Below are positions 1 to 64,000 of a stretch of 64,000 bases of DNA, in pieces. The notes beneath the pieces are model-generated. The model was not told where the DNA came from. It saw only the letters and a list, made by a program, of their open reading frames with translations, and made no database searches. The DNA is from Frigoribacterium sp. CFBP 13712 (GTDB lineage Bacteria; Actinomycetota; Actinomycetes; Actinomycetales; Microbacteriaceae): contig NZ_JACYVH010000004.1 in assembly GCF_014842255.1 (NCBI RefSeq), positions 160,399-224,398 on the forward strand, written 5' to 3'. A program made the position numbers and the translations under genes. The number at the start of each line of letters is the position of its first letter. Positions within the stretch are counted from its first letter, which is position 1.

Positions 1-587
1 TCGACGTCGACCTCGGTGCCGTCGTCGAGGCGCACGTCGACCTCGTAGGCCACGTCGCGGTCGTCGCTGCGGTCGGCGTCGGTGACGACACCGCCGCCAG
101 CGGCCTCGATCGCGGCGGCCGAGGCGCGGTCGTAGTCGGCCCCGGTCAGCTCGGCGTCGTCGCGGTCGCCCGTGGTGGGCGCGCCGGGGGCGGAGCCGGT
201 CGCGACGTCGTCGCCGTCGCGGTCATCCGCGTCGACGCTGCCGGTCGAGCCCGACGAGCCGGTCGAGCCGTCGTCGTCCGAGTCGTCCGAGTCGCCGCGG
301 TCGTCGACCCGGCTCGACACGACGGCGCCCTCGCCGTCGAGCAGCACCGAGACCTCGCGGCCGTCGTCGCGAGTGACGTCGACCTCGTAGCCCTCGAGGC
401 CGTCGTCGAGGCGGTCGACGTCGGTCACGACGCCGCTGCCGACCTCGGCGAGCGCCGCCTGCGACACCGACTCGCGGTCGGACGCCGACACGCGGTCGTC
501 CAGGGTCGACGCGACGGCGATGCCGCCACCGGCGAGGACGATGACGGCCGCGGCCGCTCCGGCGATGATCATGGTCTTCTTCTTCAC
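1..587 (-). CDS. PepSY-domain membrane-anchored protein, C-terminus outside window
   Basis: A GTG start at 587 follows a GGAG ribosome site; 195 codons are visible before the left edge. Residues 5-26 form one hydrophobic anchor or signal segment after a KKK start. Two similar PepSY-like modules follow, at about 38-90 and from about 150 onward, each with the pattern VVTDxDR...YEVDV...DDG.EV. They are separated by a Ser/Gly/Asp-rich linker (91-145). PepSY domains are thought to inhibit proteases or sense the envelope; that is family knowledge. The gene lies 198 bp downstream of a two-component pair on the same strand, the usual actinobacterial context for a secreted PepSY partner or target. Function beyond this is inference. 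The 3' end is not in the window. Confidence 0.75.
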   Translation of the reverse strand, partial: MKKKTMIIAGAAAAVIVLAGGGIAVASTLDDRVSASDRESVSQAALAEVGSGVVTDVDRLDDGLEGYEVDVTRDDGREVSVLLDGEGAVVSSRVDDRGDSDDSDDDGSTGSSGSTGSVDADDRDGDDVATGSAPGAPTTGDRDDAELTGADYDRASAAAIEAAGGGVVTDADRSDDRDVAYEVDVRLDDGTEVDV

Positions 588-710
588 GGTGTCTCCGATC
601 GTGGGGCCCTGGGGCCGGCTTCCGACGCGGCGGGGGCGCCGGTCGAGCTGATGACATCACTCTGGATCGGGGGCCCTGAAGCGACACTGAAGCCCGCTGA
701 AGAACCGTTC

Positions 711-769
711 AGGAGGCGCGGGTCAACCCGTTCAGGAGCGGCAGGCCGGCACGTCAGGAGGCGCGGTTC
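711..769 (+). repeat. two copies of the dispersed AGGAGGCGCGG word
   Basis: An exact copy, AGGAGGCGCGGGTC, lies at 711-724 and a one-base variant, AGGAGGCGCGGTTC, at 756-769. Both sit between the sensor-kinase stop (786) and the PepSY gene start (587). On the coding strand of these minus genes the RNA would read the CCUCCU version. Confidence 0.8.
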
Positions 770-785
770 GGCCCGTCCCGCCCGC

Positions 786-2300
786 TCATGCAGCGCCGGG
801 GGGCAGGTCGACGACGAAGCGCGCGCCGCCCAGAGGGGACTCGCCGACCGTGACCGTTCCGCCGTGCACGCGGGCGATCTCGCGGACGATCGCGAGCCCC
901 AGACCGCTGCCGCCCGAGTCGCGGGTGCGGGCCTCGTCGAGTCGCACGAACCGGTCGAAGACGCGCTCGCGGTCGGCCTGCGGCACTCCGGCTCCGTCGT
1001 CGTCGACCGTCAGCACGGCCCGCCCGTGCCGCTCGACCAGCCACACCGCGACCCGCGTCTCGGCGTGCCGCGCGGCGTTGGCGAGGAGGTTGCGCACCAC
1101 CTGGCCGAGCAGCCCCTCGTCGCCGTCGACCCGCGCCGGGCCGACGCCGGTCGCGTCGACGGCGAGACCCGGTGTCGCCCCGCGCAGTCGCGCCGTCTCG
1201 GTCACCACGAGGTCGTCGAGGTCGACGGGGCGACGGGTGACGCCGAGCGCTCCCTCGTCGGCGCGAGCGAGGACCAGCAGGCCCTGCACGAGCCCGGTGA
1301 GCCGCGCCTCCTCGGTCATCACCGTGCCCGCGAGCGCGGCGCCGTCGATGCTCTCGGGGTGCAGCAGGGCGACCTCGGCGTGCTGGCGGATGGTCGCGAG
1401 GGGCGTCTTCAGCTCGTGCGAGGCGTCGCCGACGAAGCGGCGCTGGGCCGCGGCCGACGACTCGAGCCGGGCCAGCATGTCGTTCAGCGTGCGGGCGAGT
1501 CGGGCGACCTCGTCGGTGCCGCCGGGGTCGGCCACGCGCCGATCGAGCTGAGCCGCCGTGACGGCGTCGACCTCGCGGCGCATCGCCTCGACGGGGCGGA
1601 GCGCCCGGCCGACGACGAGCCAGGTCGTCACGGCCAGCACCAGCAGAGCGACCGGGATCGCGACCCCGAGCGTGACGAGACTGGCCGAGGAGGCGGCCCG
1701 CGCCTCCTCGAGGGATCTCACGGCGACGACGGTGACGGTCGCCGCGGGGTCGGCGTTCGTGTCGGCGTCGGCGTCGTCCGCGTCGGAATCGGCGTCGGAG
1801 TCGGTATCGGAGTCGTCGTCGTCCGAGTCGACGGAGCCCGAACCCGAACCCGAACCCGAACCCGAGCCCGAACCGCTCGAGGCGTCGTCGCCCGGTCGGG
1901 TCGCCGATTCGGTCGCCACGACGTACGTGTCGCCGTCGATCCGCGCCGTGGGGCCGAGCGCCGACGGGTCTCCGACGCTGCCGTCGGTGAGGTGCTCGAG
2001 CAGATCGTCGTCTCCCCCGGCGGCGAGCAGGGCCCCGGTGCGGTCGACGACGAGCACCGCTCCGTCGTCGGTGTCGCCCGCAGCGGCCGTCGCGGGCGCG
2101 GTGCCGGCCTCGATCGCCGACGCGACCCGGTCGGCGTCGGTCTGGGCCGCCGACCGCGGGGCGTCGTCGAGCACGGCCCGCTGCACGAGCGCGAAGACCA
2201 GGGTGAAGACGCCCAGCGTGAGGGCGACCGCGAGCACCGCGGCCACCGTGATCCGCAGCCGGAGGGAGGCGCGGCGCCCGACCGCGGGCCCGTCAGCCAC
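786..2300 (-). CDS. two-component sensor histidine kinase
   Basis: The 504-residue protein has the classic EnvZ/BaeS-like layout. TM1 is about 17-40, an extracytoplasmic region about 41-207, TM2 about 208-231, then HAMP, the phosphoacceptor box DASHELKTPL with His295, an N-box (LLANAARHA), and G-boxes DDDGAGVP and GSGLGLAIV. It would autophosphorylate and pass phosphate to the response regulator encoded just upstream. Its GTG start overlaps the regulator's stop codon by 8 bp, so the two are translationally coupled. The sensor loop is odd: an SG dipeptide run (about 141-157, hexanucleotide repeats in the DNA) is followed by a strongly acidic Asp run to about 182. An acidic loop could bind cations, but the signal is not evident from sequence. 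Confidence 0.93.
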   Translation of the reverse strand: MADGPAVGRRASLRLRITVAAVLAVALTLGVFTLVFALVQRAVLDDAPRSAAQTDADRVASAIEAGTAPATAAAGDTDDGAVLVVDRTGALLAAGGDDDLLEHLTDGSVGDPSALGPTARIDGDTYVVATESATRPGDDASSGSGSGSGSGSGSGSVDSDDDDSDTDSDADSDADDADADTNADPAATVTVVAVRSLEEARAASSASLVTLGVAIPVALLVLAVTTWLVVGRALRPVEAMRREVDAVTAAQLDRRVADPGGTDEVARLARTLNDMLARLESSAAAQRRFVGDASHELKTPLATIRQHAEVALLHPESIDGAALAGTVMTEEARLTGLVQGLLVLARADEGALGVTRRPVDLDDLVVTETARLRGATPGLAVDATGVGPARVDGDEGLLGQVVRNLLANAARHAETRVAVWLVERHGRAVLTVDDDGAGVPQADRERVFDRFVRLDEARTRDSGGSGLGLAIVREIARVHGGTVTVGESPLGGARFVVDLPPGAA

Positions 2301-2970
2301 CCTGAGCCTCCAGCCGGTACCCGGCGCCGCGCATCGTGACGATCGCCTCGCGCCCGAACGGCCGGTCGACCTTGTTGCGGAGGTGCCGCACGTAGACCTC
2401 GACGATGTTGGGGTCGCCCTCGAAGTCGTCGTTCCAGACGCCGTCGAGCACCTGGCGCTTCGTGACGACCTGCCCGACGTGCCGCATCAGGAACTCGAGC
2501 ACCGCGAACTCGCGACTGGTCAGCTCGACGGCGGTGTCGCCGCGGTGCACGGTGCGCGAGGCGGGGTCGACGCGCAGGTCGCCGGCCTCGAGCACGACCG
2601 GGCGTTCGCGGGCGCCGCGCCGCACGAGCGCTCGCAGTCGCGCGAGCAGCACGACGAACGAGAACGGCTTGGTGAGGTAGTCGTCGGCGCCGGTGTCGAG
2701 CGCCTCGACCTGATCCCACTCGCCGTCCTTGGCGGTGAGCATGATGACCGGGGTCCAGTCGCCGCCCTCGCGCATGGATCGGCAGACGGCGTAGCCGCTC
2801 ATGCCCGGCAGCATGATGTCGAGCACGACGGCGTCGTAGCTGCCCTCGCGGGTGCGCCAGAGGCCGTCGGTGCCGGTGGCCGCGACGTCGACCGCGATGC
2901 CCTCGGCCTCGAGCCCCAGTCGGAGCCCCTCGGCGAGCGCGGCCTGGTCTTCGACGACGAGCACGCGCAC
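2293..2970 (-). CDS. OmpR/PhoB-family response regulator
   Basis: The 225-residue protein has a receiver domain (1-115) with the acidic pocket VVED near residue 7, phosphoacceptor Asp51 in LDIMLPG, the conserved Thr/Ala of MLTAKD, and Lys101 in TKPF. A C-terminal winged helix (about 130-222) carries the typical REF.vLe.L and VDVYVRHLR-like pattern (here VEVYVRHLRNK). It starts with GTG at 2970 and is the first gene of the cluster; the kinase follows with an 8-bp overlap. It is likely a DNA-binding activator phosphorylated by that kinase, with the downstream PepSY gene as a plausible target. No operator was recognised in the 201-bp upstream gap, which holds a long hairpin instead. Confidence 0.95.
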   Translation of the reverse strand: MRVLVVEDQAALAEGLRLGLEAEGIAVDVAATGTDGLWRTREGSYDAVVLDIMLPGMSGYAVCRSMREGGDWTPVIMLTAKDGEWDQVEALDTGADDYLTKPFSFVVLLARLRALVRRGARERPVVLEAGDLRVDPASRTVHRGDTAVELTSREFAVLEFLMRHVGQVVTKRQVLDGVWNDDFEGDPNIVEVYVRHLRNKVDRPFGREAIVTMRGAGYRLEAQGG

Positions 2971-3082
2971 GGGGGCCTCCTGACGGCGCGCCGAGTGCGC
3001 GACCCGCCCATTCTGACGGGCCGGCGCTGAAGCAGGCCTGAAGCGCGCCTCCTCGGCCTCCGGGCCGCCCGGGCCTGCCCGC

Positions 3083-3142
3083 TCGAGGAGTCAGGACACG
3101 CCGCGGCTGCCCGGGGGCGCGCGGCGTGTCGTGACTCCTCGA
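3083..3142. terminator. long hairpin (family A/B), probable terminator of the SDR gene
   Basis: Two 23-bp arms (3083-3105 and 3120-3142) pair with one mismatch around a 14-nt loop. The arm contains GAGTCAGGACACGCCGCG. It lies 30 nt beyond the SDR stop on the minus strand. A closely related hairpin occurs at 4755-4811. Confidence 0.75.
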
Positions 3143-3159
3143 CGCGGGAGGAGGAGCGC

Positions 3160-3173
3160 AGGAGGCGCGGGTC
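3160..3173 (+). repeat. dispersed AGGAGGCGCGGGTC word overlapping a stop codon
   Basis: This exact copy overlaps the SDR stop codon (3172-3174, minus strand), so the mRNA reads UGACCCGCGCCUCCU at its 3' end. The same arrangement occurs at the MFS stop (17222). Confidence 0.85.
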
Positions 3174-3924
3174 AGCGCGCCGAGTAGCCGCCGTCGACGA
3201 GGTGGTAGCTGCCCGTGATGAACGACGCGTCGTCGCTGAGGAGGAACAGCACGAGCGCCGAGACCTCCTTGTCGGTGCCGAGTCGGCCGGTCGCGTGCTG
3301 CGACTCGAGGTAGGCGAGCGCGTCGCCGTCGAGCGACGAGCGGACGAGCGGGGTGTCGATGAACCCGGGCCCCACGGCGTTGGTGCGGACCCCGCGGGCC
3401 GAGTACTCGAGGGCGGCGACCTTGGTCAGACCGATGAGGGCGTGCTTGCTCGCGACGTAGGCGGCGTTCTGCGCGATGCCGACCGAGCCGAGCACGGAGC
3501 TCATGTTGACGACGGCTCCTCCGCCGGCCTCGACCATGGCCGGCAGCTGGTAGCGGAGGCCGTAGAAGACACCGTCGAGGTCGACTCCGCGGACGCGATC
3601 CCACGCGGCGATGTCGTAGTCGCCGATGTCGGCGGCCGGGGCGCCGATGCCGGCGTTGTTGACGGCGAGGTGGAGGGCCCCGTAGGTCGTCTTCGCGAAC
3701 TCGACGGCCGCCTCCGACTGCTCGGCCTTCGCCGTGTTCTGCTCGAAGGCCGCGGCGGTTCCGCCGGCTGCGACGATCTCGTCGACGACGGACTGCGCCG
3801 CGTCGAGCTTGATGTCGGTGACGACCACGGAGGCGCCCTCTGCGGCCAGCGAGCGCGAGATCGCGGCGCCGATGCCGCTTCCGCCGCCGGTGACGAGTGC
3901 GGTCCTGTTGTCGAATCGAGCCAT
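3172..3924 (-). CDS. short-chain dehydrogenase/reductase (classical SDR)
   Basis: The 250-residue protein has the full classical SDR set. The nucleotide-binding TGGGSGIG lies near residues 10-17, then NNAGIG near 90, the catalytic Ser in NMSSVLGS, YVASK (Tyr and Lys near 150-154), and the PG motif in VGPGFIDTP. The acidic VVTDIK after strand 2 favours NAD(H). Substrate is unknown. I chose the ATG at 3924 because GGAAGG lies about 10 nt upstream; a longer reading to 4098 begins with non-homologous sequence. A good promoter (TTGCTC, 17 bp, TATGGT) lies upstream. The XRE-cupin regulator gene precedes it on the same strand and is the likely controller, since its palindrome half-site CATAGG also occurs in this promoter. 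Confidence 0.93.
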   Translation of the reverse strand: MARFDNRTALVTGGGSGIGAAISRSLAAEGASVVVTDIKLDAAQSVVDEIVAAGGTAAAFEQNTAKAEQSEAAVEFAKTTYGALHLAVNNAGIGAPAADIGDYDIAAWDRVRGVDLDGVFYGLRYQLPAMVEAGGGAVVNMSSVLGSVGIAQNAAYVASKHALIGLTKVAALEYSARGVRTNAVGPGFIDTPLVRSSLDGDALAYLESQHATGRLGTDKEVSALVLFLLSDDASFITGSYHLVDGGYSAR

Positions 3925-3995
3925 GATGCGTGCCTTCCGTCGTTCGGGGCCGGCCGTCGGGGCCGGTCGGGCTCGTCGATGAGCCCACCCTTCGA

Positions 3996-4024
3996 ACCAT
4001 ACGCCCGCATAGGTTTCCGAGCAA
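3996..4024 (-). promoter_or_regulatory. promoter of the SDR gene with a CATAGG half-site
   Basis: On the minus strand, -35 TTGCTC (4019-4024) and -10 TATGGT (3996-4001) are 17 bp apart. The spacer holds CATAGG (4008-4013, plus strand), the half-site of the perfect palindrome at the regulator's start codon. Leader length to the ATG at 3924 would be about 65 nt. Confidence 0.6.
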
Positions 4025-4115
4025 CACGTGTCGCCCAGCCCGGTGCTCGATCGGAGCGAAAGCCGATCTGAGGGCACATCCTCCCGCTCAGCCCACATGC
4101 CCGCCGGGCTTCGCC

Positions 4116-4688
4116 TCAGGCGCCGCGGTGCCCCGGCAGGTGCGCCCGCTCGCCGTCGTGGTCGAAGATCGTCAGCACCTCGACCGGCCCCTCGTGCGCC
4201 TCGATCGCGTGCGGCGTCATCGTCGAGAACTCCGCCGCCTGCCCCTGCCGCACAAGGATCTCCCGCTCACCGAGACGCAGCCGCACCGTGCCACTCAGCA
4301 CCGTGAACCACTCGTAACCCGGGTGCACACGGGGCTCGCCGACCTCCCGCTCCGACGTGATGCGCATCTTCGCGATCGTCACGCCCCGACGATCGCGCTC
4401 CCGAGACAGCAGCCAGACGGTCAGGCCTGCGCTCGCCTCGGGCTCCGGACGGATCACGACGTCGTCGTCGCCCTCGGGCTCGACCAGCTGATCGAGCGTC
4501 GTGCCGAGCGCCTGCGCGATGGGCACCAGCTGGTCGAGCGCGATGCGTCGGTGCCCGGTCTCGATGCGACTCAGCGTCGACGTCGACAGGTAGCAGCGCG
4601 ACGACAGCGCCTCGAGGGTCCACCCCCGGGCCACACGCAGCCCGCGGATCCGCTGGCGGACGACCTCGTCGATCATGTCTTGCGTCAT
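4116..4688 (-). CDS. XRE-family regulator with C-terminal cupin
   Basis: The protein has 190 residues from the ATG at 4688. An HTH-XRE domain covers about 10-65 (RGLRVARGWTLEALSSR, then STSTLSRIETGHRR). A single cupin domain follows at about 115-185 (HPGYEWFTVLSGTVRLRLG, then a second motif ending AIEAHEGP). Such HTH-cupin proteins sense a small metabolite through the cupin and repress adjacent genes; the ligand here is unknown. The start at 4688 is supported by TAGGGT exactly 7 nt upstream (leaderless) and lies inside a palindrome that suggests autoregulation. A GTG at 4718 would add 10 residues. It probably controls the SDR gene 191 bp downstream. Confidence 0.88.
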   Translation of the reverse strand: MTQDMIDEVVRQRIRGLRVARGWTLEALSSRCYLSTSTLSRIETGHRRIALDQLVPIAQALGTTLDQLVEPEGDDDVVIRPEPEASAGLTVWLLSRERDRRGVTIAKMRITSEREVGEPRVHPGYEWFTVLSGTVRLRLGEREILVRQGQAAEFSTMTPHAIEAHEGPVEVLTIFDHDGERAHLPGHRGA

Positions 4689-4703
4689 AGGCAAGACCCT
4701 ATG
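4686..4703. promoter_or_regulatory. operator and leaderless -10 at the XRE-cupin start codon
   Basis: The sequence CATAGGCAAGACCCTATG is a perfect 6-6-6 inverted repeat. On the minus strand its last three bases are the ATG, and TAGGGT (4696-4701) lies 7 nt before that ATG, matching a leaderless TANNNT promoter. Binding here would block both transcription start and the start codon. Confidence 0.6.
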
Positions 4704-4754
4704 CCAGATCCGCAGCACTCAGCCCGGCAGTCGAGCAGCCGAGGCGAAGCGGCT

Positions 4755-4811
4755 CGATGAGTCACGACACGCCGCCGCCCCGGCAGTCACACGGCGCGTC
4801 GTGACTCATCG
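4755..4811. terminator. long hairpin (family A/B), probable terminator of the DUF1801-type gene
   Basis: Two 20-bp arms (4755-4774 and 4792-4811) pair with a single G-U-type mismatch. The arm contains GATGAGTCACGACACGCCG, clearly related to the hairpin at 3083-3142. It lies 45 nt beyond the stop of the minus-strand gene at 4856. Confidence 0.75.
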
Positions 4812-4828
4812 ACGCCCGGATGGCACGG

Positions 4829-4840
4829 AAGGAGGCGCGG
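4829..4840 (+). repeat. variant of the dispersed word
   Basis: AAGGAGGCGCGG lies between a stop codon (4856, minus strand) and the hairpin at 4755-4811, the same order (stop, word, hairpin) as at 3083-3174. Confidence 0.65.
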
Positions 4841-4855
4841 TGCCGGCCGTCCGCC

Positions 4856-5302
4856 CTACTCGGCGCCCTGCGTCGCCTGGCGGATCAGAGCGACGAGTCG
4901 CGCCGTCGAGTCGTCGTCGATCGCGGTGTAGGCGAACGACGTGGCCCAGAGCGACCCCTCGTCGAGCGTCGCAGAATCCTGGAACCCGACCGTGCTGTAC
5001 CTCGTGCCGAACTTCGCACCCGGCTGGAAGAACACGACGATCTTGCCGTCGGGCCCGGCGTACGACGGGAACCCGTACCAGGTCTTCGGCAGCAGCTGGG
5101 GCGCCTGCTCGAGCACGATCGCGTGGAGGTTCTCGGCGAGCAGCCGCTCCGACTCCGTCATGGCGGAGTGGGCGTCGAGCACGCTCTGCAGGTCGGCCGC
5201 GGCTCTGTCGGCCGCCTTCTGCTGCTTCGCCTCGGCGCGGAGCTCGGCGGCCCGCTGCTTCATCGCCGCCTTCTCGGTCGCGCTGAATCCATCGGTCGCC
5301 AT
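4856..5302 (-). CDS. DUF1801/YdhG-like family protein
   Basis: The 148-residue protein starts with a lysine- and alanine-rich helix (about 8-45, KAAMKQRAAELRAEAKQQK), unusual compared with the bare domain. The C-terminal part (about 60-145) carries the family pattern LLAENLHAIVLEQAPQL.PKTWYG.PSY....KIVVFFQPGAKFGTRYSTVGF. Structures of this family have an alpha/beta fold and have been called iron-chaperone-like, but a firm biochemical role is lacking. The gene is monocistronic in appearance: it is separated from the ABC operon upstream by a terminator, and a hairpin follows it. Two copies of the dispersed word lie just before its start. The family is well supported; the function is not. Confidence 0.8.
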   Translation of the reverse strand: MATDGFSATEKAAMKQRAAELRAEAKQQKAADRAAADLQSVLDAHSAMTESERLLAENLHAIVLEQAPQLLPKTWYGFPSYAGPDGKIVVFFQPGAKFGTRYSTVGFQDSATLDEGSLWATSFAYTAIDDDSTARLVALIRQATQGAE

Positions 5303-5340
5303 GGTGACTCCTCGCTCGTCGTGTGCGATCAGTGTGCCGC

Positions 5341-5380
5341 ACCCGCGCCTCCTCGGCGAGGTCGACCCGCGCCTCCTCGG
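5341..5380 (-). repeat. tandem pair of the dispersed word
   Basis: ACCCGCGCCTCCTCGG (5341-5356) and GACCCGCGCCTCCTCGG (5364-5380) are direct repeats about 24 bp apart, between the ABC-operon terminator and the start of the gene at 5302. Confidence 0.85.
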
Positions 5381-5405
5381 CTCCGGCTCCGACCCCCGGG
5401 CGCAC

Positions 5406-5451
5406 GACGGCGCCCGCGTCGGAGGAGGACTCCCCCGGCGCGGGCGCCGTC
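5406..5451 (-). terminator. terminator of the GH42-ABC operon
   Basis: Perfect 13-bp arms, GACGGCGCCCGCG (5406-5418) and its complement (5439-5451), begin 13 nt beyond the stop of the binding-protein gene. There is no T tract, as is common in this phylum. Confidence 0.7.
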
Positions 5452-5464
5452 ACTGCAGGTGCTG

Positions 5465-6793
5465 CTACTTCACCGCGATCGACTGCGCCTCGAGGGCGGC
5501 GATCGTCTTCTCCTGGCCGCTCTCGAGGGCCTCGAGCAGGGTGCCGTCGCCCGAGGCGGCGGTGCCGAAGCCGTCGGAGATGTCGCTGTAGGTCTGCGTC
5601 ATCGTGGGGCCCCAGGTGAAGGGCTGGATGTTCTCGGCCGCGGTCGCGAACTCTTCGTAGATGGCCTGGTCGCCGTAGAACTCGACGCCCGAGGTCAGGG
5701 CCGGCAGCTCGGCGCCGGTGCTCGAGGCCGGGTACAGGTTGGCCTCCTTGTTGAGGGCGTCCAGCGCCTCGGTCGACGTGTTCAGCCAGACCAGGAACTG
5801 CGAGGCCTCAGCGGGGTGCTCGCTGCCCTTGAAGACGACGTTCGACGATCCGCCCCAGGCGGCCGACGCGGTCTCGCCCTCCTCCCACTGCGGCATGGGC
5901 GCGACGGCCCACTTGCCCGACGTGTCGGGTGCGCCGCTCGAGATGGTGTTGGCACCCCAGACGGCCGAGACCCAGGTCCAGTCCTGATCGGTGTTGTAGG
6001 CGTTGTTCCACTCGTCGGTGAAGCTCGGCAGGGTCGTGACGAGGTCCTTCGAGATGAGGTCCTGCCAGTAGTCGGCGACCTTGGTGGAGGCCTCGTCGGT
6101 CATGTCGACGCTCCAGGTGCCGTCGCTGGTGTCGAACCACTGGCCGCCGGCCTGCGAGACGAGACCGGCGAACTGGTTCACGTCGCCCTTGGCGAAGTTC
6201 GTGATGCTGCCGCCCATCTCCTTGATCTTCACGGCGTCCTCGGCGTACTGCTCCCACGTGGTGGGGACGTCGAGTCCGGCCTGCTCGAAGAGGTCCTTGC
6301 GGTAGTAGAGGGCCATGGGGCCCGAGTCCTGGGGGATCGCGTAGACGCTGTCGTCCTCGCCGAAGGTGACCTGGTTCCAGAGACCGTCCGAGAAGTCGGC
6401 CTCGGCGTCGCTCACTCCCTCGCACGAGGCGATGTTCGCCAGGCCGTCCTGCACGCGGAACGCGGGGAGGGTGTCGTACTCGACCTGCCCGATGTCGGGC
6501 GCGTTGCCCGCCTTGAGCTGGTTGAAGAAGTTCTGGTAGGTGCCGCTGTTGCCGTTCGGCACGATCGAGACCTTGACCTGGACGTCGGGGTTCTCCTCGT
6601 TCCAGAGGGCGACGACCTTGTCCATGTTGGGGACCCAGGTCGTGAAGTTGAGCGTGACGGGACCGGATGACGCGTCGCACGAGGCGGCGTCGCCGGAGCC
6701 GCCGTCGGAGCCGCTGCCGGCGCTGCAGCCGGCGAGGGCGATGGTCGAGACCACGGCGGCCGCCGCGATCGAGAGGACTCTGGACTTCTTCAT
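5465..6793 (-). CDS. sugar ABC transporter substrate-binding lipoprotein
   Basis: The 442-residue protein has a lysine-rich start, a hydrophobic segment and the lipobox ALAGC (Cys near residue 23), followed by a Gly/Ser/Asp linker. It is therefore a lipid-anchored extracellular binding protein. The body matches family-1 sugar-binding proteins: VTLNFTTWVPNMDKVVALWNEENPDVQVKV at the start, SGPMALYYRKDLFEQAG in the middle and an aromatic-rich cleft (many Trp). It is the last gene of the operon after beta-galactosidase and two permeases, so a galactoside or galacto-oligosaccharide is the likely ligand. No ATPase is encoded here; a shared MsiK-like ATPase elsewhere is expected. Confidence 0.93.
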   Translation of the reverse strand: MKKSRVLSIAAAAVVSTIALAGCSAGSGSDGGSGDAASCDASSGPVTLNFTTWVPNMDKVVALWNEENPDVQVKVSIVPNGNSGTYQNFFNQLKAGNAPDIGQVEYDTLPAFRVQDGLANIASCEGVSDAEADFSDGLWNQVTFGEDDSVYAIPQDSGPMALYYRKDLFEQAGLDVPTTWEQYAEDAVKIKEMGGSITNFAKGDVNQFAGLVSQAGGQWFDTSDGTWSVDMTDEASTKVADYWQDLISKDLVTTLPSFTDEWNNAYNTDQDWTWVSAVWGANTISSGAPDTSGKWAVAPMPQWEEGETASAAWGGSSNVVFKGSEHPAEASQFLVWLNTSTEALDALNKEANLYPASSTGAELPALTSGVEFYGDQAIYEEFATAAENIQPFTWGPTMTQTYSDISDGFGTAASGDGTLLEALESGQEKTIAALEAQSIAVK

Positions 6794-6812
6794 GTGATTT
6801 CCAATCGGGGTG

Positions 6813-6853
6813 CGAGACCGGGGAGCCCGGTCTCGGGAGGGAACGACGTCGTT
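6813..6853 (-). promoter_or_regulatory. intercistronic hairpin and palindrome before the binding-protein gene
   Basis: CGAGACCGGG (6813-6822) pairs perfectly with 6826-6835 over a 3-nt loop, 20 bp before the binding-protein start. A 12-bp palindrome, AACGACGTCGTT (6842-6853), lies beside it. A stem here could stabilise the downstream mRNA so that binding protein exceeds permease; the palindrome could be a second LacI-type site with a CG centre. Confidence 0.4.
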
Positions 6854-6908
6854 TCCGTACGGGTTGGAGGTCGAGGAGGTGCGGGTCGGGTGACCCGGGA
6901 GGGGTGGC

Positions 6909-7835
6909 TTATTTGAGACCGCCGGCCCCCAGGCCGCTGCGCCAGAAGCGCTGCAGGCTGAGGAACGCGATCAGCAGGGGGATGATCGAGACGAACGCCC
7001 CCACGAGCACCAGGGTGCGGAGCTCGGGGTACTGGCTGACGTTGGAGTTCCAGGTGTAGAGACCGAGGGTCACCGGGAACAGCTCCTGCGAGCGCAGCAT
7101 CACGAGGGGCAGGAAGAAGTTGTTCCAGATCGCGACGAACTGGAACAGGAACACGGTCACGAGGGCCGGCGACATGAGTCGGATCGCGACGGTGAAGAAG
7201 GTGCGGAGCTCGCTCGAGCCGTCGATGCGGGCGGCCTCCACGATCTCGTCGGGCACGCTGGACGCCGCGTAGATGCGGCTCAGGTAGACGCCGAACGGGC
7301 TGACGATGCTCGGCAGGAACACCGCCCAGAACGTGTCGGTCAGCTGCACCTCGCTGAAGATCAGGAACAGCGGGAGCGCCAGGGCCGTCGCCGGCACGAG
7401 CACGCCGCCCAGGAAGATGTTGAACAGCGCCTCGCGACCACGGAACCGGTACTTCGCCAGCGCGTAGCCGCACATCGCCGAGAGGATCGTGCCGAGACCG
7501 CCGGCGACCGTCGCGTAGACGATGCTGTTGACCATCCACCGCGGGAAGATGCCGTCGTTGTAGGTGAAGAGCTGCGCGATGTTGCCCGCGAAGTCCTGCA
7601 GCGACGTGGGCGAGAACCACAGCGCGGCGCTGGTGTTGAAGTTGTCGAGCGTCTTGGTCGACGAGACCAGCAGCCAGAAGATCGGGATCAGGAAGTAGAG
7701 CGTGAACGCGCCCATGATGATCATCGCGGCGGAGCGCGACATGACGCTCTCGCGGGGGCCGCGACCACGCTGGCGGGCGGGGGTCGTCTTGTCGTCGAAC
7801 GACTCGGCGGGACGGATGGGGGCGTCGACGGTCAC
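6909..7835 (-). CDS. carbohydrate ABC transporter permease (MalG-like)
   Basis: The protein has 308 residues from a GTG at 7835 whose last two bases are part of the preceding gene's stop (GTGA overlap), so translation is coupled. It has six predicted membrane helices, starting at about residue 35. The EAA loop, EAARIDGSSELRTFFTVAIRLMSPAL, places it in the MalG/CUT1 group of inner-membrane permeases. It forms the translocation pore with the permease encoded just upstream. Reading further upstream in this frame to 8324 is only a shadow of the neighbouring gene. Confidence 0.94.
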   Translation of the reverse strand: MTVDAPIRPAESFDDKTTPARQRGRGPRESVMSRSAAMIIMGAFTLYFLIPIFWLLVSSTKTLDNFNTSAALWFSPTSLQDFAGNIAQLFTYNDGIFPRWMVNSIVYATVAGGLGTILSAMCGYALAKYRFRGREALFNIFLGGVLVPATALALPLFLIFSEVQLTDTFWAVFLPSIVSPFGVYLSRIYAASSVPDEIVEAARIDGSSELRTFFTVAIRLMSPALVTVFLFQFVAIWNNFFLPLVMLRSQELFPVTLGLYTWNSNVSQYPELRTLVLVGAFVSIIPLLIAFLSLQRFWRSGLGAGGLK

Positions 7836-8788
7836 TGGTCGGCCTTCCGCTGGGTCAACCGGAGGAATCCGATCGAGAGGATGAACGTGGCGACCGCGAG
7901 GACGACGCTGAACGCGGCCGCGAGGTTGAAGTTGGGCACCGACGACGTCGAGTAGACGAGCATGTTCGGCGTGAACGTCGACGAGATGGTCGACGTGAAC
8001 TGGCGGAACACGAGCGGCTCGGTGAGCAGCTGCAGGGTGCCGATCACGGAGAAGACGGCGGTGAGCACGATGGCCGGGATCACCAGCGGGATCTTGATGG
8101 CGACGGCGATGCGGAACTGCGACGCCCCGTCGAGCCGTGCGGCCTCGTAGATCTCGGTGGGGATCGCGAGCAGCGACGAGTAGATGATCAGCATGTTGTA
8201 GCCGACGAACACCCAGGTGACGACGTTCGCGATGGCCCAGAGGACGGTGCCGCCGTCGAGCAGCCCGATGTTCGAGGTGACCGCCGAGAACGGCGACAGG
8301 CTCGGCGAGTACAGGTAGCCCCACATGATCGCGGCGATGACGCCGGGCACGGCGTACGGCGCGAAGAACGCGAGTCGGAAGAAGCGCTTGCCGCGGAGGA
8401 GGGGCGAGTCGAGCAGCAGGGCGAACAGCAGCGCGAGGAACAGCATCACGGGCACCTGCACGATGCCGAACATCAGCACCCGGAGGATGGACGCCCAGAA
8501 CTCGGTGCTCTGGAACACCAGCGCGTACTGGGTCAGACCGCCGAAGACCTGCGTCGGGGCCCCGAAGGTGCCCTCGCGCTCGATCTTCTGCAGCGACTGG
8601 TACACGGCGTAGAGGATCGGCGTCAGGTAGAACGCGGCGAACAGCACCCCGAAGGGCAGGACGAAGATCGCGATCGCCTTGCGGTAGCGGAAGCCGCGGC
8701 GGGGCGCGGTCCTCTGCTTCGGCGCGGATCCGCGCCGTGGGATGTCGGCGGCTCGCGGGTCTCGCGGGCGGGCGGGGGTGACGGTCAT
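7832..8788 (-). CDS. carbohydrate ABC transporter permease (MalF-like)
   Basis: The protein has 318 residues from the ATG at 8788, which overlaps the beta-galactosidase stop as ATGA and is preceded by GGAAGG. A basic cytoplasmic N-terminus (about 1-40) precedes six membrane segments. The EAA motif, IYEAARLDGASQFRIAVAIKIPLV, marks the cytoplasmic loop that contacts the ATPase. It pairs with the MalG-like permease that follows. With the downstream binding protein it makes a CUT1 importer. The start is firm from the overlap and ribosome site. Confidence 0.94.
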   Translation of the reverse strand: MTVTPARPRDPRAADIPRRGSAPKQRTAPRRGFRYRKAIAIFVLPFGVLFAAFYLTPILYAVYQSLQKIEREGTFGAPTQVFGGLTQYALVFQSTEFWASILRVLMFGIVQVPVMLFLALLFALLLDSPLLRGKRFFRLAFFAPYAVPGVIAAIMWGYLYSPSLSPFSAVTSNIGLLDGGTVLWAIANVVTWVFVGYNMLIIYSSLLAIPTEIYEAARLDGASQFRIAVAIKIPLVIPAIVLTAVFSVIGTLQLLTEPLVFRQFTSTISSTFTPNMLVYSTSSVPNFNLAAAFSVVLAVATFILSIGFLRLTQRKADQ

Positions 8789-10827
8789 GATGCCTTCCGG
8801 TCCTGACGGATGATGTGCGAGCCGCCCGCGGCGAGCTCGATGCGCCCCGCCACGTTCTGCTCGGAGACGAGGTCGTAGCCGGCGAAGTCGTGGGCGACGG
8901 TCTCGTCGGAGTGGTTCAGCACGAAGACCCACTCGTGCTGCTCGCCGACCCGGCGGACGATCTCGACACCGGGGTGGCCGGCTGCCTCGCTGCGGGCGGG
9001 AACACCGGCCTCGTCGACGACCCGGGCGACGAGATCGCCGAGGGCCTCGGCGTCGAGCACGGTCGAGACGTACCAGCCGAGACCGCGGCCGTGGGTGTTG
9101 CGGGTGACGGCCGGGCGCCCGGCGAGGGTGCCCGAGGCGTACTCGACGACGGCCTCGGCGCCGACGAGCTCGACGGGCTCGGACCAGAGGCTGCCCGTGG
9201 CGCCCGGCAGACCGCCGGCGAGCTCGACGGTGCCGCCGACCGGCAGCGGGGCGAACTCGTCGACCCTGACCCCGAGCATCTCGCGGAACGCACCCGGGTA
9301 GCCGCCCGGACGGACCCCGTCGGTCTCGTCGACGATGCCGCTGAAGAACGTCACGAGGGCCGACCCGCCGTCGGCGACGAACGCGTCGACGACGGCCGCG
9401 TGCTCGTCGCGCACCAGGTAGAGGCTCGGCACGACCACGAGCGAGTAGCCGTCGAGCGGGGCGCCCGGCGCGACGACGTCGACCGTGACGCCGAGATCCC
9501 AGAGCGCGCCGTAGAGGCGGTGCACCTGCTCGATGTACGAGAAGTCGGCCGTGGGGTGCGCCTCGAGGTCGGCGGCCCACCAGTTCTCCCAGCTGAAGAC
9601 GAGGGCGACGTCGGCGACGACGCGCGAGCCGCGCAGCTCGCCGAGGCGACCGGCCAGGGCGCCGAGACGCACCGACTCGTCCCAGATGCGCGACGACGTG
9701 CCGGCGTGCGGCAGCAGCGCGGAGTGGAACTTCTCGGTGCCCTTGACGGAGGCGCGCCACTGGAAGAAGCAGATGCCGTCGGCGCCGCGGGCGACATGGG
9801 AGGCGGTGTTCCGGAGCATCTCGCCCGGTGCCTTCGCGAGGTTGCGGGGCTGCCAGTTCACGGCGCCCGTCGAGTGCTCCATGAGGATCCACGGGGCGCC
9901 TCCGGCGAGACCGCGGGTCGTGTCGGCGGCGAAGGCCAGCTCGACGACGGGGCGCTCGAGGCGGTGGTCGAGGTAGTGGTCGTTGGCGATGACGGCCATG
10001 TCGCCTGCCCAGCTCCAGTAGTCCTGGTTCTTGATGTGGGCGGCGACCATGAAGTTCGTCGTGATCGGCACGGCGCTGACGGCCTCGATGACGGCGGCCT
10101 CGGCGCGGTAGTGCTCGAGCAGCGTGTCGGAGCTGAAGCGCTGGAAGTCGATGGTCTGCGCCGGATTGACGAACGACAGGGTCGCCCGTGGGGGCAGCAC
10201 CTCGGCGAACGCCGAGTAGCGCTGGCTCCAGAAGGCCGTGCCCCAGGCGGTGTTGAGGGCGTCGACGCTGCTGTAGCGCGCCTCCAGCCAGGCTCGGAAA
10301 GCTCGGGCCGACTCGTCGCAGTAGCAGAGGGCGTTGTGGCAGCCGAGCTCGTTCGACACGTGCCAGAGCTTCACGGCGGGGTGCCGACCGTAGCGCTCGG
10401 CGGTCGCGCGGACGAGCTGGAGGGCGCGCTCACGGAAGACGGGCGAGCTCGGGCAGTAGGCCTGACGGCCGCCGGGCCACCGCGGCGTGCCGTCCGCGGC
10501 CTGGGGCAGCACCTCGGGGTGGCGGGTGGTCAGCCACGGCGGCGGCGACGAGGTGCCGGTGCCGAGGTTGACCCCGATGCCCGCGGCATGCAGCAGCTCG
10601 ATGACGGCGTCGAGGTCGTCGAAGCGGAAGCGGCCGGGCTCGGGCTCGACGTGCGACCAGCCGAAGATGTTGATGGCGACCAGGTTGACCCCGGCCTCGC
10701 GCATCAGGGCGACGTCGTCGACCCAGGTCTCGGGCGACCACTGCTCGGGGTTGTAGTCGCAGCCGAAGACGAGACCGTCGAGCCCGAGATCGAGCGCGGT
10801 CTGCTGCGGGAGGGTCTGGGTGAGCAC
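8785..10827 (-). CDS. GH42 beta-galactosidase
   Basis: The 680-residue protein from a GTG at 10827 is a cytoplasmic family-42 glycoside hydrolase with no signal peptide. The start FGCDYNPEQW is typical. The acid/base Glu is residue 160 in LWHVSNELG and the nucleophile Glu is residue 317 in ILMEHSTGAVNW. Cys125, Cys163, Cys168 and Cys170 match the zinc-binding cysteines seen in many GH42 enzymes. It would cleave imported beta-galactosides to galactose. It is the first gene of the operon and overlaps the permease gene by ATGA. Transcription starts at a TTGACA/TTTACT promoter covered by LacI-type operators. A reading up to 10938 runs into the operator region and is not credible. Confidence 0.95.
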   Translation of the reverse strand: MLTQTLPQQTALDLGLDGLVFGCDYNPEQWSPETWVDDVALMREAGVNLVAINIFGWSHVEPEPGRFRFDDLDAVIELLHAAGIGVNLGTGTSSPPPWLTTRHPEVLPQAADGTPRWPGGRQAYCPSSPVFRERALQLVRATAERYGRHPAVKLWHVSNELGCHNALCYCDESARAFRAWLEARYSSVDALNTAWGTAFWSQRYSAFAEVLPPRATLSFVNPAQTIDFQRFSSDTLLEHYRAEAAVIEAVSAVPITTNFMVAAHIKNQDYWSWAGDMAVIANDHYLDHRLERPVVELAFAADTTRGLAGGAPWILMEHSTGAVNWQPRNLAKAPGEMLRNTASHVARGADGICFFQWRASVKGTEKFHSALLPHAGTSSRIWDESVRLGALAGRLGELRGSRVVADVALVFSWENWWAADLEAHPTADFSYIEQVHRLYGALWDLGVTVDVVAPGAPLDGYSLVVVPSLYLVRDEHAAVVDAFVADGGSALVTFFSGIVDETDGVRPGGYPGAFREMLGVRVDEFAPLPVGGTVELAGGLPGATGSLWSEPVELVGAEAVVEYASGTLAGRPAVTRNTHGRGLGWYVSTVLDAEALGDLVARVVDEAGVPARSEAAGHPGVEIVRRVGEQHEWVFVLNHSDETVAHDFAGYDLVSEQNVAGRIELAAGGSHIIRQDRKAS

Positions 10828-10886
10828 GGGGCCTCGGCTTCGTCGGCGGGCGATCCCCCACCGACTCGAGGCCGGAGCCCTTCGTC

Positions 10887-10923
10887 TGTGAAGGTTCACA
10901 CATGATGTCTGTGATCGTTCCCA
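10887..10923. promoter_or_regulatory. LacI-type operators O2 and O3
   Basis: TGTGAAGGTTCACA (10887-10900) has perfect 6-bp arms. TGTGATCGTTCCCA (10910-10923) matches the general LacI/GalR consensus TGTGAACGTTCACA at 12 of 14 positions and has the typical CG centre. They are candidate secondary sites for the divergent repressor, in the untranslated leader of the GH42 operon. Confidence 0.65.
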
Positions 10924-10956
10924 CATTCGCGACGGCAAGACCGCGGCGACAATTTC

Positions 10957-11001
10957 TGGGAAGGTTCACAGAGTAAAGCCCACCCATCGCGGATTTGTCA
11001 A
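10957..11001 (-). promoter_or_regulatory. promoter of the GH42-ABC operon with operator O1
   Basis: On the minus strand, -35 TTGACA (10996-11001) and -10 TTTACT (10972-10977) are 18 bp apart. The operator TGGGAAGGTTCACA (10957-10970) covers the expected transcription start, a classical repression position. The leader to the GTG at 10827 is about 135 nt. Confidence 0.7.
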
Positions 11002-11067
11002 CATCACTCACGTTCTCCTTCGTCCACAACCGCTCGTTCCGGCCTCACGACCCCTCTCAGGCTCAGC

Positions 11068-11080
11068 TAAGGTGACTCCC
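11068..11080 (+). promoter_or_regulatory. leaderless -10 of the lacI-type gene
   Basis: TAAGGT (11068-11073) is followed by 7 nt and then the ATG at 11081, the TANNNT-N7-ATG pattern of leaderless actinobacterial mRNAs. The same bases could also serve as a weak ribosome site, so this is tentative. Confidence 0.45.
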
Positions 11081-12103
11081 ATGTCCGGTCCGAGATCCCC
11101 GAGACGCCGGGCCACGATCCACGACGTGGCGGCCGAGGCGGGCATCTCGCGCGGCACCGTCTCGCGGGTGCTGAACAACGAGCCGTACGTGTCGGCGCAG
11201 GCGCGCGAGGCCGTCGAGGCGGCCGTGGCGAAGGTCGGCTACGTGCGCAACGCGGCGGCCCGCAACCTCGTCACGCAGCGCTCGCGGGCGATCGCGCTGA
11301 TCGTGCACGAGCCGCACTCGGTCGTGCTCGACGATCCCAACATCGGCAACATCCTGATCGGCACGAACGCCGTCCTGTCGCAGGCCGACCACCAGCTCGT
11401 CACCCTGATGATCGACTCGCAGCGCGACAGCGACCGGGTCATCGAGTACCTCCGCGGCGGCTTCGTCGACGGGGCGATCATCCTGTCGGCCCGTACGGGC
11501 GACCCGATCTCCGAGGCGGTCGCCGAGCTGCGCCTCCCCGCGTCGTTCGTCGGCCACCCGCCCGACGCCCCCGACATCCCGTTCATCGGCATCGACAACC
11601 GCGCCGCGGCCGAGGCGATCGTCCGCCGCCTGGTCGACACCGGTCGGCGACGCATCGGCATGCTCGCGTCCGGGCTCGACCGCGACTCGGGCGAAGACCG
11701 CCTCGCCGGGTTCCGCACGGCGCTCGGAGACCTGTTCGACCCCGACCTCGTCGTCCGCAACCCGTTCTACAGCTACACGGCCGGGGTCGACGGCATGTCC
11801 GAGCTGCTGCGCCGCGACCCCACTGTCGACGGAGTCTTCGCGGCGTCCGACGCCGTCGCCGCCGGGGCCCTCGACGTGCTGCACCGCCGCGGCATCGAGG
11901 TGCCCGCGCAGGTCGGCATCGTCGGCTTCGACGACAGCTCGTGGGCCCTCCGCTGCACCCCGGCCCTCTCGACCGTGCGCCAGCCCGCCGAAGACCTCGG
12001 CCGCCGCGCAGCCCAGCAGGTGCTCGACCAGCTGGGCGGCGCCGACCTGCCCACCACGGGCGTGCTGCTCCCCACCGACATCATGTGGCGCGACAGCGCC
12101 TGA
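11081..12103 (+). CDS. LacI-family transcriptional repressor
   Basis: The 340-residue protein has an N-terminal LacI helix-turn-helix (about 9-32, ATIHDVAAEAGISRGTVSRVLNN) and hinge, followed by a periplasmic-binding-like sensor domain to the C-terminus (GIVGFDDSSWA near residue 285). It is divergent from the GH42-ABC operon and is almost certainly its repressor, induced by a galactoside. Three TGTGAA..TTCACA-like sites lie in the shared 253-bp region. I prefer the ATG at 11081 to a GTG at 11072. The 3' end is odd: its last codons form the first unit of a 26-bp tandem repeat that continues past the stop. Confidence 0.93.
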   Translation: MSGPRSPRRRATIHDVAAEAGISRGTVSRVLNNEPYVSAQAREAVEAAVAKVGYVRNAAARNLVTQRSRAIALIVHEPHSVVLDDPNIGNILIGTNAVLSQADHQLVTLMIDSQRDSDRVIEYLRGGFVDGAIILSARTGDPISEAVAELRLPASFVGHPPDAPDIPFIGIDNRAAAEAIVRRLVDTGRRRIGMLASGLDRDSGEDRLAGFRTALGDLFDPDLVVRNPFYSYTAGVDGMSELLRRDPTVDGVFAASDAVAAGALDVLHRRGIEVPAQVGIVGFDDSSWALRCTPALSTVRQPAEDLGRRAAQQVLDQLGGADLPTTGVLLPTDIMWRDSA

Positions 12104-12207
12104 CAGGCACAGCGCGCGACAGCGCCTGATGGGTACTGTGCGCGACAGCGCCTAGTCGAGCACAGCGCGCGACAGCGGCTGACAGGCACAGCGCGCGACA
12201 GCGGCCG
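12089..12207. repeat. 26-bp minisatellite at the 3' end of the lacI-type gene
   Basis: The core CGCGACAGCG recurs at 12089, 12115, 12141, 12168 and 12194, a period of 26-27 bp. Fuller units read like CAGGCACAGCGCGCGACAGC. The first unit includes the LacI stop codon; the remainder is non-coding. The second, fourth and fifth units are the most alike. Confidence 0.8.
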
Positions 12208-12318
12208 TGGTGGTGTGCAAATCCCGACAGAATCGGCCGAAATGATGGCGTTGAGCCGCCAAAAAGGCATCTGAGCAGTGTCTTTGTCGGGTTTGGCACA
12301 CCCGGCCGGGCATGCGCG

Positions 12319-12523
12319 GTCGGGTTCGGCACGCCGAGGAGGCGCGGCGAAGTCCTCGAGACAGCCGGCAGTCGGGTTCGGTACCAAGGAAGCGCGGGCG
12401 AAGTCCCCCAGACAGCCGGCAGTCGGGTTCGGTACCAAGGAGGCGCGGGCGAAGTCCCCCAGACAGCCGGCAGTCGGGTTCGGTACGTAGGAGGCGCGGG
12501 CGAAGTCCCCGAGACAGCCAGCG
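12319..12523. repeat. 51-52 bp tandem array with the dispersed word in each unit
   Basis: Units begin with GTCGGGTTCGG at 12319, 12371, 12422 and 12473 and each contains a GGAGGCGCGG-type word (12335, 12388, 12438, 12490; the second has one change) followed by GCGAAGTCC and AGACAGCCGGCA. Units 2 and 3 are almost identical. A degenerate half unit precedes the array (12287) and another follows (from about 12524). Confidence 0.85.
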
Positions 12524-12592
12524 GGCGGGATCGGCAGACGTGCCCGGGTTCTGCAGCCGCGCCTCCGAGTCCGGAGGGCGCACGGCCTGGCC

Positions 12593-12609
12593 GACCCGCG
12601 CCTCCTGGG
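12593..12609 (-). repeat. exact dispersed word
   Basis: GACCCGCGCCTCCTGGG, about 90 bp before the HAD gene; a truncated relative, CCGCGCCTCCGAG, lies at 12558. Confidence 0.75.
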
Positions 12610-12698
12610 CGGCGGAGACGGTCTCGCAGGCCCCGCGCCCGCGCGCGAGCCCGCACCCGATCGGAACGCGATGCGTGCAGCGGGTGCAAGGTTGTCCG

Positions 12699-13421
12699 AT
12701 GACGTCCACACCGCACGACTCCCCCGACACCGCCGACTCCCCCGACACCGCAGTGCTCTTCGACATCGACGGCACCCTCGTCGACTCCAACTACGCGCAT
12801 GTCGACGCCTGGTCGCGGGCCTTCGCCGAGGTCGGTCACCCGGTGGACAGCTGGCGGATCCACGGCTCGATCGGCAAGGACTCGTCGCTGCTGATCTCCG
12901 GTCTGATCGGGGACGATGCCGACGACGACCTCGTCGAGAAGGTGAAGGACGCCCACACCCGCTTCTACGACGAGCACCTCGGCGACGGCGGCGACCTGCA
13001 CGTCCTCGACCGCGCGACCGACCTCCTCGAGGCGCTCGCCGGCCGCGGTCACTCGGTGGTTCTCGCGACGAGCGCACCCGAGAACGAGTTGAAAGCGCTG
13101 CGCTCCTTGCTGCAGATCGAAGACGCCCTCTGGGCCGTCACCTCGAGCGAAGACGTCGAGACCGCCAAACCCGACCCGGGCATCGTCGAGGTCGCCCTCG
13201 AGAAGGCGGGCGTGCCAACCGCGCAGGCGATCATGGTCGGCGACGCGGTGTGGGACGTCGCGGCGGCCCACCGCGCCGGCGTCCGCTGCATCGGTGTGCT
13301 GAGCGGCGGATTCTCGCGCGACGAGCTCGTCGAGGCGGGTGCCGACGAGGTCTACGACGACGTCGCCGATCTGCTCGACTCGCTCGACACCAGCCTGATC
13401 GGCCGACTCGGCCGCGAGTAG
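12699..13421 (+). CDS. HAD-superfamily hydrolase (phosphoglycolate phosphatase-like)
   Basis: The 240-residue protein has HAD motif I LFDIDGTLVDS (nucleophile Asp22 and Asp24), an alpha-helical cap (about 35-95), motif II VLATSAPE, motif III with Lys in TAKPDPGI, and motif IV MVGDAVWDVAAA. The layout and length fit the phosphoglycolate/beta-phosphoglucomutase branch, which dephosphorylates small sugar phosphates; the substrate cannot be read from sequence. Residues 5-17 contain a short duplicated SPDTAD-SPDTAV. I start at the ATG at 12699; CAAGGT lies 6 nt before it and could be a weak leaderless -10. A longer reading upstream only translates the tandem repeat. Confidence 0.9.
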   Translation: MTSTPHDSPDTADSPDTAVLFDIDGTLVDSNYAHVDAWSRAFAEVGHPVDSWRIHGSIGKDSSLLISGLIGDDADDDLVEKVKDAHTRFYDEHLGDGGDLHVLDRATDLLEALAGRGHSVVLATSAPENELKALRSLLQIEDALWAVTSSEDVETAKPDPGIVEVALEKAGVPTAQAIMVGDAVWDVAAAHRAGVRCIGVLSGGFSRDELVEAGADEVYDDVADLLDSLDTSLIGRLGRE

Positions 13422-13446
13422 TCCGCGGACGCCGCGCACACGACGA

Positions 13447-13488
13447 AGTGGACGAGACGCCGCCGTGTCGCACGGTGTCTCGTCCACT
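13447..13488. terminator. bidirectional terminator hairpin
   Basis: Two 16-bp arms (13447-13462 and 13473-13488, starting AGTGGACGAGACGCCG) pair with one G-U mismatch and a 10-nt loop. It lies between convergent genes ending at 13421 and 13548. From about 13503 to 13547 simple GCGCTGCGC-type sequence follows. Confidence 0.75.
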
Positions 13489-13547
13489 CGGAGGTACGCG
13501 CTGGGCGCTCGTCGCGACGCGCTGCGCTACGCGCTGCGCGCTGCGCG

Positions 13548-15554
13548 CTACAGCTGCGACCCCAGGTCCCCGTTCGCCGAGGCGAGCTGCTGCTGCTGCT
13601 GGCGACGACGGCGGGCCACGAGCACGGCGCCCGAGGCGACGAGCATCAGGGCGAGCAACAGAGCCGGCAGCGCCTCCGACCCGGTGAAGGCGAGCGGTCC
13701 GGAGCCGGCCGTGCCCGCACCACCCGCGCCGCCCGCGCTGCCGTCATCCGCGCCCGGCACGACGCCGGCGGGGTCGGTCGGCGTCGCCGACGGGTCGCCC
13801 GGTGCCGGGGTCGCCGACGGGGCCGCCGTCGGGGCCGGCACGACCGCTCCGTCGACGACCGCGACGACCGTGCTCAGGAAGAGGCCCGACTGCACGCCGG
13901 TCAGGGTGACCGTCGCGGTCCCCGCCTCGGCGGGAGCCGTCGCGCTGACCGTCACGGTGCCGTCGACCACGTCGACCAGCCCGAGGTCGACCGGGTCGCT
14001 GCCGTCACCCGCGTCGAGCACTGCCCGCACCTGACGGTCGCCGCCCAGCCCTGCGGCCGAGACCGTGAACTCGCTGTCGGGCGCCACCTCGGTCGGACCC
14101 GAGATCGTCGCGTCGGCGCTCAGTCCGTCGAGGTCGCGGTCGAGCTCGAGGGCGTTCGCGATGGTGAAGAAGTTGTCGGTCTGGTCGATCAGGCCGACCA
14201 CGTTGCCGGCGCCGGGGCCGTAGCCCGCGACCCGCAGCTGCGATCCGGTGTGCTGCTGCGATCCGCCGGCCGCGGCCGTGCCGTAGGCGATCTTCATCGT
14301 CGTGCCGTCGACCGTGGTCAGCGCGGTGCTGAGCGTCGCGGGCGGCGTGCTGTCGACGATCTGGCTGGTGTGCGCGTGGTCCGCCGTGACGATGACCATC
14401 GTGTCGCCGTCGGCGATCGCGAAGTCGAGCGCGGCCCGCACGGCCTCGTCGAGGTCGAGCACCTCGCCGATCTGACCGCAGGCGTCGGCGCTGTGGTCGC
14501 GCTTGTCGATCGAGGCGCCTTCGACCTGCAGGAAGAAGCCCTCGTCGCCGGTGTCGAGCAGGTCGATCGACTTCTCGGTGAGCGAGCGCAGCGAGAGGTC
14601 GGTCGAGAGGCGCTGGGGGTTCGGCGTGCAGGTCTGCGGTGCGAGGTCGGCGCCGCCGACGGTCGCGGTCGTGGCGGCGAAGCGCGTCGGGAAGTTGCCG
14701 TCGGTGAACGTGCCGAGCACCGGGGCCGTCTGGTCGGCGGCGGCCAGGGCGCCGAGACCCGCGGCGTCGCGGACGATCTGGTAGCCGCGGTCGGCCGCCT
14801 GGTCGAACAGGGTCTCGCCCTGCCACTGACCGGCACGGGCGGTCTGCGTGAACGACGCCGCGCCTCCTCCGAGGGTGACGTCGGCCCGGGTGCCGATGAT
14901 CTGCTCGCTGATCGAGCCGAGACCGCCCTGGTCGAGGGCGTCGGCGCCGCACTGGGTCACCGAGTCGGGGCCGTAGCAGCTCCGCGCGGCGACGTGGGCG
15001 GCCTGCACGGCCGGGGTCGCGTCCTGCAGCTCGGCCGTCGACACGTTGCCGGTCTTCTTGCCGTTCGCCTTGGCGATCTCGAGCAGGGTGTCCTGCGGGA
15101 CACCGTCGATGTCGACCGAGATCGCGTTGTCGTACGTCTTCGTGCCGGTGGCCCAGGCCGAACCGGTCGCGGCGGAGTCGGGCACGTAGTCCGGCTTCCC
15201 CTTGTTCGCGCCGTCGCGGTACAGCGAGTAGGTCGTGTACTGGCCGGTCAGCGGCAGGGCGTCGATGCCGGGCAGCTGCCCGCCGGCGCCGTAGGCGTAG
15301 TTGCGAGCCGAGGTGATCTCGGAGTCGCCCATGCCGTCGCCGATCAGCAGGATGACGTTCTTCGCCGGTCCGCCCTTCACGGAGTCGAGCAGCACCTGCG
15401 TGCTGTCGTCGATGCTGCGGGCGGCGCCGCCGTTCTCGGCGACCTCGGCGGGCGTCGCGGCGGACGCCACGGTGGGGACGAGGGCCAAGGAGGCGCTGAT
15501 CGCCACCGCCCCCGTGATGAGGGCCGCGCGGCGGCGGCGGGTCGTGGGGGTCAC
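13548..15554 (-). CDS. secreted alkaline phosphatase with LAxTG wall-anchor signal
   Basis: The 668-residue protein from a GTG at 15554 has a strong AGGAG site. A signal peptide (about 1-32) has an arginine run followed by a hydrophobic core, possibly Tat-type. The catalytic domain shows [11 protein letters not shown] (metal Asp73), [12 protein letters not shown] (nucleophile Ser127), DHSADACG and TADHAHTSQ, the PhoA-type metal and phosphate ligands. It would release phosphate from organic phosphates outside the cell. After a C-terminal Ig-like segment and a Pro/Ala/Thr linker comes LAFTG (about 621-625), a hydrophobic helix and an arginine cluster, which is a sortase-E-like anchor. A Gln5 run and a polar tail follow. 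Its 3' neighbour is convergent with a hairpin between. Confidence 0.93.
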
Positions 15555-15761
15555 TTCGTGCTCCTGCTCCAGGTGATCGACGGTGCGGGTCCACCCCTGA
15601 TCGGGGGACCGCATCAGTCGACCGGTCCGCCGATAACACCGCGTGTCGTCCGGGTGTCCGACAGGTGTCGGGCCACGGAACGCACTGCGCGCGCCGCAGA
15701 CTTGCGCCATCTGCACCGATCGCGGCGGGGACCCGGGCGGAGCGATTATCGTGGCTCCTCG

Positions 15762-15824
15762 ATGACCGACACCGCGCCTCCTCGACTCGAGACCGCCGTC
15801 GTCCGTCCGCAGGGCGTGTCGTGA
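15762..15824 (+). CDS. 20-codon leader ORF coupled to the MFS gene
   Basis: An ATG at 15762 opens a 20-residue frame ([10 protein letters not shown]...) that ends with a TGA overlapping the MFS start as GTGA. GATTAT (about 15743-15748) lies just upstream as a possible -10, and no ribosome site precedes the ATG. The ORF contains a variant of the dispersed word. The arrangement suggests translational coupling or a regulatory leader peptide; it may instead be the remnant of a lost upstream gene. No homology was recognised. Confidence 0.35.
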
Positions 15825-17224
15825 GCACGATGTTCCGCAGCCTCTCGCTGGTCAACTACCGGCTGTGGTTCGCCGGCGCCCTCGTGTCGAACATCGGCAC
15901 GTGGATGCAGCGCACGGCGCAGGACTGGCTCGTCCTCACCGATCTGACCGACGACGATGCGACGGCGCTCGGCATCACCATGGCGCTGCAGTTCGCGCCG
16001 CCCATCCTGATGGTGCCCGTCACGGGGCTGATCGCCGACCGGTTCGACCGGAGACGGCTGCTGATGGTGACGCAGCTGAGCATGGGCCTGCTCGGACTCG
16101 CCCTCGGCCTGCTCGTGCTGACCGACACGGTCGAGCTCTGGATGGTCTACGTCTTCGCTCTGCTGCTCGGCGTCGCAGCCGCCATCGATGCGCCCGTGCG
16201 GCAGAGCTTCGTCTCCGAGCTCGTCCCGCCCGGTCATCTCACCAACGCCGTCAGTCTCAACTCGGCCTCGTTCAACGGCGCCCGCCTGATCGGCCCGGCC
16301 GTCGCGGGGGTGCTCATCGCGACGATCGGCACGGGCTGGGTGTTCATGATCAACGCCGGCTCGTTCGCGGCGGTGCTGCTGTCGCTGCGGTTCATCCGGG
16401 TGGCGCAGCTCGAGCTGAAACCGGTCGTCTCGCGAGCGAAGGGCCAGATCAGAGAGGGGTTCCGGTACGTCCGCGACCGTCCCGACCTCGTGGTCGTCTT
16501 CGTCATGGTGTTCGTGATCGGCACCTTCGGCCTCAACTTCGCCATCTTCACCTCGACGATGGCGAGCGTCGAGTTCGGCACCGACGCGAGCGGCTTCGGC
16601 CTGCTCTCGTCGTGCATCGCCGTCGGCTCGCTGGTCGGCGCCCTGCTCTCGGCCCGACGCGAGCGGCCCCGATGGCGCGTGCTGATCGCGGCCGCGCTCG
16701 CCTTCGGCGTGACCTGCCTCGTCTCGGCCCTGATGCCGTCGTACTGGAGCTTCGCCGCCGTGCTCGTCGCGGTCGGGCTGTCGTCGATCACCCTCATGAC
16801 GACGGCGAACGCGACCGTGCAGCTGACGACGGCACCGAGGATGCGCGGCCGCGTCATGGCCCTCTACATGGCGGTCTTCACGGGTGGCACGCCGCTCGGC
16901 GCACCGGTGGTCGGCTGGGTCGCCGACGTGGCCGGCCCCCGCTGGGCCATCGGCGTGGCCGCCGCCTCGGGCTTCGTCGCCGCCGCCGTGGCGATCGTGT
17001 GGCTGATCCGGGGTCGGCATCTGCGCGTGCATCGGGTGCTGCCCGACGACCCGGCGGTCGCGACGGGCGCGCTTCCCGTGGTCGGTGCGGGGCGGTTCCA
17101 CTACACGCTGCAGCACGACGGCGACGCCGCGGGGCAGACCGCCGCGCGCGAGCGCGCCGCGCGCGAGCAGGCGGCCCGCGATCTCGGTCTGGACGAGGGG
17201 ACCGCGACGGATCGGCCGACCTGA
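15821..17224 (+). CDS. MFS transporter (DHA3/MFS_3 type exporter)
   Basis: The 467-residue protein begins MFRSL-like, then [28 protein letters not shown], the signature start of the MFS_3 (PF05977-like) exporters. About 12 membrane segments follow, with a central loop near residues 200-225. A conserved [14 protein letters not shown] lies near residue 347. The cytoplasmic tail (about 400-467) is Ala/Arg/Glu-rich. Such proteins export drugs or siderophores; the substrate is unknown. The GTG at 15821 is chosen because AGGGCG lies 6 nt upstream and the start overlaps the leader-ORF stop; an ATG at 15830 is possible. The stop codon is fused to an exact dispersed word. Confidence 0.9.
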
Positions 17225-17239
17225 CCCGCGCCTCCTCGG
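17223..17239 (-). repeat. exact dispersed word at the MFS stop codon
   Basis: GACCCGCGCCTCCTCGG begins at the second base of the MFS TGA stop (17222-17224). Confidence 0.85.
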
Positions 17240-17325
17240 GCCGACGGTTCTGTCGACCCGCGCACTGGGGGCCCACCGGCCCAGCGCTCCGCCTCTAGGG
17301 TGAGTGGTGAGGATGTCCCAGCATC

Positions 17326-17331
17326 TAAACT
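17326..17331 (+). promoter_or_regulatory. possible -10 for the SpoIIE-type phosphatase gene
   Basis: TAAACT lies in a short AT-richer stretch 82 nt before the ATG; another TAGGGT occurs at 17296. No convincing -35 was seen. Confidence 0.35.
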
Positions 17332-17412
17332 GGACGGACCTTTCCACCTCTTCGTGCGACGGGTACCACAGGCACGAAACGGACGGTCACCGCCGCCCGC
17401 GAGGGAGGACGC

Positions 17413-18717
17413 ATGTCGGATCAGAGCACCAGCGGGCCTCGGTCGCGGTTCCTCACCCGGGCAGCCGAGCGGATCACGACCCGCCGCCTCCCGTTCGTCA
17501 AGCAGGCGTTCATCGCCGCGCTCATGCTCGCCGCGGGCGTGCTCAGCACGAGCGCGCCGTGGCTGACGGTGACCGACGCCGTCGCCCTCTGGTCCGGGGT
17601 CGCCCTGGCGGGCCTCGCCCTCGGCTTCGCGCTCGCCATCGACCGGGGCGTCGTGCCGCTGCGCTGGGAGCTGCTGATCCCCGCCGCCGACTTCGTCGCC
17701 GTGGGTCTCCTCCGGCACGGCACCGGCGACAGCCGATCGGTCTACCTGAACTTCGTGCTGCTGCCCATCGTCTGGATCGCGGCCAACCCGGGACGACGCC
17801 ACGTCGTCTACCCGGCCATCGGTTCGTCGGTCACCCTGCTGATGCCGTTCCTCTTCGACCCGTCGGGGCCGCCGTCGAGCGAGGTCGTGCGACTCGTGCT
17901 GTCCGTCGTCGTCTACGGGACCCTCGCGGTCGCCGTGAACGAGCTGGCCCGGCAGGCCGAACTGCGCCTCACCCTGTCGCAGGCCCGGCGTCGCGCGGTT
18001 CAGGGCGAGCTCGACCGCGCCGCCGTGGTCCAGCAGTCGCTGCTGCCGCCGGACGCGTCGACCCTGCCGAACTCGTTCTCGGTCTTCGGCGCGTGCGTGC
18101 CGGCCCGCACGGTCGGCGGCGACTTCTTCGACTGGTACCCCACCGACGACGGCATCGCGCTGACCCTCGGCGACGTCATGGGCAAGGGCGTCGGCGCGGG
18201 CATGATCGCGGCAGCCGTCCGGGCGGTCATGCGCAGCTCGGCCGACGAGTCGGACCCTGCGACGGCCCTCAAGCGCGCCTCCACGGGGGTCGAGACGGGC
18301 GGTCTCGGGGTCGACACCCAGTTCACCACCTGCTTCCATGCCCGGATCGGCATGGACGGCGTCATCCACTGGTCGGACGCCGGTCACGGCCTCGCCGTGC
18401 TGCGCCGCGCAGATGGAACGGTCGAGCGGCTGCGCTCGCTCAACCTGCCGATCGGCATCGGCACGGAGTGGACGACGTTCACCACGCAGGCCCGCGCCGG
18501 CGACACCCTGATCTGCGTCAGCGACGGCGTGCTCGACCTCTACGACGACGAGCTGGAGGCGGTCAACCGCTTCGAGGACCTCGTGCGTCAGACGCCCGGC
18601 GCGGCCGCCATCGTCCACTCGATCGCCGCCACGGCCGGGTTGGAGGAGCGTCCCGACGACGTGACGGTCATGGCGGCGACGTTCGAGCCGGCCCGCACGA
18701 CCCCGACCCGCGACTAG
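17413..18717 (+). CDS. membrane-bound SpoIIE/RsbU-type PP2C phosphatase
   Basis: The 434-residue protein has a strong GAGGGAGGA site before the ATG. Residues about 30-175 hold several membrane segments without a recognised sensor fold. A short coiled linker (about 175-215, ELARQAELRLTLSQARRRAV) leads into a PP2C-like domain with VGGDFFDWY, LGDVMGKGVGAGM, DAGHGLAVL and SDGVLDLYDDE, which supply the metal-binding aspartates. Enzymes of this type dephosphorylate anti-sigma-factor antagonists or make signalling outputs in partner switching. No anti-sigma gene is next to it, so the partner is elsewhere. It is convergent with the following gene, 17 bp apart. Confidence 0.9.
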   Translation: MSDQSTSGPRSRFLTRAAERITTRRLPFVKQAFIAALMLAAGVLSTSAPWLTVTDAVALWSGVALAGLALGFALAIDRGVVPLRWELLIPAADFVAVGLLRHGTGDSRSVYLNFVLLPIVWIAANPGRRHVVYPAIGSSVTLLMPFLFDPSGPPSSEVVRLVLSVVVYGTLAVAVNELARQAELRLTLSQARRRAVQGELDRAAVVQQSLLPPDASTLPNSFSVFGACVPARTVGGDFFDWYPTDDGIALTLGDVMGKGVGAGMIAAAVRAVMRSSADESDPATALKRASTGVETGGLGVDTQFTTCFHARIGMDGVIHWSDAGHGLAVLRRADGTVERLRSLNLPIGIGTEWTTFTTQARAGDTLICVSDGVLDLYDDELEAVNRFEDLVRQTPGAAAIVHSIAATAGLEERPDDVTVMAATFEPARTTPTRD

Positions 18718-18734
18718 ACGCTCCCCCCGAACGG

Positions 18735-19655
18735 CTACCGGTCGAAGAAGTCGCTCAACCCGGGGATCTGGAAGTTCGAGCCGAACTCGCTCGCCTGCTC
18801 GCCGAGACCGCCGACGAAGTCCCCGCCGCTCGCGGCGAGGTCCTCCCCGCTCGCGGCGAGACCGTCGACGCCCTCGAAGCCGCCCAGCCCCTCGAGACCC
18901 TCGAACCCGCCGGTGAACTGCTCGAAGTCGACGCCCGAGGCGAGGGCGTCGGTCAGCAGCGGTGCCGCGACGGCGCTGAGGGCCGCCCCGCCGGCCACCG
19001 CGAGCGCGAGGCCTCCGAGTGCGGCGACGCCGGCACCGGCGGCGGCACCGGCCGCCACCTTGCCCCCGCTGCTGCCCAGCACGCGCTTCATCAGCCCGGG
19101 CCGGGCGACCTCGCCGCGGGTCGCCGAGCGGGCCAGGTCGGCCGGGCTGCTCGACGCCGGGCGATCGCCGGCCGGGGACTCGGCGGTGAGACGGGCCAGC
19201 ACCTGCTCGCGCTGCGCGGGCGTCAGTCGCTCGAACGCGTCGCGGTGCACCTGCTCGAGCTGCTGCGGAGGCGCGGTCTGAAGGAGGTAGTCGTACTTGG
19301 CGAGCGCCTGCCGGTCGGCGGGCGACAGCCCGGCACCGGATCGTCCGTCGCGAGCCTGCCCGGGGTTCTGCTGCCGGGGCGCGCCCTGGCCGTAGCCCTG
19401 CTGGCCCTGGTCATAGCCCTGGGGCTGGCGGTCGTAGCCCTGGTCATGGCCGTAGCCCTGCTGGCCCTGGCCGTAGCCCTGGCCGCCCTGCCCCTGTCGG
19501 TCGTCGCCCGTCACCTTGTCGGTGACCTTGCGGACCATGTCGCGCCAGTCCGTCGACCCGGAGGCCGAGCCTGATCGCGCACCCGAGCCGCTCCCGGAGT
19601 TCGAGTTGTCGAGCGCGCGCTTGGCGGCGCCGATGAGTCGTGAGAAGTCAGCCAT
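18735..19655 (-). CDS. Q/G/Y-rich conserved actinobacterial protein of unknown function
   Basis: The 306-residue protein starts MADFSRLIGAAKRAL (ATG at 19655). Residues about 25-105 are low complexity: an SGSGS stretch, then imperfect GYGQGQQ / GYDQGQQ units, prion-like in composition. A conserved block follows at about 120-185 (LSPADRQALAKYDYLLQTAP, then LTPAQREQVLARLTAE). I recall this block in actinobacterial proteins loosely labelled cation-transporting ATPase, but no ATPase motif is present. Residues about 215-255 form a Gly/Ala-rich hydrophobic stretch able to span the membrane, and the tail is Gly/Phe/Glu-rich. Function unknown. A longer reading to 19766 lacks support. Confidence 0.7.
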   Translation of the reverse strand: MADFSRLIGAAKRALDNSNSGSGSGARSGSASGSTDWRDMVRKVTDKVTGDDRQGQGGQGYGQGQQGYGHDQGYDRQPQGYDQGQQGYGQGAPRQQNPGQARDGRSGAGLSPADRQALAKYDYLLQTAPPQQLEQVHRDAFERLTPAQREQVLARLTAESPAGDRPASSSPADLARSATRGEVARPGLMKRVLGSSGGKVAAGAAAGAGVAALGGLALAVAGGAALSAVAAPLLTDALASGVDFEQFTGGFEGLEGLGGFEGVDGLAASGEDLAASGGDFVGGLGEQASEFGSNFQIPGLSDFFDR

Positions 19656-19873
19656 GCGTCGATGCTGTCGACCCCGGATCGGAGAAGACCCCGCGAACCC
19701 CGTGCAACCGCCCGGAACGTGCGCACTGTGCACGACACAGCGCCTCCTCCGCGCACCCGTGCTCACCCGCGGAGCTCTCCCGAGGACTACATTCTCAGCA
19801 GGGCTGCATCACCCTGCCCGTCCCATCCGGGCCCGTAAGGCCCGTCCGTCCCGTCCGCAAGAGGAGGTGCCCC

Positions 19874-20845
19874 ATGAACAGAGTCTCCGCAGCAGTCACC
19901 GCCGGACTCGTCATGAGCGCCGCCGGTCTGCTGATCGCCCTCGCCTCGACCTTCCGGCTCGTGCAGACGGGTCTCTTCACCGGCGACTACGTCGCCCCCG
20001 GCCAGCTCGACTTCGAGGCCGTGGCGTTCGCCGTGCTCGGCATCGGCCTCTTCGTCTCAGGGCTCGCCTTCGCCCTGGTCGGTCTCGCCGACATAGTCCT
20101 CGGCGCCCTGCCCGCCGACTCGGTCGAACCGACCTCCGACCCCGCCGAGGAGGCGCGCCAGGCCCCCGCGGACCAGCGCGCGGTCGTTCCCCGCCCGGCT
20201 CCGGCTCCCCCGGCCCGCGCCTCCTCCGCTCCCGACCGTGCGGGCTACGAGCCCGCCGCGTACGAGCCGGCCCGCCACGCCTCCGTCCAGGACGAGCCCC
20301 GGGGGTACGTGCCCGAGGGGCGCGCACCCGAGAGACCGGCGCCCGTCGACGACGCTCCGGTCGGGCCCAGCGCCGCCGACCGGCTGCGCACCCGGAGTGC
20401 GACGATCGCGGCCGCGGCCGGACCGATCGCCAAGTCGGGGTGGGACCGCGTCCGCAGCGGCAGCCGGGCCGCCGGGGCCGCGACCGCCGCCGGGGCGCGC
20501 GCCACGGGGGATGGCATGCGCCGCGCCTCCTCGGCCGCTGCGGCCCGTGCCCGCGAGAACGCCCGCGCCCTCGCCGCCGCGCGCGAGGTCGACCGCCAGC
20601 GCGACCTCGAGCGCGAGGAGGCCCTGACCAGCGCCCGCGCGAGGTTCCTCGCCGACCGCCATTCGCCGACGACGCCCGCTCCCACGACGCTGCGCCCGGC
20701 GAACCTGCCTCATGTGTCGCCGCGTCCTGCGGAGCAGCGACCCGTGTCGAAACGCCCGGCAGGGCAGCGCCCGGCGGAGCAGCGTCCGGCGGAGCAGCCG
20801 CCGACCGCCGAGACGCCGACCGGCTCCGGCACCCGACTGCGCTGA
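19874..20845 (+). CDS. two-TM membrane protein with long Pro/Ala/Arg-rich tail
   Basis: The 323-residue protein has a near-perfect GAGGAGG ribosome site before the ATG at 19874. Two hydrophobic segments (about 8-28 and 55-80) are followed by a long cytoplasmic tail. The tail is disordered: Pro/Ala/Glu-rich, then an Arg/Ala-rich helical part (about 205-265), then repeated RPAEQRPA-type units at the end. I recognise no family. The tail contains several variants of the dispersed word (near 20147, 20214 and 20521), translated in different frames. It may act as a membrane-tethered scaffold, but that is speculation. The high Arg content could make the tail bind nucleic acid. Confidence 0.6.
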   Translation: MNRVSAAVTAGLVMSAAGLLIALASTFRLVQTGLFTGDYVAPGQLDFEAVAFAVLGIGLFVSGLAFALVGLADIVLGALPADSVEPTSDPAEEARQAPADQRAVVPRPAPAPPARASSAPDRAGYEPAAYEPARHASVQDEPRGYVPEGRAPERPAPVDDAPVGPSAADRLRTRSATIAAAAGPIAKSGWDRVRSGSRAAGAATAAGARATGDGMRRASSAAAARARENARALAAAREVDRQRDLEREEALTSARARFLADRHSPTTPAPTTLRPANLPHVSPRPAEQRPVSKRPAGQRPAEQRPAEQPPTAETPTGSGTRLR

Positions 20846-20892
20846 CTCCACAGGTCGGCCGTCGACCCCGACGGCGGCTCGTCGTCGTGACC

Positions 20893-20904
20893 TAGGCTCG
20901 GCTC
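20893..20904 (+). promoter_or_regulatory. leaderless -10 of the GH114-like gene
   Basis: TAGGCT (20893-20898) is followed by 6 nt and then the GTG start at 20905; no ribosome site is present. Confidence 0.55.
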
Positions 20905-21801
20905 GTGCCGAACACCATCGAACCGACCTCTCCTCGCAGCCTCGCCCGGGTCCGCTCGACCCGCCGATCCGCCCGCTTCGGGGCCGCTCTCGCGACCTGC
21001 GCCGTGCTCGTGCTCGGGGTGACCGCCTGCTCGACGGGGTCGGGTGACGGTGCGGCCAGCGCCTCCTCGTCCGAGGTCGCCCTGCCGCCGACCGGCGCGG
21101 GGTTCGATTACCAGTTAGGAGGCGCGTCGGCCGTCCCCGACGGAGCCTCGGTCGTCGCACGAGACAGCACCGACGAACCCGCCGACGGCGCCTACGGCAT
21201 CTGCTACGTGAACGGATTCCAGACCCAGCCGGGCGTCGACTGGCCGAGCGATCTGCTCGTGCGACTGCCCGGCGGCGAACCGCTGGTCGACCCGAACTGG
21301 CCCGACGAGCACATCCTCGACATCGCGACCGACCCGAACCGTCAGGCGATCGCCGCCCGCCTGGCGACCAGCATCGACGGCTGCGCCGACGCCGGCTACC
21401 AGGCGGTGGAGTTCGACAACCTCGACTCGTGGACCCGCTCCGACGGCGCGTTCGACGAAGACGACGCGGTCGCCTACGCGACGCTGCTCGTCGCCGAGGC
21501 CCATGAGGTCGGTCTGGCGGCCGCGCAGAAGAACACGGCCGATCTCGGCGCCCGCGGTCGAGACGAGATCGGCTACGACTTCGCGATCACGGAGGAGTGC
21601 GATCTCTTCGACGAGTGCGACACGTTCACCGACGTGTACGGCGCGCTGGTGTTCGACGTCGAGTACACCGACGACCTGCGGGGCACGGCCGCCGAGGTGT
21701 GCGACCGCGTCGCCGCGCTCGACCCGGCGCCCACGACGATCGTGCGCGACCGCGACCTCGTGCCGGCCGACGACCCGGCCTACGCGTACACCGCCTGTTG
21801 A
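20905..21801 (+). CDS. GH114-like lipoprotein (endo-alpha-1,4-polygalactosaminidase family)
   Basis: The 298-residue protein has a long basic N-terminus, a hydrophobic segment (about 26-41) and a lipobox ending VTAC (Cys42), so it should be lipid-anchored. After a Ser/Ala linker, the body (about 60-298) has the TIM-barrel pattern of GH114 and TM1410-type domains: YGICYVNGFQTQ, a conserved DGCADAGYQAVEFDNLDSW with candidate catalytic Glu and Asp, and AAQKNTADLG. Characterised members hydrolyse galactosamine-containing exopolysaccharide; this one may remodel surface polymer. The specific substrate is inference. A short pentanucleotide array starts just after the stop codon. Confidence 0.82.
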   Translation: MPNTIEPTSPRSLARVRSTRRSARFGAALATCAVLVLGVTACSTGSGDGAASASSSEVALPPTGAGFDYQLGGASAVPDGASVVARDSTDEPADGAYGICYVNGFQTQPGVDWPSDLLVRLPGGEPLVDPNWPDEHILDIATDPNRQAIAARLATSIDGCADAGYQAVEFDNLDSWTRSDGAFDEDDAVAYATLLVAEAHEVGLAAAQKNTADLGARGRDEIGYDFAITEECDLFDECDTFTDVYGALVFDVEYTDDLRGTAAEVCDRVAALDPAPTTIVRDRDLVPADDPAYAYTAC

Positions 21802-21805
21802 GCCG

Positions 21806-21891
21806 CGCTGCGCTGCGCTGCTTTGCGCTGCGCTGCGCTGAGCTGAGCTGAGCTGCTTTGCACTGCACTGCACTGCGCTGCGCTGCGCTGC
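21806..21891. repeat. pentanucleotide array
   Basis: About 17 units of five bases run from just beyond the stop at 21801: mostly GCTGC, with blocks of GCTGA, ACTGC and TTTGC. The block order TTTGC-GCTGC appears twice, as if a larger unit were duplicated. Confidence 0.8.
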
Positions 21892-21910
21892 GTGGAGCTA
21901 CTCGGGGTGC

Positions 21911-21972
21911 GGCGGGTTCCCGTCATCGGCGGCGGGTCAGCGCTGACCCGCCACGGATGACGGGAACCCGCC
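21911..21972. repeat. nested perfect palindromes
   Basis: Outer arms of 17 bp (21911-21927, GGCGGGTTCCCGTCATC, and 21956-21972) match perfectly. They enclose a perfect 22-bp palindrome (21931-21952, arm GGCGGGTCAGC). Inner and outer arms share GGCGGGT. It could end transcription of the GH114-like gene; both neighbouring genes run on the plus strand. Confidence 0.85.
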
Positions 21973-22004
21973 GAACCGCCGAGAGACCGCCCGGGGGCCC
22001 GCCC

Positions 22005-22017
22005 TAGACTCGCGGGC
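22005..22017 (+). promoter_or_regulatory. leaderless -10 of the gene at 22018
   Basis: TAGACT (22005-22010), then 7 nt, then ATG at 22018; no ribosome site is visible. Confidence 0.55.
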
Positions 22018-23046
22018 ATGAGGCGCCACCTTCGCTGGATCATCCCCCTCGCCGCCGGCGTGCTGGCCGTCGTGGTGCTGCCCCTGATCGCCGGCGCCAT
22101 CACCTCGAGCACGAGCACGAGCACCTCCTCGTCGACCATCGGCGCGACCCTCGGGTCGAGCATCGCCTCGCTGGCCGTCGTGCTCGCCATCCCGGTGTGC
22201 GTGGTCGTCGCGGTCGTGCTGACCGTCCGTGGCGCGATGCGCACCTTCCGCGACTGGCGTCACCGCACCGGGCGCTACACGCGATCCGAGCGCAGCGCCG
22301 AGCTCGTCAGGGTCGACCGCGCGAGCGCGAGCGAGGCCGCCTGGGCCGAGGCGCGACGCCTCCGCCGGGCGCTGCTCGATCAGCAGGTGCCGCAGACCAT
22401 CCCCGTCTGGGAGGTCGTGCCGCAGCCGGGCGAGGTCTTCTTCTACAGCGTGGGGGTCGAGTACGAGCGCTACTACGGTCAGACCGTCGCTCAGGGCGGG
22501 GGCAGCAGGTTCTTCGTCGGCAGCCCCGCGTTCGTGCTCGCCGGGCTCGCCGTCTCGACGCTGAGCAACGCCTCGGCTCGGCGATCGGCCGAGGCGCAGG
22601 CCCGCGACCAGTGGCGCGAGCACCAGGACGTCCGTCTCGTCGTGTCGAACCAGCGTCTGATCTGCCTGGCGGGCGGGCAGTGGGTCAGCTTCCACTACTC
22701 GGCGATGACGGCCGTCTACCCCGAGGTCGGCGACTGGGCCCTCGTCTGCGAGTTCGACGGCATCACCTCGCCGCTGCGTCTGCGGGGCGTCGACGCCCCG
22801 ATCGCCGCCGTCATGACCCTCTTCGGCACCCACGGCCTCGACGGGGTCGCGAACCACCCGAGCCTGCGTCCGCTCGACGCCGAGCTCGCCACCACGACCC
22901 GACCGGGCAGCACGAGCACCGCCACCGGCACCAGCACCGCCACCGACACCGACACCGACACCGACACCAGCCCAGGCACCGGCACCGGCACCGGCACCAC
23001 CCTCCCTGAGCCCCCCGACCCGCCGGCCCTCACGCCTCGCGGGTGA
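22018..23046 (+). CDS. two-TM membrane protein with Thr/Gly/Asp repeat tail
   Basis: The 342-residue protein has two hydrophobic segments (about 7-28 and 45-75) separated by a Ser/Thr-rich loop. A soluble part (about 80-280) includes a helical charged stretch, then a beta-rich segment with RLVVSNQRLICLAGGQWVSFHYSAM, which resembles PH-like or GRAM-like membrane-associated folds found in actinobacterial envelope proteins. The C-terminus (about 290-335) is a simple repeat of TATG and TDTD units encoded by ACCGGC/ACCGAC hexanucleotides, prone to length change. Function unknown. Its last 17 bp overlap the convergent transglutaminase gene. Confidence 0.7.
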   Translation: MRRHLRWIIPLAAGVLAVVVLPLIAGAITSSTSTSTSSSTIGATLGSSIASLAVVLAIPVCVVVAVVLTVRGAMRTFRDWRHRTGRYTRSERSAELVRVDRASASEAAWAEARRLRRALLDQQVPQTIPVWEVVPQPGEVFFYSVGVEYERYYGQTVAQGGGSRFFVGSPAFVLAGLAVSTLSNASARRSAEAQARDQWREHQDVRLVVSNQRLICLAGGQWVSFHYSAMTAVYPEVGDWALVCEFDGITSPLRLRGVDAPIAAVMTLFGTHGLDGVANHPSLRPLDAELATTTRPGSTSTATGTSTATDTDTDTDTSPGTGTGTGTTLPEPPDPPALTPRG

Positions 23047-23875
23047 TCTCCACCGTCACGAACAGCTTCGAGTTCGACGACCCGGCGTACACCCCGCGCA
23101 GCGGCGGCACGTCGCGGTAGTCGCGCCCCTGGCCGACGATCACGTGCCGCTCCCCGATGTCGATCAGGTTGGTCGGGTCGTAGCCATGCCACGAGCCGCA
23201 GAAGTACTCGACCCAGGCGTGCGACTCCCCCGTCACCGTCTCGCGCAGCTCGGCGTTCGGCTTCGGGTGCAGGTACCCGCTGACGTATCGGGCGGGGATG
23301 CCGGCGGCTCGCAACGCGCCCACCGTGATGTGGGCGATGTCCTGGCAGACCCCGGCCCGCGCCTCCCACGCCTCCGAGGCCGTCGTCTTCACGTTGGTGA
23401 CCCCCGGCAGGTAGGCCACGGCGTCGCCGAGGCGTTCGCAGATCGCGAGCCCCGCGGCGCAGGGCGACGAGGCGGTCGCCGCGATCTCGCGCGCGAGGGC
23501 GACGAGGTCGTCGGGCGGCGTCGTCAGCGGCGTCTGCTCGAGGTGCTCGACGAACTCGGTGGTGGCGCCGGCGACCTCGGCCAGCTCGTGCCAGTCCATC
23601 GCGGAGTCGGGGTGCACGACGGGTCGCACCTCGACCAGCGACGTGGCCGTCAGAGAGAGCTGGCGGTGCGGCAGCAGCACCTCGAACGACGACACCCGGG
23701 TGCCCCAGTAGTCGACGTACTCGTGGGTCGCGGCGACCGGTTCGATGCGCAGATGCGACGAGATGACGAACTGCCCCTCGGTGTGCGCGGGCAGCATGCG
23801 CGCCTCGTTGTAGCTCGCGACGGCCTCGCCGAGGTACGAGAACCCGGTCTGGTGCCTGATGCGCAGTCGGCTCAC
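23030..23875 (-). CDS. transglutaminase-like protein (DUF2126-less, cluster form)
   Basis: The 281-residue protein from a GTG at 23875 overlaps the upstream stop as GTGA. An N-terminal beta domain (about 1-90, bacterial transglutaminase-like N region) precedes the catalytic core. Cys177 in AGVCQDIAH, His219 in ESHAWVEY and Asp233 in YDPTN form the papain-like triad. It probably hydrolyses or forms amide bonds. It is the last gene of the ATP-grasp / alpha-E / transglutaminase trio, a known conserved neighbourhood proposed to build and process a peptide-like product; the product is not known. There is no signal peptide, so it acts in the cytoplasm. Confidence 0.92.
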   Translation of the reverse strand: MSRLRIRHQTGFSYLGEAVASYNEARMLPAHTEGQFVISSHLRIEPVAATHEYVDYWGTRVSSFEVLLPHRQLSLTATSLVEVRPVVHPDSAMDWHELAEVAGATTEFVEHLEQTPLTTPPDDLVALAREIAATASSPCAAGLAICERLGDAVAYLPGVTNVKTTASEAWEARAGVCQDIAHITVGALRAAGIPARYVSGYLHPKPNAELRETVTGESHAWVEYFCGSWHGYDPTNLIDIGERHVIVGQGRDYRDVPPLRGVYAGSSNSKLFVTVEITREA

Positions 23876-24801
23876 GACCGACCACCCACCCAGGTGGGTG
23901 CGGCGCTGGTCGGGAAGTACCGCTGACGGATCGCCTCCGACGCCGCGCTGGTCGCCTCCTGCACGACGTCCATCTGACCGGGCAGGTCGTCGAGGATCCG
24001 CCCGATCGGCTTGTACTCGAGCTCGCTGCGCATCTGACCGAGGATGCGCACCCCGCTGTCCGACGCCGCCACACGATGGTTCGCGGGCTCGACCTCGCGG
24101 AGGCAGGCCTCGGCACGGCTGATCGCGAACAGGACGCTGCGGGGGAAGAGCCGGTCGAGCAGCAGGAACTCCGCCGCGTTGCGCGCGCTCGGCACCCCCT
24201 TGTAGGTGCGGAGGTACGCCTCGTAGGCGCCGCACGAGCGGAGGATCGTCGTCCACGACGGCCCCGACGCCTCGGTCAGCGTGCGGGTGGCGAGCAGTCG
24301 TGCCGTCATGTCGGCGCGCTCGATGGAACGCCCGAGGGTGAAGAACTGCCACACCTCGTCGCGACTCGTGGCCGACTCGATGATGCCCACGGCGAGGGCG
24401 CTGCGTTCGCGCACCCAGGCGAAGAACTCGTGCACCTTGTCGTCCGCGACCTTGCGGGGCATGCGGGCTCGGGTGGTGTTCAGGCACTCCCACAGCTCGG
24501 TCGAGACGATCTCGCGGGCCCGGCGGGCGTTCTCGCGGGCGGCGCCGAGCGAGTACGCGATCGACGCCGGGTTGTGCCGGTCGACCGCGAGCATCGAGAG
24601 CACGTCGCCCCGGGTCAGCGACACGTCGGCGGGCGCCTCGCTGCCCATGACGGCGAGGAGGCTGCGGCAGGCGGTGTCCTCCTCGATCCACGGATCCTCG
24701 AGCAGCAGCTGGAGGTGCACGTCGAGGATCCGCGCGGTGCCGTCGGAACGCTCGATGTACCGGCCGATCCAGAACAGGCTCTCGGCGATGCGGCTCAGCA
24801 T
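23872..24801 (-). CDS. alpha-E domain protein (DUF403)
   Basis: The 309-residue, all-helical protein opens MLSRIAESLFWIGRYIERSD, the hallmark of the alpha-E family. It also shows RENARRAREIVSTELWECLN in the middle and YLLLDRLFPRSVLFA-type sequence (here EFLLLDRLFPRSVLFAI) near 210. Its ATG at 24801 lies inside the last codons of the ATP-grasp gene (7-bp overlap) and GGAAGGA precedes it. The downstream transglutaminase overlaps it as GTGA, so all three are coupled and likely made in fixed ratio. The biochemical role of alpha-E proteins is unproven; a partner of the ATP-grasp ligase is the usual proposal. Confidence 0.93.
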   Translation of the reverse strand: MLSRIAESLFWIGRYIERSDGTARILDVHLQLLLEDPWIEEDTACRSLLAVMGSEAPADVSLTRGDVLSMLAVDRHNPASIAYSLGAARENARRAREIVSTELWECLNTTRARMPRKVADDKVHEFFAWVRERSALAVGIIESATSRDEVWQFFTLGRSIERADMTARLLATRTLTEASGPSWTTILRSCGAYEAYLRTYKGVPSARNAAEFLLLDRLFPRSVLFAISRAEACLREVEPANHRVAASDSGVRILGQMRSELEYKPIGRILDDLPGQMDVVQEATSAASEAIRQRYFPTSAAPTWVGGRS

Positions 24802-26645
24802 GGGGTTCCTTCCGAAGTGGGTGCCCCGAGATCGGAGCGGGGGCCCGCAGGAGGCGCGGGTCGGCCTCGTGAACCGACCCGCGCCTCCTCGGCTCGTCGC
24901 TGTTGTTGCTGCTGCTGCTCGTGCTCCTGCTGCTGCTGGGCCTGCTGGTCGTTGCGGGGGTCGTCCTGCGGGGCGTGATCGGGGCTGTGGTCGCCGTGCG
25001 GCGAGGCGTCGGCGATGATCGGGATGGACTGCGTCGGCGTCGTCTGCTCGGCGATCAGGGCGCTGACGTCGTGGCCGGCCCAGGCGTTGACGTCGCCGCC
25101 GACGATCCAGGTGTCCTTCGAGCCGCCGCCCTGGCTGCTGTTGACGACCAGCTCGCCTTCGGGCAGGGCGACCCGCGTCAGACCGCCGGGCAGCACCCAG
25201 ACGTGGTCGCCGTCGTGCACGGCGAAGGGCCGCAGGTCGGCGTGCCGGGCGCGGAGCCCCTCGTCGACGAGGGTGGGGATGGTGCTCAGCTGCACGACCG
25301 GCTGCGCGATCCAGCCGCGCGGGTCGGCCAGCAGCTGCGCGCGCAGCACGTCGAGCTCGCGTCGGCTCGCGGCCGGGCCGACGACCAGCCCCTTGCCGCC
25401 CGAGCCGTCCACCGGCTTGACGACCAGCTCGTCGAGCCGGTCGAGCACCTCGTCGAGAGCGCCCGGGTCTTCGAGACGCCAGGTGCGGACGTTCGGCAGC
25501 AGCGCCTCCTCGCCGAGGTAGTAGCGGATCAGCTCGGGCAGGTACGTGTACACGAGCTTGTCGTCGGCGACGCCGTTGCCCACCGCGTTGGCGATCGTCA
25601 CGGTGCCGAGGCGGGCGGCCATCAGGAGGCCCGGCGAACCCAGCACGGAGTCGGCCCGGAACTGCAGCGGGTCGAGGAACTCGTCGTCGACCCGCCGGTA
25701 GATGACGTCGACGCGCTCGGGGCCGCCGGTGGTGCGCATGAACACCCGGCCGCCCGAGCAGTAGAGGTCGCGGCCCTCGACCAGCTCGACGCCCATCAGA
25801 CGGGCCAGCAGGGTGTGCTCGTAGTAGGCCGAGTTGAAGACGCCGGGGGTCAGCACGACGACGGTGGGCTCGTCGACGCCCGACGGCGCGCTCTTCTTCA
25901 GAGCCGAGAGGAGGCGGTTGGGGTAGTCGCCGACGGGCCGCACGCGCATCGAGACGAACAGCTCGGGCAGGGTCTGCGCCATGACGCGACGGTTCGAGAT
26001 GACGTAGCTGACGCCGCTCGGCACCCGCACGTTGTCTTCGAGCACGCACCAGGCGCCCGCCTCGTCGCGGATCAGGTCGATGCCCGACACCTGGATCCGC
26101 ACGCCGTTGGCGGGCTCGATGCCCGCCGCCTGACGGTGGAAGTGACTCGACGAGGTCAGGAGGCTCGCGGGGATGACCCCGTCGGCCACCGCGCGCTGCG
26201 GCCCGTAGACGTCGGCCAGGAACGCCTCGAGCGCCTTGACCCGCTGCGCGATGCCGGCCTCGACCCCCGACCACTCGTCGTGCTCGACCACCCGCGGCAC
26301 GGCGTCGAGGGGGAACGGGCGCTCCTCCCCCGCGAAGTCGAAGGTGACGCCCTGGGCGAGGTACGAGTCGGCGAGCGCCGCCGTCCGACCGCGCAGGTCG
26401 TCCTGCGTCATGGCCTCGAGGGTCGCGTGGATGTCGGCGTAGGCGCGGCGGGCCTGGCCGTCGGTGTCGAACATCTCGTCCCACGCGCGGGGCGGGGTGC
26501 GGGTGCTGGCGGCGGTGCCGGTCGTGCGGGTGCCGCCGCGTGCGCCGCCGCGGGCGCCGTCGTGCGCGCGGCTGTGCGCGCCGCTGTGCGAGCCGCTGTG
26601 CGCGCCGCCCCGAGTATCGCCGTAACCACTGAAGAGGTCGCCCAT
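24795..26645 (-). CDS. circularly permuted ATP-grasp protein (DUF404/DUF407)
   Basis: The 616-residue protein (ATG at 26645) has a normal core from about residue 45 to 545: WDEMFD, RAYADIHATLEAMTQDDLRGR, FLADVYGPQRAV, YLPELIRYYLGEEALLPNVRTW and VVKPVDGSGGKGLVVGP, the nucleotide-binding loop of permuted ATP-grasp ligases. It should activate a carboxylate with ATP and form an amide or peptide bond. The ends are unusual. Residues about 12-40 are AHSGSHSGAHSRAH-type repeats, and the tail (about 550-590) is His/Asp- then Gln/Glu-rich (QQ runs). The final 30 residues come partly from an inverted pair of the dispersed word. Gene order and overlaps define the trio operon. Confidence 0.93.
   Translation of the reverse strand: MGDLFSGYGDTRGGAHSGSHSGAHSRAHDGARGGARGGTRTTGTAASTRTPPRAWDEMFDTDGQARRAYADIHATLEAMTQDDLRGRTAALADSYLAQGVTFDFAGEERPFPLDAVPRVVEHDEWSGVEAGIAQRVKALEAFLADVYGPQRAVADGVIPASLLTSSSHFHRQAAGIEPANGVRIQVSGIDLIRDEAGAWCVLEDNVRVPSGVSYVISNRRVMAQTLPELFVSMRVRPVGDYPNRLLSALKKSAPSGVDEPTVVVLTPGVFNSAYYEHTLLARLMGVELVEGRDLYCSGGRVFMRTTGGPERVDVIYRRVDDEFLDPLQFRADSVLGSPGLLMAARLGTVTIANAVGNGVADDKLVYTYLPELIRYYLGEEALLPNVRTWRLEDPGALDEVLDRLDELVVKPVDGSGGKGLVVGPAASRRELDVLRAQLLADPRGWIAQPVVQLSTIPTLVDEGLRARHADLRPFAVHDGDHVWVLPGGLTRVALPEGELVVNSSQGGGSKDTWIVGGDVNAWAGHDVSALIAEQTTPTQSIPIIADASPHGDHSPDHAPQDDPRNDQQAQQQQEHEQQQQQQRRAEEARVGSRGRPAPPAGPRSDLGAPTSEGTPC
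24849..24892. repeat. inverted pair of exact dispersed words
   Basis: AGGAGGCGCGGGTC (24849-24862) and GACCCGCGCCTCCTCGG (24876-24892) face each other, giving 15-bp perfect arms around about 9 nt. They lie inside the 3' end of the ATP-grasp gene and are translated. Confidence 0.85.
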
Positions 26646-26795
26646 GCGCTCGACGGTACCGACGGGGTGTTGCGGGGGTGTTTCCGGTCGAGGGCGGGGG
26701 TGTTGCGCGGTGCGGCGCGGTGTGGCGGCGGCCCGGCGGCCGGCTCCGGAGAGGGTCGCCGAGGCGTCGGCGGACATCCGCACAGCCCGGAGGAC

Positions 26796-26801
26796 TAGCG
26801 T
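26796..26801 (+). promoter_or_regulatory. possible -10 of the 70-residue gene
   Basis: TAGCGT lies 35 nt before the ATG at 26837, just downstream of the divergent ATP-grasp start. No strong -35 was seen. Confidence 0.35.
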
Positions 26802-26836
26802 CGTACCGACCACAGATCGCCCACCGGGAGGACCCC

Positions 26837-27049
26837 ATGCGTTTCCGTTACCTCGTCATCGCCGTCATCGCGTTCATCGCGTACACCTACGGAGCCAAGG
26901 CCGGCAAGGGTCGCTACAAGCAGATCTCGAACTACCTCGACTCGTTCTGGAACGACCCCAAGGTGAAGAAGGCACGCGCCGTCGCGAAGAAGGACGTCGC
27001 GAAGGCGCGCAAGGCGGCCGTCAAGAAGGCCTCCAAGCTCAACCGCTGA
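26837..27049 (+). CDS. small lysine-rich membrane-anchored protein
   Basis: This 70-residue protein has a strong GGGAGGA site before the ATG at 26837. Residues 3-20 are a hydrophobic helix (RYLVIAVIAFIAYTYGAK) and the rest is highly basic with KKARAVAKKDVAKARKAAVKK, a long amphipathic or nucleic-acid-binding helix. The arrangement is a single anchor with a cytoplasmic basic tail. It resembles small actinobacterial envelope proteins of unknown function; no domain is recognised. A strong terminator follows, so it is transcribed alone. Confidence 0.8.
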   Translation: MRFRYLVIAVIAFIAYTYGAKAGKGRYKQISNYLDSFWNDPKVKKARAVAKKDVAKARKAAVKKASKLNR

Positions 27050-27096
27050 GGTCGGTCGACCTGAGCCCCTGAGGTTCGGTCGCCGCCCTCACGAGA

Positions 27097-27128
27097 AGAA
27101 GACCCCGGTGCTCGCACCGGGGTCTTCT
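27097..27128 (+). terminator. strong intrinsic-type terminator
   Basis: A perfect 15-bp stem (27097-27111, AGAAGACCCCGGTGC, with 27114-27128) lies 48 nt after the stop of the 70-residue gene. The right arm ends in TCTTCT rather than a T tract. Confidence 0.85.
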
Positions 27129-27171
27129 CCGTCTGCGGACGCGTTCTCGTCGTGTGATTTTGCTGCCGGTC

Positions 27172-27217
27172 TTGACAATGCTACTGAGTTGACTCAGTGT
27201 TGAGCGTGGTCATATCG
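27172..27217 (+). promoter_or_regulatory. promoter and TetR-type operator of the oxidoreductase gene
   Basis: TTGACA (27172-27177) and a second TTGACT (27189-27194) serve as possible -35 boxes; CATATC (27211-27216) is the best -10 for the second. The palindrome ACTGAGTTGACTCAGT (27183-27198, perfect 6-bp arms) overlaps the -35. Its ACTGA half-site recurs at the TetR gene (29047-29078). Confidence 0.6.
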
Positions 27218-27240
27218 ACCCCCACGTCAGGAGACACCCC

Positions 27241-28236
27241 ATGCGAGCGTTCATCGTCGACCAGTACAAGCAGCCTCTGCACGAGGCGGATGTCGCCGAA
27301 CCCGTCGTCGGCGACCACGACGTCCTGGTCAAGGTCGTGGCCGCAGGTTTGAACCAGCTCGACGAGAAGATCCGCAAGGGCGAGTTCAAGCTGATCCTGC
27401 CGTACAAGACCCCCTTCACCCTCGGCCACGACGTCGCCGGCACGGTGATCGGCGTCGGGGCGAAGGTGCGGTCGGTCAAGCCCGGTGACGAGGTCTTCGC
27501 CCGCCCGCGCGACCCCCGCATCGGCACGTTCGCCGAGCGCATCGCGGTCGACGAGGCCGACGTCGCCATCGCGCCGTCGACCATCAGCCCGGTCGAGGCC
27601 GCCTCGCTGCCGCTGGTCGCCCTGACGGCGTGGCAGGCCCTCGTCGAGAAGGGACGGGTCGGCCCCGGGCAGAAGGTGCTGATCCACGCAGGGTCGGGTG
27701 GCGTCGGGTCCATCGCGATCCAGCTCGCGAAGCACCTCGGCGCGACCGTGGCGACCACCGCCTCCTCGGCGAACGCCGACTTCGTCCGAGAGCTGGGCGC
27801 CGACGTCGTCGTCGACTACCGCAGCCAGGACTTCGCGACCGAGCTGTCGGGGTACGACTTCGTGCTCGACAGCCTCGGCGGCGAGAACCTCGAGAAGTCG
27901 CTGCGCGTTCTGCGACCCGGCGGCAAGGTGGTCGGCATCAACGGCCCGCCCGACCCCGCGTTCGCGAAGCAGGCCCGACTGAACCCCGTGCTCCGACTCG
28001 TCATCGCCGGCCTCAGCCGCAGCGTCCGCAGCAAGGCCCGCAAGCTCGGCGTGACCTACGAGTTCCTCTTCATGCGCGCCGACGGACGACAGCTGCGCGA
28101 GATCGCCGCGCTGGTCGAGTCGGGCGCCATCCGACCCGTCGTCGGGGCGACCTTCGCCTTCGCCGAGACACCGGCGGCGCTCTCGGCGCTCGGCACGAGC
28201 AGCATCCGCGGCAAGGCCGTCGTCACCGGGGCGTGA
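27241..28236 (+). CDS. NADP-dependent quinone-oxidoreductase-type MDR enzyme
   Basis: The 331-residue protein is a zinc-independent medium-chain reductase. The N-terminal GroES-like part (about 1-120) contains GLNQLDEKIRKGEF and FTLGHDVAGTVIGVG. The Rossmann part has VLIHAGSGGVGSIAIQLAKHLGA, with Ala/Gly pattern favouring NADPH, and VLDSLGGENLEKSL. Zinc ligands of alcohol dehydrogenases are missing. Such enzymes reduce quinones or reactive enals, often under electrophile stress. The first-choice ATG at 27241 follows AGGAGA. A palindromic operator in the promoter and a TetR gene downstream suggest induction by an electrophile, together with the SDR at 29135. Confidence 0.93.
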   Translation: MRAFIVDQYKQPLHEADVAEPVVGDHDVLVKVVAAGLNQLDEKIRKGEFKLILPYKTPFTLGHDVAGTVIGVGAKVRSVKPGDEVFARPRDPRIGTFAERIAVDEADVAIAPSTISPVEAASLPLVALTAWQALVEKGRVGPGQKVLIHAGSGGVGSIAIQLAKHLGATVATTASSANADFVRELGADVVVDYRSQDFATELSGYDFVLDSLGGENLEKSLRVLRPGGKVVGINGPPDPAFAKQARLNPVLRLVIAGLSRSVRSKARKLGVTYEFLFMRADGRQLREIAALVESGAIRPVVGATFAFAETPAALSALGTSSIRGKAVVTGA

Positions 28237-28424
28237 CCGGGCCGGATCCAGCTGCGCTCAGCGCCCTGCCGGAGGCACCTTCGACGTCGGCCTGACCTCG
28301 GCGCTGTCTGAGGCGGCTTCGACCTCGGCGCGGGTGCAGGGGCGGTTGCGTGAGCGGGGTTGCGGATGCCACAGCGACTGCGGGTGCAGGTGTGTGGCAG
28401 GTGCGGCTGCCGAGCCCGGCGAGG

Positions 28425-29027
28425 TCAGCGCGGCAGCACCACCTCGAGCTGCGCGCTGATCGTGGCCACGACCTCTGCGACGGTCGTCGCCTCGTCGACC
28501 GCCGAGGCCATCGCGACGAGCTGGACGGCCGACACGACGTGGGCCAGCGTCGCCGCCTGCGCGGCCTCGACGCCCGACCGGTCGGCGATCACCTCGGTGA
28601 TCAGCGCCTCAGTCCGGGCGACGATCGAGAGGGCCTCGGCATGGTGCGGCTCGGCAGGGTCGCCGAACACCATCTCGCGCAGATACGTGCGGCCGTTCTC
28701 GACCTGAGCCCGGTTGCACTCGACGATCGGCGTGACGACCGCCAGCACGGCGTCGAGCGTGGTCGTGGCCTCCGCGGCGGCGACGCGGCCGCGTTCGAGC
28801 GAGCGGGAGTAGTTGTCGTTCTGCGCGAGCAGCAGCAGCTCGCCCTTCGTCTTCGCGTAGAGGAACAGCGTGCCGGCGCCGATGTCGGCCGCCTCGGCGA
28901 TCTGCTGCGTCGTGACGTCGTCGACGCCGTGCTGGGCGAACAGGTCGGAGGCGGCTCGGGTGATGCGCTCGAGCTTCTCCTGCTTGTTGCGCTCACGCCG
29001 ACCGGACGGCGCGGATGTCGACGACAT
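28425..29027 (-). CDS. TetR-family transcriptional regulator
   Basis: The 200-residue protein (ATG at 29027, AGGAGA 7 nt upstream) has an N-terminal TetR HTH (about 15-60: KLERITRAASDLFAQHGVDDVTTQQIAEAADIGAGTLFLYAKTK). A helical ligand domain follows without a recognised ligand. It is divergent from an SDR gene, with a palindrome between them, and its own -10 (CATAAT at 29061-29066) lies inside that palindrome, so autorepression is likely. The oxidoreductase promoter at 27172 carries a similar site, so the regulator probably controls both redox enzymes. The 188 bp between it and the oxidoreductase gene hold nothing I recognise. Confidence 0.92.
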   Translation of the reverse strand: MSSTSAPSGRRERNKQEKLERITRAASDLFAQHGVDDVTTQQIAEAADIGAGTLFLYAKTKGELLLLAQNDNYSRSLERGRVAAAEATTTLDAVLAVVTPIVECNRAQVENGRTYLREMVFGDPAEPHHAEALSIVARTEALITEVIADRSGVEAAQAATLAHVVSAVQLVAMASAVDEATTVAEVVATISAQLEVVLPR

Positions 29028-29046
29028 GGATTCTCCTGGAATAGAA

Positions 29047-29078
29047 ACTGACTGCACTCGATTATGACAGTAGTCAGT
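29047..29078. promoter_or_regulatory. TetR operator between divergent genes
   Basis: Perfect 7-bp arms ACTGACT (29047-29053) and AGTCAGT (29072-29078) enclose the -10 CATAAT of the TetR gene. The half-site resembles the palindrome at 27183-27198. Confidence 0.6.
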
Positions 29079-29134
29079 CCGAGGCGGTCCGATCGGGGCC
29101 GCCCCATCTTCGCATCATCGACAGGAAGACCCTC

Positions 29135-29845
29135 ATGACCTCTCTCACCAACGCCGTCGTACTCGTCACCGGAGCGAACGGGGGCATCGGCACCCGGTTC
29201 GTCGAGGCCGCACTCGCCCGCGGGGCCGCCAAGGTCTACGCCACCGCTCGCACCCCGCGCACCTGGGACGACGAGCGCGTCGTGCCGCTCACGCTCGACG
29301 TCACCGACCCCGCGTCCATCGCCGCGGTCGTGGAAGCCGCCCCCGACGTCACCGTCCTGATCAACAACGCCGGCGCGAACGCCCCCACACCGGGCATCCT
29401 GAGCCACACCGACGACGAGATCCGCGCCAACGTCGAGACGAACTTCTTCGGCCCGCTGTTCCTCGCCCGGGCCTACGCGCCGCTCCTCGCAGCCCGCGGC
29501 GGCGGCACGGCGATCATCGACATCCACTCCGCGCTCTCGTGGTTCGCCGTGGCCGGCATCTACTCGGCGACGAAGGCCGCGCTCTGGTCGGCGACCAACT
29601 CGCTGCGGCTCGAGCTGCAGCCCGCCGGGGTGCAGGTCGTCGGCGTGCACGTCGGTTACGTCGACACGGCGATGGCCGCCGGCGTCACCGACGCGAAGAC
29701 CGACCCGGCCGACCTCGTCGCGCAGGTCTTCGACGCGACCGAGGCGGGCCAGCACGAGGTCTTGGCCGACGACACGTCCCGTCAGCTCAAGGCCGGCCTC
29801 TCGGCCCCGCTCGAGGCGGTCTACCCCCAGCTCGCCCAGAGCTGA
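29135..29845 (+). CDS. short-chain dehydrogenase (small classical SDR)
   Basis: The 236-residue protein has TGANGGIG (about 12-19), NNAGANAP, a Ser in DIHSALSW and YSATK (Tyr and Lys near 148-152). The ATARTP after strand 2 favours NADP(H). An AGGAAG site precedes the ATG. Its substrate is unknown. It is divergent from and probably regulated by the TetR protein. Tandem palindromic repeats follow its stop codon and separate it from a convergent SDR gene. Confidence 0.92.
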   Translation: MTSLTNAVVLVTGANGGIGTRFVEAALARGAAKVYATARTPRTWDDERVVPLTLDVTDPASIAAVVEAAPDVTVLINNAGANAPTPGILSHTDDEIRANVETNFFGPLFLARAYAPLLAARGGGTAIIDIHSALSWFAVAGIYSATKAALWSATNSLRLELQPAGVQVVGVHVGYVDTAMAAGVTDAKTDPADLVAQVFDATEAGQHEVLADDTSRQLKAGLSAPLEAVYPQLAQS

Positions 29846-29860
29846 CCGGCACGCCGACGT

Positions 29861-30026
29861 GCGAAACTGACCGGCATCGAGGTGACCCGGAAGGGTAGTC
29901 CGGTGCCTTCAAGGACACCCTTCGGGTCACTTCGATCGCCAGGCGCGAAACTGACCTGCACCGAGGTGACCCGAAAGGGTAGTCCGGTGCCTTCAAGGAC
30001 ACCTTTCGGGTCACCTCGATCGCCAG
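29861..30026. repeat. tandem pair of 82-bp palindromic elements
   Basis: Two 82-bp units (29861-29942 and 29945-30026) differ at 5 positions. Each begins GCGAAACTGAC and ends GATCGCCAG. Unit 2 has a perfect 17-bp stem (CGAGGTGACCCGAAAGG with its complement) around an inner weaker hairpin, GGTGCCTT...AAGG.CACC. Unit 1 has the same stem with a bulge and a mismatch. They lie between convergent SDR genes and could also terminate both. Confidence 0.9.
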
Positions 30027-30052
30027 CGCGGCGCAGCGCAGCGCGGCGCGGA

Positions 30053-31009
30053 CTAGCCGAGCAGCTGCTCGCTGAGGCCCCAGAGGCGGTCGGCCTGCTC
30101 GGTGTCGAGGGCGTAGCCCTTCACCCCGCGGCCGGGGGCGTCGTCGCTGAACGGCTCGGCCTCGTTCACGTCTTCGAAGTAGCGGGCGCCGACGCCCTCG
30201 ACGAGCGGGTGCACTGCGACGAACACCGACGTCGCGGCGCCCTGCTCGGTCGACTTGAACGCCGGGTTCGGCGTGCCGTCGGCGTCGATCCAGCCGCGGT
30301 CGATCATCTCCTGCTTCGGCAGGTGACGCTGCAGCGGCGTGATGATGCCACCCGGGTGCACCGCGTTCGCGAGCACGCCGTCGTCGGCCCAGCGGCTCGT
30401 GACGCCGACGGCGAAGAGCGAGTTGGCCGTCTTCGACTGGCCGTACGCCGCCCACGGGTCGTACTCGCGGCGCTCGAACATCACGTCGTCGAACACGACC
30501 GGCGACCTGTGGTGACCGGTCGAGCTGAGCGACACCAGCCGCGACGGGGATCCCGACGCCTGGGCGCCCTCGACCAGCGCACCCCGCAGGGCGTTCGCGA
30601 GTGCGAAGTGGCCGAGGTGGTTGTTGCTGAACTGCAGCTCCCACCCCTCGGGGGTGCGGGTCTCGGGCGTCGCCATGACGCCGGCGTTGTCGATCAGCAC
30701 GTCGAGCGGGCCCTGCCAGTCGTCGGCGAAGGCCTGCAGGGTGTCGCGCTTCTGCAGGTCGAGGTAGGCGGCCTGCACCGTGCCCGAGTCGGTGGACCGG
30801 CGGATGTCGGCCAGCACCTCCTCGGCCTGGTCCATCTTGCGGGCGGCGATGGTGACGTCGGCTCCGGCGGCGACCAGCGCACGGGCGGTCTCGACGCCGA
30901 TGCCCGACGCTCCGCCGGTGACGACGATGCGGGTGCCGGCGAGGTCGAGCCCCTCGACGACCTCGTGCGCGGTGCTGCGGGCGGTGAACGGTGTGGTGAT
31001 GCGAGTCAT
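30053..31009 (-). CDS. SDR oxidoreductase (retinol-dehydrogenase-like)
   Basis: The 318-residue protein has TGGASGIG (about 32-39), DNAGVM in place of NNAG, SLSSTGH and YGQSK (active Tyr and Lys near 189-193). Its size and the NNHLGHFAL and SKTANSLFAV patterns match the retinol dehydrogenase or WWOX-like SDR group, which bacteria use on diverse carbonyls. A 30-residue N-terminal extension (TPFTARSTAHEVVEGLDLAG) is typical for this group. It is monocistronic on the minus strand and convergent with the SDR at 29135. Substrate unknown. Confidence 0.92.
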   Translation of the reverse strand: MTRITTPFTARSTAHEVVEGLDLAGTRIVVTGGASGIGVETARALVAAGADVTIAARKMDQAEEVLADIRRSTDSGTVQAAYLDLQKRDTLQAFADDWQGPLDVLIDNAGVMATPETRTPEGWELQFSNNHLGHFALANALRGALVEGAQASGSPSRLVSLSSTGHHRSPVVFDDVMFERREYDPWAAYGQSKTANSLFAVGVTSRWADDGVLANAVHPGGIITPLQRHLPKQEMIDRGWIDADGTPNPAFKSTEQGAATSVFVAVHPLVEGVGARYFEDVNEAEPFSDDAPGRGVKGYALDTEQADRLWGLSEQLLG

Positions 31010-31072
31010 GCTCTGAACGCTACGCCGCCGGTGCCGCGCCGCAGCCAGCTGCCGCGCCGACCGCCTCGCTGC

Positions 31073-31681
31073 CTAGCGGTCGCGCATGCGCCGACCGAGG
31101 GCGACCCCGTAGATCACCGCGGCGACGTAGTGCCCGATCAGCCCGATCACGAGGAGGACGGAGGCGACCGTCTCGACCGTCTGCCCGACCGACTCGAGCC
31201 CCGCGGCCCCGTCGACCCGCCCCTGGTCGACCAGCGCGACCCCGACGAGCAGCAGCAGCAGACCCGTGAAGATGAACGCGGTGCGCACCTTGCCGACCCA
31301 CGTGACCGGGAACGACGCCCCGCCGAACGCGACGAGCGACACGATGCTGAGCAGCACGTCGGGCAGCAGGATCAGCACGAAGACCGGCCAGGGCAGCAGC
31401 CCGCCGAGTGCGAAGGCGGCCACGACGGCGATGACGGTCAGCCGGTCGGCGACCGGGTCGAGCCACTTGCCGAGCTCGGAGATCGAGTTCGTCTTGCGGG
31501 CGACGAAGCCGTCGACGAAGTCCGTCAGGAAGACGACGGCGATGACCACCATCGACGACCAGTAGTGCCGGTCGACGATCAGCACGATGAACACCGGCAG
31601 CAGCAGGAGGCGCACCAGGGTGATCGCGTTCGGCACGGTCCGCCAGTCGTCTTGGCGGAACAGTCGATCGACCAGCGTCAC
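31073..31681 (-). CDS. CDP-alcohol phosphatidyltransferase (PgsA/cardiolipin-synthase type)
   Basis: The 202-residue membrane protein from a GTG at 31681 carries the full family motif: D-F-V-D-G-F-V-A-R near residues 52-60, then G.W.DP.ADR (three of the four metal-binding aspartates lie in these parts). Five or six membrane helices follow. It transfers a phosphatidyl group from CDP-diacylglycerol to glycerol phosphate or another alcohol to make membrane lipid. Which alcohol cannot be fixed; PgsA or actinobacterial cardiolipin synthase are the likeliest. A ribosome site, GAGAGGA, precedes the start and a good -10 (TAGAAT) lies 55 nt upstream. Confidence 0.9.
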   Translation of the reverse strand: MTLVDRLFRQDDWRTVPNAITLVRLLLLPVFIVLIVDRHYWSSMVVIAVVFLTDFVDGFVARKTNSISELGKWLDPVADRLTVIAVVAAFALGGLLPWPVFVLILLPDVLLSIVSLVAFGGASFPVTWVGKVRTAFIFTGLLLLLVGVALVDQGRVDGAAGLESVGQTVETVASVLLVIGLIGHYVAAVIYGVALGRRMRDR

Positions 31682-31735
31682 GCGTCGTCCTCTCGCTGCG
31701 GCGTCGACTCGGGTGACGACGTGCTCGGTGGGTCG

Positions 31736-31786
31736 ATTCTACGGGGCCGAGCCGCGCCTCCTCGGGGCCGACCCGCGCCTCCTCGG
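31736..31786 (-). promoter_or_regulatory. -10 of the phosphatidyltransferase gene with two dispersed words upstream
   Basis: TAGAAT (31736-31741) on the minus strand is a strong -10. The place of the -35 is occupied by two tandem words, GCCGCGCCTCCTCGG (from 31751) and the exact GACCCGCGCCTCCTCGG (31770-31786), with a 20-bp period including the spacer GGCC. Confidence 0.5.
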
Positions 31787-31797
31787 GGCCCTGGCGG

Positions 31798-32835
31798 TCA
31801 GCCGCCGTAGCCGCGCAGGCTGCTCGTCAGTGTCTGGCCGTCGACGTAGAGGTAGCAGCTGATGATGCGGTCGCCCGCACTCCAGCCCTCTTCGGTGGGC
31901 TGGAGGAAGTCGTAGCCGATCACGGACTCCTCGAACTCGACGCCCACGAACCCGGGGAACGCGTCGTAGCAGAGCTGGTCGGCGGCCTCGCTGAGGGCCT
32001 GATCGCCCGGGAACTCGACGTCGGGCGCCTCGTCTTCGAAGAACACCTCGTTGTCGTGCGGTGTCGTGCAGTCCTGTCGTTCGACCTCGACGACGACCCC
32101 GCCGGTGGTGCCCTGGCCGAACGAGAAGCAGTCGCCCAGTCGCAGGTCCTCGACGGGGGTGCCCGAGCCGCTGCCGTCCGCACCGCCGCCCGACCCGCCG
32201 TCGGCGCCCGTGCCGCCGCCGGTGCTCGACGCCGCGTCGACGAAGCCGCGCACGGCCCCGATGAGGCCGACGGACGACAGCCCGAGCATCACGATCACGA
32301 CCACCGCGACGATGGCGATGAGCGGCCGCCGCCGACGCAGCGGGCTGGGCGACCCCTCGGGCGTCGGCTGCCAGTACCCGTCGGGGCCGTGGGCCCGGTC
32401 GCGGGGCACGTAGGGGGCGGGCGTCGGCGCCCCGAAGGCGGCGGGCGCGGGGATCGCAGGAGGCGCGGGTCGGCGCGCGAGGACGGCCGGCGCATCCGCC
32501 TCGTCGGCCCCCACCGCCTCGGCCCAGCGTCCGACCGAGGCGACGACGGCATCGACGACGACCGCCTGATCGCTGTGCAGCGGCAGCCCGAGGCGCTCGA
32601 CCGAGCGGTCGGCGACCGGGGTCACACCGGTGGAGTCGGCCGACAGACCGGCGACGAACCAGTCGCGGCCGTCGTCGGCGAGGTCGAGGTAGAGACGGTG
32701 GCCGAGACGCAGGCGCAGGGCGGCACCGCCGACGAGGTAGTCGGACGGACGCCCGTCGATCTCGACGCCGGGCAGGGCCCGCCGCAGACGGGCCGCCAGC
32801 TGCTCGAACAGCGGCGGCAGATACGAGTTCGTCAC
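31798..32835 (-). CDS. septum-formation-like membrane protein
   Basis: The 345-residue protein (GTG at 32835, GAGGAGAA site) has three parts. Residues about 1-105 are a globular domain (LFEQLAARLRRALPGVEIDGRPSDYLVG...) resembling actinobacterial sensory or chaperone-like N-domains. Then comes a Pro/Ala-rich linker containing a translated dispersed word (32458). A single TM (about 185-207) leads to an extracellular Gly/Ser-rich linker and a C-terminal domain (about 245-345) with LRLGDCFSF, VVVEVERQDCTTPHDNEVFFE and four or so cysteines. This matches the Septum_form-type domain found outside the membrane in actinobacteria. Its role in division is by family name only. Confidence 0.8.
   Translation of the reverse strand: MTNSYLPPLFEQLAARLRRALPGVEIDGRPSDYLVGGAALRLRLGHRLYLDLADDGRDWFVAGLSADSTGVTPVADRSVERLGLPLHSDQAVVVDAVVASVGRWAEAVGADEADAPAVLARRPAPPAIPAPAAFGAPTPAPYVPRDRAHGPDGYWQPTPEGSPSPLRRRRPLIAIVAVVVIVMLGLSSVGLIGAVRGFVDAASSTGGGTGADGGSGGGADGSGSGTPVEDLRLGDCFSFGQGTTGGVVVEVERQDCTTPHDNEVFFEDEAPDVEFPGDQALSEAADQLCYDAFPGFVGVEFEESVIGYDFLQPTEEGWSAGDRIISCYLYVDGQTLTSSLRGYGG
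32458..32471 (+). repeat. exact dispersed word inside a coding linker
   Basis: AGGAGGCGCGGGTC, translated on the minus strand as part of RRPAPPA in the Pro-rich linker. Confidence 0.8.
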
Positions 32836-32922
32836 GGTCTTCTCCTCGCGGCCGGTGCGGTGCCGCTCGTCGATCGTATCCGCCACCGCCCGGGCGTCTG
32901 CGGCGAGTCGCCTGGATCCCGG

Positions 32923-33060
32923 ACGGTGGGCAGGAAGCGCCCTCGCGCGCGACGCGAAGGGCAGGTTCTGACCACCGCGGACGACCCGCACCGCACCGCA
33001 CCCGCACGGTGGGCAGAAGACGCCCTCGCGCGGGACGCGAAGGGCAGGTTCTGACCACCG
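32923..33060. repeat. two 55-bp palindromic elements
   Basis: Units at 32923-32977 and 33006-33060 match at 51 of 55 positions. Each starts ACGGTGGGCAG and ends GGTTCTGACCACCG. Outer arms CGGTGG/CCACCG and inner arms GCCCTCGCG/CGCGAAGGGC give a hairpin. They lie between two minus-strand genes, 28 bp apart from each other. Confidence 0.85.
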
Positions 33061-33114
33061 TACGGGTGCGGCGGCGGGTGGAGCGCGGGTCGCGGGCGGG
33101 CGGACCCGAGCCGA

Positions 33115-34200
33115 CTAGCTCGAGACGCTCGCGAGCGTCGGGTAGTCGGTGTACCCCTCGGCGCCCGGGCCGTAGAACGTGCTCGGGTCGGGCTCGTTCA
33201 GCTCGGTGCCGCGCTCCCAGCGGGCGACGAGGTCGGGGTTCGCGATCGCGAGGCGACCCACTGCGATGGCGTCGGCGAAGCCGCTCTCGACCAGGTCGCG
33301 GGCCTCGGCCAGGTCGGTGACGGTGCCGAATCCGCTGTTCAGGATGACGTTGCCGTCGAAACGGCGACGGAGTCGCTGCACGAGCTCGCCGCGCGGGTCG
33401 GCGTGCAGGATGCTCAGGTACGACAGGCCGAGCGGTGCGAGACCGTCGACGAGGGCGTCGTACGTGGCGGTGACGTCGTCGACGTCGGTCTCCACGACGT
33501 CCTGGATGTTGTGCATCGGCGAGATGCGGATGCCCACACGACCGGCGCCGATGGCGTCGGCGACGGCGACCGCGGTGTCGATGCTGAGCCGCGCGCGGTT
33601 CTCCGGGGTGCCGCCGAACTCGTCGGTGCGCACGTTCGAGACGGGCGACAGGAACTCGTGCAGCAGGTAGCCGTTGGCGCTGTGCAGCTCGACGCCGTCG
33701 AGGCCGGCCTCGAGGACGGCGCGCTTCGAGGCGGTGACGATGTCTGCGATCACCTGGTGCACCTCCTCGGTGGTGAGGGCGTGGGGCACGGGGTAGTCGC
33801 GCTTGCCGTCGGGGGTGCGGACGACGCCGTCGATGGCGACCGCGCTCGGGCCCACGATGCGCTCGGTGCCGGTGACCTCGGTGTGCGTGACGCGACCGCC
33901 GTGCATCACCTGCATGACGATCGTGCCGCCCTTCGCGTGCACGGCGTCGGCGACGCGCTTCCAGCCGGCGACCTGCTCGTCGGTGACGATGCCGGGCTGC
34001 CCCGGGTACGCCTTGCCCTCCTGCGTCGGCCAGGTGCCCTCCGTCACGATGAGACCCATCGTGGCGCGCTGCGAGTAGTGCTCGACCGGCAGGTCGCCGG
34101 GGACGTCGCCCTCGCTGGCGCGGACGCGGGTCAGCGGCGCCATGGTGACGCGGTTCGAGAGCACGAGGTCGCCGAACGTGGCGGAGGAGAACAGGCTCAC
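33115..34200 (-). CDS. old-yellow-enzyme-family alkene reductase
   Basis: The 361-residue protein is an FMN-dependent TIM-barrel ene-reductase of the NemA/OYE type. It has LSNRVTMAPLTRVRA near the start, the flavin-binding Gln and substrate-binding His...Asn in ELHSANGYLLHEFLSPVSN, and a C-terminal GFGTVTDLAEARDLVESGFADAIAVGR phosphate site. It reduces activated C=C bonds such as enones or nitro-alkenes with NAD(P)H. I prefer the GTG at 34200 because AAAGGA lies 6 nt upstream; the ATG at 34215 would add five residues. No regulator is adjacent. Confidence 0.92.
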   Translation of the reverse strand: MSLFSSATFGDLVLSNRVTMAPLTRVRASEGDVPGDLPVEHYSQRATMGLIVTEGTWPTQEGKAYPGQPGIVTDEQVAGWKRVADAVHAKGGTIVMQVMHGGRVTHTEVTGTERIVGPSAVAIDGVVRTPDGKRDYPVPHALTTEEVHQVIADIVTASKRAVLEAGLDGVELHSANGYLLHEFLSPVSNVRTDEFGGTPENRARLSIDTAVAVADAIGAGRVGIRISPMHNIQDVVETDVDDVTATYDALVDGLAPLGLSYLSILHADPRGELVQRLRRRFDGNVILNSGFGTVTDLAEARDLVESGFADAIAVGRLAIANPDLVARWERGTELNEPDPSTFYGPGAEGYTDYPTLASVSS

Positions 34201-34508
34201 AGTGAGTCCTTTCATAGACGGATGTCGACGTGCGCCGGAGCGCACCCCGAGCGGAACCACCGAGGAGGCGCGGGCATTCCGCCGAGGACGGCCCGGTCTC
34301 CGAGTCCGCAGCAGCTTCACAGGCAGGGGTTGCGGGCGGGGCTCGCGAGCGGAGCGGCGGGCGGGGCGCGGTGGCGGCCACCCGGTCGACCGCCGGGGTG
34401 GCCGCGACGGGTGATGCGCGCGTGCACCGGGCGGTATCGGGGCGAGACCGGTCGTGTCCCCGTTATGGAGGATTGCCGAGGTGCGGGGCGACTCCTATGC
34501 TCGGCTCC
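34201..34508. other. 308-bp divergent intergenic region
   Basis: No gene is supported. It contains a word variant, GAGGAGGCGCGGG, at 34262-34274, simple GCGGGCGGGGC-type sequence near 34340, and at its right end the strong promoter for the gene at 34509. Confidence 0.6.
34473..34501 (+). promoter_or_regulatory. strong leaderless promoter of the gene at 34509
   Basis: -35 TTGCCG (34473-34478), a 17-bp spacer and -10 TATGCT (34496-34501) are followed by 7 nt and the GTG. It is the best-formed leaderless promoter in the window. Confidence 0.7.
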
Positions 34509-35072
34509 GTGGGGATGACGACGAAGCGACGGGCAGCGCAGGGGATGCGACTGCGGAGAGATGCGTCCGGATCCGTCGAGGCGGACGCTCTCGTGCTCGA
34601 TGCGACGGACGCCGATGCGGACGCGGACGCGGGCGCGCTCGCGGAGCCGGCCGACGCGGTCGTCCCCCTGCCCGCGGGTCTCGCACGGCGGACGATCTAC
34701 CTGCTCTCGCCGGTCGTCCACGGCTTGTTCGGGGTGCTCGCGTTCGCCGGCGCCCTGTCGGTGACGCCGGACGCCCTCGGCCCCGTGGCGGGCATGGTCG
34801 CGCGGATGCTCTACGTGTCGTCGGCGCTGCTGTCGTTCTTCCTGACCACGATGATCGTGGCGGTGCGCGTCGATGTGCGACGGGGCGGGGTCCGACCGCC
34901 GCTGAGCGTTCCGCTCGTGTACGCGTTGAGCCCGGTGACCGGCGGCCTGATGCTCGCCGCCGCATACGTCTCGCAGCTGAACGGCGGTCCGTTCGCGGGC
35001 GGCTGGGGGGCGATGCTGCTGACGACTCTGTCGCTCGTGCTGCTGACCCAGCGGTCGCGCACGCGCCCCTAG
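34509..35072 (+). CDS. four-TM membrane protein of unknown function
   Basis: The 187-residue protein starts at a leaderless GTG (34509); an ATG two codons later is in frame. A charged Asp/Ala-rich N-terminus (about 1-55, with a DADADADA run) precedes four hydrophobic segments (about 62-85, 95-118, 130-155 and 165-180). The sequence MIVAVRVDVRRGGVRPPLSVPLVY marks a basic loop. I recognise no family. It lies alone between a divergent ene-reductase gene and convergent recQ. Confidence 0.7.
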   Translation: MGMTTKRRAAQGMRLRRDASGSVEADALVLDATDADADADAGALAEPADAVVPLPAGLARRTIYLLSPVVHGLFGVLAFAGALSVTPDALGPVAGMVARMLYVSSALLSFFLTTMIVAVRVDVRRGGVRPPLSVPLVYALSPVTGGLMLAAAYVSQLNGGPFAGGWGAMLLTTLSLVLLTQRSRTRP

Positions 35073-35153
35073 CCGCCCCGACGCCGCGCACGAGCGGCCA
35101 GCCGCGCCGACGCCGGCCGGCTCGGCGCGCCGGAGGCCCCGCGCGACGACGGT

Positions 35154-37286
35154 TCAGCGCCAGTCGTCGGGCGGGACGCTCTCGTCGTAGGGGTCGAAGG
35201 GCGGCTCGTCGTACGGCGGCGCATCGTCGTGGGGCGGCTCGTCGCGAGGCGGGCGCGCCGGCGCGGGCCGAGCGCGAGCGGGCTCGGCCCGACTGGCGCG
35301 CGCCGGAGTAGGCGCGGTGCGAGTCGGCTCGGCCCGGGGCGCCTCGGCGCGGCTCGACCCGGCCGAGGTCGCCGAAGCCGCCGCCTCAGCCGCGTCTTCG
35401 GGGGACGTGCCGCCGACGACGTCGAGCACCTGCTGGCCGTAGGTGTCGAGCTTCTTCTGGCCGACGCCGCTGATGGTCGCGAGCTGGTCGAAGGAGGTCG
35501 GACGGGTGGACGCGATGCCGCGGAGGGTCGCATCGCCGAAGACCACGTACGCGGGCACACCCTGAGCCTTCGCGATGCCGGCCCGCCATTGGCGCAGGGT
35601 CTCGAAGAGGGGCTGATCGGCGGCGTCGAGATCGGCCGCACCGGCGCCCGCTCGCGAACCCCGCGCACCCGATGCCGACCCCGGACGCGATCGAGCCGCA
35701 CGGGGTGCCCGCTCGGGCTCCTTGCGGAGCCGCACCGGCCTGCCCCCCGAGAGCACCTCGCCCGCCGCATCGGTGATCAGCAGCGTGCCGTAGCCGTCGG
35801 GCGACACGGCGAGGATGCCCTGGGCGAGCAGCTGCCGGACGACGCCCCGCCATTCGATCTCGGTGAGCTCGGAGCCGATGCCGAACGTCGCGAGCTGCTC
35901 GTGCCGGTTCTGCGTGATGCGCGGGGTCGTCTTGCCGAGCAGGATGTCGATGATCTGACCGGCGCCGAACTGCTGGTCGCGCTCGCGCTTGAGGCGCACG
36001 ACCGTCGAGAGCAGCTTCTGCGCGGCGACGGTGCCGTCGATCGCCTGGGGCGGCGTCAGACAGGTGTCGCAGTTGTGGCACGGGGTGCTCGTCTGGCCGA
36101 AGTAGCCGAGCAGCTGCACGCGCCGGCACTCGACGGTCTCGCAGAGCGCGAGCATGGCGTCGAGGTGGGCGCTGAGCTTGCGCCGGTGGTCGGCGTCGCC
36201 CTCCGACTGGTCGATCATGCGGCGCTGCTGCATGACGTCCTGCAGCCCGTAGGCGAGCCAGGCGGTCGACGGCAGGCCGTCGCGACCCGCTCGCCCCGTC
36301 TCTTGGTAGTAGCCCTCGACCGACTTCGGCAGATCGAGGTGGGCCACGAAGCGCACGTCGGGCTTGTCGATGCCCATGCCGAACGCGATCGTCGCGACCA
36401 TGACGATGCCGTCTTCGCGGAGGAACCTCGACTGGTTGCGGGCCCGCACGCCCGCGTCGAGACCCGCGTGGTACGGCAGCGCGGCGATGCCCTGCTTGAC
36501 CAGGAACTCGGCCGTGCCCTCGACCGACTTGCGCGACAGGCAGTAGACGATGCCGGCGTCGCCGTCGTGCTCAGCGCGGATGAACCGCAGCAGCTGCTGC
36601 TGAGGGCCGTCTTTCGACTCGATGCGGTACTGGATGTTGGGCCGGTCGAAGTCGGCGACGAAGTGCGCGGCGGCGTCGAGCTCGAGCCGGGCCGAGATCT
36701 CGCGGTGCGTCGTCTCGGTGGCCGTCGCCGTCAGGGCGATGCGCGGCACGTCGGGCCAGCGCTGGTGCAGCACCGAGAGCTCGAGGTAGTCGGGGCGGAA
36801 GTCGTGGCCCCATTGCGCGACGCAGTGCGCCTCGTCGATGGCGAAGAGCGACAGTCGCGCGCGGTCGAGGAGGTCTTTGGTCGAATCGAGCCGCAGTCGC
36901 TCGGGTGCCAGGTAGAGCATGTCGAGCTCGCCGGCGACGAAGGCCCGCTCGACCTCGCGCCGCGTGTCGGGGTCTTGGGTCGAGTTCAGGAACTCGGCAC
37001 GCACGCCGACCGCCTCGAGGGCGTCGACCTGATCTTGCATCAGTGCGATCAGCGGCGAGACGACGATGCCCGTGCCCTCTCGCACGAGAGCGGGCACCTG
37101 GTAGCAGAGCGACTTGCCGCCACCGGTCGGCATCAGCACGAGAGCGTCGCCGCCGCCGACCACCTGCTCGATGATCGCCGCCTGCTGCCCCCGGAAGTCG
37201 TCGTAGCCGAAGACCCGCTGCAGCACGTCGAGGGGTGCGGCGGAGGCCGGTCGGGCGACGGCGGAGGTGGTGGGAGCGTTGGTCAC
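35154..37286 (-). CDS. recQ: ATP-dependent DNA helicase RecQ
   Basis: The 710-residue protein has Walker A MPTGGGKSLCYQ, DEAH in AIDEAHCVAQWGHDFR, helicase motifs V and VI (MGIDKPDVRFVAHLD and ETGRAGRDG), a RecQ zinc-binding Cys4 (C...CHNCDTC, about 360-392), a winged helix, and an HRDC domain (about 545-620). It unwinds recombination and replication intermediates. The tail beyond 620 is long, disordered and Pro/Ala/Arg- then Asp/Pro-rich, and is unlike E. coli RecQ. The GTG start at 37286 is preceded by TAGACT exactly 6 nt upstream, a leaderless pattern. Gene order gives no operon. Confidence 0.96.
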   Translation of the reverse strand: MTNAPTTSAVARPASAAPLDVLQRVFGYDDFRGQQAAIIEQVVGGGDALVLMPTGGGKSLCYQVPALVREGTGIVVSPLIALMQDQVDALEAVGVRAEFLNSTQDPDTRREVERAFVAGELDMLYLAPERLRLDSTKDLLDRARLSLFAIDEAHCVAQWGHDFRPDYLELSVLHQRWPDVPRIALTATATETTHREISARLELDAAAHFVADFDRPNIQYRIESKDGPQQQLLRFIRAEHDGDAGIVYCLSRKSVEGTAEFLVKQGIAALPYHAGLDAGVRARNQSRFLREDGIVMVATIAFGMGIDKPDVRFVAHLDLPKSVEGYYQETGRAGRDGLPSTAWLAYGLQDVMQQRRMIDQSEGDADHRRKLSAHLDAMLALCETVECRRVQLLGYFGQTSTPCHNCDTCLTPPQAIDGTVAAQKLLSTVVRLKRERDQQFGAGQIIDILLGKTTPRITQNRHEQLATFGIGSELTEIEWRGVVRQLLAQGILAVSPDGYGTLLITDAAGEVLSGGRPVRLRKEPERAPRAARSRPGSASGARGSRAGAGAADLDAADQPLFETLRQWRAGIAKAQGVPAYVVFGDATLRGIASTRPTSFDQLATISGVGQKKLDTYGQQVLDVVGGTSPEDAAEAAASATSAGSSRAEAPRAEPTRTAPTPARASRAEPARARPAPARPPRDEPPHDDAPPYDEPPFDPYDESVPPDDWR

Positions 37287-37292
37287 CAGGCG

Positions 37293-37298
37293 AGTCTA
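37293..37298 (-). promoter_or_regulatory. leaderless -10 of recQ
   Basis: On the minus strand TAGACT is followed by 6 nt and the GTG at 37286; no ribosome site is present. Confidence 0.5.
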
Positions 37299-38261
37299 AG
37301 AGGCGCGACCGACAGGCTCGTCGGCCCCGTGCCTCCTGGTGGGAACCACCCCGACGAGACCGTCTGGGGAGGACCGATCGAGCCCCGCCGCGTCGAACGC
37401 CCGCACGACGAGCCACACGTACAGCGGCGTCGTGACGACGGTGACCGCGAGGCCCAGCGGGCTGCCGTCGCTCGACGGGGTGCCCGCGAACGGCGCCAGC
37501 AGCACGAACAGCACGACGTTGTTGAGCACATGGGCGACGATGGCGGCCTCGAGCCCGCCCGTCCGCCAGGTGAGCCAGGCCGCGGCCACCCCGAAGACGG
37601 CGACGTCGGCGAGCCCCCACGGGTTGTACGCGTGCGCGGCGGCGAACGCGATGGTCGGCAGCACGATCGCGACCGCGGGCCAGGCGATCCACGAGCCGAG
37701 GGCCTGCATCGCGAACCCGCGGAACGCGTACTCTTCGGCCGTCGCCTGCAGCGGCACCAGCAGCACGATGACCACCAGCGACCAGACGAGCGCCTCAGGC
37801 GGGGTCGTCACGGGCCCGAGACCGATCGACGCGCCGGTCAGCAGAGGCACGGCGAACGAGCTCAGCAGCACCGTCAGCCCCATGAACACGGCGGCCGGCA
37901 CGAGACAGCGGGCCAACCAGCCCCAGCGCAGGCGCCCCGCGACGCTCGAGAGGCGCCCCGGCCCGCCGAGCCCCGCCGCGCGGGTCGCGAGCAGCACCGA
38001 CGGCAGCATCATGACGATCGACCCGAGCGTCAGCAGCATGACGAGGGGCTCGGAGGCGTCGAGCGGATCGGCCTGCAGCGCCCGGTACACGCGACCCACC
38101 GCGTCGGCCCCGGCCACGACCCGCAGCACGGCCGTCGCGGCGAGCAAGAAGGCGTTCGAGAGGACGAGATAGAAGACGACCGCGAGCACGGCGGCCAGCA
38201 CGGGCCGGTACCAGCGGTACGTCGGCAGTGCGCGGAACATGCGGTGGTAGGCGACGGTCAC
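37296..38261 (-). CDS. CPBP-family intramembrane glutamic protease
   Basis: The 321-residue protein has about eight membrane helices. The active-site motif EEYAFRGF (Glu-Glu...Arg, near 205-212), a second motif with FAAAHAYN (His) and ALAWLTWRTGG-like helix 4 define the CPBP (CAAX protease and bacteriocin-processing) family. Such enzymes cleave membrane proteins or peptides; in bacteria they often give bacteriocin immunity or process envelope proteins. The substrate is unknown. The GTG start has TACCCT 6 nt upstream (leaderless). Its stop lies 10 bp before the recQ start. Confidence 0.9.
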   Translation of the reverse strand: MTVAYHRMFRALPTYRWYRPVLAAVLAVVFYLVLSNAFLLAATAVLRVVAGADAVGRVYRALQADPLDASEPLVMLLTLGSIVMMLPSVLLATRAAGLGGPGRLSSVAGRLRWGWLARCLVPAAVFMGLTVLLSSFAVPLLTGASIGLGPVTTPPEALVWSLVVIVLLVPLQATAEEYAFRGFAMQALGSWIAWPAVAIVLPTIAFAAAHAYNPWGLADVAVFGVAAAWLTWRTGGLEAAIVAHVLNNVVLFVLLAPFAGTPSSDGSPLGLAVTVVTTPLYVWLVVRAFDAAGLDRSSPDGLVGVVPTRRHGADEPVGRAS

Positions 38262-38267
38262 GACTAG

Positions 38268-38273
38268 AGGGTA
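38268..38273 (-). promoter_or_regulatory. leaderless -10 of the CPBP gene
   Basis: On the minus strand TACCCT is followed by 6 nt and the GTG at 38261. Confidence 0.45.
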
Positions 38274-38329
38274 AGGGGCGCCCCCGACAGTCCCCCGCGC
38301 GACCCGGCGGCCCGCCGTCCGGACGCCGA

Positions 38330-38375
38330 GACGGCCCGCGTCGACGCCCGCGAGGGACGCACGACACGGGCCGTC
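38330..38375 (-). terminator. terminator of the 5'-nucleotidase gene
   Basis: Arms of 14 bp (38330-38343, GACGGCCCGCGTCG, and 38362-38375) pair with one mismatch, starting 17 nt beyond the stop at 38392. Confidence 0.7.
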
Positions 38376-38391
38376 GGGCCGGTGACTGCTG

Positions 38392-40941
38392 CTAGAACAG
38401 GACGATCACGACCGCGAGCCCACCGGCCGAGCCCTCGAGCGCCACGTCGCCGCTGTACTCGCTGGTCAGCAGGTGGATGCCGCGGCCGAGCTTGCCGACC
38501 TGGACGGTCGCCTTGCCATCGGGGCCGACGGTGGCGGTGCCGACCGTGCGGCCGTTGTCGCGCACGGCGACGGTGCCGGTCGGGGTGACCGCGCCGGTGA
38601 CCGTGGCCGTGTAGCTCACCGGCGAACGCGAGGTGGTCAGGAGGGCCGAGGCGCCGCCGCGGACCCGCGACGACAGCTTGTCGACCGTGACCGCCGACGA
38701 GCTCGCCGAGGCCTCGGTGCTGCCCTCGGCGGTCGCGGTGACCGTGACCGCGATCGAGCGGCCGGCGTCGGCCGCGACGAGGCGGTACCGGTCGCCGGTG
38801 GCGCCGGCGATGGGCGCGCCGTCGCGGGTCCACTGGTAGGCGCGGGTGACGCCGTCGACGCTCCACGCGCCTCCGTCGGTGCGGAGCGTGCGGCCGACCA
38901 CCGCGTCGCCCGTGATGCGGGGCGCCATGACCGACTCGATCGGGACGGCAGGAGGCGCGGCGATCTCCAGCGGGACGGTCGCGGTCGTGCTCGTGCCCTC
39001 GACCGAGATCGTCAGCTGGCGGGTGCCCGCCTCGAGCCCCTCGGGCACGGTCACCTCGAGCGTGGCGCGGCCCTGCTCGTCGGTGCCGGTCACCACGGTG
39101 CCGTCGATGGGGGCCGACCCGACCCGCGTGCCGTCGAACGCCGCCGTGACGGTGCCCGTGGTGGGGCCGCCGTTGCTGAACAGCAGCGACGAGAGACCGA
39201 GCGACACGGTGTCGCCGGGGGCGAATCCGCCCTCGGGCGCGGCGGGGACGGCGACGCCGACGGAGCGCTGCGCGAGGTCGGGCGAGACGACGGGGTTCGC
39301 CGCGAAGTAGTCGACCTGGCTCTGCAGGTCGACCTTGCCGCTGTCGGCCTTCGCCGAGGCGCCGTTCAGGGCGGTGAAGTTGTCGCCGCCCGAGGCGAGG
39401 AACGAGTTGACGGTCACCTTGTAGCTAGCGGTCTCGTCGAGCGGCTGACCCTGGAACAGGATCTGACCGATGCGCGAGCCGGCGGCGGCCGTCGGGTCGT
39501 ACGTGTAGCTGAGGCCCTTCGAGACGCCGAGCTTGAGGAACGGCCGCGACGAGCCCGCGGGCTGCCACTGCTGCTCGAGCGTGCGACGGATCTGCGCACC
39601 GGTCAGCGTCGAGACGACGAGGGTGTTGGCGAAGGGCTGGACGGCGGCGGCCTCCTGGAAGGTCACGCGGCCGTCGGGGTCGATCGTCGCGTCGCCGCTC
39701 GAGGCGTACTTGAGGTCGGCGCGGAGACCGCCCGGGTTCATGAACGCGATCTGCGCGCCGTTCTCGACGGTCGCGGCGAGCTGGGCGTCGGCGACGAGGT
39801 TGCCGAGGGTGGACTCGCCGCCGCGGTTCTCGCTGCCGTCGAGCTGCTTGGCCCGGAGGACGTCGGCCGTGATCGTGCCGACCGGCTTGCGACCCTCGAC
39901 GGCGGCCACGGCGACCGCGTCGGAGACGATCTTCGCCACGGCCGGGTCGGGTGCCGCCGACTGGTACAGGGGCACCAGCGCGCCGGTGACCGACGCCTCG
40001 TCGGTGGCGGCGTCGTAGGTGACGGTGAGGTGGCTGAGGTTCGCGCCGTAGCTGCCGGTCTGGACGATCGGACGGGGCTTCGTGCCGCCCGTCGGCACGA
40101 TGTTCTCGAAGTCGTAGGTCGCGTGCGTGTGCGCCGAGAGGATGGCGTCCACCTCGGGCGAGACGTTCTTCGCGATGTCCGCGAAGTCGGAGTCGCCGGT
40201 CGCGTCGGCCTCGACGGCGGTCGCGTTGCCCTCGTGCACGAGCAGCACGAGCACGTCGGCCTCGCCGTTGTCGGCGTCGTCGACGCCGTCGGTGAGCTCG
40301 GCGGCGGCCAGGTTGACCGAGTCGACGATGTCGCCGAACTCGAGCCCCTCGATGCCGGCCGGGCTGACCAGCTCGGGCATCAGCTCGGTGATGGCGCCGA
40401 TGAACCCGACCTTCACGCCGCCGACCTCCTCGACGTAGTAGGGGTCGTACACGGGCTCGCCGGTCGCGCTGTCGAGGATGTTCGCGCTGACGTACGGGAA
40501 GTCGCTGCGCGGCACGACGCGGTCGTCGAAGTCGGCGCGACCCTTGTCGAACTCGTGGTTGCCCGGGGTGCTGACGTCGAGCCCCATCGAGTTGAGGGCG
40601 TCGAGGGTCGGCTCGTCGTCTTGGATGAACGACGTGAACGTCGAGGCCCCGATGTTGTCGCCCGACGAGACGAAGAGCGTGTTCGGGTTCGCGGCACGGA
40701 ACTCGTTGACCTTGCCCGCCATGACCGCTGCGCCCGCGGTCGGGCTCGCCTCCTGAGCGAGACGCCCGTGGAAGTCGTTGATGCCGAGGATGTCGATCGT
40801 GGTCGTGGCCGCCTGGGCCGGGACGGCGACGAGCGTGCCGAGACCGAGCGCCGCGACGGTGACGCCGACGAGAGCGACTCCGCGGACGCGACGACCGCCT
40901 CCCTGGCTTCGGTTCTCTGAGGACGGGGGGCTTGTGCGCAT
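38392..40941 (-). CDS. secreted bifunctional 5'-nucleotidase/metallophosphatase with Ig-like domains
   Basis: The 849-residue protein has a signal peptide (about 22-44, ending PAQA). The N-terminal calcineurin-like domain (about 48-330) shows GINDFHGRL, GDNIGAS, TPGNHEFD and SAHTHATYDF, the two-metal site. The C-terminal nucleotidase domain (about 350-560) has NPGGLRADL and FLASGGDNF, which bind the nucleoside. After about 590, two or three Ig-like beta domains follow, ending in a big-3-like repeat. It would dephosphorylate extracellular nucleotides to scavenge phosphate and nucleosides. With the alkaline phosphatase at 13548 it makes a second surface phosphate-scavenging enzyme. No LPXTG anchor is seen. 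Confidence 0.93.
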   Translation of the reverse strand: MRTSPPSSENRSQGGGRRVRGVALVGVTVAALGLGTLVAVPAQAATTTIDILGINDFHGRLAQEASPTAGAAVMAGKVNEFRAANPNTLFVSSGDNIGASTFTSFIQDDEPTLDALNSMGLDVSTPGNHEFDKGRADFDDRVVPRSDFPYVSANILDSATGEPVYDPYYVEEVGGVKVGFIGAITELMPELVSPAGIEGLEFGDIVDSVNLAAAELTDGVDDADNGEADVLVLLVHEGNATAVEADATGDSDFADIAKNVSPEVDAILSAHTHATYDFENIVPTGGTKPRPIVQTGSYGANLSHLTVTYDAATDEASVTGALVPLYQSAAPDPAVAKIVSDAVAVAAVEGRKPVGTITADVLRAKQLDGSENRGGESTLGNLVADAQLAATVENGAQIAFMNPGGLRADLKYASSGDATIDPDGRVTFQEAAAVQPFANTLVVSTLTGAQIRRTLEQQWQPAGSSRPFLKLGVSKGLSYTYDPTAAAGSRIGQILFQGQPLDETASYKVTVNSFLASGGDNFTALNGASAKADSGKVDLQSQVDYFAANPVVSPDLAQRSVGVAVPAAPEGGFAPGDTVSLGLSSLLFSNGGPTTGTVTAAFDGTRVGSAPIDGTVVTGTDEQGRATLEVTVPEGLEAGTRQLTISVEGTSTTATVPLEIAAPPAVPIESVMAPRITGDAVVGRTLRTDGGAWSVDGVTRAYQWTRDGAPIAGATGDRYRLVAADAGRSIAVTVTATAEGSTEASASSSAVTVDKLSSRVRGGASALLTTSRSPVSYTATVTGAVTPTGTVAVRDNGRTVGTATVGPDGKATVQVGKLGRGIHLLTSEYSGDVALEGSAGGLAVVIVLF
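38950..38960 (+). repeat. variant of the dispersed word inside the nucleotidase gene
   Basis: AGGAGGCGCGG lies in a linker between two Ig-like domains, translated on the minus strand as part of APPAVP. Confidence 0.6.
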
Positions 40942-41009
40942 GGGCGTCTGTGCTCCTGGTACGTGGCGGTCGGGGCCGACGACTCCCCTGAACGAGGGTC
41001 GACATCGAG

Positions 41010-41038
41010 AGCCTAGGTTTCGGCTGGGAATCGGGCAA
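41010..41038 (-). promoter_or_regulatory. promoter of the 5'-nucleotidase gene
   Basis: On the minus strand -35 TTGCCC (41033-41038) and -10 TAGGCT (41010-41015) are 17 bp apart, leaving a leader of about 60 nt. Confidence 0.65.
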
Positions 41039-41095
41039 GGATCCGCCGAGGAACGTCACGTGTTGTTCACGCAGGGGCGTCTGGGGAGGGATCGC

Positions 41096-41101
41096 TAGGC
41101 T
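41096..41101 (+). promoter_or_regulatory. -10 of the aroE-aroD operon
   Basis: TAGGCT lies 35 nt before the GTG at 41136, with a weak -35. Confidence 0.45.
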
Positions 41102-41135
41102 GAGGCGTCCGCCGATCGAGCCCGGAGGTGCCCGC

Positions 41136-42086
41136 GTGACCACACCCCGCACCCGCCTCGCCGTGCTCGGTTCGCCCATCGCCCACTCGCTCTCGCCCGT
41201 GCTGCACCGGGCCGCCTACGACGCCCTCGGTCTGCCCTACGAGTACGACCGCGTCGAGGTCGCCTCGGGGGCGCTCGGCGGCTTCGTCGCCTCCCTCGAT
41301 CGGAGCTGGCGCGGCCTCAGTCTCACCATGCCGCTGAAGCGCGAGGTGCTGCCGCTGCTCGACACCGTCTCGCCGCTCGCCCGCCGGCTGGGCGTCGCGA
41401 ACACGGTCGTCCTCGACGCCGACGGGCGACGGCATGGTCACAACACCGACGTCGACGGCATCGTCCGCTCGGTCGCCCTGCGGCACGACGCCCGGCCGAC
41501 CTCCGCGGTCGTGCTCGGCGGGGGCGCCACGGCCGCCTCGGCGCTGTCCGCCGCCTGGCGCCTCGGGGTGCGCTCGGTCGCCGTGCTCGTCCGCGACCCC
41601 CGTCGCGCCGGCGAGCTCGCGCCGCTCGCGTCCGATCTCGGGGTCGACCTCGAGATCCACCCGCTGACGGCGCTCGCCGGTCTCGGCCCTCTCGACTTCG
41701 TCATCAGCACCCTCCCGGGAGGCGCGGCGGACGACCTCCCGCTCGCACCGGTCGACGGGGCCTCCCTGCTGTTCGACGTCGCCTACGAGCCGTGGCCGAC
41801 CCGCGCCTCCTCCCGCTGGTCCGACGCCGGGGGGCTCGTGCTGAACGGGCTCGACATGCTCGTCGAGCAGGCGATCTCGCAGGTCGCTCTCTTCGCCGAC
41901 GGCGGCGAAGGCGAGGCGCGGGCCGGGCACGACGGCGGGGGCGCCACGACCGCGGTCGACGAACCGCGCGAGGCGGCGCGAGTGCGTGAGGCGATGCGTC
42001 GGGCGGTGGGCTCCCTCTCGGGGTCGACCCGCGCCTCCTCGGCATCCTCGGAATCCGTCCCGACCTCCGACGACGGAAGGCGCTGA
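41136..42086 (+). CDS. aroE: shikimate dehydrogenase-type oxidoreductase
   Basis: The 316-residue protein (GTG at 41136, GGAGG site) has SPIAHSLSPVLHRAAY for shikimate binding, catalytic Lys in TMPLKREV, NTDVDGIV with catalytic Asp, and a Rossmann loop, VLGGGATAASALSA. It reduces 3-dehydroshikimate to shikimate with NADPH in aromatic amino-acid synthesis. The C-terminal 45 residues extend beyond the usual length and contain a translated exact dispersed word (42026-42042); another lies in a loop (41798-41812). The next gene, aroD, begins one base after the stop. Pairing with a type I dehydroquinase supports the pathway, though quinate or shikimate catabolism is an alternative. Confidence 0.9.
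   Translation: MTTPRTRLAVLGSPIAHSLSPVLHRAAYDALGLPYEYDRVEVASGALGGFVASLDRSWRGLSLTMPLKREVLPLLDTVSPLARRLGVANTVVLDADGRRHGHNTDVDGIVRSVALRHDARPTSAVVLGGGATAASALSAAWRLGVRSVAVLVRDPRRAGELAPLASDLGVDLEIHPLTALAGLGPLDFVISTLPGGAADDLPLAPVDGASLLFDVAYEPWPTRASSRWSDAGGLVLNGLDMLVEQAISQVALFADGGEGEARAGHDGGGATTAVDEPREAARVREAMRRAVGSLSGSTRASSASSESVPTSDDGRR
41798..41812 (-). repeat. exact dispersed word inside aroE
   Basis: GACCCGCGCCTCCTC, translated as TRASS in a surface loop near residue 222. Confidence 0.8.
42026..42042 (-). repeat. exact dispersed word in the aroE tail
   Basis: GACCCGCGCCTCCTCGG, translated as TRASSA in the last 20 residues. Confidence 0.8.
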
Positions 42087-42087
42087 C

Positions 42088-42861
42088 ATGATCCCGACCC
42101 CTCGCCCCGTGACCCTGCGGTCGATCGTGCTCGGCGACGGCCGACCCGCCGTCTGCGTGCCGCTCACCGGTCGCACCGAGGAGGCGCTGGTCGCCACAGC
42201 CGCCGCACTCCCCCGCGAGGCGTACGACGTCGTCGAGCTGCGCGTCGACTGGCTCACCGCGGTCGACGACATCGCTCAGGCCATGTCGGCGCTCGTCGCC
42301 GTCCGGGCGACCCTGCCCGACGACGTGCCGGTGATCGCGACCTTCCGCACGAAGCAGGAGGGCGGCGAGCGCGACATCACCCCCGACGACTACGGCCTGC
42401 TGCTCGGCGCCCTGATCGGGACGGGCGCGGCGGACGCCGTCGACGTCGAGATGTTCACGCAGCCCGACGTGCTCGAGTCCGTCGTCGACGCCGCGCGCTC
42501 GGCAGGGGTGCCGGTCATCATGTCGTCGCACGACTTCGCCGCGACGCCCACGCGCGACGAGATCGTCTCGCGACTGCTTCTGCAGCAGGAGCTCGGCGCC
42601 GACGTCGTGAAGCTCGCCGCCATGCCACGGTCGGCGGACGACGTGCTGACGCTGCTCGCGGCGACCCTCGAGTTCAGGGCGGGGGCGGGGCTGGTGCCGG
42701 CCGTGACCATGTCGATGGGGCCGCTCGGCGCGGTGTCGCGCGTGGCGGGCGAGGCCTTCGGCTCGTGCCTGACCTTCGGCACGGTGGGCGAGTCGAGCGC
42801 GCCGGGGCAGCTGGACGCCGCCGGGCTGCGCGCGACGCTCGAGCTGCTGCACCGCGGGTAG
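42088..42861 (+). CDS. aroD: type I 3-dehydroquinate dehydratase
   Basis: The 257-residue protein (ATG at 42088, GGAAGG site) shows type I DHQase signatures: VVELRVDWL with the substrate-binding Glu and Arg, the general-base His in IMSSHDF, Schiff-base Lys in DVVKLAAMP, and SMGPLGAVSRVAGEAFGS at the end. It dehydrates 3-dehydroquinate to 3-dehydroshikimate through a lysine imine. It overlaps in function with aroE one base upstream, so the two likely act together. Most actinobacteria use the type II enzyme, so a type I copy beside aroE may be a second, catabolic or specialised pair. Confidence 0.93.
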   Translation: MIPTPRPVTLRSIVLGDGRPAVCVPLTGRTEEALVATAAALPREAYDVVELRVDWLTAVDDIAQAMSALVAVRATLPDDVPVIATFRTKQEGGERDITPDDYGLLLGALIGTGAADAVDVEMFTQPDVLESVVDAARSAGVPVIMSSHDFAATPTRDEIVSRLLLQQELGADVVKLAAMPRSADDVLTLLAATLEFRAGAGLVPAVTMSMGPLGAVSRVAGEAFGSCLTFGTVGESSAPGQLDAAGLRATLELLHRG

Positions 42862-42895
42862 CGGCGGGGCACGGGCACTGCGCCAGGATGCGGAC

Positions 42896-42942
42896 ACGAC
42901 GCCAGGTTTTTTGCTGGCGTCAAATCCATCTTCTGGCGTCGT
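42896..42942 (+). repeat. competing hairpins with a T-run loop
   Basis: ACGACGCCAG (42896-42905) can pair with CTGGCGTC (42914-42921), loop GTTTTTTG, or with CTGGCGTCGT (42933-42942). The two stems exclude each other. It begins 35 nt after the aroD stop and may end that transcript. Confidence 0.65.
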
Positions 42943-43081
42943 GGGTGAGCGGCCGTCGGGTGCGGGCCTCCGAGGGAGCCGACCGCGGCCCCACCACCGG
43001 GAAACGAGCGACGGTCGTCGCTCAACGAGGGCCGTCGGGTCGGGCTCGCCTCGGAGTGAGACGACAGTAGCGCGAGGGAGG

Positions 43082-43169
43082 GCACCCGGTCGAGCCGCCG
43101 GGCGGGGCGGCACCGGGCGGCGAACGGGGCGACAGGGGCCCGCAGGCGGGGCGACACCGGCCGGCGGGC
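43082..43169. repeat. 22-bp imperfect tandem repeat
   Basis: Units begin GGGGCGRCACCGG at 43104, 43126 and 43148, each 22 bp; a more diverged unit precedes them at 43082. Confidence 0.65.
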
Positions 43170-43193
43170 GGGCACCCCCAGTCGGGGGCGAGC

Positions 43194-43223
43194 GGAACAC
43201 GGCGGCCGTCTCGTGCGTAGCGT
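43194..43223 (+). promoter_or_regulatory. ECF-sigma-like promoter of the DUF6458-type gene
   Basis: GGAAC (43194-43198) and CGTAG (from 43216) are 17 bp apart, resembling SigE-type ECF promoters. TAGCGT (43218-43223) overlaps and could act as a normal -10. Confidence 0.35.
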
Positions 43224-43297
43224 GGGCGTCAGACAGCATCCGGTCGATCGGGACGAGCCCGTTCGGCACTCGCAGGATGCGTGACGAAGGAGAACCC

Positions 43298-43558
43298 ATG
43301 AGCATCGGCGGCGGAATCGCCTTGATCGTGATCGGCGCGATCCTCGCGTTCGCACTCGACCTGCAGGTGGCCGGTATCGACATCCAGCTGGTCGGCTACA
43401 TCCTGATCGCCGCGGGGGTCGTCATCACCCTCCTCGGCATCGTGTTCCTGACTCGCCGACGCCAGGTCACCTCGACCTCGCGCTCGGCGGTCGACCCCGT
43501 GACCGGTGAGCGCGTCACGCGTCGCTCCACCGAGGACGGCGGCGGCCCGGTCGTCTGA
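43298..43558 (+). CDS. small two-TM protein of the DUF6458 type
   Basis: The 86-residue protein (ATG at 43298, GAAGGAGA site) has two hydrophobic helices (about 3-22 and 28-52; MSIGGGIALIVIGAILAFAL and LVGYILIAAGVVITLLG). A short basic loop RRRQ and a polar tail (SRSAVDPVTGERVTRRSTEDGG) follow. This form matches DUF6458, a widespread small actinobacterial membrane protein without known function. An ECF-like promoter hints at envelope-stress control. A strong terminator follows. Confidence 0.82.
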   Translation: MSIGGGIALIVIGAILAFALDLQVAGIDIQLVGYILIAAGVVITLLGIVFLTRRRQVTSTSRSAVDPVTGERVTRRSTEDGGGPVV

Positions 43559-43580
43559 CCGGCACCCGCCCACACCCCCG

Positions 43581-43621
43581 ACGGCCCCGTGCCCTGCCCG
43601 ACAGGCAGGGTGCGGGGCCGT
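43581..43621. terminator. strong bidirectional terminator
   Basis: 18-bp arms (43581-43598, ACGGCCCCGTGCCCTGCC, and 43604-43621) pair with two G-U pairs and a 5-nt loop, between convergent genes ending at 43558 and 43679. Confidence 0.85.
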
Positions 43622-43678
43622 CCGGCCGTCGGTCGTCGTGACCGTCGGCCGTCGGGACTCGCGTCCGTCACCGACCGG

Positions 43679-44647
43679 TCACCACCAGAAGGGCGCCTGC
43701 GGCACGTAGCGCTCCTCGAAGCGGCGGACGTCGTCGTCGCTGAGCTCGACCTCGAGCGCGGCGACCGCGTCGGCGAGGTGGTGCGGCTTGGTCGCCCCGA
43801 CGATCGGGGCCGAGACCACGGGGTTGCGGAGCACCCAGGCGACCGCGATCTGCGCCATCGGCACCTCGTGCTCGGCCGCGACCTGCTCGACGGCATCGAT
43901 GATCGGGCCGTCGGCGTCGGTGTCGAACGCCTTGGCGACCTCGTCGACGGCCGAGCGACCGGTGGTCACGTCGCGGGGGCGCGTGAGCCGCCCCTTGCCC
44001 TGCGGCGAATACGGCACGAGCCCGACGCCGAGGTCGGCGCAGAGCGGGATCATCTCGCGCTCCTCCTCCCGCTTGAGGAGGTTGTACTGATCCTGCATCG
44101 ACGCGAAGGGCGTCCACCCGTTCACGGCGGCCGCGGTCTGCATCTTGGCGAACTGCCACGCGTACATGCTCGACGCGCCCGTGTAGCGGACCTTCCCGGC
44201 CCGGACGAGGTCGTGGAGCGCCTCCATCGTCTCCTCGACCGGGGTCTCGTCGTCGTAGCGGTGCACCTGGTAGAGGTCGATGTGGTCGGTGCCGAGCCGG
44301 GTGAGCGACGCGTCGACCTGCTCGAGGATGGCCTTGCGCGAGAGCCCGGACCCACCGGGCCCGTCGTGCATCCGGCCGCTGACCTTCGTCGCGAGCACGA
44401 TGTCCTCGCGGCGCGAGTACTCGCGGATGGCGCGGCCGACGTACTCCTCGCCTGTGCCCTGCTGGTACACGTTGGCGGTGTCCCAGAAGGTGACGCCGAG
44501 CTCGACGGCCTGGCGGAAGAGGGGCGCGGAGGCCTCCTCGTCGAGGGTCCAGGTGTGCAGGCCCCGCGTCGGATCGCCGTAGCTCATGCAGCCGAGGCCG
44601 ATGCGGCTGATCCGCAGGCCCGTCGTCCCGAGTCGTCCGTACCTCAT
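43679..44647 (-). CDS. aldo/keto reductase
   Basis: The 322-residue TIM-barrel enzyme has the catalytic tetrad: Asp and Tyr in WDTANVYQQG (about 55-64), Lys in VLATKVSG and His in LYQVHRYD. NADPH-binding features near the C-terminus include PIVGATKPHHLADAV. It resembles the YhdN/IolS-like group that reduces aldehydes and sugars. Its start overlaps the stop of the upstream MmyB-type regulator gene (ATGA), so the two form an operon and the regulator probably controls it. Substrate unknown. Confidence 0.93.
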   Translation of the reverse strand: MRYGRLGTTGLRISRIGLGCMSYGDPTRGLHTWTLDEEASAPLFRQAVELGVTFWDTANVYQQGTGEEYVGRAIREYSRREDIVLATKVSGRMHDGPGGSGLSRKAILEQVDASLTRLGTDHIDLYQVHRYDDETPVEETMEALHDLVRAGKVRYTGASSMYAWQFAKMQTAAAVNGWTPFASMQDQYNLLKREEEREMIPLCADLGVGLVPYSPQGKGRLTRPRDVTTGRSAVDEVAKAFDTDADGPIIDAVEQVAAEHEVPMAQIAVAWVLRNPVVSAPIVGATKPHHLADAVAALEVELSDDDVRRFEERYVPQAPFWW

Positions 44648-45582
44648 CGTGAGCTGTCCTCTCGTCGTGCGTCGTCTCGCGAGCGATGCGCGTCGATGGG
44701 GCCTGCTGGTTCTCGGGCCTGCGGATCGACCGGGCCGGCGCCCCAGCTGGCGAGGAGAAGGAGGCGCTCCTCGGTCGGCGTACCCGGCTCGGCGCTGTAG
44801 ATGAGGAAGTTCAGCCCCGGCTCGCCCATCGGCTCCATGGCCGCGTAGACGAGGTCAAGATCGCCGACGACGGGATGCCGGAACGATTTGCTCCCCGAGG
44901 CGTGATGCCGCACCTCGTGCGCGCCCCACCGGGTGCGGAACTCGTCGCTGCGGGTCGACAGCTCGCCGACGAGGTCGTGCAGGGCCCTGTCATGAGGGTC
45001 GCGGCCGGCCTCGGTACGGAGGATCGCGACGTTGATGTCGGCGGCGATCGACCACGACGGGTAGAAGGCCTCGGCCAGCTCGCGGTGCAGGAACACGAAG
45101 CGGGCGAGGTTGACGGGCCGGTCGGAGAGGGCGTAGAGGTCGGAGTAGAGCGCCCGGAAGAGAGCGTTCTCGCCGAGCACGTCCATCCGTCCGTTCCGGA
45201 CGAACGCGGGCCCCGAGGCCACGGAGTCGAGGGCCAGCTGCAGGGCGCGCGAGACGCCGGCGGGGCGCGCACGCGACCTCGACCGAGCCCGGACGGGCGA
45301 CTCGTTCGCGGCGCGTGCGAGGTCGGCCAGGTGCGATCGCTCGGCCTCGTCGAGCAGCAGCGCGCCGCCGATCGCCTCGAGCACCGCCTCGGACGCTCCC
45401 CCGAGGTCGCCGCGTTCGAGGCGCGAGTAGTACTCGACGCTGACGCCGGCGAGCATGGCCACCTCGGCCCGCCGCAGACCGGGCACGCGCCGCCCCGGAC
45501 CACCGGGCAGCTCGACCTGCGCAGGGGTCACGCGGGCCCGCCTCGTGGTCAGGAAGTCGCGTACCTCGCTCCTGTTGTCCAT
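44644..45582 (-). CDS. XRE-family regulator with MmyB-like ligand domain
   Basis: The 312-residue protein has an N-terminal HTH-XRE (about 8-75) with PGRRVPGLRRAEVAMLAGVSVEYYSRLERGDLGG, the signature of the MmyB group. A C-terminal MmyB-like domain (about 100-280) binds a fatty-acid-like ligand in the one studied structure. It probably represses its own operon with the downstream aldo/keto reductase. The ATG at 45582 is leaderless (TACGGT 7 nt upstream), and a 27-bp palindrome covers the -35 region. Confidence 0.9.
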   Translation of the reverse strand: MDNRSEVRDFLTTRRARVTPAQVELPGGPGRRVPGLRRAEVAMLAGVSVEYYSRLERGDLGGASEAVLEAIGGALLLDEAERSHLADLARAANESPVRARSRSRARPAGVSRALQLALDSVASGPAFVRNGRMDVLGENALFRALYSDLYALSDRPVNLARFVFLHRELAEAFYPSWSIAADINVAILRTEAGRDPHDRALHDLVGELSTRSDEFRTRWGAHEVRHHASGSKSFRHPVVGDLDLVYAAMEPMGEPGLNFLIYSAEPGTPTEERLLLLASWGAGPVDPQAREPAGPIDAHRSRDDARREDSSR

Positions 45583-45589
45583 GGGATCG

Positions 45590-45640
45590 ACCGTACGACA
45601 CGGAGAGCGCGCTCAGGGGTGTTCCGCTGGAGCACCCCTG
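45590..45640 (-). promoter_or_regulatory. leaderless promoter and palindromic operator of the MmyB-type regulator
   Basis: -10 TACGGT (45590-45595, minus strand) lies 7 nt from the ATG. The palindrome at 45614-45640 has arms CAGGGGTG/CACCCCTG and an inner TCC...GGA, so it is nearly perfect over 27 bp and covers the expected -35. Confidence 0.6.
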
Positions 45641-45802
45641 ATCCGGGATCTCCTGCCGGCGCGGACGGCGAGCACTTCAGTATCGTGCGCATCGAGCGTG
45701 ATGGACAAGCGGGCCGCCCGAAGCGGAGGAGAACCGTTCTGCCTGGTCACAGAACTGCCCCACCCGGCACTTCACTACTGAGAGCGGAAGTGAGGACGAC
45801 CG

Positions 45803-46378
45803 ATGAGACGACGATCGACACCGGGCGAGACCGAGAACGATCTGGTGGCTCGTGCGCGCGGCGGGGACATCGATGCGTTCGAGGCGCTGACCCGTCTGCA
45901 CGTCAGGAGCGTGCTCCGATACGCAGCCTCGGTGGTGACCGATCGCGGCAGTGTCGAGGACGTCGCCCAGGAGGTCCTGCTCGTGGCGTGGCGCCGTCGA
46001 GCGGATCTCGACCCGGAACGTTCTCTGCTGCCGTGGCTGCTCGTGACGACGCGCCACATCGCAGTCGCGACCAACCGTCGGGCCGTCCGACAGGAGGCCG
46101 GCGATCTCGACACGGTGGACCACCTCCACCAATGGGAACGCGGTCGAGACCGACGCGCGGCAGCGGAGGAGCTCGCATATCTGCAGGAGGCCCTCGACGG
46201 TCTCCCACCGGACGACCGCGAGCTCGTCCGTCTCTGCTTCATCGAAGGACTCTCCTACGACGAAGCCTCGGCCGCGCTCGGCCTGACGCCACCGGCGACA
46301 CGCAAACGCATCCAGCGCATCCGCGGCCGGCTGCGCTCCTTCCGCACAGCCACCACCGGCACGCAGTACGAGAACTGA
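45803..46378 (+). CDS. ECF RNA polymerase sigma factor
   Basis: The 191-residue protein has sigma-2 (about 25-90: FEALTRLHVRSVLRYA, VEDVAQEVLLVAW) and sigma-4 regions (about 125-178: LDGLPPDDRELVRLCFIEGLSYDEASAALGLTPPATRKRIQRIRGRL). It lacks regions 1 and 3, as ECF factors do. It would direct transcription of a small regulon under control of the membrane protein encoded 13 bp downstream. A weak AGTGAGGAC site precedes the ATG. Confidence 0.93.
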   Translation: MRRRSTPGETENDLVARARGGDIDAFEALTRLHVRSVLRYAASVVTDRGSVEDVAQEVLLVAWRRRADLDPERSLLPWLLVTTRHIAVATNRRAVRQEAGDLDTVDHLHQWERGRDRRAAAEELAYLQEALDGLPPDDRELVRLCFIEGLSYDEASAALGLTPPATRKRIQRIRGRLRSFRTATTGTQYEN

Positions 46379-46391
46379 GAGCAGGGCGAAC

Positions 46392-46808
46392 ATGACGAAC
46401 ACGAACTGGTCCGACACCGACCTCGATGCCGCCGCAGGTCGGATCGAGCACGCCCTCTCACGGAAGCTACGAGGTCGGAGGCGACTCCACCGCGGGGCGA
46501 TGGCCGCGGGCGTCGCGGTGCTCGGGGTGACGGGAGTCGCGGCCGCATCGGCGCTGCTCCCTCCGCAGACCAAAGGCGAAGTCGACGGGGCCGCACCGTA
46601 CATCTCGGCCGTGTCGTCGTGCCTCGACACCGCAGGTTGGAACGTGTGGCTGGCCCCGTCCGACGGTCTCGACCCCACCGCGGACAGCATCCACTTCTCC
46701 GTGAACGGCTACCAGCAGCTCCGCTTCGCAGACGACATCGACCGATGCCGCGCCGACGTCGCTCGGGCGAACAGCGTCGACGTGATGGACGTCATCGGAC
46801 TCCGATAG
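46392..46808 (+). CDS. membrane protein, probable anti-sigma partner or truncated relative
   Basis: The 138-residue protein has a short cytoplasmic N-terminus (about 1-36, TDLDAAAGRIEHALSRKLRGRRR), one TM (about 37-58) and an extracellular domain containing two cysteines (SSCLDTAG and DDIDRCRADV). No ZAS zinc motif is visible, so calling it an anti-sigma factor rests on position 13 bp after the sigma gene and on topology. The last codons overlap the start of a broken PadR reading frame, and the C-terminal end (MDVIGLR) may have been altered by the same deletion. Confidence 0.65.
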   Translation: MTNTNWSDTDLDAAAGRIEHALSRKLRGRRRLHRGAMAAGVAVLGVTGVAAASALLPPQTKGEVDGAAPYISAVSSCLDTAGWNVWLAPSDGLDPTADSIHFSVNGYQQLRFADDIDRCRADVARANSVDVMDVIGLR

Positions 46809-47055
46809 CCCCGCGGAGCCCTGGTCCGACCGCATCGGCAGCCGATGGCTCATCGGCACGCTGTACCCCCTCCTCGGCCGCCTCCGGACGCAGGGCCTCG
46901 TCACGGCGTTCGATCAGCCGTCGGCGACGGGACCAGTCCGGAAGTACTACCGCCTCACTCCGCTGGGGCGCAGTCAGCTGACTGCGTTCCGCCTCCAGTG
47001 GGGCTCCTTCACCGCCTCGGTGCATCGACTCATCGGAGAGGACACTCATGACTGA
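46809..47055 (+). pseudogene. 5'-truncated PadR-family regulator
   Basis: A frame ending with TGA at 47053-47055 encodes LIGTLYPLLGRLRTQGLVTAF, RKYYRLTPLGRSQLTAFRLQW and a final helix, the recognition wing and C-terminal helix of PadR regulators. The first two helices are missing, and no ATG, GTG or TTG occurs in this frame after an upstream TGA near 46783. The end overlaps the next start by 8 bp, as in intact PadR-HAAS operons. It is most simply a remnant whose N-terminus was replaced by the gene at 46392; a frameshift in life or assembly is an alternative. Confidence 0.7.
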
Positions 47056-47596
47056 CACCAGGCCCGAGATCACCACGGCCTACCTGGCGCAGCTCGACAC
47101 CGAACTCGCTCAGCTCCCCCCGCAACTGCACCACGACATCCTCGCGGGGATCAGGGAGGAGCTCGAGGGTCTCGACACCGTGGCCGCCGCCGCTCGCATC
47201 CATCAGCTCGGCGACCCTGCGTTCATCGCCGCCGAGGCCCGCAGCGAGGTCCAGGTCGACGCCCCGGGCGTCGCTGCGGATCCGCCGGTTCCCGGCCGGA
47301 CCTTCTCGATCGTCGCAGTCGTCGTCCTCATCGCCGGCTCGCTGCTCGTGCCCGTCGTGGGCGCTCTGGCGGGGCTCGTCTTCGTCAGCCAGTCCAGAGC
47401 CTGGACCCGCCGAGAGAAGACCGCAGCCTGGCTCGCACCCGTGGGCGTCGCCCTCCTCGCGCTGGCGGCCGTGGCGCTGATGGCCTCGGCCGACCTCGGC
47501 GGCGCCCACGTCGTCGTCCTGGTCGGCTACCTCGTCTTCCCCCTCGAGGGCATCGCGCTGGCCGTTCGAGCCCGGTCGCGAGGCTGGCGCCCCTGA
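47048..47596 (+). CDS. HAAS-domain membrane protein (DUF1700-like)
   Basis: The 182-residue protein has a helical N-terminal domain (about 8-70) with YLAQLDTELAQLPPQLHHDILAGIREELEG and AAARIHQLGDPAFIAAEAR, the HAAS signature. Four hydrophobic helices follow (about 85-180). HAAS proteins are normally encoded directly after a PadR regulator, and probably sense signals for it. Here the ATG lies within the last codons of the PadR remnant, which supports that history. Function of the surviving protein is unknown. Confidence 0.8.
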   Translation: MTDTRPEITTAYLAQLDTELAQLPPQLHHDILAGIREELEGLDTVAAAARIHQLGDPAFIAAEARSEVQVDAPGVAADPPVPGRTFSIVAVVVLIAGSLLVPVVGALAGLVFVSQSRAWTRREKTAAWLAPVGVALLALAAVALMASADLGGAHVVVLVGYLVFPLEGIALAVRARSRGWRP

Positions 47597-47735
47597 CCCT
47601 GCGGGCGGTACCTGACCACGCGGCGATCGGCTCCCGAAGGACTCCGCCCTGCGGATCGATCACGAGGAGGACGGAAACCGATTCCAGGGCGCGATCGCGT
47701 GATGCCCCGGAGGACCAGTCGATCGAGGTGGAGAG

Positions 47736-48554
47736 CTAGGCGACCTGCTGCTCGTGACGTGCCGCGCGGCGCTCCGTCACGAGGAAGACGACGAGCAGCA
47801 CGACGCCGACGAGGACGACGACGATGTTGCCGAGCTGAGCCAAGGACCCGAGGCCGCCCTGCAGGGGGTACGTGGCCTGCATGAAGATGCTCGGGTCCGT
47901 GCTCGCGTGAAGCAGGATCGGAGCGATGATCGTTCCGGTCACCCGCAAGGCGAGGTACATGCAGAGGCCGAAGAAGAACGTGTAGAGCATCTGCAGCATC
48001 GTGGGGATCAGCGCTTGACCGGTGAAGAGGTTGGTCGCATGCAACAGCGAGAACAACGCCGCCGAGACGAGCCCGACGGCGACCTCCGAACGGCCGGCCG
48101 AACGCATGATGCGGACCACGTATCCACGAGTCAGCAATTCTTCGGAGAAGCCGATGACCAGTCCTGCCAGGAGCCAGGCGGCGACCCAGTCGAAGCCCGC
48201 GGCTTCGTAGTCGATGCTCGCGAAGCGCAGCACGTTGAAGAGCAGCACGACGGCGACGGCGATCCACATCCAGCCTCGACCTGGAGCTCCCCGGCGTGCG
48301 AAGAGACCTCTCAGCCAGCCCAGGCTGGCACCGAAGCCGATCAGGATGAGACTGCCGATCAGGACCGGGACGACGATGAGCACGAGGACGTAGCTGGCGG
48401 AGCCGGCGTCGCCGATGAACGGCACGAACGGTGCCATCAGGAGCGATGCGGGTTCGTAGATGGCGAGGTAGCCGACGGCGAGGATCAGCGCCTTCCACCA
48501 CCGGCCCTGTTCCCAGAACCGCGTCCACCCTGATCGTGCAGCCATGTCTCTCAT
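47736..48554 (-). CDS. CPBP-family intramembrane protease
   Basis: The 272-residue protein (ATG at 48554, GAGGGG site) has about eight membrane helices with GFSEELLTRGYVV (Glu-Glu...Arg motif, near 143-155) and SLLHATNL with the second-motif His. A second family member in this window is at 37296, with little similarity outside the motifs. Physiological substrate unknown. No regulatory element was recognised; the 139-bp region on its 3' side is without a clear terminator. Confidence 0.9.
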   Translation of the reverse strand: MRDMAARSGWTRFWEQGRWWKALILAVGYLAIYEPASLLMAPFVPFIGDAGSASYVLVLIVVPVLIGSLILIGFGASLGWLRGLFARRGAPGRGWMWIAVAVVLLFNVLRFASIDYEAAGFDWVAAWLLAGLVIGFSEELLTRGYVVRIMRSAGRSEVAVGLVSAALFSLLHATNLFTGQALIPTMLQMLYTFFFGLCMYLALRVTGTIIAPILLHASTDPSIFMQATYPLQGGLGSLAQLGNIVVVLVGVVLLVVFLVTERRAARHEQQVA

Positions 48555-48616
48555 GATGATCCCCTCGTTCGGGGTTCAGTCAACCATCAGCTTCGAGGCA
48601 GACTCAAGTCTGGCGC

Positions 48617-49306
48617 TCACGGGCCGGGTTGGATCGCCCCCACCGAGAGCTGCTGGACGCTGGAGGACGTGCAGGCGGTGAAGAGATCTCCGCCGGCTCC
48701 GATGTACAGAGACGCCGTCGACCCGGGCGGGTAGACCCGGAACCCCTCGCTCTGCTGCGGCTGGCACTCGGCGGCATCGTAGTTCGCGGCCTGCACCATG
48801 GTCAGGATCGCCTGGGCGTACCCACCGGGAGCGATCTGCACGGTCGGGTGCTCCGACGCCCGATCCAGAGTCGCCGAGGCCCCGAGCTGGGTGCCGTCAC
48901 CGCCTCCGACGAACGACACACCCGGCCAGCCCTGCAACTCGCAGGTGCGGTCGCCGGTGTTCGTGAGGATCAGAGCGACACCGTAGCTGCCCGCAGCTCC
49001 GCCACCTCCGTCGTCGATCGCGCCCTGCAGCTCGTCGACGGTGCACCGGTCCGCGGCGGCCCCGATCGTCCCGTCGCCGAGATCGCCCCCTCCCCCGGAC
49101 TCACCGTCCGGGCCGGGTGTCGACGTCGCCGGTGGCGCGGGAGCTGCGGAAGGCGTCGGCGTGGACGTCGGCGTCGGCGTCACCGTCGCGGTCACGGTCT
49201 CCGTGCCGGGAGACGGTTCCGAGGCGTCGGGCGTGCAGCCGGCCAGCATGACGACCAGCGCTGCAGCGGACACGGTCACGGTGAGGGGCTTGGAACGAAA
49301 ACGCAT
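48617..49306 (-). CDS. DUF4232 lipoprotein
   Basis: The 229-residue protein (ATG at 49306) has a signal with lipobox MLAGC (Cys near 23), then a Thr/Pro-rich linker (about 30-60), then a DUF4232 domain (about 85-229). It shows RCTVDELQGAI, SYGVALILTNTGDRTCELQGWPGVSFVGG and a C-terminal CTSSSVQ. The conserved cysteines probably form disulphides. DUF4232 proteins are exported in actinobacteria and have no known role. A start at 49339 would put charged residues before the signal and is less likely. Confidence 0.85.
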   Translation of the reverse strand: MRFRSKPLTVTVSAAALVVMLAGCTPDASEPSPGTETVTATVTPTPTSTPTPSAAPAPPATSTPGPDGESGGGGDLGDGTIGAAADRCTVDELQGAIDDGGGGAAGSYGVALILTNTGDRTCELQGWPGVSFVGGGDGTQLGASATLDRASEHPTVQIAPGGYAQAILTMVQAANYDAAECQPQQSEGFRVYPPGSTASLYIGAGGDLFTACTSSSVQQLSVGAIQPGP

Positions 49307-49403
49307 GCACTCCACACTGGCACGCCGCGGGGGGAACATGCTCAGGGGCGGCTGTCACGATGCGTCCGACGGTCTTCAGTCGGCTGCCCACCCGGGTCGC
49401 CGC

Positions 49404-50633
49404 TCAGACCCGGTCGAGCCTGGTTCTGATGCCGCCGAGATGCACGGCCCGGGGCCCTGACGCGACGTCGCCGAGGCGGGCCAGGAGGCGACGGGCCGCG
49501 TCGAGGACGATGGGGTGCTCGACCCCGTAGGTGAGGACACCGTCGAAGACCGTGTCGACGAGCTGTTCCGGCTCCGGCCAATGCGGCAGGACACGGGCGA
49601 CGGCATCCTCGTCGAGGTAGGCGGTGATGGCCTGCCGCCCGGCCCACAGGGGCACGAGGGCCGTCGCCGACAGGTCGAGTGCGCTGACAGCCGTGTACGG
49701 ATCGTTGGTCCCGCTCGCGAGACCGCGGACGCCGATCTCGACGAGTTGCTGGAGCGCGAAGCCGACGTCCTGGAACGGCGTCCGTGCCGCACCGAGGGTG
49801 ACCATCCTGCGGAGCCGGTCGATATCGGCCTCCGGCACAGGACGACCGTGCGCTCCGTCACGCGGGGCCATGCGGAGCAGGCAGTCGCCCTCGATGAGAT
49901 GGTCTCCCGGCATGGCCGTCATATCGACGACCTGATCGTGGTCGTGGGCCCACGACACGAGCCGCTCCCATCCGACGGATTGGACGTACCCGTCGCTCTG
50001 CGACTCGACGATGGACCACGCCACGCCACCGTCGGGCTGTGGCTGCACGCTCACCCCGTCGCTGTCACCGTCGAACCGATACGCGTGGCTCACGGCGGTC
50101 TCGAGGTCCTCCTGCACCTGCTTCTGCAGCGAGGTGATCTGCACGCTCGACGCGATGTGGTGGATGAAGAACACGAGCACGGCGACATCGACGACCCCGA
50201 GGGCGACGGCGACGTGTATGGCGATGACGGGGACGAAGGCCGTGCCGTCGTCGATGGCCGTGTGGACGGAGCGGAGGACGACGATCGAGTAGAGGAAGGT
50301 GGAGGTGAAAACCGCCAGGACGCACTGGTTCGCCCGGTCGGCCATGAAGTTGCGGACCAGGCGTGGACCGTACGTCGAGGACGTCGTCGCCAGGACCGAG
50401 ATGGTGATGGAGAACGACGTCCCCGCCACGGTGAGCATCGCCGTCCCGACCGTCGTCAGGATGGCTCGGCCCCCACTGGCGCTGAGAGCGTCGAGGATCG
50501 GGATCGAGGCGCCCCGATCGACGATCTCCTGGTCGACGACGACGAGCAGCTGTGCGACGACGATCGCGAAGACCCCGAGGACGGCGGGGAAGAACCAGAA
50601 CGACTCACGGAGCCGGAGCGTGACGGTGCGCAT
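49404..50633 (-). CDS. DUF2254 membrane protein
   Basis: The 409-residue protein (ATG at 50633) has four N-terminal membrane helices (about 12-35, 57-82, 105-128 and 135-158). Between them lie TTVGTAMLTVAGTSFSITISVLATTSSTYGPRLVRNFMADRANQ, the DUF2254 signature. A large soluble part (about 175-409) follows, with a DYV-like HTH-free fold and many conserved histidines and acidic residues. The family is a predicted membrane protein without known function. An AGGAAG site precedes the start. Genes on either side, BCCT and NhaA, concern osmotic and ion balance, so a role in membrane or ion homeostasis is plausible but unproven. Confidence 0.85.
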   Translation of the reverse strand: MRTVTLRLRESFWFFPAVLGVFAIVVAQLLVVVDQEIVDRGASIPILDALSASGGRAILTTVGTAMLTVAGTSFSITISVLATTSSTYGPRLVRNFMADRANQCVLAVFTSTFLYSIVVLRSVHTAIDDGTAFVPVIAIHVAVALGVVDVAVLVFFIHHIASSVQITSLQKQVQEDLETAVSHAYRFDGDSDGVSVQPQPDGGVAWSIVESQSDGYVQSVGWERLVSWAHDHDQVVDMTAMPGDHLIEGDCLLRMAPRDGAHGRPVPEADIDRLRRMVTLGAARTPFQDVGFALQQLVEIGVRGLASGTNDPYTAVSALDLSATALVPLWAGRQAITAYLDEDAVARVLPHWPEPEQLVDTVFDGVLTYGVEHPIVLDAARRLLARLGDVASGPRAVHLGGIRTRLDRV

Positions 50634-50727
50634 GAGCGACTGCTTCCTGTCAGGTCTCCGAGGCTGGAGAAGACACCCCGAAGCGTAGTCAGCAGAGCGC
50701 ATCGACGCCGCGTGGGCCGGGAACGAC

Positions 50728-50763
50728 CGACGGGCGCCGTCTCCCGAGAGACGACGCCCGTCG
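50728..50763 (-). terminator. terminator of the BCCT gene
   Basis: 16-bp arms (50728-50743, CGACGGGCGCCGTCTC, and 50748-50763) pair with one mismatch around CCGA, 17 nt beyond the stop at 50780. Confidence 0.8.
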
Positions 50764-50779
50764 GGCCGACACGGACGGG

Positions 50780-52645
50780 TCAGCGCCCTGTCGAGTCGTC
50801 CTGGTCCGTCGTGCCGGGTGCGCCCTCGTCGAGGCGGCCGTCGATGGCCGGGTCGGGCGACACGACGTCGACCCGCAACGGCGGATCGGCGACGACCGCG
50901 GAGGCCGACGCCTCCGGGCCCGAGACGGAGCCCGCACGGGTGCCCCGGACACGGCGCTTGACAGCCTCCCAGGGTCGGGCCAGACCCTTGCTGCTCGCCT
51001 GGGTGGGCGCGTCGACCTCGAGGCCGTAGTAGGCGCCCACGTGCTCGAGGAGGACGTCGCGTTCGGCCTTGTCGTACGCGCGGCGTTCGCGGTTGAAGGC
51101 GATGATCGTCGACCAGCACGTCAGCAGCAGCACGATGCTGAACGGCAACGCCGTCGTGATCGCCGCGGTCTTCAGGGCGTCGAGCCCACCCGTCAGGAGG
51201 AGCGCGACAGCCAGCAGCGCGGCGACCAGAGCGAAGAACACGCGCAGCCAGTTCTTCGGCTCGATGTCGCCGCCGGACGCGATCATCGCCATGACGAGCG
51301 AGCCGGAGTCCGACGACGTGACGAAGAACACCCCGATGAGCAGGATCGCACCGAAGGTCAGGACCGTCCCGGCGGGCAGGCCGCCGAGCAGGGCGAACAG
51401 CGACCCCTCGACATCGACCGAGCCGTCGGCGCCGACGAGGCCGCCGGCGCCGTCGGTCTGCTGGTGGATCGCGGCGCCGCCGAGGACGGCGAACCAGAGG
51501 AACGTCAGCGCCGTCGGGACGAGCAGCACGCCGAACACGAACTGGCGGACCGTGCGGCCCTTGGAGATGCGGGCGATGAAGATGCCGACGAACGGCGCCC
51601 ACGACATCCACCAACCCCAGTAGAAGGTGGTCCAGGCGCCCTGCCACTCCTCGCCGGCGGCACCCTGCTGGGCGGTCACGTTGAACGACAGACCGACGAC
51701 GTTCTGCAGGTAGGCGCCGATCGACTGCACGAAGTCGCGCAGCAGGAACTGGGTCGGACCGACGATCAGGACGAACAGCAGAAGGGCTGCGGCGAGGATC
51801 AGGTTGAAGTTCGAGAGGATCTTCATGCCCTTGGTGACGCCGGTGACGAGCGACACGATGGTGACCGCGGTGATGACGGCGATGATCGAGATCTGGCTCA
51901 CGATGCTGCTCTCGGCGATGCCGGCAGCCTCCAGGCCGGCGCCGATCTGGATGACGCCGAGGCCGAGCGAGGTCGCGACACCGAACAGGGTGCCGACGAG
52001 GGCGATGACGTCGATCAGGTTGCCCCAGCCGCCGCGGACGCGGTTGCCGAGGAGGGGCTCGAGTGCCCACCGGATGGAGACCGGCCGGCCCCTGCGGTGG
52101 ATCGCGTAGGCGAGGGCGAGGCCGAGGACGACGTAGATGGCCCAGGCGTGCAGCCCCCAGTGCAGGAACGTCTGGGTCAGGGCCTGCTGTGCGAGCTGGT
52201 CCTCGGTGCCCGTGACACCGGGGCGGGGAGAGGCGAAGTGGCTGAGGGGCTCGGAGACGCCGTAGAAGACGAGGCCGATGCCCATCCCCGCGGCGAAGAG
52301 GAGCGCGAACCACGACCCGGTGGAGAACTCGGGTTCGTCTTTGTCCTTGCCGAGCTTGATGCCGCCGAACCGGCTGAAGCCGATGAACAGGCTGAAGCCG
52401 ACGAAGAACGCCGCGATCAGGACGTAGTACCAGCTGAAGTTCTTGACGATGCCGCTCTGCAGACCGAGGAACAGCGCCTCGGCCGATGCGGGCGCGATCA
52501 GAGTGAAGGCGACGAAGCCGAGCACGACGACGGCCGCAGGCCAGAAGACCCCGCGGCGCAGCTGCGGAGTCGTCGAGACGGTCTCCGTGAGGGACGCGGG
52601 ATGGTCGGCGGTGGGCCCCGAAGAGGGAGGTGTTGTCGTAGCCAT
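50780..52645 (-). CDS. BCCT-family betaine/choline/carnitine transporter
   Basis: The 621-residue protein has about 12 membrane helices. The BCCT signature lies in helix 8: TTFYWGWWMSWAPFVGIFIARISKGRTVRQF. LHWGLHAWAIYVVLGLALAYAIHRRGRPVSIRWAL-like sequence is also characteristic. Trp residues line the trimethylammonium site. The charged N-terminus and long C-terminal tail (about 540-621) resemble BetP-type regulated osmoprotectant carriers. It imports compatible solutes with Na+ or H+, and its position next to NhaA, which exports Na+, fits salt stress. The two are separated by a weak hairpin. Confidence 0.93.
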   Translation of the reverse strand: MATTTPPSSGPTADHPASLTETVSTTPQLRRGVFWPAAVVVLGFVAFTLIAPASAEALFLGLQSGIVKNFSWYYVLIAAFFVGFSLFIGFSRFGGIKLGKDKDEPEFSTGSWFALLFAAGMGIGLVFYGVSEPLSHFASPRPGVTGTEDQLAQQALTQTFLHWGLHAWAIYVVLGLALAYAIHRRGRPVSIRWALEPLLGNRVRGGWGNLIDVIALVGTLFGVATSLGLGVIQIGAGLEAAGIAESSIVSQISIIAVITAVTIVSLVTGVTKGMKILSNFNLILAAALLLFVLIVGPTQFLLRDFVQSIGAYLQNVVGLSFNVTAQQGAAGEEWQGAWTTFYWGWWMSWAPFVGIFIARISKGRTVRQFVFGVLLVPTALTFLWFAVLGGAAIHQQTDGAGGLVGADGSVDVEGSLFALLGGLPAGTVLTFGAILLIGVFFVTSSDSGSLVMAMIASGGDIEPKNWLRVFFALVAALLAVALLLTGGLDALKTAAITTALPFSIVLLLTCWSTIIAFNRERRAYDKAERDVLLEHVGAYYGLEVDAPTQASSKGLARPWEAVKRRVRGTRAGSVSGPEASASAVVADPPLRVDVVSPDPAIDGRLDEGAPGTTDQDDSTGR

Positions 52646-52671
52646 GTGTCCATGGTGCCGGTTCAGCGAGG

Positions 52672-52705
52672 CCGAGGCCGAATACGGAGGTGATCCCGGC
52701 CTCGG
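52672..52705 (-). terminator. hairpin between nhaA and the BCCT gene
   Basis: CCGAGGCCG (52672-52680) pairs with CGGCCTCGG (52697-52705), 4 nt beyond the nhaA stop. Confidence 0.55.
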
Positions 52706-52709
52706 GAGG

Positions 52710-54008
52710 TCAGGCGTCCTGATGCTTGTAGCGCCGGTTGCGCGGCCTCAGAACGGCCGTCGCAAGGCCCGCGGCGACGACCGACGCGATGAGGATGGCG
52801 ACTTTGGCGTCGTCGTCGTGAGCGCTGCCGAGCCCGTAGCTCAGCTCCGCGACGAGCAGTGACACGGTGAACCCGATGCCGCCGAGGAGGGCGACGCCGG
52901 TGAGGTCGATCCAGGTGATCGTCCGGTCGAGTTCGGCCCGGGTGATGCGGGTCGTGATCCACGTCGTGGCGAGGATGCCGATGGGTTTGCCGAGGACGAG
53001 AGCGGCGATGATGCCGATCGTGACCGGACTGGACAGCGCCGTCCTCAGTCCGTCGAGGCCGCCGAAGGCGACGCCGGCGGAGAAGAACGCGAAGACGGGG
53101 ACGGCGAAGCCGGTGGAGATGGGCCGGAAGCGGTGCTCGAAGACCTCGGAGAGCCCGGGGCCGGTGCCCGGTCCGCCGCTGGCCTGGCTGCGGATGACGG
53201 GGACGGCGAAGCCGAGGAGGACCCCGGCGACGGTGGCGTGGACGCCTGAGGCGTGGATGAGACCCCACACCGAGACGGCCACCGGCAGCAGGATGAACCA
53301 GTTCGCTGCGGGATGCAGGCCGAAGAACCGGCGGAACCTCTGCGTCAGGAACACGTACGCGGCGAGCGGGACGATCGCGAGCACCAGGGGGAGGACCTCG
53401 ATGGCGCTGGTGTAGACGAAGGCGATGATCCCGATGGCGATGAGGTCGTCCACGACCGCGAGGGTCAGGAGGAAGATCCGCAGCGCAGCAGGAAGTCTCG
53501 AGCCGACGATCGCGAGGACCGCGACGGCGAAGGCGATGTCGGTCGCCGTGGGGATCGCCCACCCGCGCACCGCCTCCGGGTCGGCGGCGTTGATGGCGGT
53601 GAAGATCAGGGCGGGGACGATGACTCCGCCGAACGCGGCGGCCACCGGCACGATGGCCTTGCTGATCCTCCGGAGCTCCCCGGCGACGAACTCCCGCTTG
53701 AGCTCCAGGCCGACGAGGAAGAAGAAGATCGCCAGCAGCCCGTCGGCGGCCCACTCCCCCACGCTCAGGTGCAGACCCAGAGCCGCGGGGCCGAACTCGA
53801 AGTCGCGAAGCGCGAAGTACGCGCCGGACAGCGGCGAATTCGCCCACACGACGGCGACGACCGCCGCGATGACCAGGACGATGCCGCCCACGGTCTCCTT
53901 GCGGAGGATCTCCCCGAGGCGGGTGGACTCCAAGGAGGTGTCCTCGGCGAACAGTCCAGGGGCAGCTGCAGCGGGTGGGCGGGGAGGGGGCAGGTCGTCG
54001 TGTGGCAT
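52710..54008 (-). CDS. nhaA: Na+/H+ antiporter NhaA
   Basis: The 432-residue protein (ATG at 54008, AAGGGG site) has about 12 membrane helices. [41 protein letters not shown] with the paired aspartates in AVVDDLIAI, and [10 protein letters not shown] are NhaA signatures. It exchanges two H+ for one Na+ and keeps cytoplasmic Na+ low and pH stable. The N-terminal 40 residues are Pro-rich and cytoplasmic. A start at 54104 adds non-conserved residues and is rejected. Next to a BCCT transporter, it suggests a small osmotic-stress cluster. Confidence 0.95.
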
Positions 54009-54214
54009 CGCCCCTTGTCTTATCAGACATCGGCAGACCGACACCCCATCAGGCAGGGATCCCCGGGAGGCGGCCGTCACGACCGTGGATGATTCCACCA
54101 CCATCTGGCGCCAAGCAACGGAGCGGACACTGTCAGTGGCTGTCCAGATGACTCACGTTCACCCGGACCCCGGTGGATCGAGGAACCTCGAACCAGGCAG
54201 TCATTGAGGGCGCC

Positions 54215-54484
54215 ATGAGAATCACCAGATTGCGCATCGACGGCCAGTTCTTCCACCTCGACGAAGATCAGGACACCGCGACCCTGAAGCGGGAGATCAT
54301 CGCCGCCGCCTCCGCAGGGCCCCGGTTCATCGATTTCACCGCGATCGGCCACGGCGAGGTATCCGTCCTCATGACACCCCAGATGGGTGCTCGGTTCGAG
54401 GTCCTCGAGCGCAGCCAGGAGGAGATCGATGAGTGGAACCACAACCCACCCGTCGTGGACTACGACCCGCTGGTCCACGACTGA
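54215..54484 (+). CDS. small alpha/beta protein related to the gene at 54566
   Basis: The 89-residue protein (ATG at 54215, GAGGGC site) reads as strand-strand-helix-strand-strand: MRITRLRIDGQFFHLDEDQ, TATLKREIIAAASAG, RFIDFTAIG and SVLMTPQMGARFEVLER. The pattern matches the 70-residue protein on the other strand (V.Y.G..Y.I...L...I..AL..G...L.V..G...L.IT..TPV.L.EI), so the two are probably distant paralogs. The acidic C-terminus ends NPPVVDYDP. No function is known. Confidence 0.65.
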   Translation: MRITRLRIDGQFFHLDEDQDTATLKREIIAAASAGPRFIDFTAIGHGEVSVLMTPQMGARFEVLERSQEEIDEWNHNPPVVDYDPLVHD

Positions 54485-54565
54485 GGCGCGAGCGCAGCCC
54501 CCTGCACCGAGGGATGCCCCGGTCGCAGCGGAGCGGACACCTCGGAGTCCAGGTCGACGGTGGCG

Positions 54566-54778
54566 CTACTCGGCGTCGTCGATCTCAGCCAGGGCCACAG
54601 GGGTCCCCGAGGTGATGAGCAGGTCCGTCGCGAGGACGGACCCCGAACCGTAGTTGACCGTCAGCCAGAGCGTCTCCCCGTCGCGGAGCGCGGACATGAT
54701 CTGCGCTTGGACCGCGTCGAGGGTGGTGTCCGGGATCGTGTAGGCGAAGCCGCCGTAGTGGACGTCGACGCGCTTCAT
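54566..54778 (-). CDS. small conserved Microbacteriaceae protein
   Basis: The 70-residue protein MKRVDVHYGGFAYTIPDT... is a compact beta-beta-alpha-beta fold with no signal or membrane part. Its start overlaps the stop of the 107-residue gene (ATGA), so the pair is co-translated. It resembles the 89-residue protein at 54215. I know similar short sequences only from Microbacteriaceae, and none has a tested function. Confidence 0.7.
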   Translation of the reverse strand: MKRVDVHYGGFAYTIPDTTLDAVQAQIMSALRDGETLWLTVNYGSGSVLATDLLITSGTPVALAEIDDAE

Positions 54779-55098
54779 GGTGCACCCGTCTCGGTGCCGT
54801 TGGCGGTGTCCTCGTCGATGATGTGCAAGCCCGTGTGGGTGTTCGCGGTCAGTTCCAGGGCACGGATCCAGCGCGGGTTGATCTGGGGCACACGACTTCC
54901 GTAGAACTTGAACACCAGAGGGATCGTGGGGTGCAGCCAGATCGAGGTGCGCCCGTCGCCGATCTGCTGGTCGTCCTTCCAGGAGAAGTAGAACGGTTCC
55001 CCGCGGCGGAGCTTGACGCCGATGACGACCTGCAGGTGAGCCAAGGTCCGGTCATCGAAGTCGACCGTCAGCGACTGGTCGTAGATGAGCTTTCCCAC
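54775..55098 (-). CDS. small conserved protein of the DUF7882 type
   Basis: The 107-residue protein (GTG at 55098, AAGAAGG site) starts MGKLIYDQSLTVDFDDRTLAHLQVVIG and continues LRRGEPFYFSWKDDQQIGDGRTSIWLHPTIPLVFKFYGSRVPQINPRWIRALE. From memory this is a family near-universal in Microbacteriaceae, sometimes misnamed ATP-dependent DNA ligase; no ligase motif exists in it. It has two beta-sheets and a helix and is cytoplasmic. It is first in a two-gene operon with the 70-residue protein. Confidence 0.8.
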   Translation of the reverse strand: MGKLIYDQSLTVDFDDRTLAHLQVVIGVKLRRGEPFYFSWKDDQQIGDGRTSIWLHPTIPLVFKFYGSRVPQINPRWIRALELTANTHTGLHIIDEDTANGTETGAP

Positions 55099-55320
55099 GG
55101 CACCTTCTTCGTTCGGCTAACACGCAGCCCGTCATCCGGGTGCTGGCTTTCGAATCCCCTGCGTCCCAGACGGGAGAGTCATCAATACGTTAGCGCCCCA
55201 TCCGCGTCATCCGAGGCGGGCGCTCTGGCGCTCCGCCACTCGCCCGCTCGCAGAGCACGGATGCGTCCGCCGACACCGGATCTCACGGCACACGACGGAG
55301 CGACCGCGGCGGGCGGGCCG

Positions 55321-58300
55321 TCAGCCCCCGACGGTCGAGCGGAGGGTCGACGACCCGTCGGGCAGGCGACGCACCTCGATGCGGTCGGCGATCCGCTGCT
55401 TGAGCTCGTCGACGTGGCTGACGATGCCGACGACCCGACCTGCGGCCGAGAGCCGGCCCAGCTCGGTCATCACGGCGTCGAGTGTGGTGGGGTCGAGCGA
55501 TCCGAAGCCCTCGTCGACGAAGAGGGTGCCCAGCTGCAGCCCGCCGGCCTCGGCCTGCACGACGTCGGCGAGTCCGAGAGCGAGGCTGAGCGACGCGTAG
55601 AACGTCTCGCCGCCCGAGAAGCTGCCGGGGTCGCGGGTCGTGTCGGTCGCGTGGTCGCGGATCGCCAGCGACAGCCCGGTCTTGCGCGACCTCGACGTCG
55701 CCTCGCGCTCGTCGGACGACTCGAGCTGGTACCGACCGCTCGACATGACCGACAGCCGCGCGTTGGCCGCCGCGACGACGTCGTCGAACCGCCGCAGCAG
55801 CACGTACGTGCCGAGCGTCACGCCCTTCACGTTGACCGCCGAGGAGGCGCTGGCCAGGTCGGCCATCCGCACGATCGCCCGGGCACGCTCCGCCGCGTCG
55901 TCCCCGACGGCTGCGGCCTGCCGCAGTGCGACGAGGGCTGCAGACGACCGCTCGGCCCGGTCGCGCGCCCGAGCGGTCTCGGCGGCGATCGACGTCGCCG
56001 CGGCCTCGGTCTCCGCCGCACGCTCGGTCGCCAGGGCGACCCGCTGCTCGACCGCGGCCTCGGCCCCGACACGTGCATCGTCGCCCGGACCTACGCCCGA
56101 TGCGTCGTCGAGCCCCGCGATCTCCGGCTCGGCGAGCCCGGCGGCGACGACGGCGAGCTCGCGATCGTGCGCCGCGATCACCGCGTCGAGCCGGCCGACC
56201 TCCGCACGATCCAGGACCGCTGCGGAGACGGCCTCGACGTCGGCGAAGCCCGCGTCGGCGAGCGACTCGTCGAGGTCGGCGCGTCGCCTCGCGACCTCGT
56301 CGACGGCGATCACCTCGGCGTCGAGAGCCTCGACGAGGCGCGCCACGGCGCCGTGCCGGCGCCCGATGACCGCGACGAGCTCCGCCACGCTGTCGGCCCG
56401 CCCCCCGAGGTGCCGTCCGACGGCGGCGGTGTCGTCGTCGAGTCGTCGCTGGTCGGCCGCCGCCTGCGCGACGGCCGTGGCGGTGCCGACCCGCGCCTCC
56501 TCGAGCTCGGTGCGTCGGCGCTCGGTCTCGGCGTCGTGGGCGTCGAGCGCGAGCGCGGCCGCGTCGCGATCGCCCGCCACGCGGCGCGCGGCCTCGACCC
56601 GGGCCAGCGCCGCGTCGAGCTCCGCCTCGACCTCGGCACGGGTGACGCCGCCCAGTTCGGTCGCCCGCTCGTCTCGCCGGGCGACGGCGACCGAACGACG
56701 TGCGGCGGCGGCAGCGAGGGCCGACTCGCAGCGCACGCGCTCGTCGGTCGCCCGGTCGACGGCGTCGTCGTCGGGGTGGTCGGCGGTGGTCACGGCCGGA
56801 GCCGGGTGGTGCTCGGATCCGCAGACCGGGCAGGGCTCGCCGACGAGGAGGTCGCCCGCGAGCTCGCCCGCCATCCCGGCGATCTTGCGGCGGCGCAGGT
56901 CGTTCTCGACCCCGGCGGCGTCGAGAGCCACCCGGGCCGCCTCGTGCAGATCGGCGGTCGCGCGGTCGAGCTCGTCCTCGAAGCGGTCGAGCCCGTCGAT
57001 GAGGTCACGTCGCCTGCGCCCCTCCGCCACCGCGGCCTCGGCGGGCCCCACGGCGACGACGGCCTCGGTCAACGCACCGAGCGCCGCCTCGAGCTCTCGG
57101 CGGACCGCGGGCAGCTCGGCCTGGGCCCGCTCGAGCTCGTCGACGCGCGCCACCTCGGCCGCGACCTGCGCCTCGAGCACGTCGAGAGCGGCCCGGCGGT
57201 CGACGAGGGTCGCTTCGAGCCGGGCGCTCTCGGCGGACGACCCGGCCTCCGCCGTCAGGGCGTCGCGTCGAGCCGCCGCCGAGTCGCGGTCGGTCGTCTC
57301 GGTCAGATCGGCGTCGAGGTCGCCGGACTCGCGCGCCATACCGACCTGCGCGACGGCGGTCGAGAGCCGCTCGTCGGCCCGGCGGAGCCCCTCGACCGCG
57401 ACGGTCACCGAGGAGGCGCGGCGCGCGTCGTCGACCCGGCCCCGTGCCTCCTGCACATCGGCTTCGACCTCGCGGGCCGCCGCCTCGCGACGGAGCAGCG
57501 CCGCGCGTCGCTCGAGCGCCCGCTGCAGACGCCGTTGCTCGTCGAGGTGAGACCGGGCCGCGTCGCGATCGCCGACCGCCGCGGCCCGCCGACCCTCGAG
57601 CTCGATGGCGGTCGCGGCCAGCCCGGCGACCAGACCGCCCAACCCGTCGCGCCCCTCCGGCCCATCTGAGCCCTGCTGCCCGCCCGGCACCCCGAAGTCC
57701 GCCGCGGCTGCGGCGAAGGCCTCGTCGTCGACCCCCGTCGCCTCGCGCAGCCGCCCGAGCGCGAGCTCGACCTCGCGCTCGGCGGCGGCTATCGAGGCGC
57801 GCGCGGCGACCCGTCGCTCGACGAGCTGGGCCGTCGTCTTCTCGTAGATCTCGGTGCCGAACAGCGACTGCAGCACCTCTTTGCGCTTCTCGCCGGTCGA
57901 GCGCAGAAAAGCCGCGAACTCGCCCTGCGGCAGCACGACGGTCTGCACGAACTGCTGCCGGGTGAGCCCCAGGATGCGCGCGATCTCGGCCCCGGTCTCT
58001 TGCGCGCTGGTCGACACGACGGTGCCCTCGACCGCATCGGGCGAGGTCAGCAGCACGAGGGTCACGGTCTGGTTCTGCGGGGTCGTACCCGTGCCACGGG
58101 CCTTCGGTCGACGGTAGGCCGGGGTCCGTCTGACCCGGTGGATGCCCGCCGCGGTCTCGAAGACGACCTCGACGAACGGCTCGACCGTGGGGGCGGCGTG
58201 ATGGCTGCGCAACCGGTCGGGGCTGGAGGTCGAACCGGCCAGACCGCCGTAGAGGGCGAAGACGAGCGCGTCGATGATCGTCGACTTGCCCGACCCGGTC

Positions 58301-58407
58301 GGCCCCTCGAGCAGGAACACGCCCGAGGCCCCGAGCGCCGCGAAGTCGATGCTGTGCTCGCCCGCGTACGGCCCGATGGCGCGCAGCGTGAGTCGATGGA
58401 GGATCAC
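55321..58407 (-). CDS. sbcC: exonuclease SbcCD subunit C
   Basis: The 1028-residue SMC-like ATPase has Walker A GPTGSGKSTIIDAL (about 35-48), long Ala/Arg/Glu-rich coiled coils, the zinc hook CPVCGSEHH (about 535) and, at the C-terminus, SFSGGETFYASLSLALGLAD and Walker B LFVDEGFGSLD. With SbcD it forms a nuclease that cuts hairpins and cruciforms and processes DNA ends. Its GTG start overlaps the sbcD stop as GTGA. The coiled coils contain a translated exact dispersed word (56488) and a variant (57410), in the arms rather than the heads. An SbcCD complex is of interest beside the many long palindromes in this genome. Confidence 0.95.
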   Translation of the reverse strand: MILHRLTLRAIGPYAGEHSIDFAALGASGVFLLEGPTGSGKSTIIDALVFALYGGLAGSTSSPDRLRSHHAAPTVEPFVEVVFETAAGIHRVRRTPAYRRPKARGTGTTPQNQTVTLVLLTSPDAVEGTVVSTSAQETGAEIARILGLTRQQFVQTVVLPQGEFAAFLRSTGEKRKEVLQSLFGTEIYEKTTAQLVERRVAARASIAAAEREVELALGRLREATGVDDEAFAAAAADFGVPGGQQGSDGPEGRDGLGGLVAGLAATAIELEGRRAAAVGDRDAARSHLDEQRRLQRALERRAALLRREAAAREVEADVQEARGRVDDARRASSVTVAVEGLRRADERLSTAVAQVGMARESGDLDADLTETTDRDSAAARRDALTAEAGSSAESARLEATLVDRRAALDVLEAQVAAEVARVDELERAQAELPAVRRELEAALGALTEAVVAVGPAEAAVAEGRRRRDLIDGLDRFEDELDRATADLHEAARVALDAAGVENDLRRRKIAGMAGELAGDLLVGEPCPVCGSEHHPAPAVTTADHPDDDAVDRATDERVRCESALAAAAARRSVAVARRDERATELGGVTRAEVEAELDAALARVEAARRVAGDRDAAALALDAHDAETERRRTELEEARVGTATAVAQAAADQRRLDDDTAAVGRHLGGRADSVAELVAVIGRRHGAVARLVEALDAEVIAVDEVARRRADLDESLADAGFADVEAVSAAVLDRAEVGRLDAVIAAHDRELAVVAAGLAEPEIAGLDDASGVGPGDDARVGAEAAVEQRVALATERAAETEAAATSIAAETARARDRAERSSAALVALRQAAAVGDDAAERARAIVRMADLASASSAVNVKGVTLGTYVLLRRFDDVVAAANARLSVMSSGRYQLESSDEREATSRSRKTGLSLAIRDHATDTTRDPGSFSGGETFYASLSLALGLADVVQAEAGGLQLGTLFVDEGFGSLDPTTLDAVMTELGRLSAAGRVVGIVSHVDELKQRIADRIEVRRLPDGSSTLRSTVGG
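56488..56504 (-). repeat. exact dispersed word inside sbcC
   Basis: GACCCGCGCCTCCTCGA, read on the coding strand as EEARV in the second coiled coil. Confidence 0.8.
57410..57421 (+). repeat. variant of the dispersed word inside sbcC
   Basis: GAGGAGGCGCGG lies in the first coiled coil; the coding strand reads its complement as part of RASSV. Confidence 0.65.
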
Positions 58408-59591
58408 TCGCCGCCCTCCGTCGCCCTGGCCGCCTCGTACGCGGATCGGACGATCTCGAGCTCCAGTTCGTCGGCCCGGGCGCCCGAGGCGAAGGCGACG
58501 AAGTCGGCGGCGACCTCGACCGGGTCGGTCTCGACCGTCACCGCTCTCAGGGCGGGCGCGTCGACGGCGCCCACCGGCACGTGGTGGATCGCGAGGGCGT
58601 TGGGGAACCTCTCGCGGACGCGCGCGTAGAGACGGTCGGGGTGCACCGGATCGGTGGCCGTGATGCGCGACCAGGCCTCGCTGTGCTGGTCGTACCGCCC
58701 GTCGAGCAGACGATCGATCGTGTCGGCGAACTCGACGAGGGGCCGCGGCACGGGGGTGGGCACGGTCTCGATCGTGGCACCGCCGTCGGCCGCCAGGGTG
58801 ACGAGCGTCGACGACTTGACGTGCCCCCGCTCACCGAACGAGAACGCCAGCGGCGACCCCGAGTAGCGGACGACCGGTCGGGCGTCGACCGCCCCGACGC
58901 GCTGAGCCCCGTGCAGGTGCCCGAGCGCGACGTAGTCGACGCCGTCGAAGACCCCCGCGGGCACGGAGTCGACCCCGCCGACACGGATGTCTCTCTCGCT
59001 CTCGCTCGCCGCGCCTCCTGATACGAAGGCGTGGGCGATCACGACCGACCGCGTGCCTGGCCGCCCGGCGAGATCGGCGCGCACCCGTCGCATGGCGGCG
59101 GCGACGACCGCCTCGTGCGACCGGGCGAGCGGGCCGTCGTCGCCAGCACCGGCACCAGCGCCGGCACCGTCGGCGAGCGCGTGGCGCACGGTGTCGGGGT
59201 CGAGGTACGGCACCCCGTAGAACGCGACCGGCCCGTCGGCGTCGTCGACGACCACCGGTGTCGCCAGCTCGTCGACCCGGGCGCGCAGGTGCAGCCCGGG
59301 CCGCATCAGCTCGGCCGCGAAGCCCAGCCTGACCGCCGAGTCGTGATTGCCGGGCGTCAGCACGACGGTCGCCAGCTCGCTGAGCCGCTGCAGGGCCGAG
59401 CCGAGGAGGCGCACGCTGGGTACCGCGGGCACCGCCCGGTCGTACACGTCGCCCGCCACGACGACGACCCGGACGCCGCGATCGCGGACGAGCTCGACGA
59501 GGTGGTCGACGAACGCGGACTGGTGCTCGTGCAGATCGACGCCGTGCAGCGTGCGACCGAGATGCCAGTCGCTCGTGTGCAGGATCAGCAC
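58404..59591 (-). CDS. sbcD: exonuclease SbcCD subunit D
   Basis: The 395-residue protein (GTG at 59591, AAGGAG site) is an Mre11-like phosphoesterase: HTSDWHLGRTLHG, VAGDVYDRAVP, TPGNHDSAVR, IAHAFVSGG and ALGHLHGAQ supply the metal ligands. It cuts DNA with SbcC, whose gene follows with GTGA overlap. The insert AGAGAGAG (about 165-172) is low complexity. A divergent promoter region is shared with an M20 peptidase gene. Longer readings to 60767 are shadows of that gene. Confidence 0.95.
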   Translation of the reverse strand: MLILHTSDWHLGRTLHGVDLHEHQSAFVDHLVELVRDRGVRVVVVAGDVYDRAVPAVPSVRLLGSALQRLSELATVVLTPGNHDSAVRLGFAAELMRPGLHLRARVDELATPVVVDDADGPVAFYGVPYLDPDTVRHALADGAGAGAGAGDDGPLARSHEAVVAAAMRRVRADLAGRPGTRSVVIAHAFVSGGAASESERDIRVGGVDSVPAGVFDGVDYVALGHLHGAQRVGAVDARPVVRYSGSPLAFSFGERGHVKSSTLVTLAADGGATIETVPTPVPRPLVEFADTIDRLLDGRYDQHSEAWSRITATDPVHPDRLYARVRERFPNALAIHHVPVGAVDAPALRAVTVETDPVEVAADFVAFASGARADELELEIVRSAYEAARATEGGE

Positions 59592-59627
59592 GGGTCTCCT
59601 TCTCAGCGGTGCCGGTGGGTCGTCGTC

Positions 59628-59637
59628 ACTGTAGCGT
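59628..59637. promoter_or_regulatory. overlapping divergent -10 boxes
   Basis: TACAGT (59628-59633, minus strand, toward sbcD) and TAGCGT (59632-59637, plus strand, toward the peptidase) share two bases. For the plus promoter, GTGCCG at 59609-59614 is a fair -35 with 17-bp spacing. Confidence 0.45.
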
Positions 59638-59675
59638 CGAGGTCCGACACTGCAGCGCCGGAGGAGAACCGCACC

Positions 59676-60839
59676 GTGAACGACGACACCATCGACCCGT
59701 CCGCCCTCCGATCCGAGGTCGAGGCGCGTCACGATCGGATGATCGCGGACCTCGTGGCGTACGCCTCCCTCGAGACGCCGTCCGACGACGTCGACCTGCT
59801 CGCGGTCGGCCTCGCCTGGATCGAGTCCTGGTTGACGGCGACCGCCGGCCCGGCCGCCGCCCGACGGGTGCGCGTCGTCGAGGGCTACGGCGACTCGGTC
59901 ACGCTCGAGTACCCCTCGCCCACGGGCTCCGCCGAGTGGGTCAGCGCGCTCTGCCACTACGACACGGTGTGGTCGGAGGGCACTCTCGCCGACTGGCCGG
60001 TGACGATCGACGGCGACGTCATGACCGGGCCCGGCGTCTTCGACATGAAGTCCGGGCTGATCCAGCTCGGTCACGCCATCGCGGTCTCCGATCGGCTCGG
60101 TCTGCCGCGGCCGGGCGTCCGCATCGTGCTGAACGGCGACGAGGAGGTCGGCAGCATCGCCTCGCGGCCGGTCATCGAGGCCGAGGTCGGCCGAGGAGGC
60201 GCGGTGCTGGTCTTCGAGTCCGCCGCCGAAGGAGCGGTCAAGACGGCCCGCAAGGGAGTCGGCATCTTCGAGGTCGAGACGTTCGGCGTCGAGGTGCACG
60301 CGGGGCTGCACCCGCGGTCGGGCGCGAGCGCGATCGACGAGATGGCGCGGATCATCCTCCAGCTGCACGCCGCGGCCGACATCGACGCCGGCACCTCGCT
60401 CAACGTGGGCATCGTGCAGGGCGGCACCCGCACCAACGTGAAGGCCGGCCACGCCCGGGCCTCGGTCGACGTGCGCGTCACGTCGGCGTCCGAGGTGACC
60501 CGCATCGAGCAGGTGCTGGCCGACCTCGCCCCCCACGACCCGAACGCCCGGGTGCAGGTCACCGGCGGCTGGAACCGCCCTCCGATGGAGCGCACCCCGG
60601 TCACGGCGGCCCTGTACGAGCGGGCCGCCCGGGTGTCCGCGACGCTCGGGTTCGAGCTGCGCGAGGTCTCGGTCGGCGGGGCGAGCGACGGCAACTTCGC
60701 CGCGGCCCTCGGCTGCGCCGTGCTCGACGGGGTGGGCGGCGTCGGCGGCGGGGCGCACGCCCGCCACGAGTGGATCAGCTTGGCCGGAATGGTCGAGCGC
60801 ACCGAGTTCGTCTCCGCCCTCTTCGCCGACCTCGCCTGA
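59676..60839 (+). CDS. M20-family metallopeptidase (carboxypeptidase G2-like)
   Basis: The 387-residue protein (GTG at 59676, GGAGGAGAA site) has the two-zinc centre: His and Asp in ALCHYDTVW, Asp in GVFDMKSG, Glu-Glu in LNGDEEVGS, a Glu in FESAAEG and a final His in HARHEW. The dimerisation domain lies at about 190-300. It hydrolyses a C-terminal glutamate or another N-acyl amino acid; no signal peptide is present, so it is cytoplasmic. Substrate unknown. A variant of the dispersed word lies at 60193-60204, translated as GRGGAV in the loop before FES. Confidence 0.92.
   Translation: MNDDTIDPSALRSEVEARHDRMIADLVAYASLETPSDDVDLLAVGLAWIESWLTATAGPAAARRVRVVEGYGDSVTLEYPSPTGSAEWVSALCHYDTVWSEGTLADWPVTIDGDVMTGPGVFDMKSGLIQLGHAIAVSDRLGLPRPGVRIVLNGDEEVGSIASRPVIEAEVGRGGAVLVFESAAEGAVKTARKGVGIFEVETFGVEVHAGLHPRSGASAIDEMARIILQLHAAADIDAGTSLNVGIVQGGTRTNVKAGHARASVDVRVTSASEVTRIEQVLADLAPHDPNARVQVTGGWNRPPMERTPVTAALYERAARVSATLGFELREVSVGGASDGNFAAALGCAVLDGVGGVGGGAHARHEWISLAGMVERTEFVSALFADLA
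60193..60204 (+). repeat. variant of the dispersed word inside the M20 gene
   Basis: GAGGAGGCGCGG, translated in sense as part of GRGGAV. Confidence 0.6.
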
Positions 60840-60943
60840 CCCGACCCGACGTCACGCGAGGGCGCACAGCGGCGTGATGCGATCGTGACTCGGCGCAGGC
60901 GAACTCATCCCCGCGACTGACGAGCCAGCTGCGCGTTCGTCAA

Positions 60944-60949
60944 TACGGT
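60944..60949 (+). promoter_or_regulatory. possible -10 of the lipoprotein gene
   Basis: TACGGT within the AT-richer TCAATACGGT, 43 nt before the ATG at 60993. Confidence 0.35.
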
Positions 60950-60992
60950 GGTGCGAGCCCGATCTCACGGGCCCCTGGGGAACGGATCCGTC

Positions 60993-61718
60993 ATGACACG
61001 CGCACGCACTCTGCACACCCTCGGAGCCTCGGCGCTCGTCGTGCTGTCTCTGGCCGGATGCGCCGGCGGCCCGTCCGGGGGCACGACGCCGAGCCCGACC
61101 CCGAGCATGAGCACCAGCGCCGGCGCGACTCCCGACGACGGCGAGACGGCGACGCCCACCGCTCCGCCTGAGTCGAGCCCGACGCCGACCGGCGCGGCGA
61201 CCCCGACCCCGACGACCTCCGAGACGCCGGCCGCGTCTCCCGTGAACATCCCCACCGACTGCACGCAGATCGTCGACTCGGCGACCTACGCGGCGACGAT
61301 GGGCGAGACCCCGCTGAACCCCGAGGGCTACCTCCGGCGCGACGGCACCCCGTTAGGAGCCCGGACGCCGACCGTGCCGCCTGCCGACGCGACCCTCGTG
61401 CAGATCGTCGACTCGGCCGCCGCGCTCGACTGCCTGTGGCGCGACCCGCGAGCCGACATCACCGGTCTCGGCGTGACCATGGGGCGCCTCGATCAGGCGA
61501 CCAGCGCCTCCCTGCTGTCTCTGGCGGCAGCCGACGGTGCGACCTGCAGCGACGCCCAGGGCGGCCGGCTGTGCCAGAAGTCGGAGACGGCGGAGCAGTA
61601 CCAGACCGACATCACGGACACGTACTTCGTGCGCGGCGACCTGTTCGTGCACGTCTTCCAGTCGAACTTCCCGACGAACGATCTGCTCGGCTCGATCCTG
61701 GCGCACACCGCGAGTTGA
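60993..61718 (+). CDS. lipoprotein with Thr/Pro-rich linker
   Basis: The 241-residue protein has a signal with a perfect lipobox LAGC (Cys near 24). A disordered Thr/Ser/Pro linker (about 28-85) leads to a globular domain (about 85-241) with CTQIVDSATYAATMGE, ALDCLWRDPRADITGLGVTMG, CSDAQGGRLCQKSE and a final VHVFQSNFPTNDLLGSI. Four cysteines probably form two disulphides. I do not recognise the family; it resembles extracellular ligand-binding or inhibitor domains seen in actinobacterial lipoproteins. It is convergent with the next gene, 20 bp apart, with no clear terminator. Confidence 0.75.
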   Translation: MTRARTLHTLGASALVVLSLAGCAGGPSGGTTPSPTPSMSTSAGATPDDGETATPTAPPESSPTPTGAATPTPTTSETPAASPVNIPTDCTQIVDSATYAATMGETPLNPEGYLRRDGTPLGARTPTVPPADATLVQIVDSAAALDCLWRDPRADITGLGVTMGRLDQATSASLLSLAAADGATCSDAQGGRLCQKSETAEQYQTDITDTYFVRGDLFVHVFQSNFPTNDLLGSILAHTAS

Positions 61719-61738
61719 GCACCGAGCCGCAGCGGGCG

Positions 61739-62746
61739 CTACAGCACGCTCTTCGGCACCCGGTGCAGCGTCACGGCGCCGACCGCGTCGAACGGGTGCA
61801 GCGGGTCCGGGGCGCCCGACCCCGTCGGCCCGCCGAGCCGTGAGTGCCCGACGGCGCTGAGCACCGCGTAGGCGTCGCCGCGGGTCCAGCCGTGGTCGTC
61901 GACCAGGAACGAGAACGCGTCCTCGTACCCGCGCCGGATGCTCTCCTGCACCGGCTCGCCCAGCCCGACGAAGATCCAGTCGTCGGCCGTCTCGATCCGA
62001 GGGGCCCGCAGCGAGAGCCCCTTCACGACGTCGATCGACACGACCGCCGTGCCCTCCGCCTCGATGGCGACGAACGACGACTCGCCCTCGGCCATGATCG
62101 CGTGCACGTCGCCGATCGAGAGGTACGCGCCCTCGACCATGACGGGCAGGTACACGGTCGAGCCGACGCGGTTCTCGGTGACGTCCATGTTGCCGCCCTG
62201 CGCGTACGCCGGCATGATCGTCGAGTTCTCGCCGGTCGCCGGGGCGGTGCCCATGCAGCCGATCATCGGCCGCGGTGCGAACACGTGCCGGTCGGTCACG
62301 TGCACCCCCTCGTCGTCGATGGGCACGCGGCGCGTGAACATCTCGTCGCCCATCACGTGCTGCAGTGCGCCCGACCCGGGCAATGCGACGGACCAGCCGT
62401 GCGCCACGAGCCGGATCTCGTGCACGGTCACGGCGAGCGCGTCGCCGGGCATCGCACCTTCGACGTAGACGGGGCCGGTGACGGGGTTGATCGGCACCGA
62501 CAGCTTCGCGAGGTCGCGGTGCTCGTGCAGCTCGGCGTAGACGGCGTCACTGGTCTCGAAGCCGATGCGCTCGCCCGTGCCGGGGGTGATCCGCAGGGCG
62601 GGCTCGACGTCGGCGGTGAAGCCGGGGCGCCCATGCTCCTTGCCCAGGAAGTGGTCGACACCGTCGACACGTCCCGCCGAGGAGGCGCGGGTCGGGTCGC
62701 CCGCGCCCCCGCCGGCCCCCGAGGCGGTCGCCTCCACCCCGCTCAT
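61739..62746 (-). CDS. acetamidase/formamidase family protein
   Basis: The 335-residue protein (ATG at 62746) overlaps the upstream permease stop as ATGA. It matches FmdA/AmdA: GPVYVEGAMPGDALAVTVHEI, RPMIGCMGTAPATGE, MPAYAQGGNMDVTENRVGSTVYLPV and SIGDVHAIMAEGE, with conserved Asp, His and Glu at the zinc site. It would split formamide or a related short amide to ammonia and acid. An N-terminal 25-residue extension contains a translated exact word (DPTRASSA). Operon with an amino-acid permease suggests the permease imports the amide or an amine that yields it. Confidence 0.92.
   Translation of the reverse strand: MSGVEATASGAGGGAGDPTRASSAGRVDGVDHFLGKEHGRPGFTADVEPALRITPGTGERIGFETSDAVYAELHEHRDLAKLSVPINPVTGPVYVEGAMPGDALAVTVHEIRLVAHGWSVALPGSGALQHVMGDEMFTRRVPIDDEGVHVTDRHVFAPRPMIGCMGTAPATGENSTIMPAYAQGGNMDVTENRVGSTVYLPVMVEGAYLSIGDVHAIMAEGESSFVAIEAEGTAVVSIDVVKGLSLRAPRIETADDWIFVGLGEPVQESIRRGYEDAFSFLVDDHGWTRGDAYAVLSAVGHSRLGGPTGSGAPDPLHPFDAVGAVTLHRVPKSVL
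62679..62693 (+). repeat. exact dispersed word in the formamidase N-terminus
   Basis: GAGGAGGCGCGGGTC; the coding strand reads DPTRASS at about residues 18-24. Confidence 0.8.
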
Positions 62747-64000
62747 GCGTCGTGCCGTTCGGAGTCGGCGGCGGGTGCGGCCGTGGCCGGCGTCGCACCG
62801 TGGTCGGCACCGGACGGGATGACCGGCGCCGCGCCTCCTCGGCTCCGGTAGTAGAGGAACACGCCTGCGCCGAGCACGAGCCAGACGAGTCCGCCGATCT
62901 TGGCCTCGGGGGCGGCGTTCACGAGCACGTAGCCGATGATGAGGAACCCGATGACGGGCACGACGAGGTGCAGCAGCCAGTTGCGCGACTTCCTCTTGAC
63001 GACGTAGTGCACGACGACCGAGACGTGCAGCAGCATGAAGCCGAACAGGGCGCCGAAGTTCACCAGTGACGCGATGAGGTCGATCTGTCCGACGAAGAAC
63101 AGCACGAGCACGGCCGACAGCGCCGAGACGAGCAGGATGGCGGCCTGCGGCACCTGGCGGCTGTTGATGGTGGACAGGAACGCGGGCAGCTGACGGTCGC
63201 GGCTCATCGAGAAGAGCAGACGCGAGGTGGCGGCCTGCGCGGCCATCGCGTTGGCGATGCCGATCGCGAGCACGTTGACGACCAGGAACGCCGTCGACCA
63301 GCCGCTGCTCGACGCCGCCTCGACCAGCGAGAAGAACGCGTTGCCGACCTCGTCCTTCCCGAAGGAGTCGCGACCGGCGGCGAGGGCGCTGGCGAGCCAG
63401 GTCTGCACGACGAAGAGCGTGGCGACGATCACCAGGGCGATGATCATGGCCTTGCCCGCTCCGCCGCGCTTGCCGGTGCTCTCCTCCGACAGCGTCGAGA
63501 TGCCGTCGAAGCCCAGGAAGCTCAGCACCGCGATCGACAGCGCCGACGCGAGGAGCGGCGCGGTGACCTTGCTGGAGTCCCAGATCGGGTCGGCGGTGAA
63601 CTCGGCGCCGGGGATCGTGCCGTCGTTCAGCGCGATGACCGCGATGATGACGAAGATCACGACGAAGACGACCTCGATGGCCAGGAACACCCGGTTCATC
63701 AGCTTGATCGAGCTGATGCCGAGCAGGTTGATCGCGGTGTTGATCGCGACGAAGATCAGCGCCCACATCCACCGGGCGCTCCCGGGGAAGATCCCGATCA
63801 TCGACTCGGCGGCGAAGACGTAGAGCAGCGTCGGCACGAGCAGGTAGTCGAGCAGGATCGCCCAGCCGGCGAAGAACCCGGCGATGGGGTGGATGCCGCG
63901 ACCGACGTACGAGAACACCGAACCGGCCAGCGGGATCGACTTCGCCATCTGCGCGTAGGCGAGCGCCGTGAAGATCATCGCGATGAGGCCGATCAGGTAG
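62743..64000 (-). CDS. APC-superfamily amino-acid permease, N-terminus outside window
   Basis: At least 419 codons are visible; the frame stays open to the right edge, reading ...YLIGLIAMIFTALAYAQMAKSIPLAGSVFSYVGRGI. That is helix 2 or 3 of APC-type permeases. About ten further helices follow, with LSFLGFDGISTLSEESTGKRGGAGKAM, the conserved helix-6 and loop region. The cytoplasmic C-terminus is short and contains a variant of the dispersed word (62829). It probably imports an amino acid, amine or amide that feeds the formamidase with which it overlaps. The internal ATG at 63978 is not the start. Confidence 0.9.
   Translation of the reverse strand, partial: YLIGLIAMIFTALAYAQMAKSIPLAGSVFSYVGRGIHPIAGFFAGWAILLDYLLVPTLLYVFAAESMIGIFPGSARWMWALIFVAINTAINLLGISSIKLMNRVFLAIEVVFVVIFVIIAVIALNDGTIPGAEFTADPIWDSSKVTAPLLASALSIAVLSFLGFDGISTLSEESTGKRGGAGKAMIIALVIVATLFVVQTWLASALAAGRDSFGKDEVGNAFFSLVEAASSSGWSTAFLVVNVLAIGIANAMAAQAATSRLLFSMSRDRQLPAFLSTINSRQVPQAAILLVSALSAVLVLFFVGQIDLIASLVNFGALFGFMLLHVSVVVHYVVKRKSRNWLLHLVVPVIGFLIIGYVLVNAAPEAKIGGLVWLVLGAGVFLYYRSRGGAAPVIPSGADHGATPATAAPAADSERHDA
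62829..62842 (-). repeat. variant of the dispersed word inside the permease tail
   Basis: CCGCGCCTCCTCGG, translated on the coding strand as SRGGAA just after the last membrane helix. Confidence 0.65.

What the first reader, a model, noticed from the sequence alone, without database searches (positions are those of the whole stretch)
711..62842. A dispersed 13-17 bp word, core ACCCGCGCCTCCT, occurs about 14 times exactly plus many variants
By my reading the exact 13-mer (either strand) starts near 711, 3160, 5341, 5365, 12594, 17224, 24849, 24877, 31771, 32458, 41799, 42027, 56489 and 62680. Variants lie near 756, 3044, 4829, 12335-12490, 15770, 20214, 20521, 34262, 38950, 57410, 59009, 60193 and 62829. 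With about 36% each G and C and 14% each A and T, a given 13-mer of this composition is expected about 0.03 times in 64 kb on both strands. Many copies extend to GACCCGCGCCTCCTCGG. It occurs on both strands and spreads over the whole window. It could be a binding site for a nucleoid, segregation or repair protein, a REP-like mobile word, or a methylation target. I know no description of it.
Basis: partly seen in the sequence, partly recalled or inferred. Interest (0 to 1): 0.85.

Follow-up and report, generated by a model that had tools for sequence, protein, structure and literature searches.

The report
Genus-wide uptake-signal-like DNA word
A short DNA word is written hundreds to over a thousand times in the genomes of one bacterial genus, between and inside genes, and is kept letter-perfect much as 'self-DNA' uptake signals are in some other bacteria; if an uptake test confirms it, it would be such a signal in a Gram-positive lineage.

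Summary
Observation confirmed: 14 of 14 coordinates exact, shuffles give 0. The 13-mer occurs 488 times genome-wide, reversed control 0. The core CCGCGCCTCCT occurs 383-1239 times in 16 of 16 genus genomes and 0-26 times, about control level, in 44 others. The motif is asymmetric, about 25-30 bp, with a nearly invariant core. It is 4-7 times denser between genes than inside, mostly near stop codons, without replication polarity. Inside genes it is 13-17 times commoner than synonymous shuffles give, is gained and lost mostly without gaps, and its synonymous sites are strongly conserved. One species has a second form. Different words of this kind reach 829 and 812 copies in two Microbacterium species. 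ComEC is in 16 of 16 genus genomes; ComEA and a Tad cluster are in this genome. Best explanation: an uptake-signal-like (DUS/USS-like) word. Uptake itself is untested. Main rival: the site of a chromosome-organising or repair protein. REP-like insertion, Chi/KOPS, codon bias and ribosome binding are not supported. Against the main reading: no enrichment in core over accessory genes.

The parts
711..723 (-). exact word, outside called genes, before gene 786-2300 (-) on its 3' side
756..768 (-). one-mismatch copy, 45 bp from the previous one
1300..1312 (+). one-mismatch copy inside gene 786-2300 (histidine kinase)
1696..1708 (+). one-mismatch copy inside gene 786-2300
3160..3172 (-). exact word whose first A is the last base of the TGA stop of gene 3172-3924 (-)
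5341..5353 (+). exact word between genes, first of a direct pair at spacing 24
5365..5377 (+). exact word between genes, second of the direct pair
6874..6886 (-). one-mismatch copy between genes
12438..12450 (-). one-mismatch copy inside a 51-bp tandem array (12295-12534)
12489..12501 (-). one-mismatch copy inside the same 51-bp array
12594..12606 (+). exact word between genes
17224..17236 (+). exact word whose first A is the last base of the TGA stop of gene 15830-17224 (+)
20213..20225 (+). one-mismatch copy inside gene 19874-20845
24849..24861 (-). exact word, left arm of an inverted pair inside the called 3' end of gene 24795-26645 (-)
24877..24889 (+). exact word, right arm of the inverted pair; the stretch folds with a 16-bp perfect stem, z -5.57
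31750..31762 (+). one-mismatch copy between genes, direct pair at spacing 21
31771..31783 (+). exact word between genes, direct pair
32458..32470 (-). exact word inside gene 31798-32886
34263..34275 (-). one-mismatch copy between called genes
41799..41811 (+). exact word inside gene 41136-42086 (shikimate dehydrogenase, substrate-binding domain)
42027..42039 (+). exact word inside gene 41136-42086
42179..42191 (-). one-mismatch copy inside gene 42088-42861 (type I dehydroquinase)
56489..56501 (+). exact word inside gene 55321-58407 (SbcC-like)
62680..62692 (-). exact word inside gene 61739-62746

Best explanation
The word works like a DNA uptake signal (DUS/USS) in a high-GC, probably Gram-positive actinobacterial genus. 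Proposed mechanism: a surface DNA-binding part of the competence machinery (a Tad-type minor pilin, ComEA or an unknown receptor) prefers double-stranded DNA that carries CGACCCGCGCCTCCTCGGC. DNA of self and near kin is then taken up and recombined more often, so any place that mutates to a perfect word is copied preferentially into other cells. Words accumulate and stay perfect where sequence is permissive: after stop codons, and in codons that tolerate the letters. Shown here: abundance, strand balance, sharp core, extended motif, synonymous conservation, gain and loss mostly without gaps, restriction to one genus, a second form in one species, different words in Microbacterium, and genes for ComEA, ComEC and a Tad pilus. 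Inferred: the receptor, preferential uptake and the copying drive.
For: Top over-represented 13-mer, 113 against 0.63; 383-1239 core copies in 16 of 16 genus genomes and 0-26 in 44 others. Perfect 10-mer 369 against 31.5 expected while its 30 one-mismatch neighbours sum to 519 against 464 in G000. 61 coding copies against 3.65 in synonymous shuffles. 196 of 207 unchanged-residue codons inside words keep the same codon (94.7%, expected 58.8%, z 11.3). Denser between genes, poorest between divergent genes; inverted pairs at spacing 26-29; no replication polarity. Second form ACCCGCGACTCC 136 copies in G006, 0-5 in 15 others. Other words: CGGAACCACG 829 in M. mitrae, CGGCATCCAC 812 in M. jejuense. 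ComEC in 16 of 16, ComEA and Tad genes in G000. Natural transformation is reported for Micrococcus luteus with Flp/Tad pili (PMC6370729, passages) and for Rhodoluna lacicola and Aurantimicrobium photophilum (PMC11577799, passages).
Against: No uptake was measured and no receptor identified. Word density in genes shared by three species equals that in unshared genes (0.233 and 0.232 per kb). Spacing is not more even than random. Gene-end bias is weak. Intergenic exact 13-mers are not clearly more conserved than controls (5 of 18 perfect, mean mismatches 2.83 against 2.85). In a 27-kb region around comEC most of the 14 reference words are not perfect in most other species. Four 100-kb samples of other genera show no comparable word although ComEC-type competence is widespread (the spread is recalled).
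Confidence: 0.55

Rival explanations
1. The word is the site of a lineage-specific chromosome-organising, segregation or repair protein (a nucleoid-type or HIP1-like word) and each site is kept by weak selection.
For: DNA-level constraint, both strands, spread along contig C1; extended motif as for a bound protein. Equal density in core and accessory genes is easily explained this way.
Against: About 1150 core sites in one genome with hardly any excess of one-mismatch sites is unusually strict for a structural protein (inference); the whole word differs in Microbacterium; copies avoid divergent intergenic regions and favour gene ends, as expected of permissive placement.
Confidence: 0.3
2. A hairpin or terminator element at gene ends, copied for transcription termination.
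For: Inverted pairs, 10 of 18 outward pairs in G000 at spacing 26-29; a stem with z -5.57 at window 24840-24898; enrichment near stop codons; tandem gene gaps show a mild sense excess, 120 sense to 88 antisense over four species.
Against: Only 35 adjacent pairs within 80 bp among 379 G000 core sites; more than half of exact copies lie inside genes (61 of 113), 130 sense and 100 antisense for the core; direct pairs do not fold better than shuffles (two tested).
Confidence: 0.05
3. A REP-like mobile word spread by insertion.
For: Clusters in some intergenic regions: a 51-bp tandem array carrying the word, direct pairs at 21-45 bp.
Against: No Y1/RAYT transposase in the genome; of 79 coding words in genes with orthologues in G002 only 3 are gapped or unaligned; one-mismatch relics are near chance.
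Confidence: 0.04
4. A by-product of codon usage, GC content or ribosome-binding sites.
For: Favoured frames use common codons; the reverse complement contains AGGAGG; density rises with local GC.
Against: Synonymous shuffles give 3.65 against 61; 44 genomes of other genera of the family hold 0-3 copies; intergenic copies lie nearer stops (median 25-43 bp) than starts (median 66-89 bp) and on both strands.
Confidence: 0.01

Closest known systems
DNA uptake sequence (DUS) of Neisseriaceae
   Same: Short asymmetric word in very many copies, intragenic and intergenic, inverted pairs, lineage dialects (PMC3630211, abstract, outline and passages; here).
   Different: Unrelated word; different phylum; about 1150 core copies here against thousands there; no uptake data here; Tad-type pilus genes rather than type IVa pili with ComP; no core-genome enrichment here.
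Uptake signal sequence (USS) of Pasteurellaceae
   Same: Strict core with extended weak flanks (flanks of USS recalled), strand balance; two word types within one family (PMC2346458, part 1 of 3).
   Different: Unrelated word; the gene-end bias reported there is weak here; no uptake data here.
HIP1 of cyanobacteria
   Same: Highly iterated word in a clade, kept by selection, also inside genes (PMC6604393, passages).
   Different: HIP1 is a palindromic octamer with a methylase site in its core; this word is asymmetric and longer.
REP elements with RAYT transposases
   Same: Intergenic clusters and inverted pairs.
   Different: No Y1 transposase found; 61 of 113 exact copies inside genes; little sign of insertion.

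Membership tests
DNA uptake sequence / uptake signal sequence | The word in donor DNA increases uptake or transformation | not testable with these tools
   Needs a wet-lab uptake assay; this is the defining feature, so membership is not claimed.
DNA uptake sequence / uptake signal sequence | Short word among the most over-represented of the genome, hundreds to thousands of copies | tested here: met
   488 13-mers, 1152 11-mer cores, top 13-mer in an 852-kb sample.
DNA uptake sequence / uptake signal sequence | Both strands, no genome orientation bias | tested here: met
   263/225; +180/-149 on a contig whose genes are +234/-437.
DNA uptake sequence / uptake signal sequence | Intragenic and intergenic copies, inverted pairs near gene ends | tested here: met
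DNA uptake sequence / uptake signal sequence | Lineage-specific dialects | tested here: met
   Second form in G006 only; different words in Microbacterium.
DNA uptake sequence / uptake signal sequence | Competence machinery in the host | tested here: met
   ComEC 16 of 16; ComEA, TadA, T2SSF and TadE-type proteins in G000. DprA and others not sought.
DNA uptake sequence / uptake signal sequence | Accumulation in the core genome (reported association, not strictly defining) | tested here: not met
   0.233 per kb in shared genes, 0.232 in unshared genes of three species.
DNA uptake sequence / uptake signal sequence | Bias to gene ends (reported for Pasteurellaceae) | tested here: inconclusive
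   Sense by fifths 69, 55, 59, 36, 66; antisense 34, 53, 53, 50, 66.
DNA uptake sequence / uptake signal sequence | Specific surface receptor | not testable with these tools
   No receptor known; candidates are the minor pilins and ComEA.
REP element with RAYT | Y1/RAYT transposase in the genome | tested here: not met
   PF01797: 0 matches in G000, 5 of 14 control genomes positive.
REP element with RAYT | Spread by insertion, essentially intergenic | tested here: not met
   61 of 113 exact copies inside genes; 76 of 79 coding words aligned without gaps to G002.
Chi or KOPS-type polar motif | Orientation bias along the replichore | tested here: not met
   +180/-149 on contig C1 with strongly strand-biased genes; one contig, replichore inferred from gene strands.
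HIP1-type iterated palindrome | Palindromic word | tested here: not met
   The core CCGCGCCTCC is not its own reverse complement.

The most novel reading that the evidence does not exclude
Actinobacteria of this group recognise self DNA by sequence during natural transformation: several lineages each carry their own unrelated high-copy uptake word (GACCCGCGCCTCCTCGG here, CGGCATCCAC and CGGAACCACG in Microbacterium species), read by a Tad- or ComEA-type receptor that has changed specificity repeatedly. That would be a further independent origin of uptake signals, and to my knowledge the first in Gram-positive bacteria.
Probability: 0.45. Interest if true: 0.93.

Novelty: new variant of a known kind. 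Interest (0 to 1): 0.82.

Why it matters
As far as I know (recalled), uptake signals are established only in two Gram-negative families, and why they exist (self-recognition, a drive of the uptake process, or a by-product) is an old question. A case in actinobacteria with several unrelated words in related lineages would give independent evolutionary replicates, a way to find the receptor by comparing species whose word has switched, and a direct test by uptake competition. If the word instead serves a chromosomal protein, about a thousand near-perfect, conserved sites that switch between lineages would be unexpected too.

Tried and rejected

Negative or unhelpful: core against accessory density shows no difference; a first, smaller version (2 words in 25.7 kb of unshared genes) had suggested depletion and did not hold when pooled. 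Even spacing was not shown. Four 5-kb windows under 64% GC hold no word, but density rises with GC generally, so this does not single out foreign DNA. A stretch at the start of contig C2 without exact 13-mers was not free of the core. RecQ relatives gave no genome of the same genus and no usable family placement; a plasmid search did not name the genus. Four 100-kb samples of other genera of the family showed no comparable word. In the 13 named loci, the Cryobacterium word is a 6-bp tandem repeat and was set aside; Modestobacter CGGTCAGCGC, Agromyces GGCATCCGTC and weaker ones were not counted genome-wide. Of the 16 M. mitrae copies in its locus, 9 lie in one repeat-rich stretch of about 650 bp and 7 are scattered. 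Several unnamed family genomes show a milder excess of CGGCATCCAC (G018 180 against 22, G016 138 against 16, G022 146 against 41, G032 125 against 3), not explained.

Printed record: literature searches listed nothing that describes this word or uptake signals in actinobacteria. They cover open-licence PubMed Central papers only, lists were capped (one search showed 25 of 510 hits, mostly unrelated papers; one search showed 20 of 3,825), and preprints are not held.
Full report
THE OBSERVATION. In the window's own genome (3,155,852 bases, 40 contigs) the 13-mer occurs 263 + 225 = 488 times and the word read backwards 0 times. In 852,173 bases of that genome (contig C1, the window and 20 kb of C2) it is the most over-represented 13-mer, 113 against 0.63 from a fifth-order Markov model; the 11-mer CCGCGCCTCCT occurs 286 times against 10.8.

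WHO HAS IT. The 15 other genomes held for the genus have 98-484 exact copies; 44 genomes of other genera of the family have 0-3, and 39 of other families of the order 0-5. Eight named genomes (Clavibacter, Cryobacterium, Leifsonia, two Microbacterium, Agromyces, Leucobacter, Sediminivirga) have 0-5. The 11-mer core occurs 383-1239 times in the 16 genus genomes, with reversed controls of 4-27, and 0-26 times in 44 other genomes (21 of the family, 23 of the order), about the level of their own controls. So it marks one genus among those examined. The tools give that genus no name.

WHAT THE MOTIF IS. Weight matrices refined in four species (G000, G002, G006, G015) converge on about CCCGACCCGCGCCTCCTCGGC, 0.37-0.47 sites per kb. 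For isolated copies (none other within 120 bp; 362 coding and 164 intergenic, from three species) the same weak preferences reach from about -14 to +16 in both classes: G at -8, A at -7, G at -3, A or C at -2, GG at +12 and +13. The core is sharp: in G000 the perfect 10-mer CCGCGCCTCC occurs 369 times against 31.5 expected, while its 30 one-mismatch neighbours together occur 519 times against 464 (G002 223 against 216, G015 211 against 185, G006 391 against 295). I infer recognition of double-stranded DNA by a protein with an exacting core and a footprint of two to three turns. In G006 the sixth base of the core is C or A and the T after the core is relaxed; ACCCGCGACTCC occurs 136 times there and 0-5 times in the other 15.

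WHERE IT SITS. Of 113 exact copies 61 lie inside genes, 43 between and 9 across a gene boundary; two in the window share the last A of a TGA stop codon (3160, 17224). Genes were called by a simple script, so boundaries are approximate. Core density is 1.2-1.7 per kb between genes and 0.23-0.42 inside genes in four species, lowest between divergent genes (0.5-1.0 per kb), with a median distance to a stop codon of 25-43 bp. On contig C1, whose genes lean to one strand throughout (+234/-437), the core runs +180/-149, so there is no replication polarity. Copies inside G000 genes are 130 sense and 100 antisense; in gaps between tandem genes the four species together give 120 sense and 88 antisense, a mild sense excess. 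In G000 35 neighbouring pairs lie within 80 bp against 13.5 expected at random; 10 of the 18 outward pairs are spaced 26-29 bp. The window's pair at 24849/24877 folds with a 16-bp perfect stem, z -5.57, while two direct pairs do not fold better than shuffles.

SELECTION ON THE DNA WORD. In called genes the 13-mer occurs 61 times against a mean of 3.65 (maximum 8) in 20 synonymous-codon shuffles, and the 11-mer 159 against 11.75. All six frames occur, chiefly those with common codons. Of 79 coding core words of G000 in genes with a reciprocal best hit in G002, 62 are perfect in G002, 6 differ by one base, 8 by three to six, and 3 are gapped or unaligned. Codons inside words whose amino acid is unchanged keep the same codon in 196 of 207 cases (94.7%), against 58.8% expected from the same codons outside words in the same gene pairs (z 11.3). 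The reverse direction gives z 11.1, and three comparisons with the more distant G015 give z 5.1, 5.6 and 7.4. Where the relative differs by three or more bases, the amino acids are nevertheless the same in some cases (1 of 8 in G002, 3 of 26 in G015), so the word can come or go in place by substitution. By plain DNA alignment coding 13-mers are more conserved than GC-matched controls in G002 (13 of 21 perfect, 62% against 17%); intergenic 11-mers are too (18 of 38 perfect, 47% against 18%), but exact intergenic 13-mers are not clearly so (5 of 18 perfect, mean mismatches 2.83 against 2.85), and with G015 the contrast in mean mismatches is small. Turnover is real: around comEC most of the 14 G000 words are not perfect in most of 12 other species.

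OTHER WORDS IN RELATIVES. Four 100-kb samples of other genera of the family showed nothing comparable. In the 22-kb loci of named relatives already held, where the method finds this motif as top word in 56 of 70 calibration segments of the genus, two Microbacterium loci gave words around CGGCATCC and a third gave CGGAACCACG. Whole-genome counts: CGGCATCCAC 812 in M. jejuense (control 25) and 211 in M. hydrocarbonoxydans (control 30), but 18 in M. mitrae (control 18) and 45 in G000 (control 32), among 23 genomes; CGGAACCACG 829 in M. mitrae (413 + 416, control 3) and 5-33 in the 16 other genomes. In the called genes of those loci the counts exceed synonymous shuffles: 27 against 2.7, 21 against 3.5, and 6 against 0.2. 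Strand-balanced high-copy words thus recur, and the word differs between genera and even inside Microbacterium.

MACHINERY. ComEC is found in 16 of 16 genus genomes. In G000 comEA (TIGR00426 over its cut-off, TIGR01259 below its cut-off; SLBB and HHH_3 domains) and comEC lie next to leuS. A Tad cluster lies at C1:470,241-473,290: TadA (TIGR03819 over cut-off), a T2SSF protein, a DUF4244 protein that looks like the Flp pilin by eye, and TadE-type minor pilins (NF041390 and TIGR03816 over cut-off). Micrococcus luteus, an actinobacterium, transforms with ComEA/ComEC and Flp/Tad pili (PMC6370729, passages), and two Microbacteriaceae, Rhodoluna lacicola and Aurantimicrobium photophilum, take up DNA naturally (PMC11577799, passages). 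One word lies inside comEA and is perfect in 8 of 12 species compared. A tract of about 2 kb in G014 is 82% like G000, while the surrounding alignment to G015 is 78% there and 84-89% on the flanks and in the comEC region; this is what recombination between species of the genus would leave, but it is a single case.

MECHANISM. The facts resemble DNA uptake sequences. PMC3630211 (abstract, outline and passages) reports very many copies, permissive intergenic and intragenic sites, inverted pairs linked to terminators, and dialects by lineage; PMC2346458 (part 1 of 3) notes that no general orientation bias had been seen. The proposed working is preferential uptake of word-bearing DNA by a surface receptor, followed by recombination that copies perfect words through the population. 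The pattern is shown; uptake, receptor and drive are inferred. I therefore say that it works like an uptake signal (0.55) and do not file it as a member of that family.

AGAINST. Words are as dense in genes shared by three species as in unshared genes (186 words in 800 kb and 25 in 108 kb, pooled over the three genomes, so shared genes count three times; 0.233 and 0.232 per kb). Spacing is no more even than random. The gene-end bias reported for Pasteurellaceae is weak: sense copies by fifths 69, 55, 59, 36, 66, antisense 34, 53, 53, 50, 66. A chromosome-organising or repair protein with an exacting site is the main rival (0.3). The change of the whole word between relatives and the near lack of a one-mismatch excess speak against it but do not exclude it.

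VERDICT. A real and striking feature, correctly spotted. Most likely a new variant of a known kind: an uptake-signal-like word in an actinobacterial genus, with different words in Microbacterium. An uptake competition would decide.

Noticed in passing
L084 (Microbacterium mitrae), whole genome G105: A different high-copy word, CGGAACCACG: 829 copies, control 3; 5-33 copies in 16 other genomes.
   Followed up: partly
L083 and L082 (Microbacterium jejuense, M. hydrocarbonoxydans), genomes G107 and G102: A further word around CGGCATCCAC: 812 and 211 copies, controls 25 and 30; milder excess in several unnamed family genomes.
   Followed up: partly
G000 contig C1 near 13.2, 32.5, 39.8, 85.9, 93.3 and 662 kb: A second over-represented 13-mer, AGGAGTTGCCGAC: 18 copies, often as outward inverted pairs about 72-85 bp apart with differing sequence between.
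   Followed up: no
window 42870-42960: A dispersed hairpin-forming repeat of about 65 bp (fold z -3.16) with partial copies elsewhere in G000, G002 and others.
   Followed up: no
window 12081-12534: Two local arrays: a 51-bp repeat that carries the word, and a repeat built on GCGCGACAGCG.
   Followed up: no
G014 locus L144:1501-3533: A tract of about 2 kb closer to G000 than to G014's usual relative G015, suggesting recombination between species.
   Followed up: partly
L077 (Modestobacter muralis): CGGTCAGCGC 10 times in 22 kb against 0.54 expected; coding count 8 against 2.7 in synonymous shuffles. Perhaps another such word, perhaps codon usage.
   Followed up: no
G000 C2:3000-20800 (L359, L360): A lower-GC stretch (down to 59% per 5 kb) with one core word inside, bounded by two copies of the same gene start (10845 and 20708 region); possibly an inserted island.
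   Followed up: no
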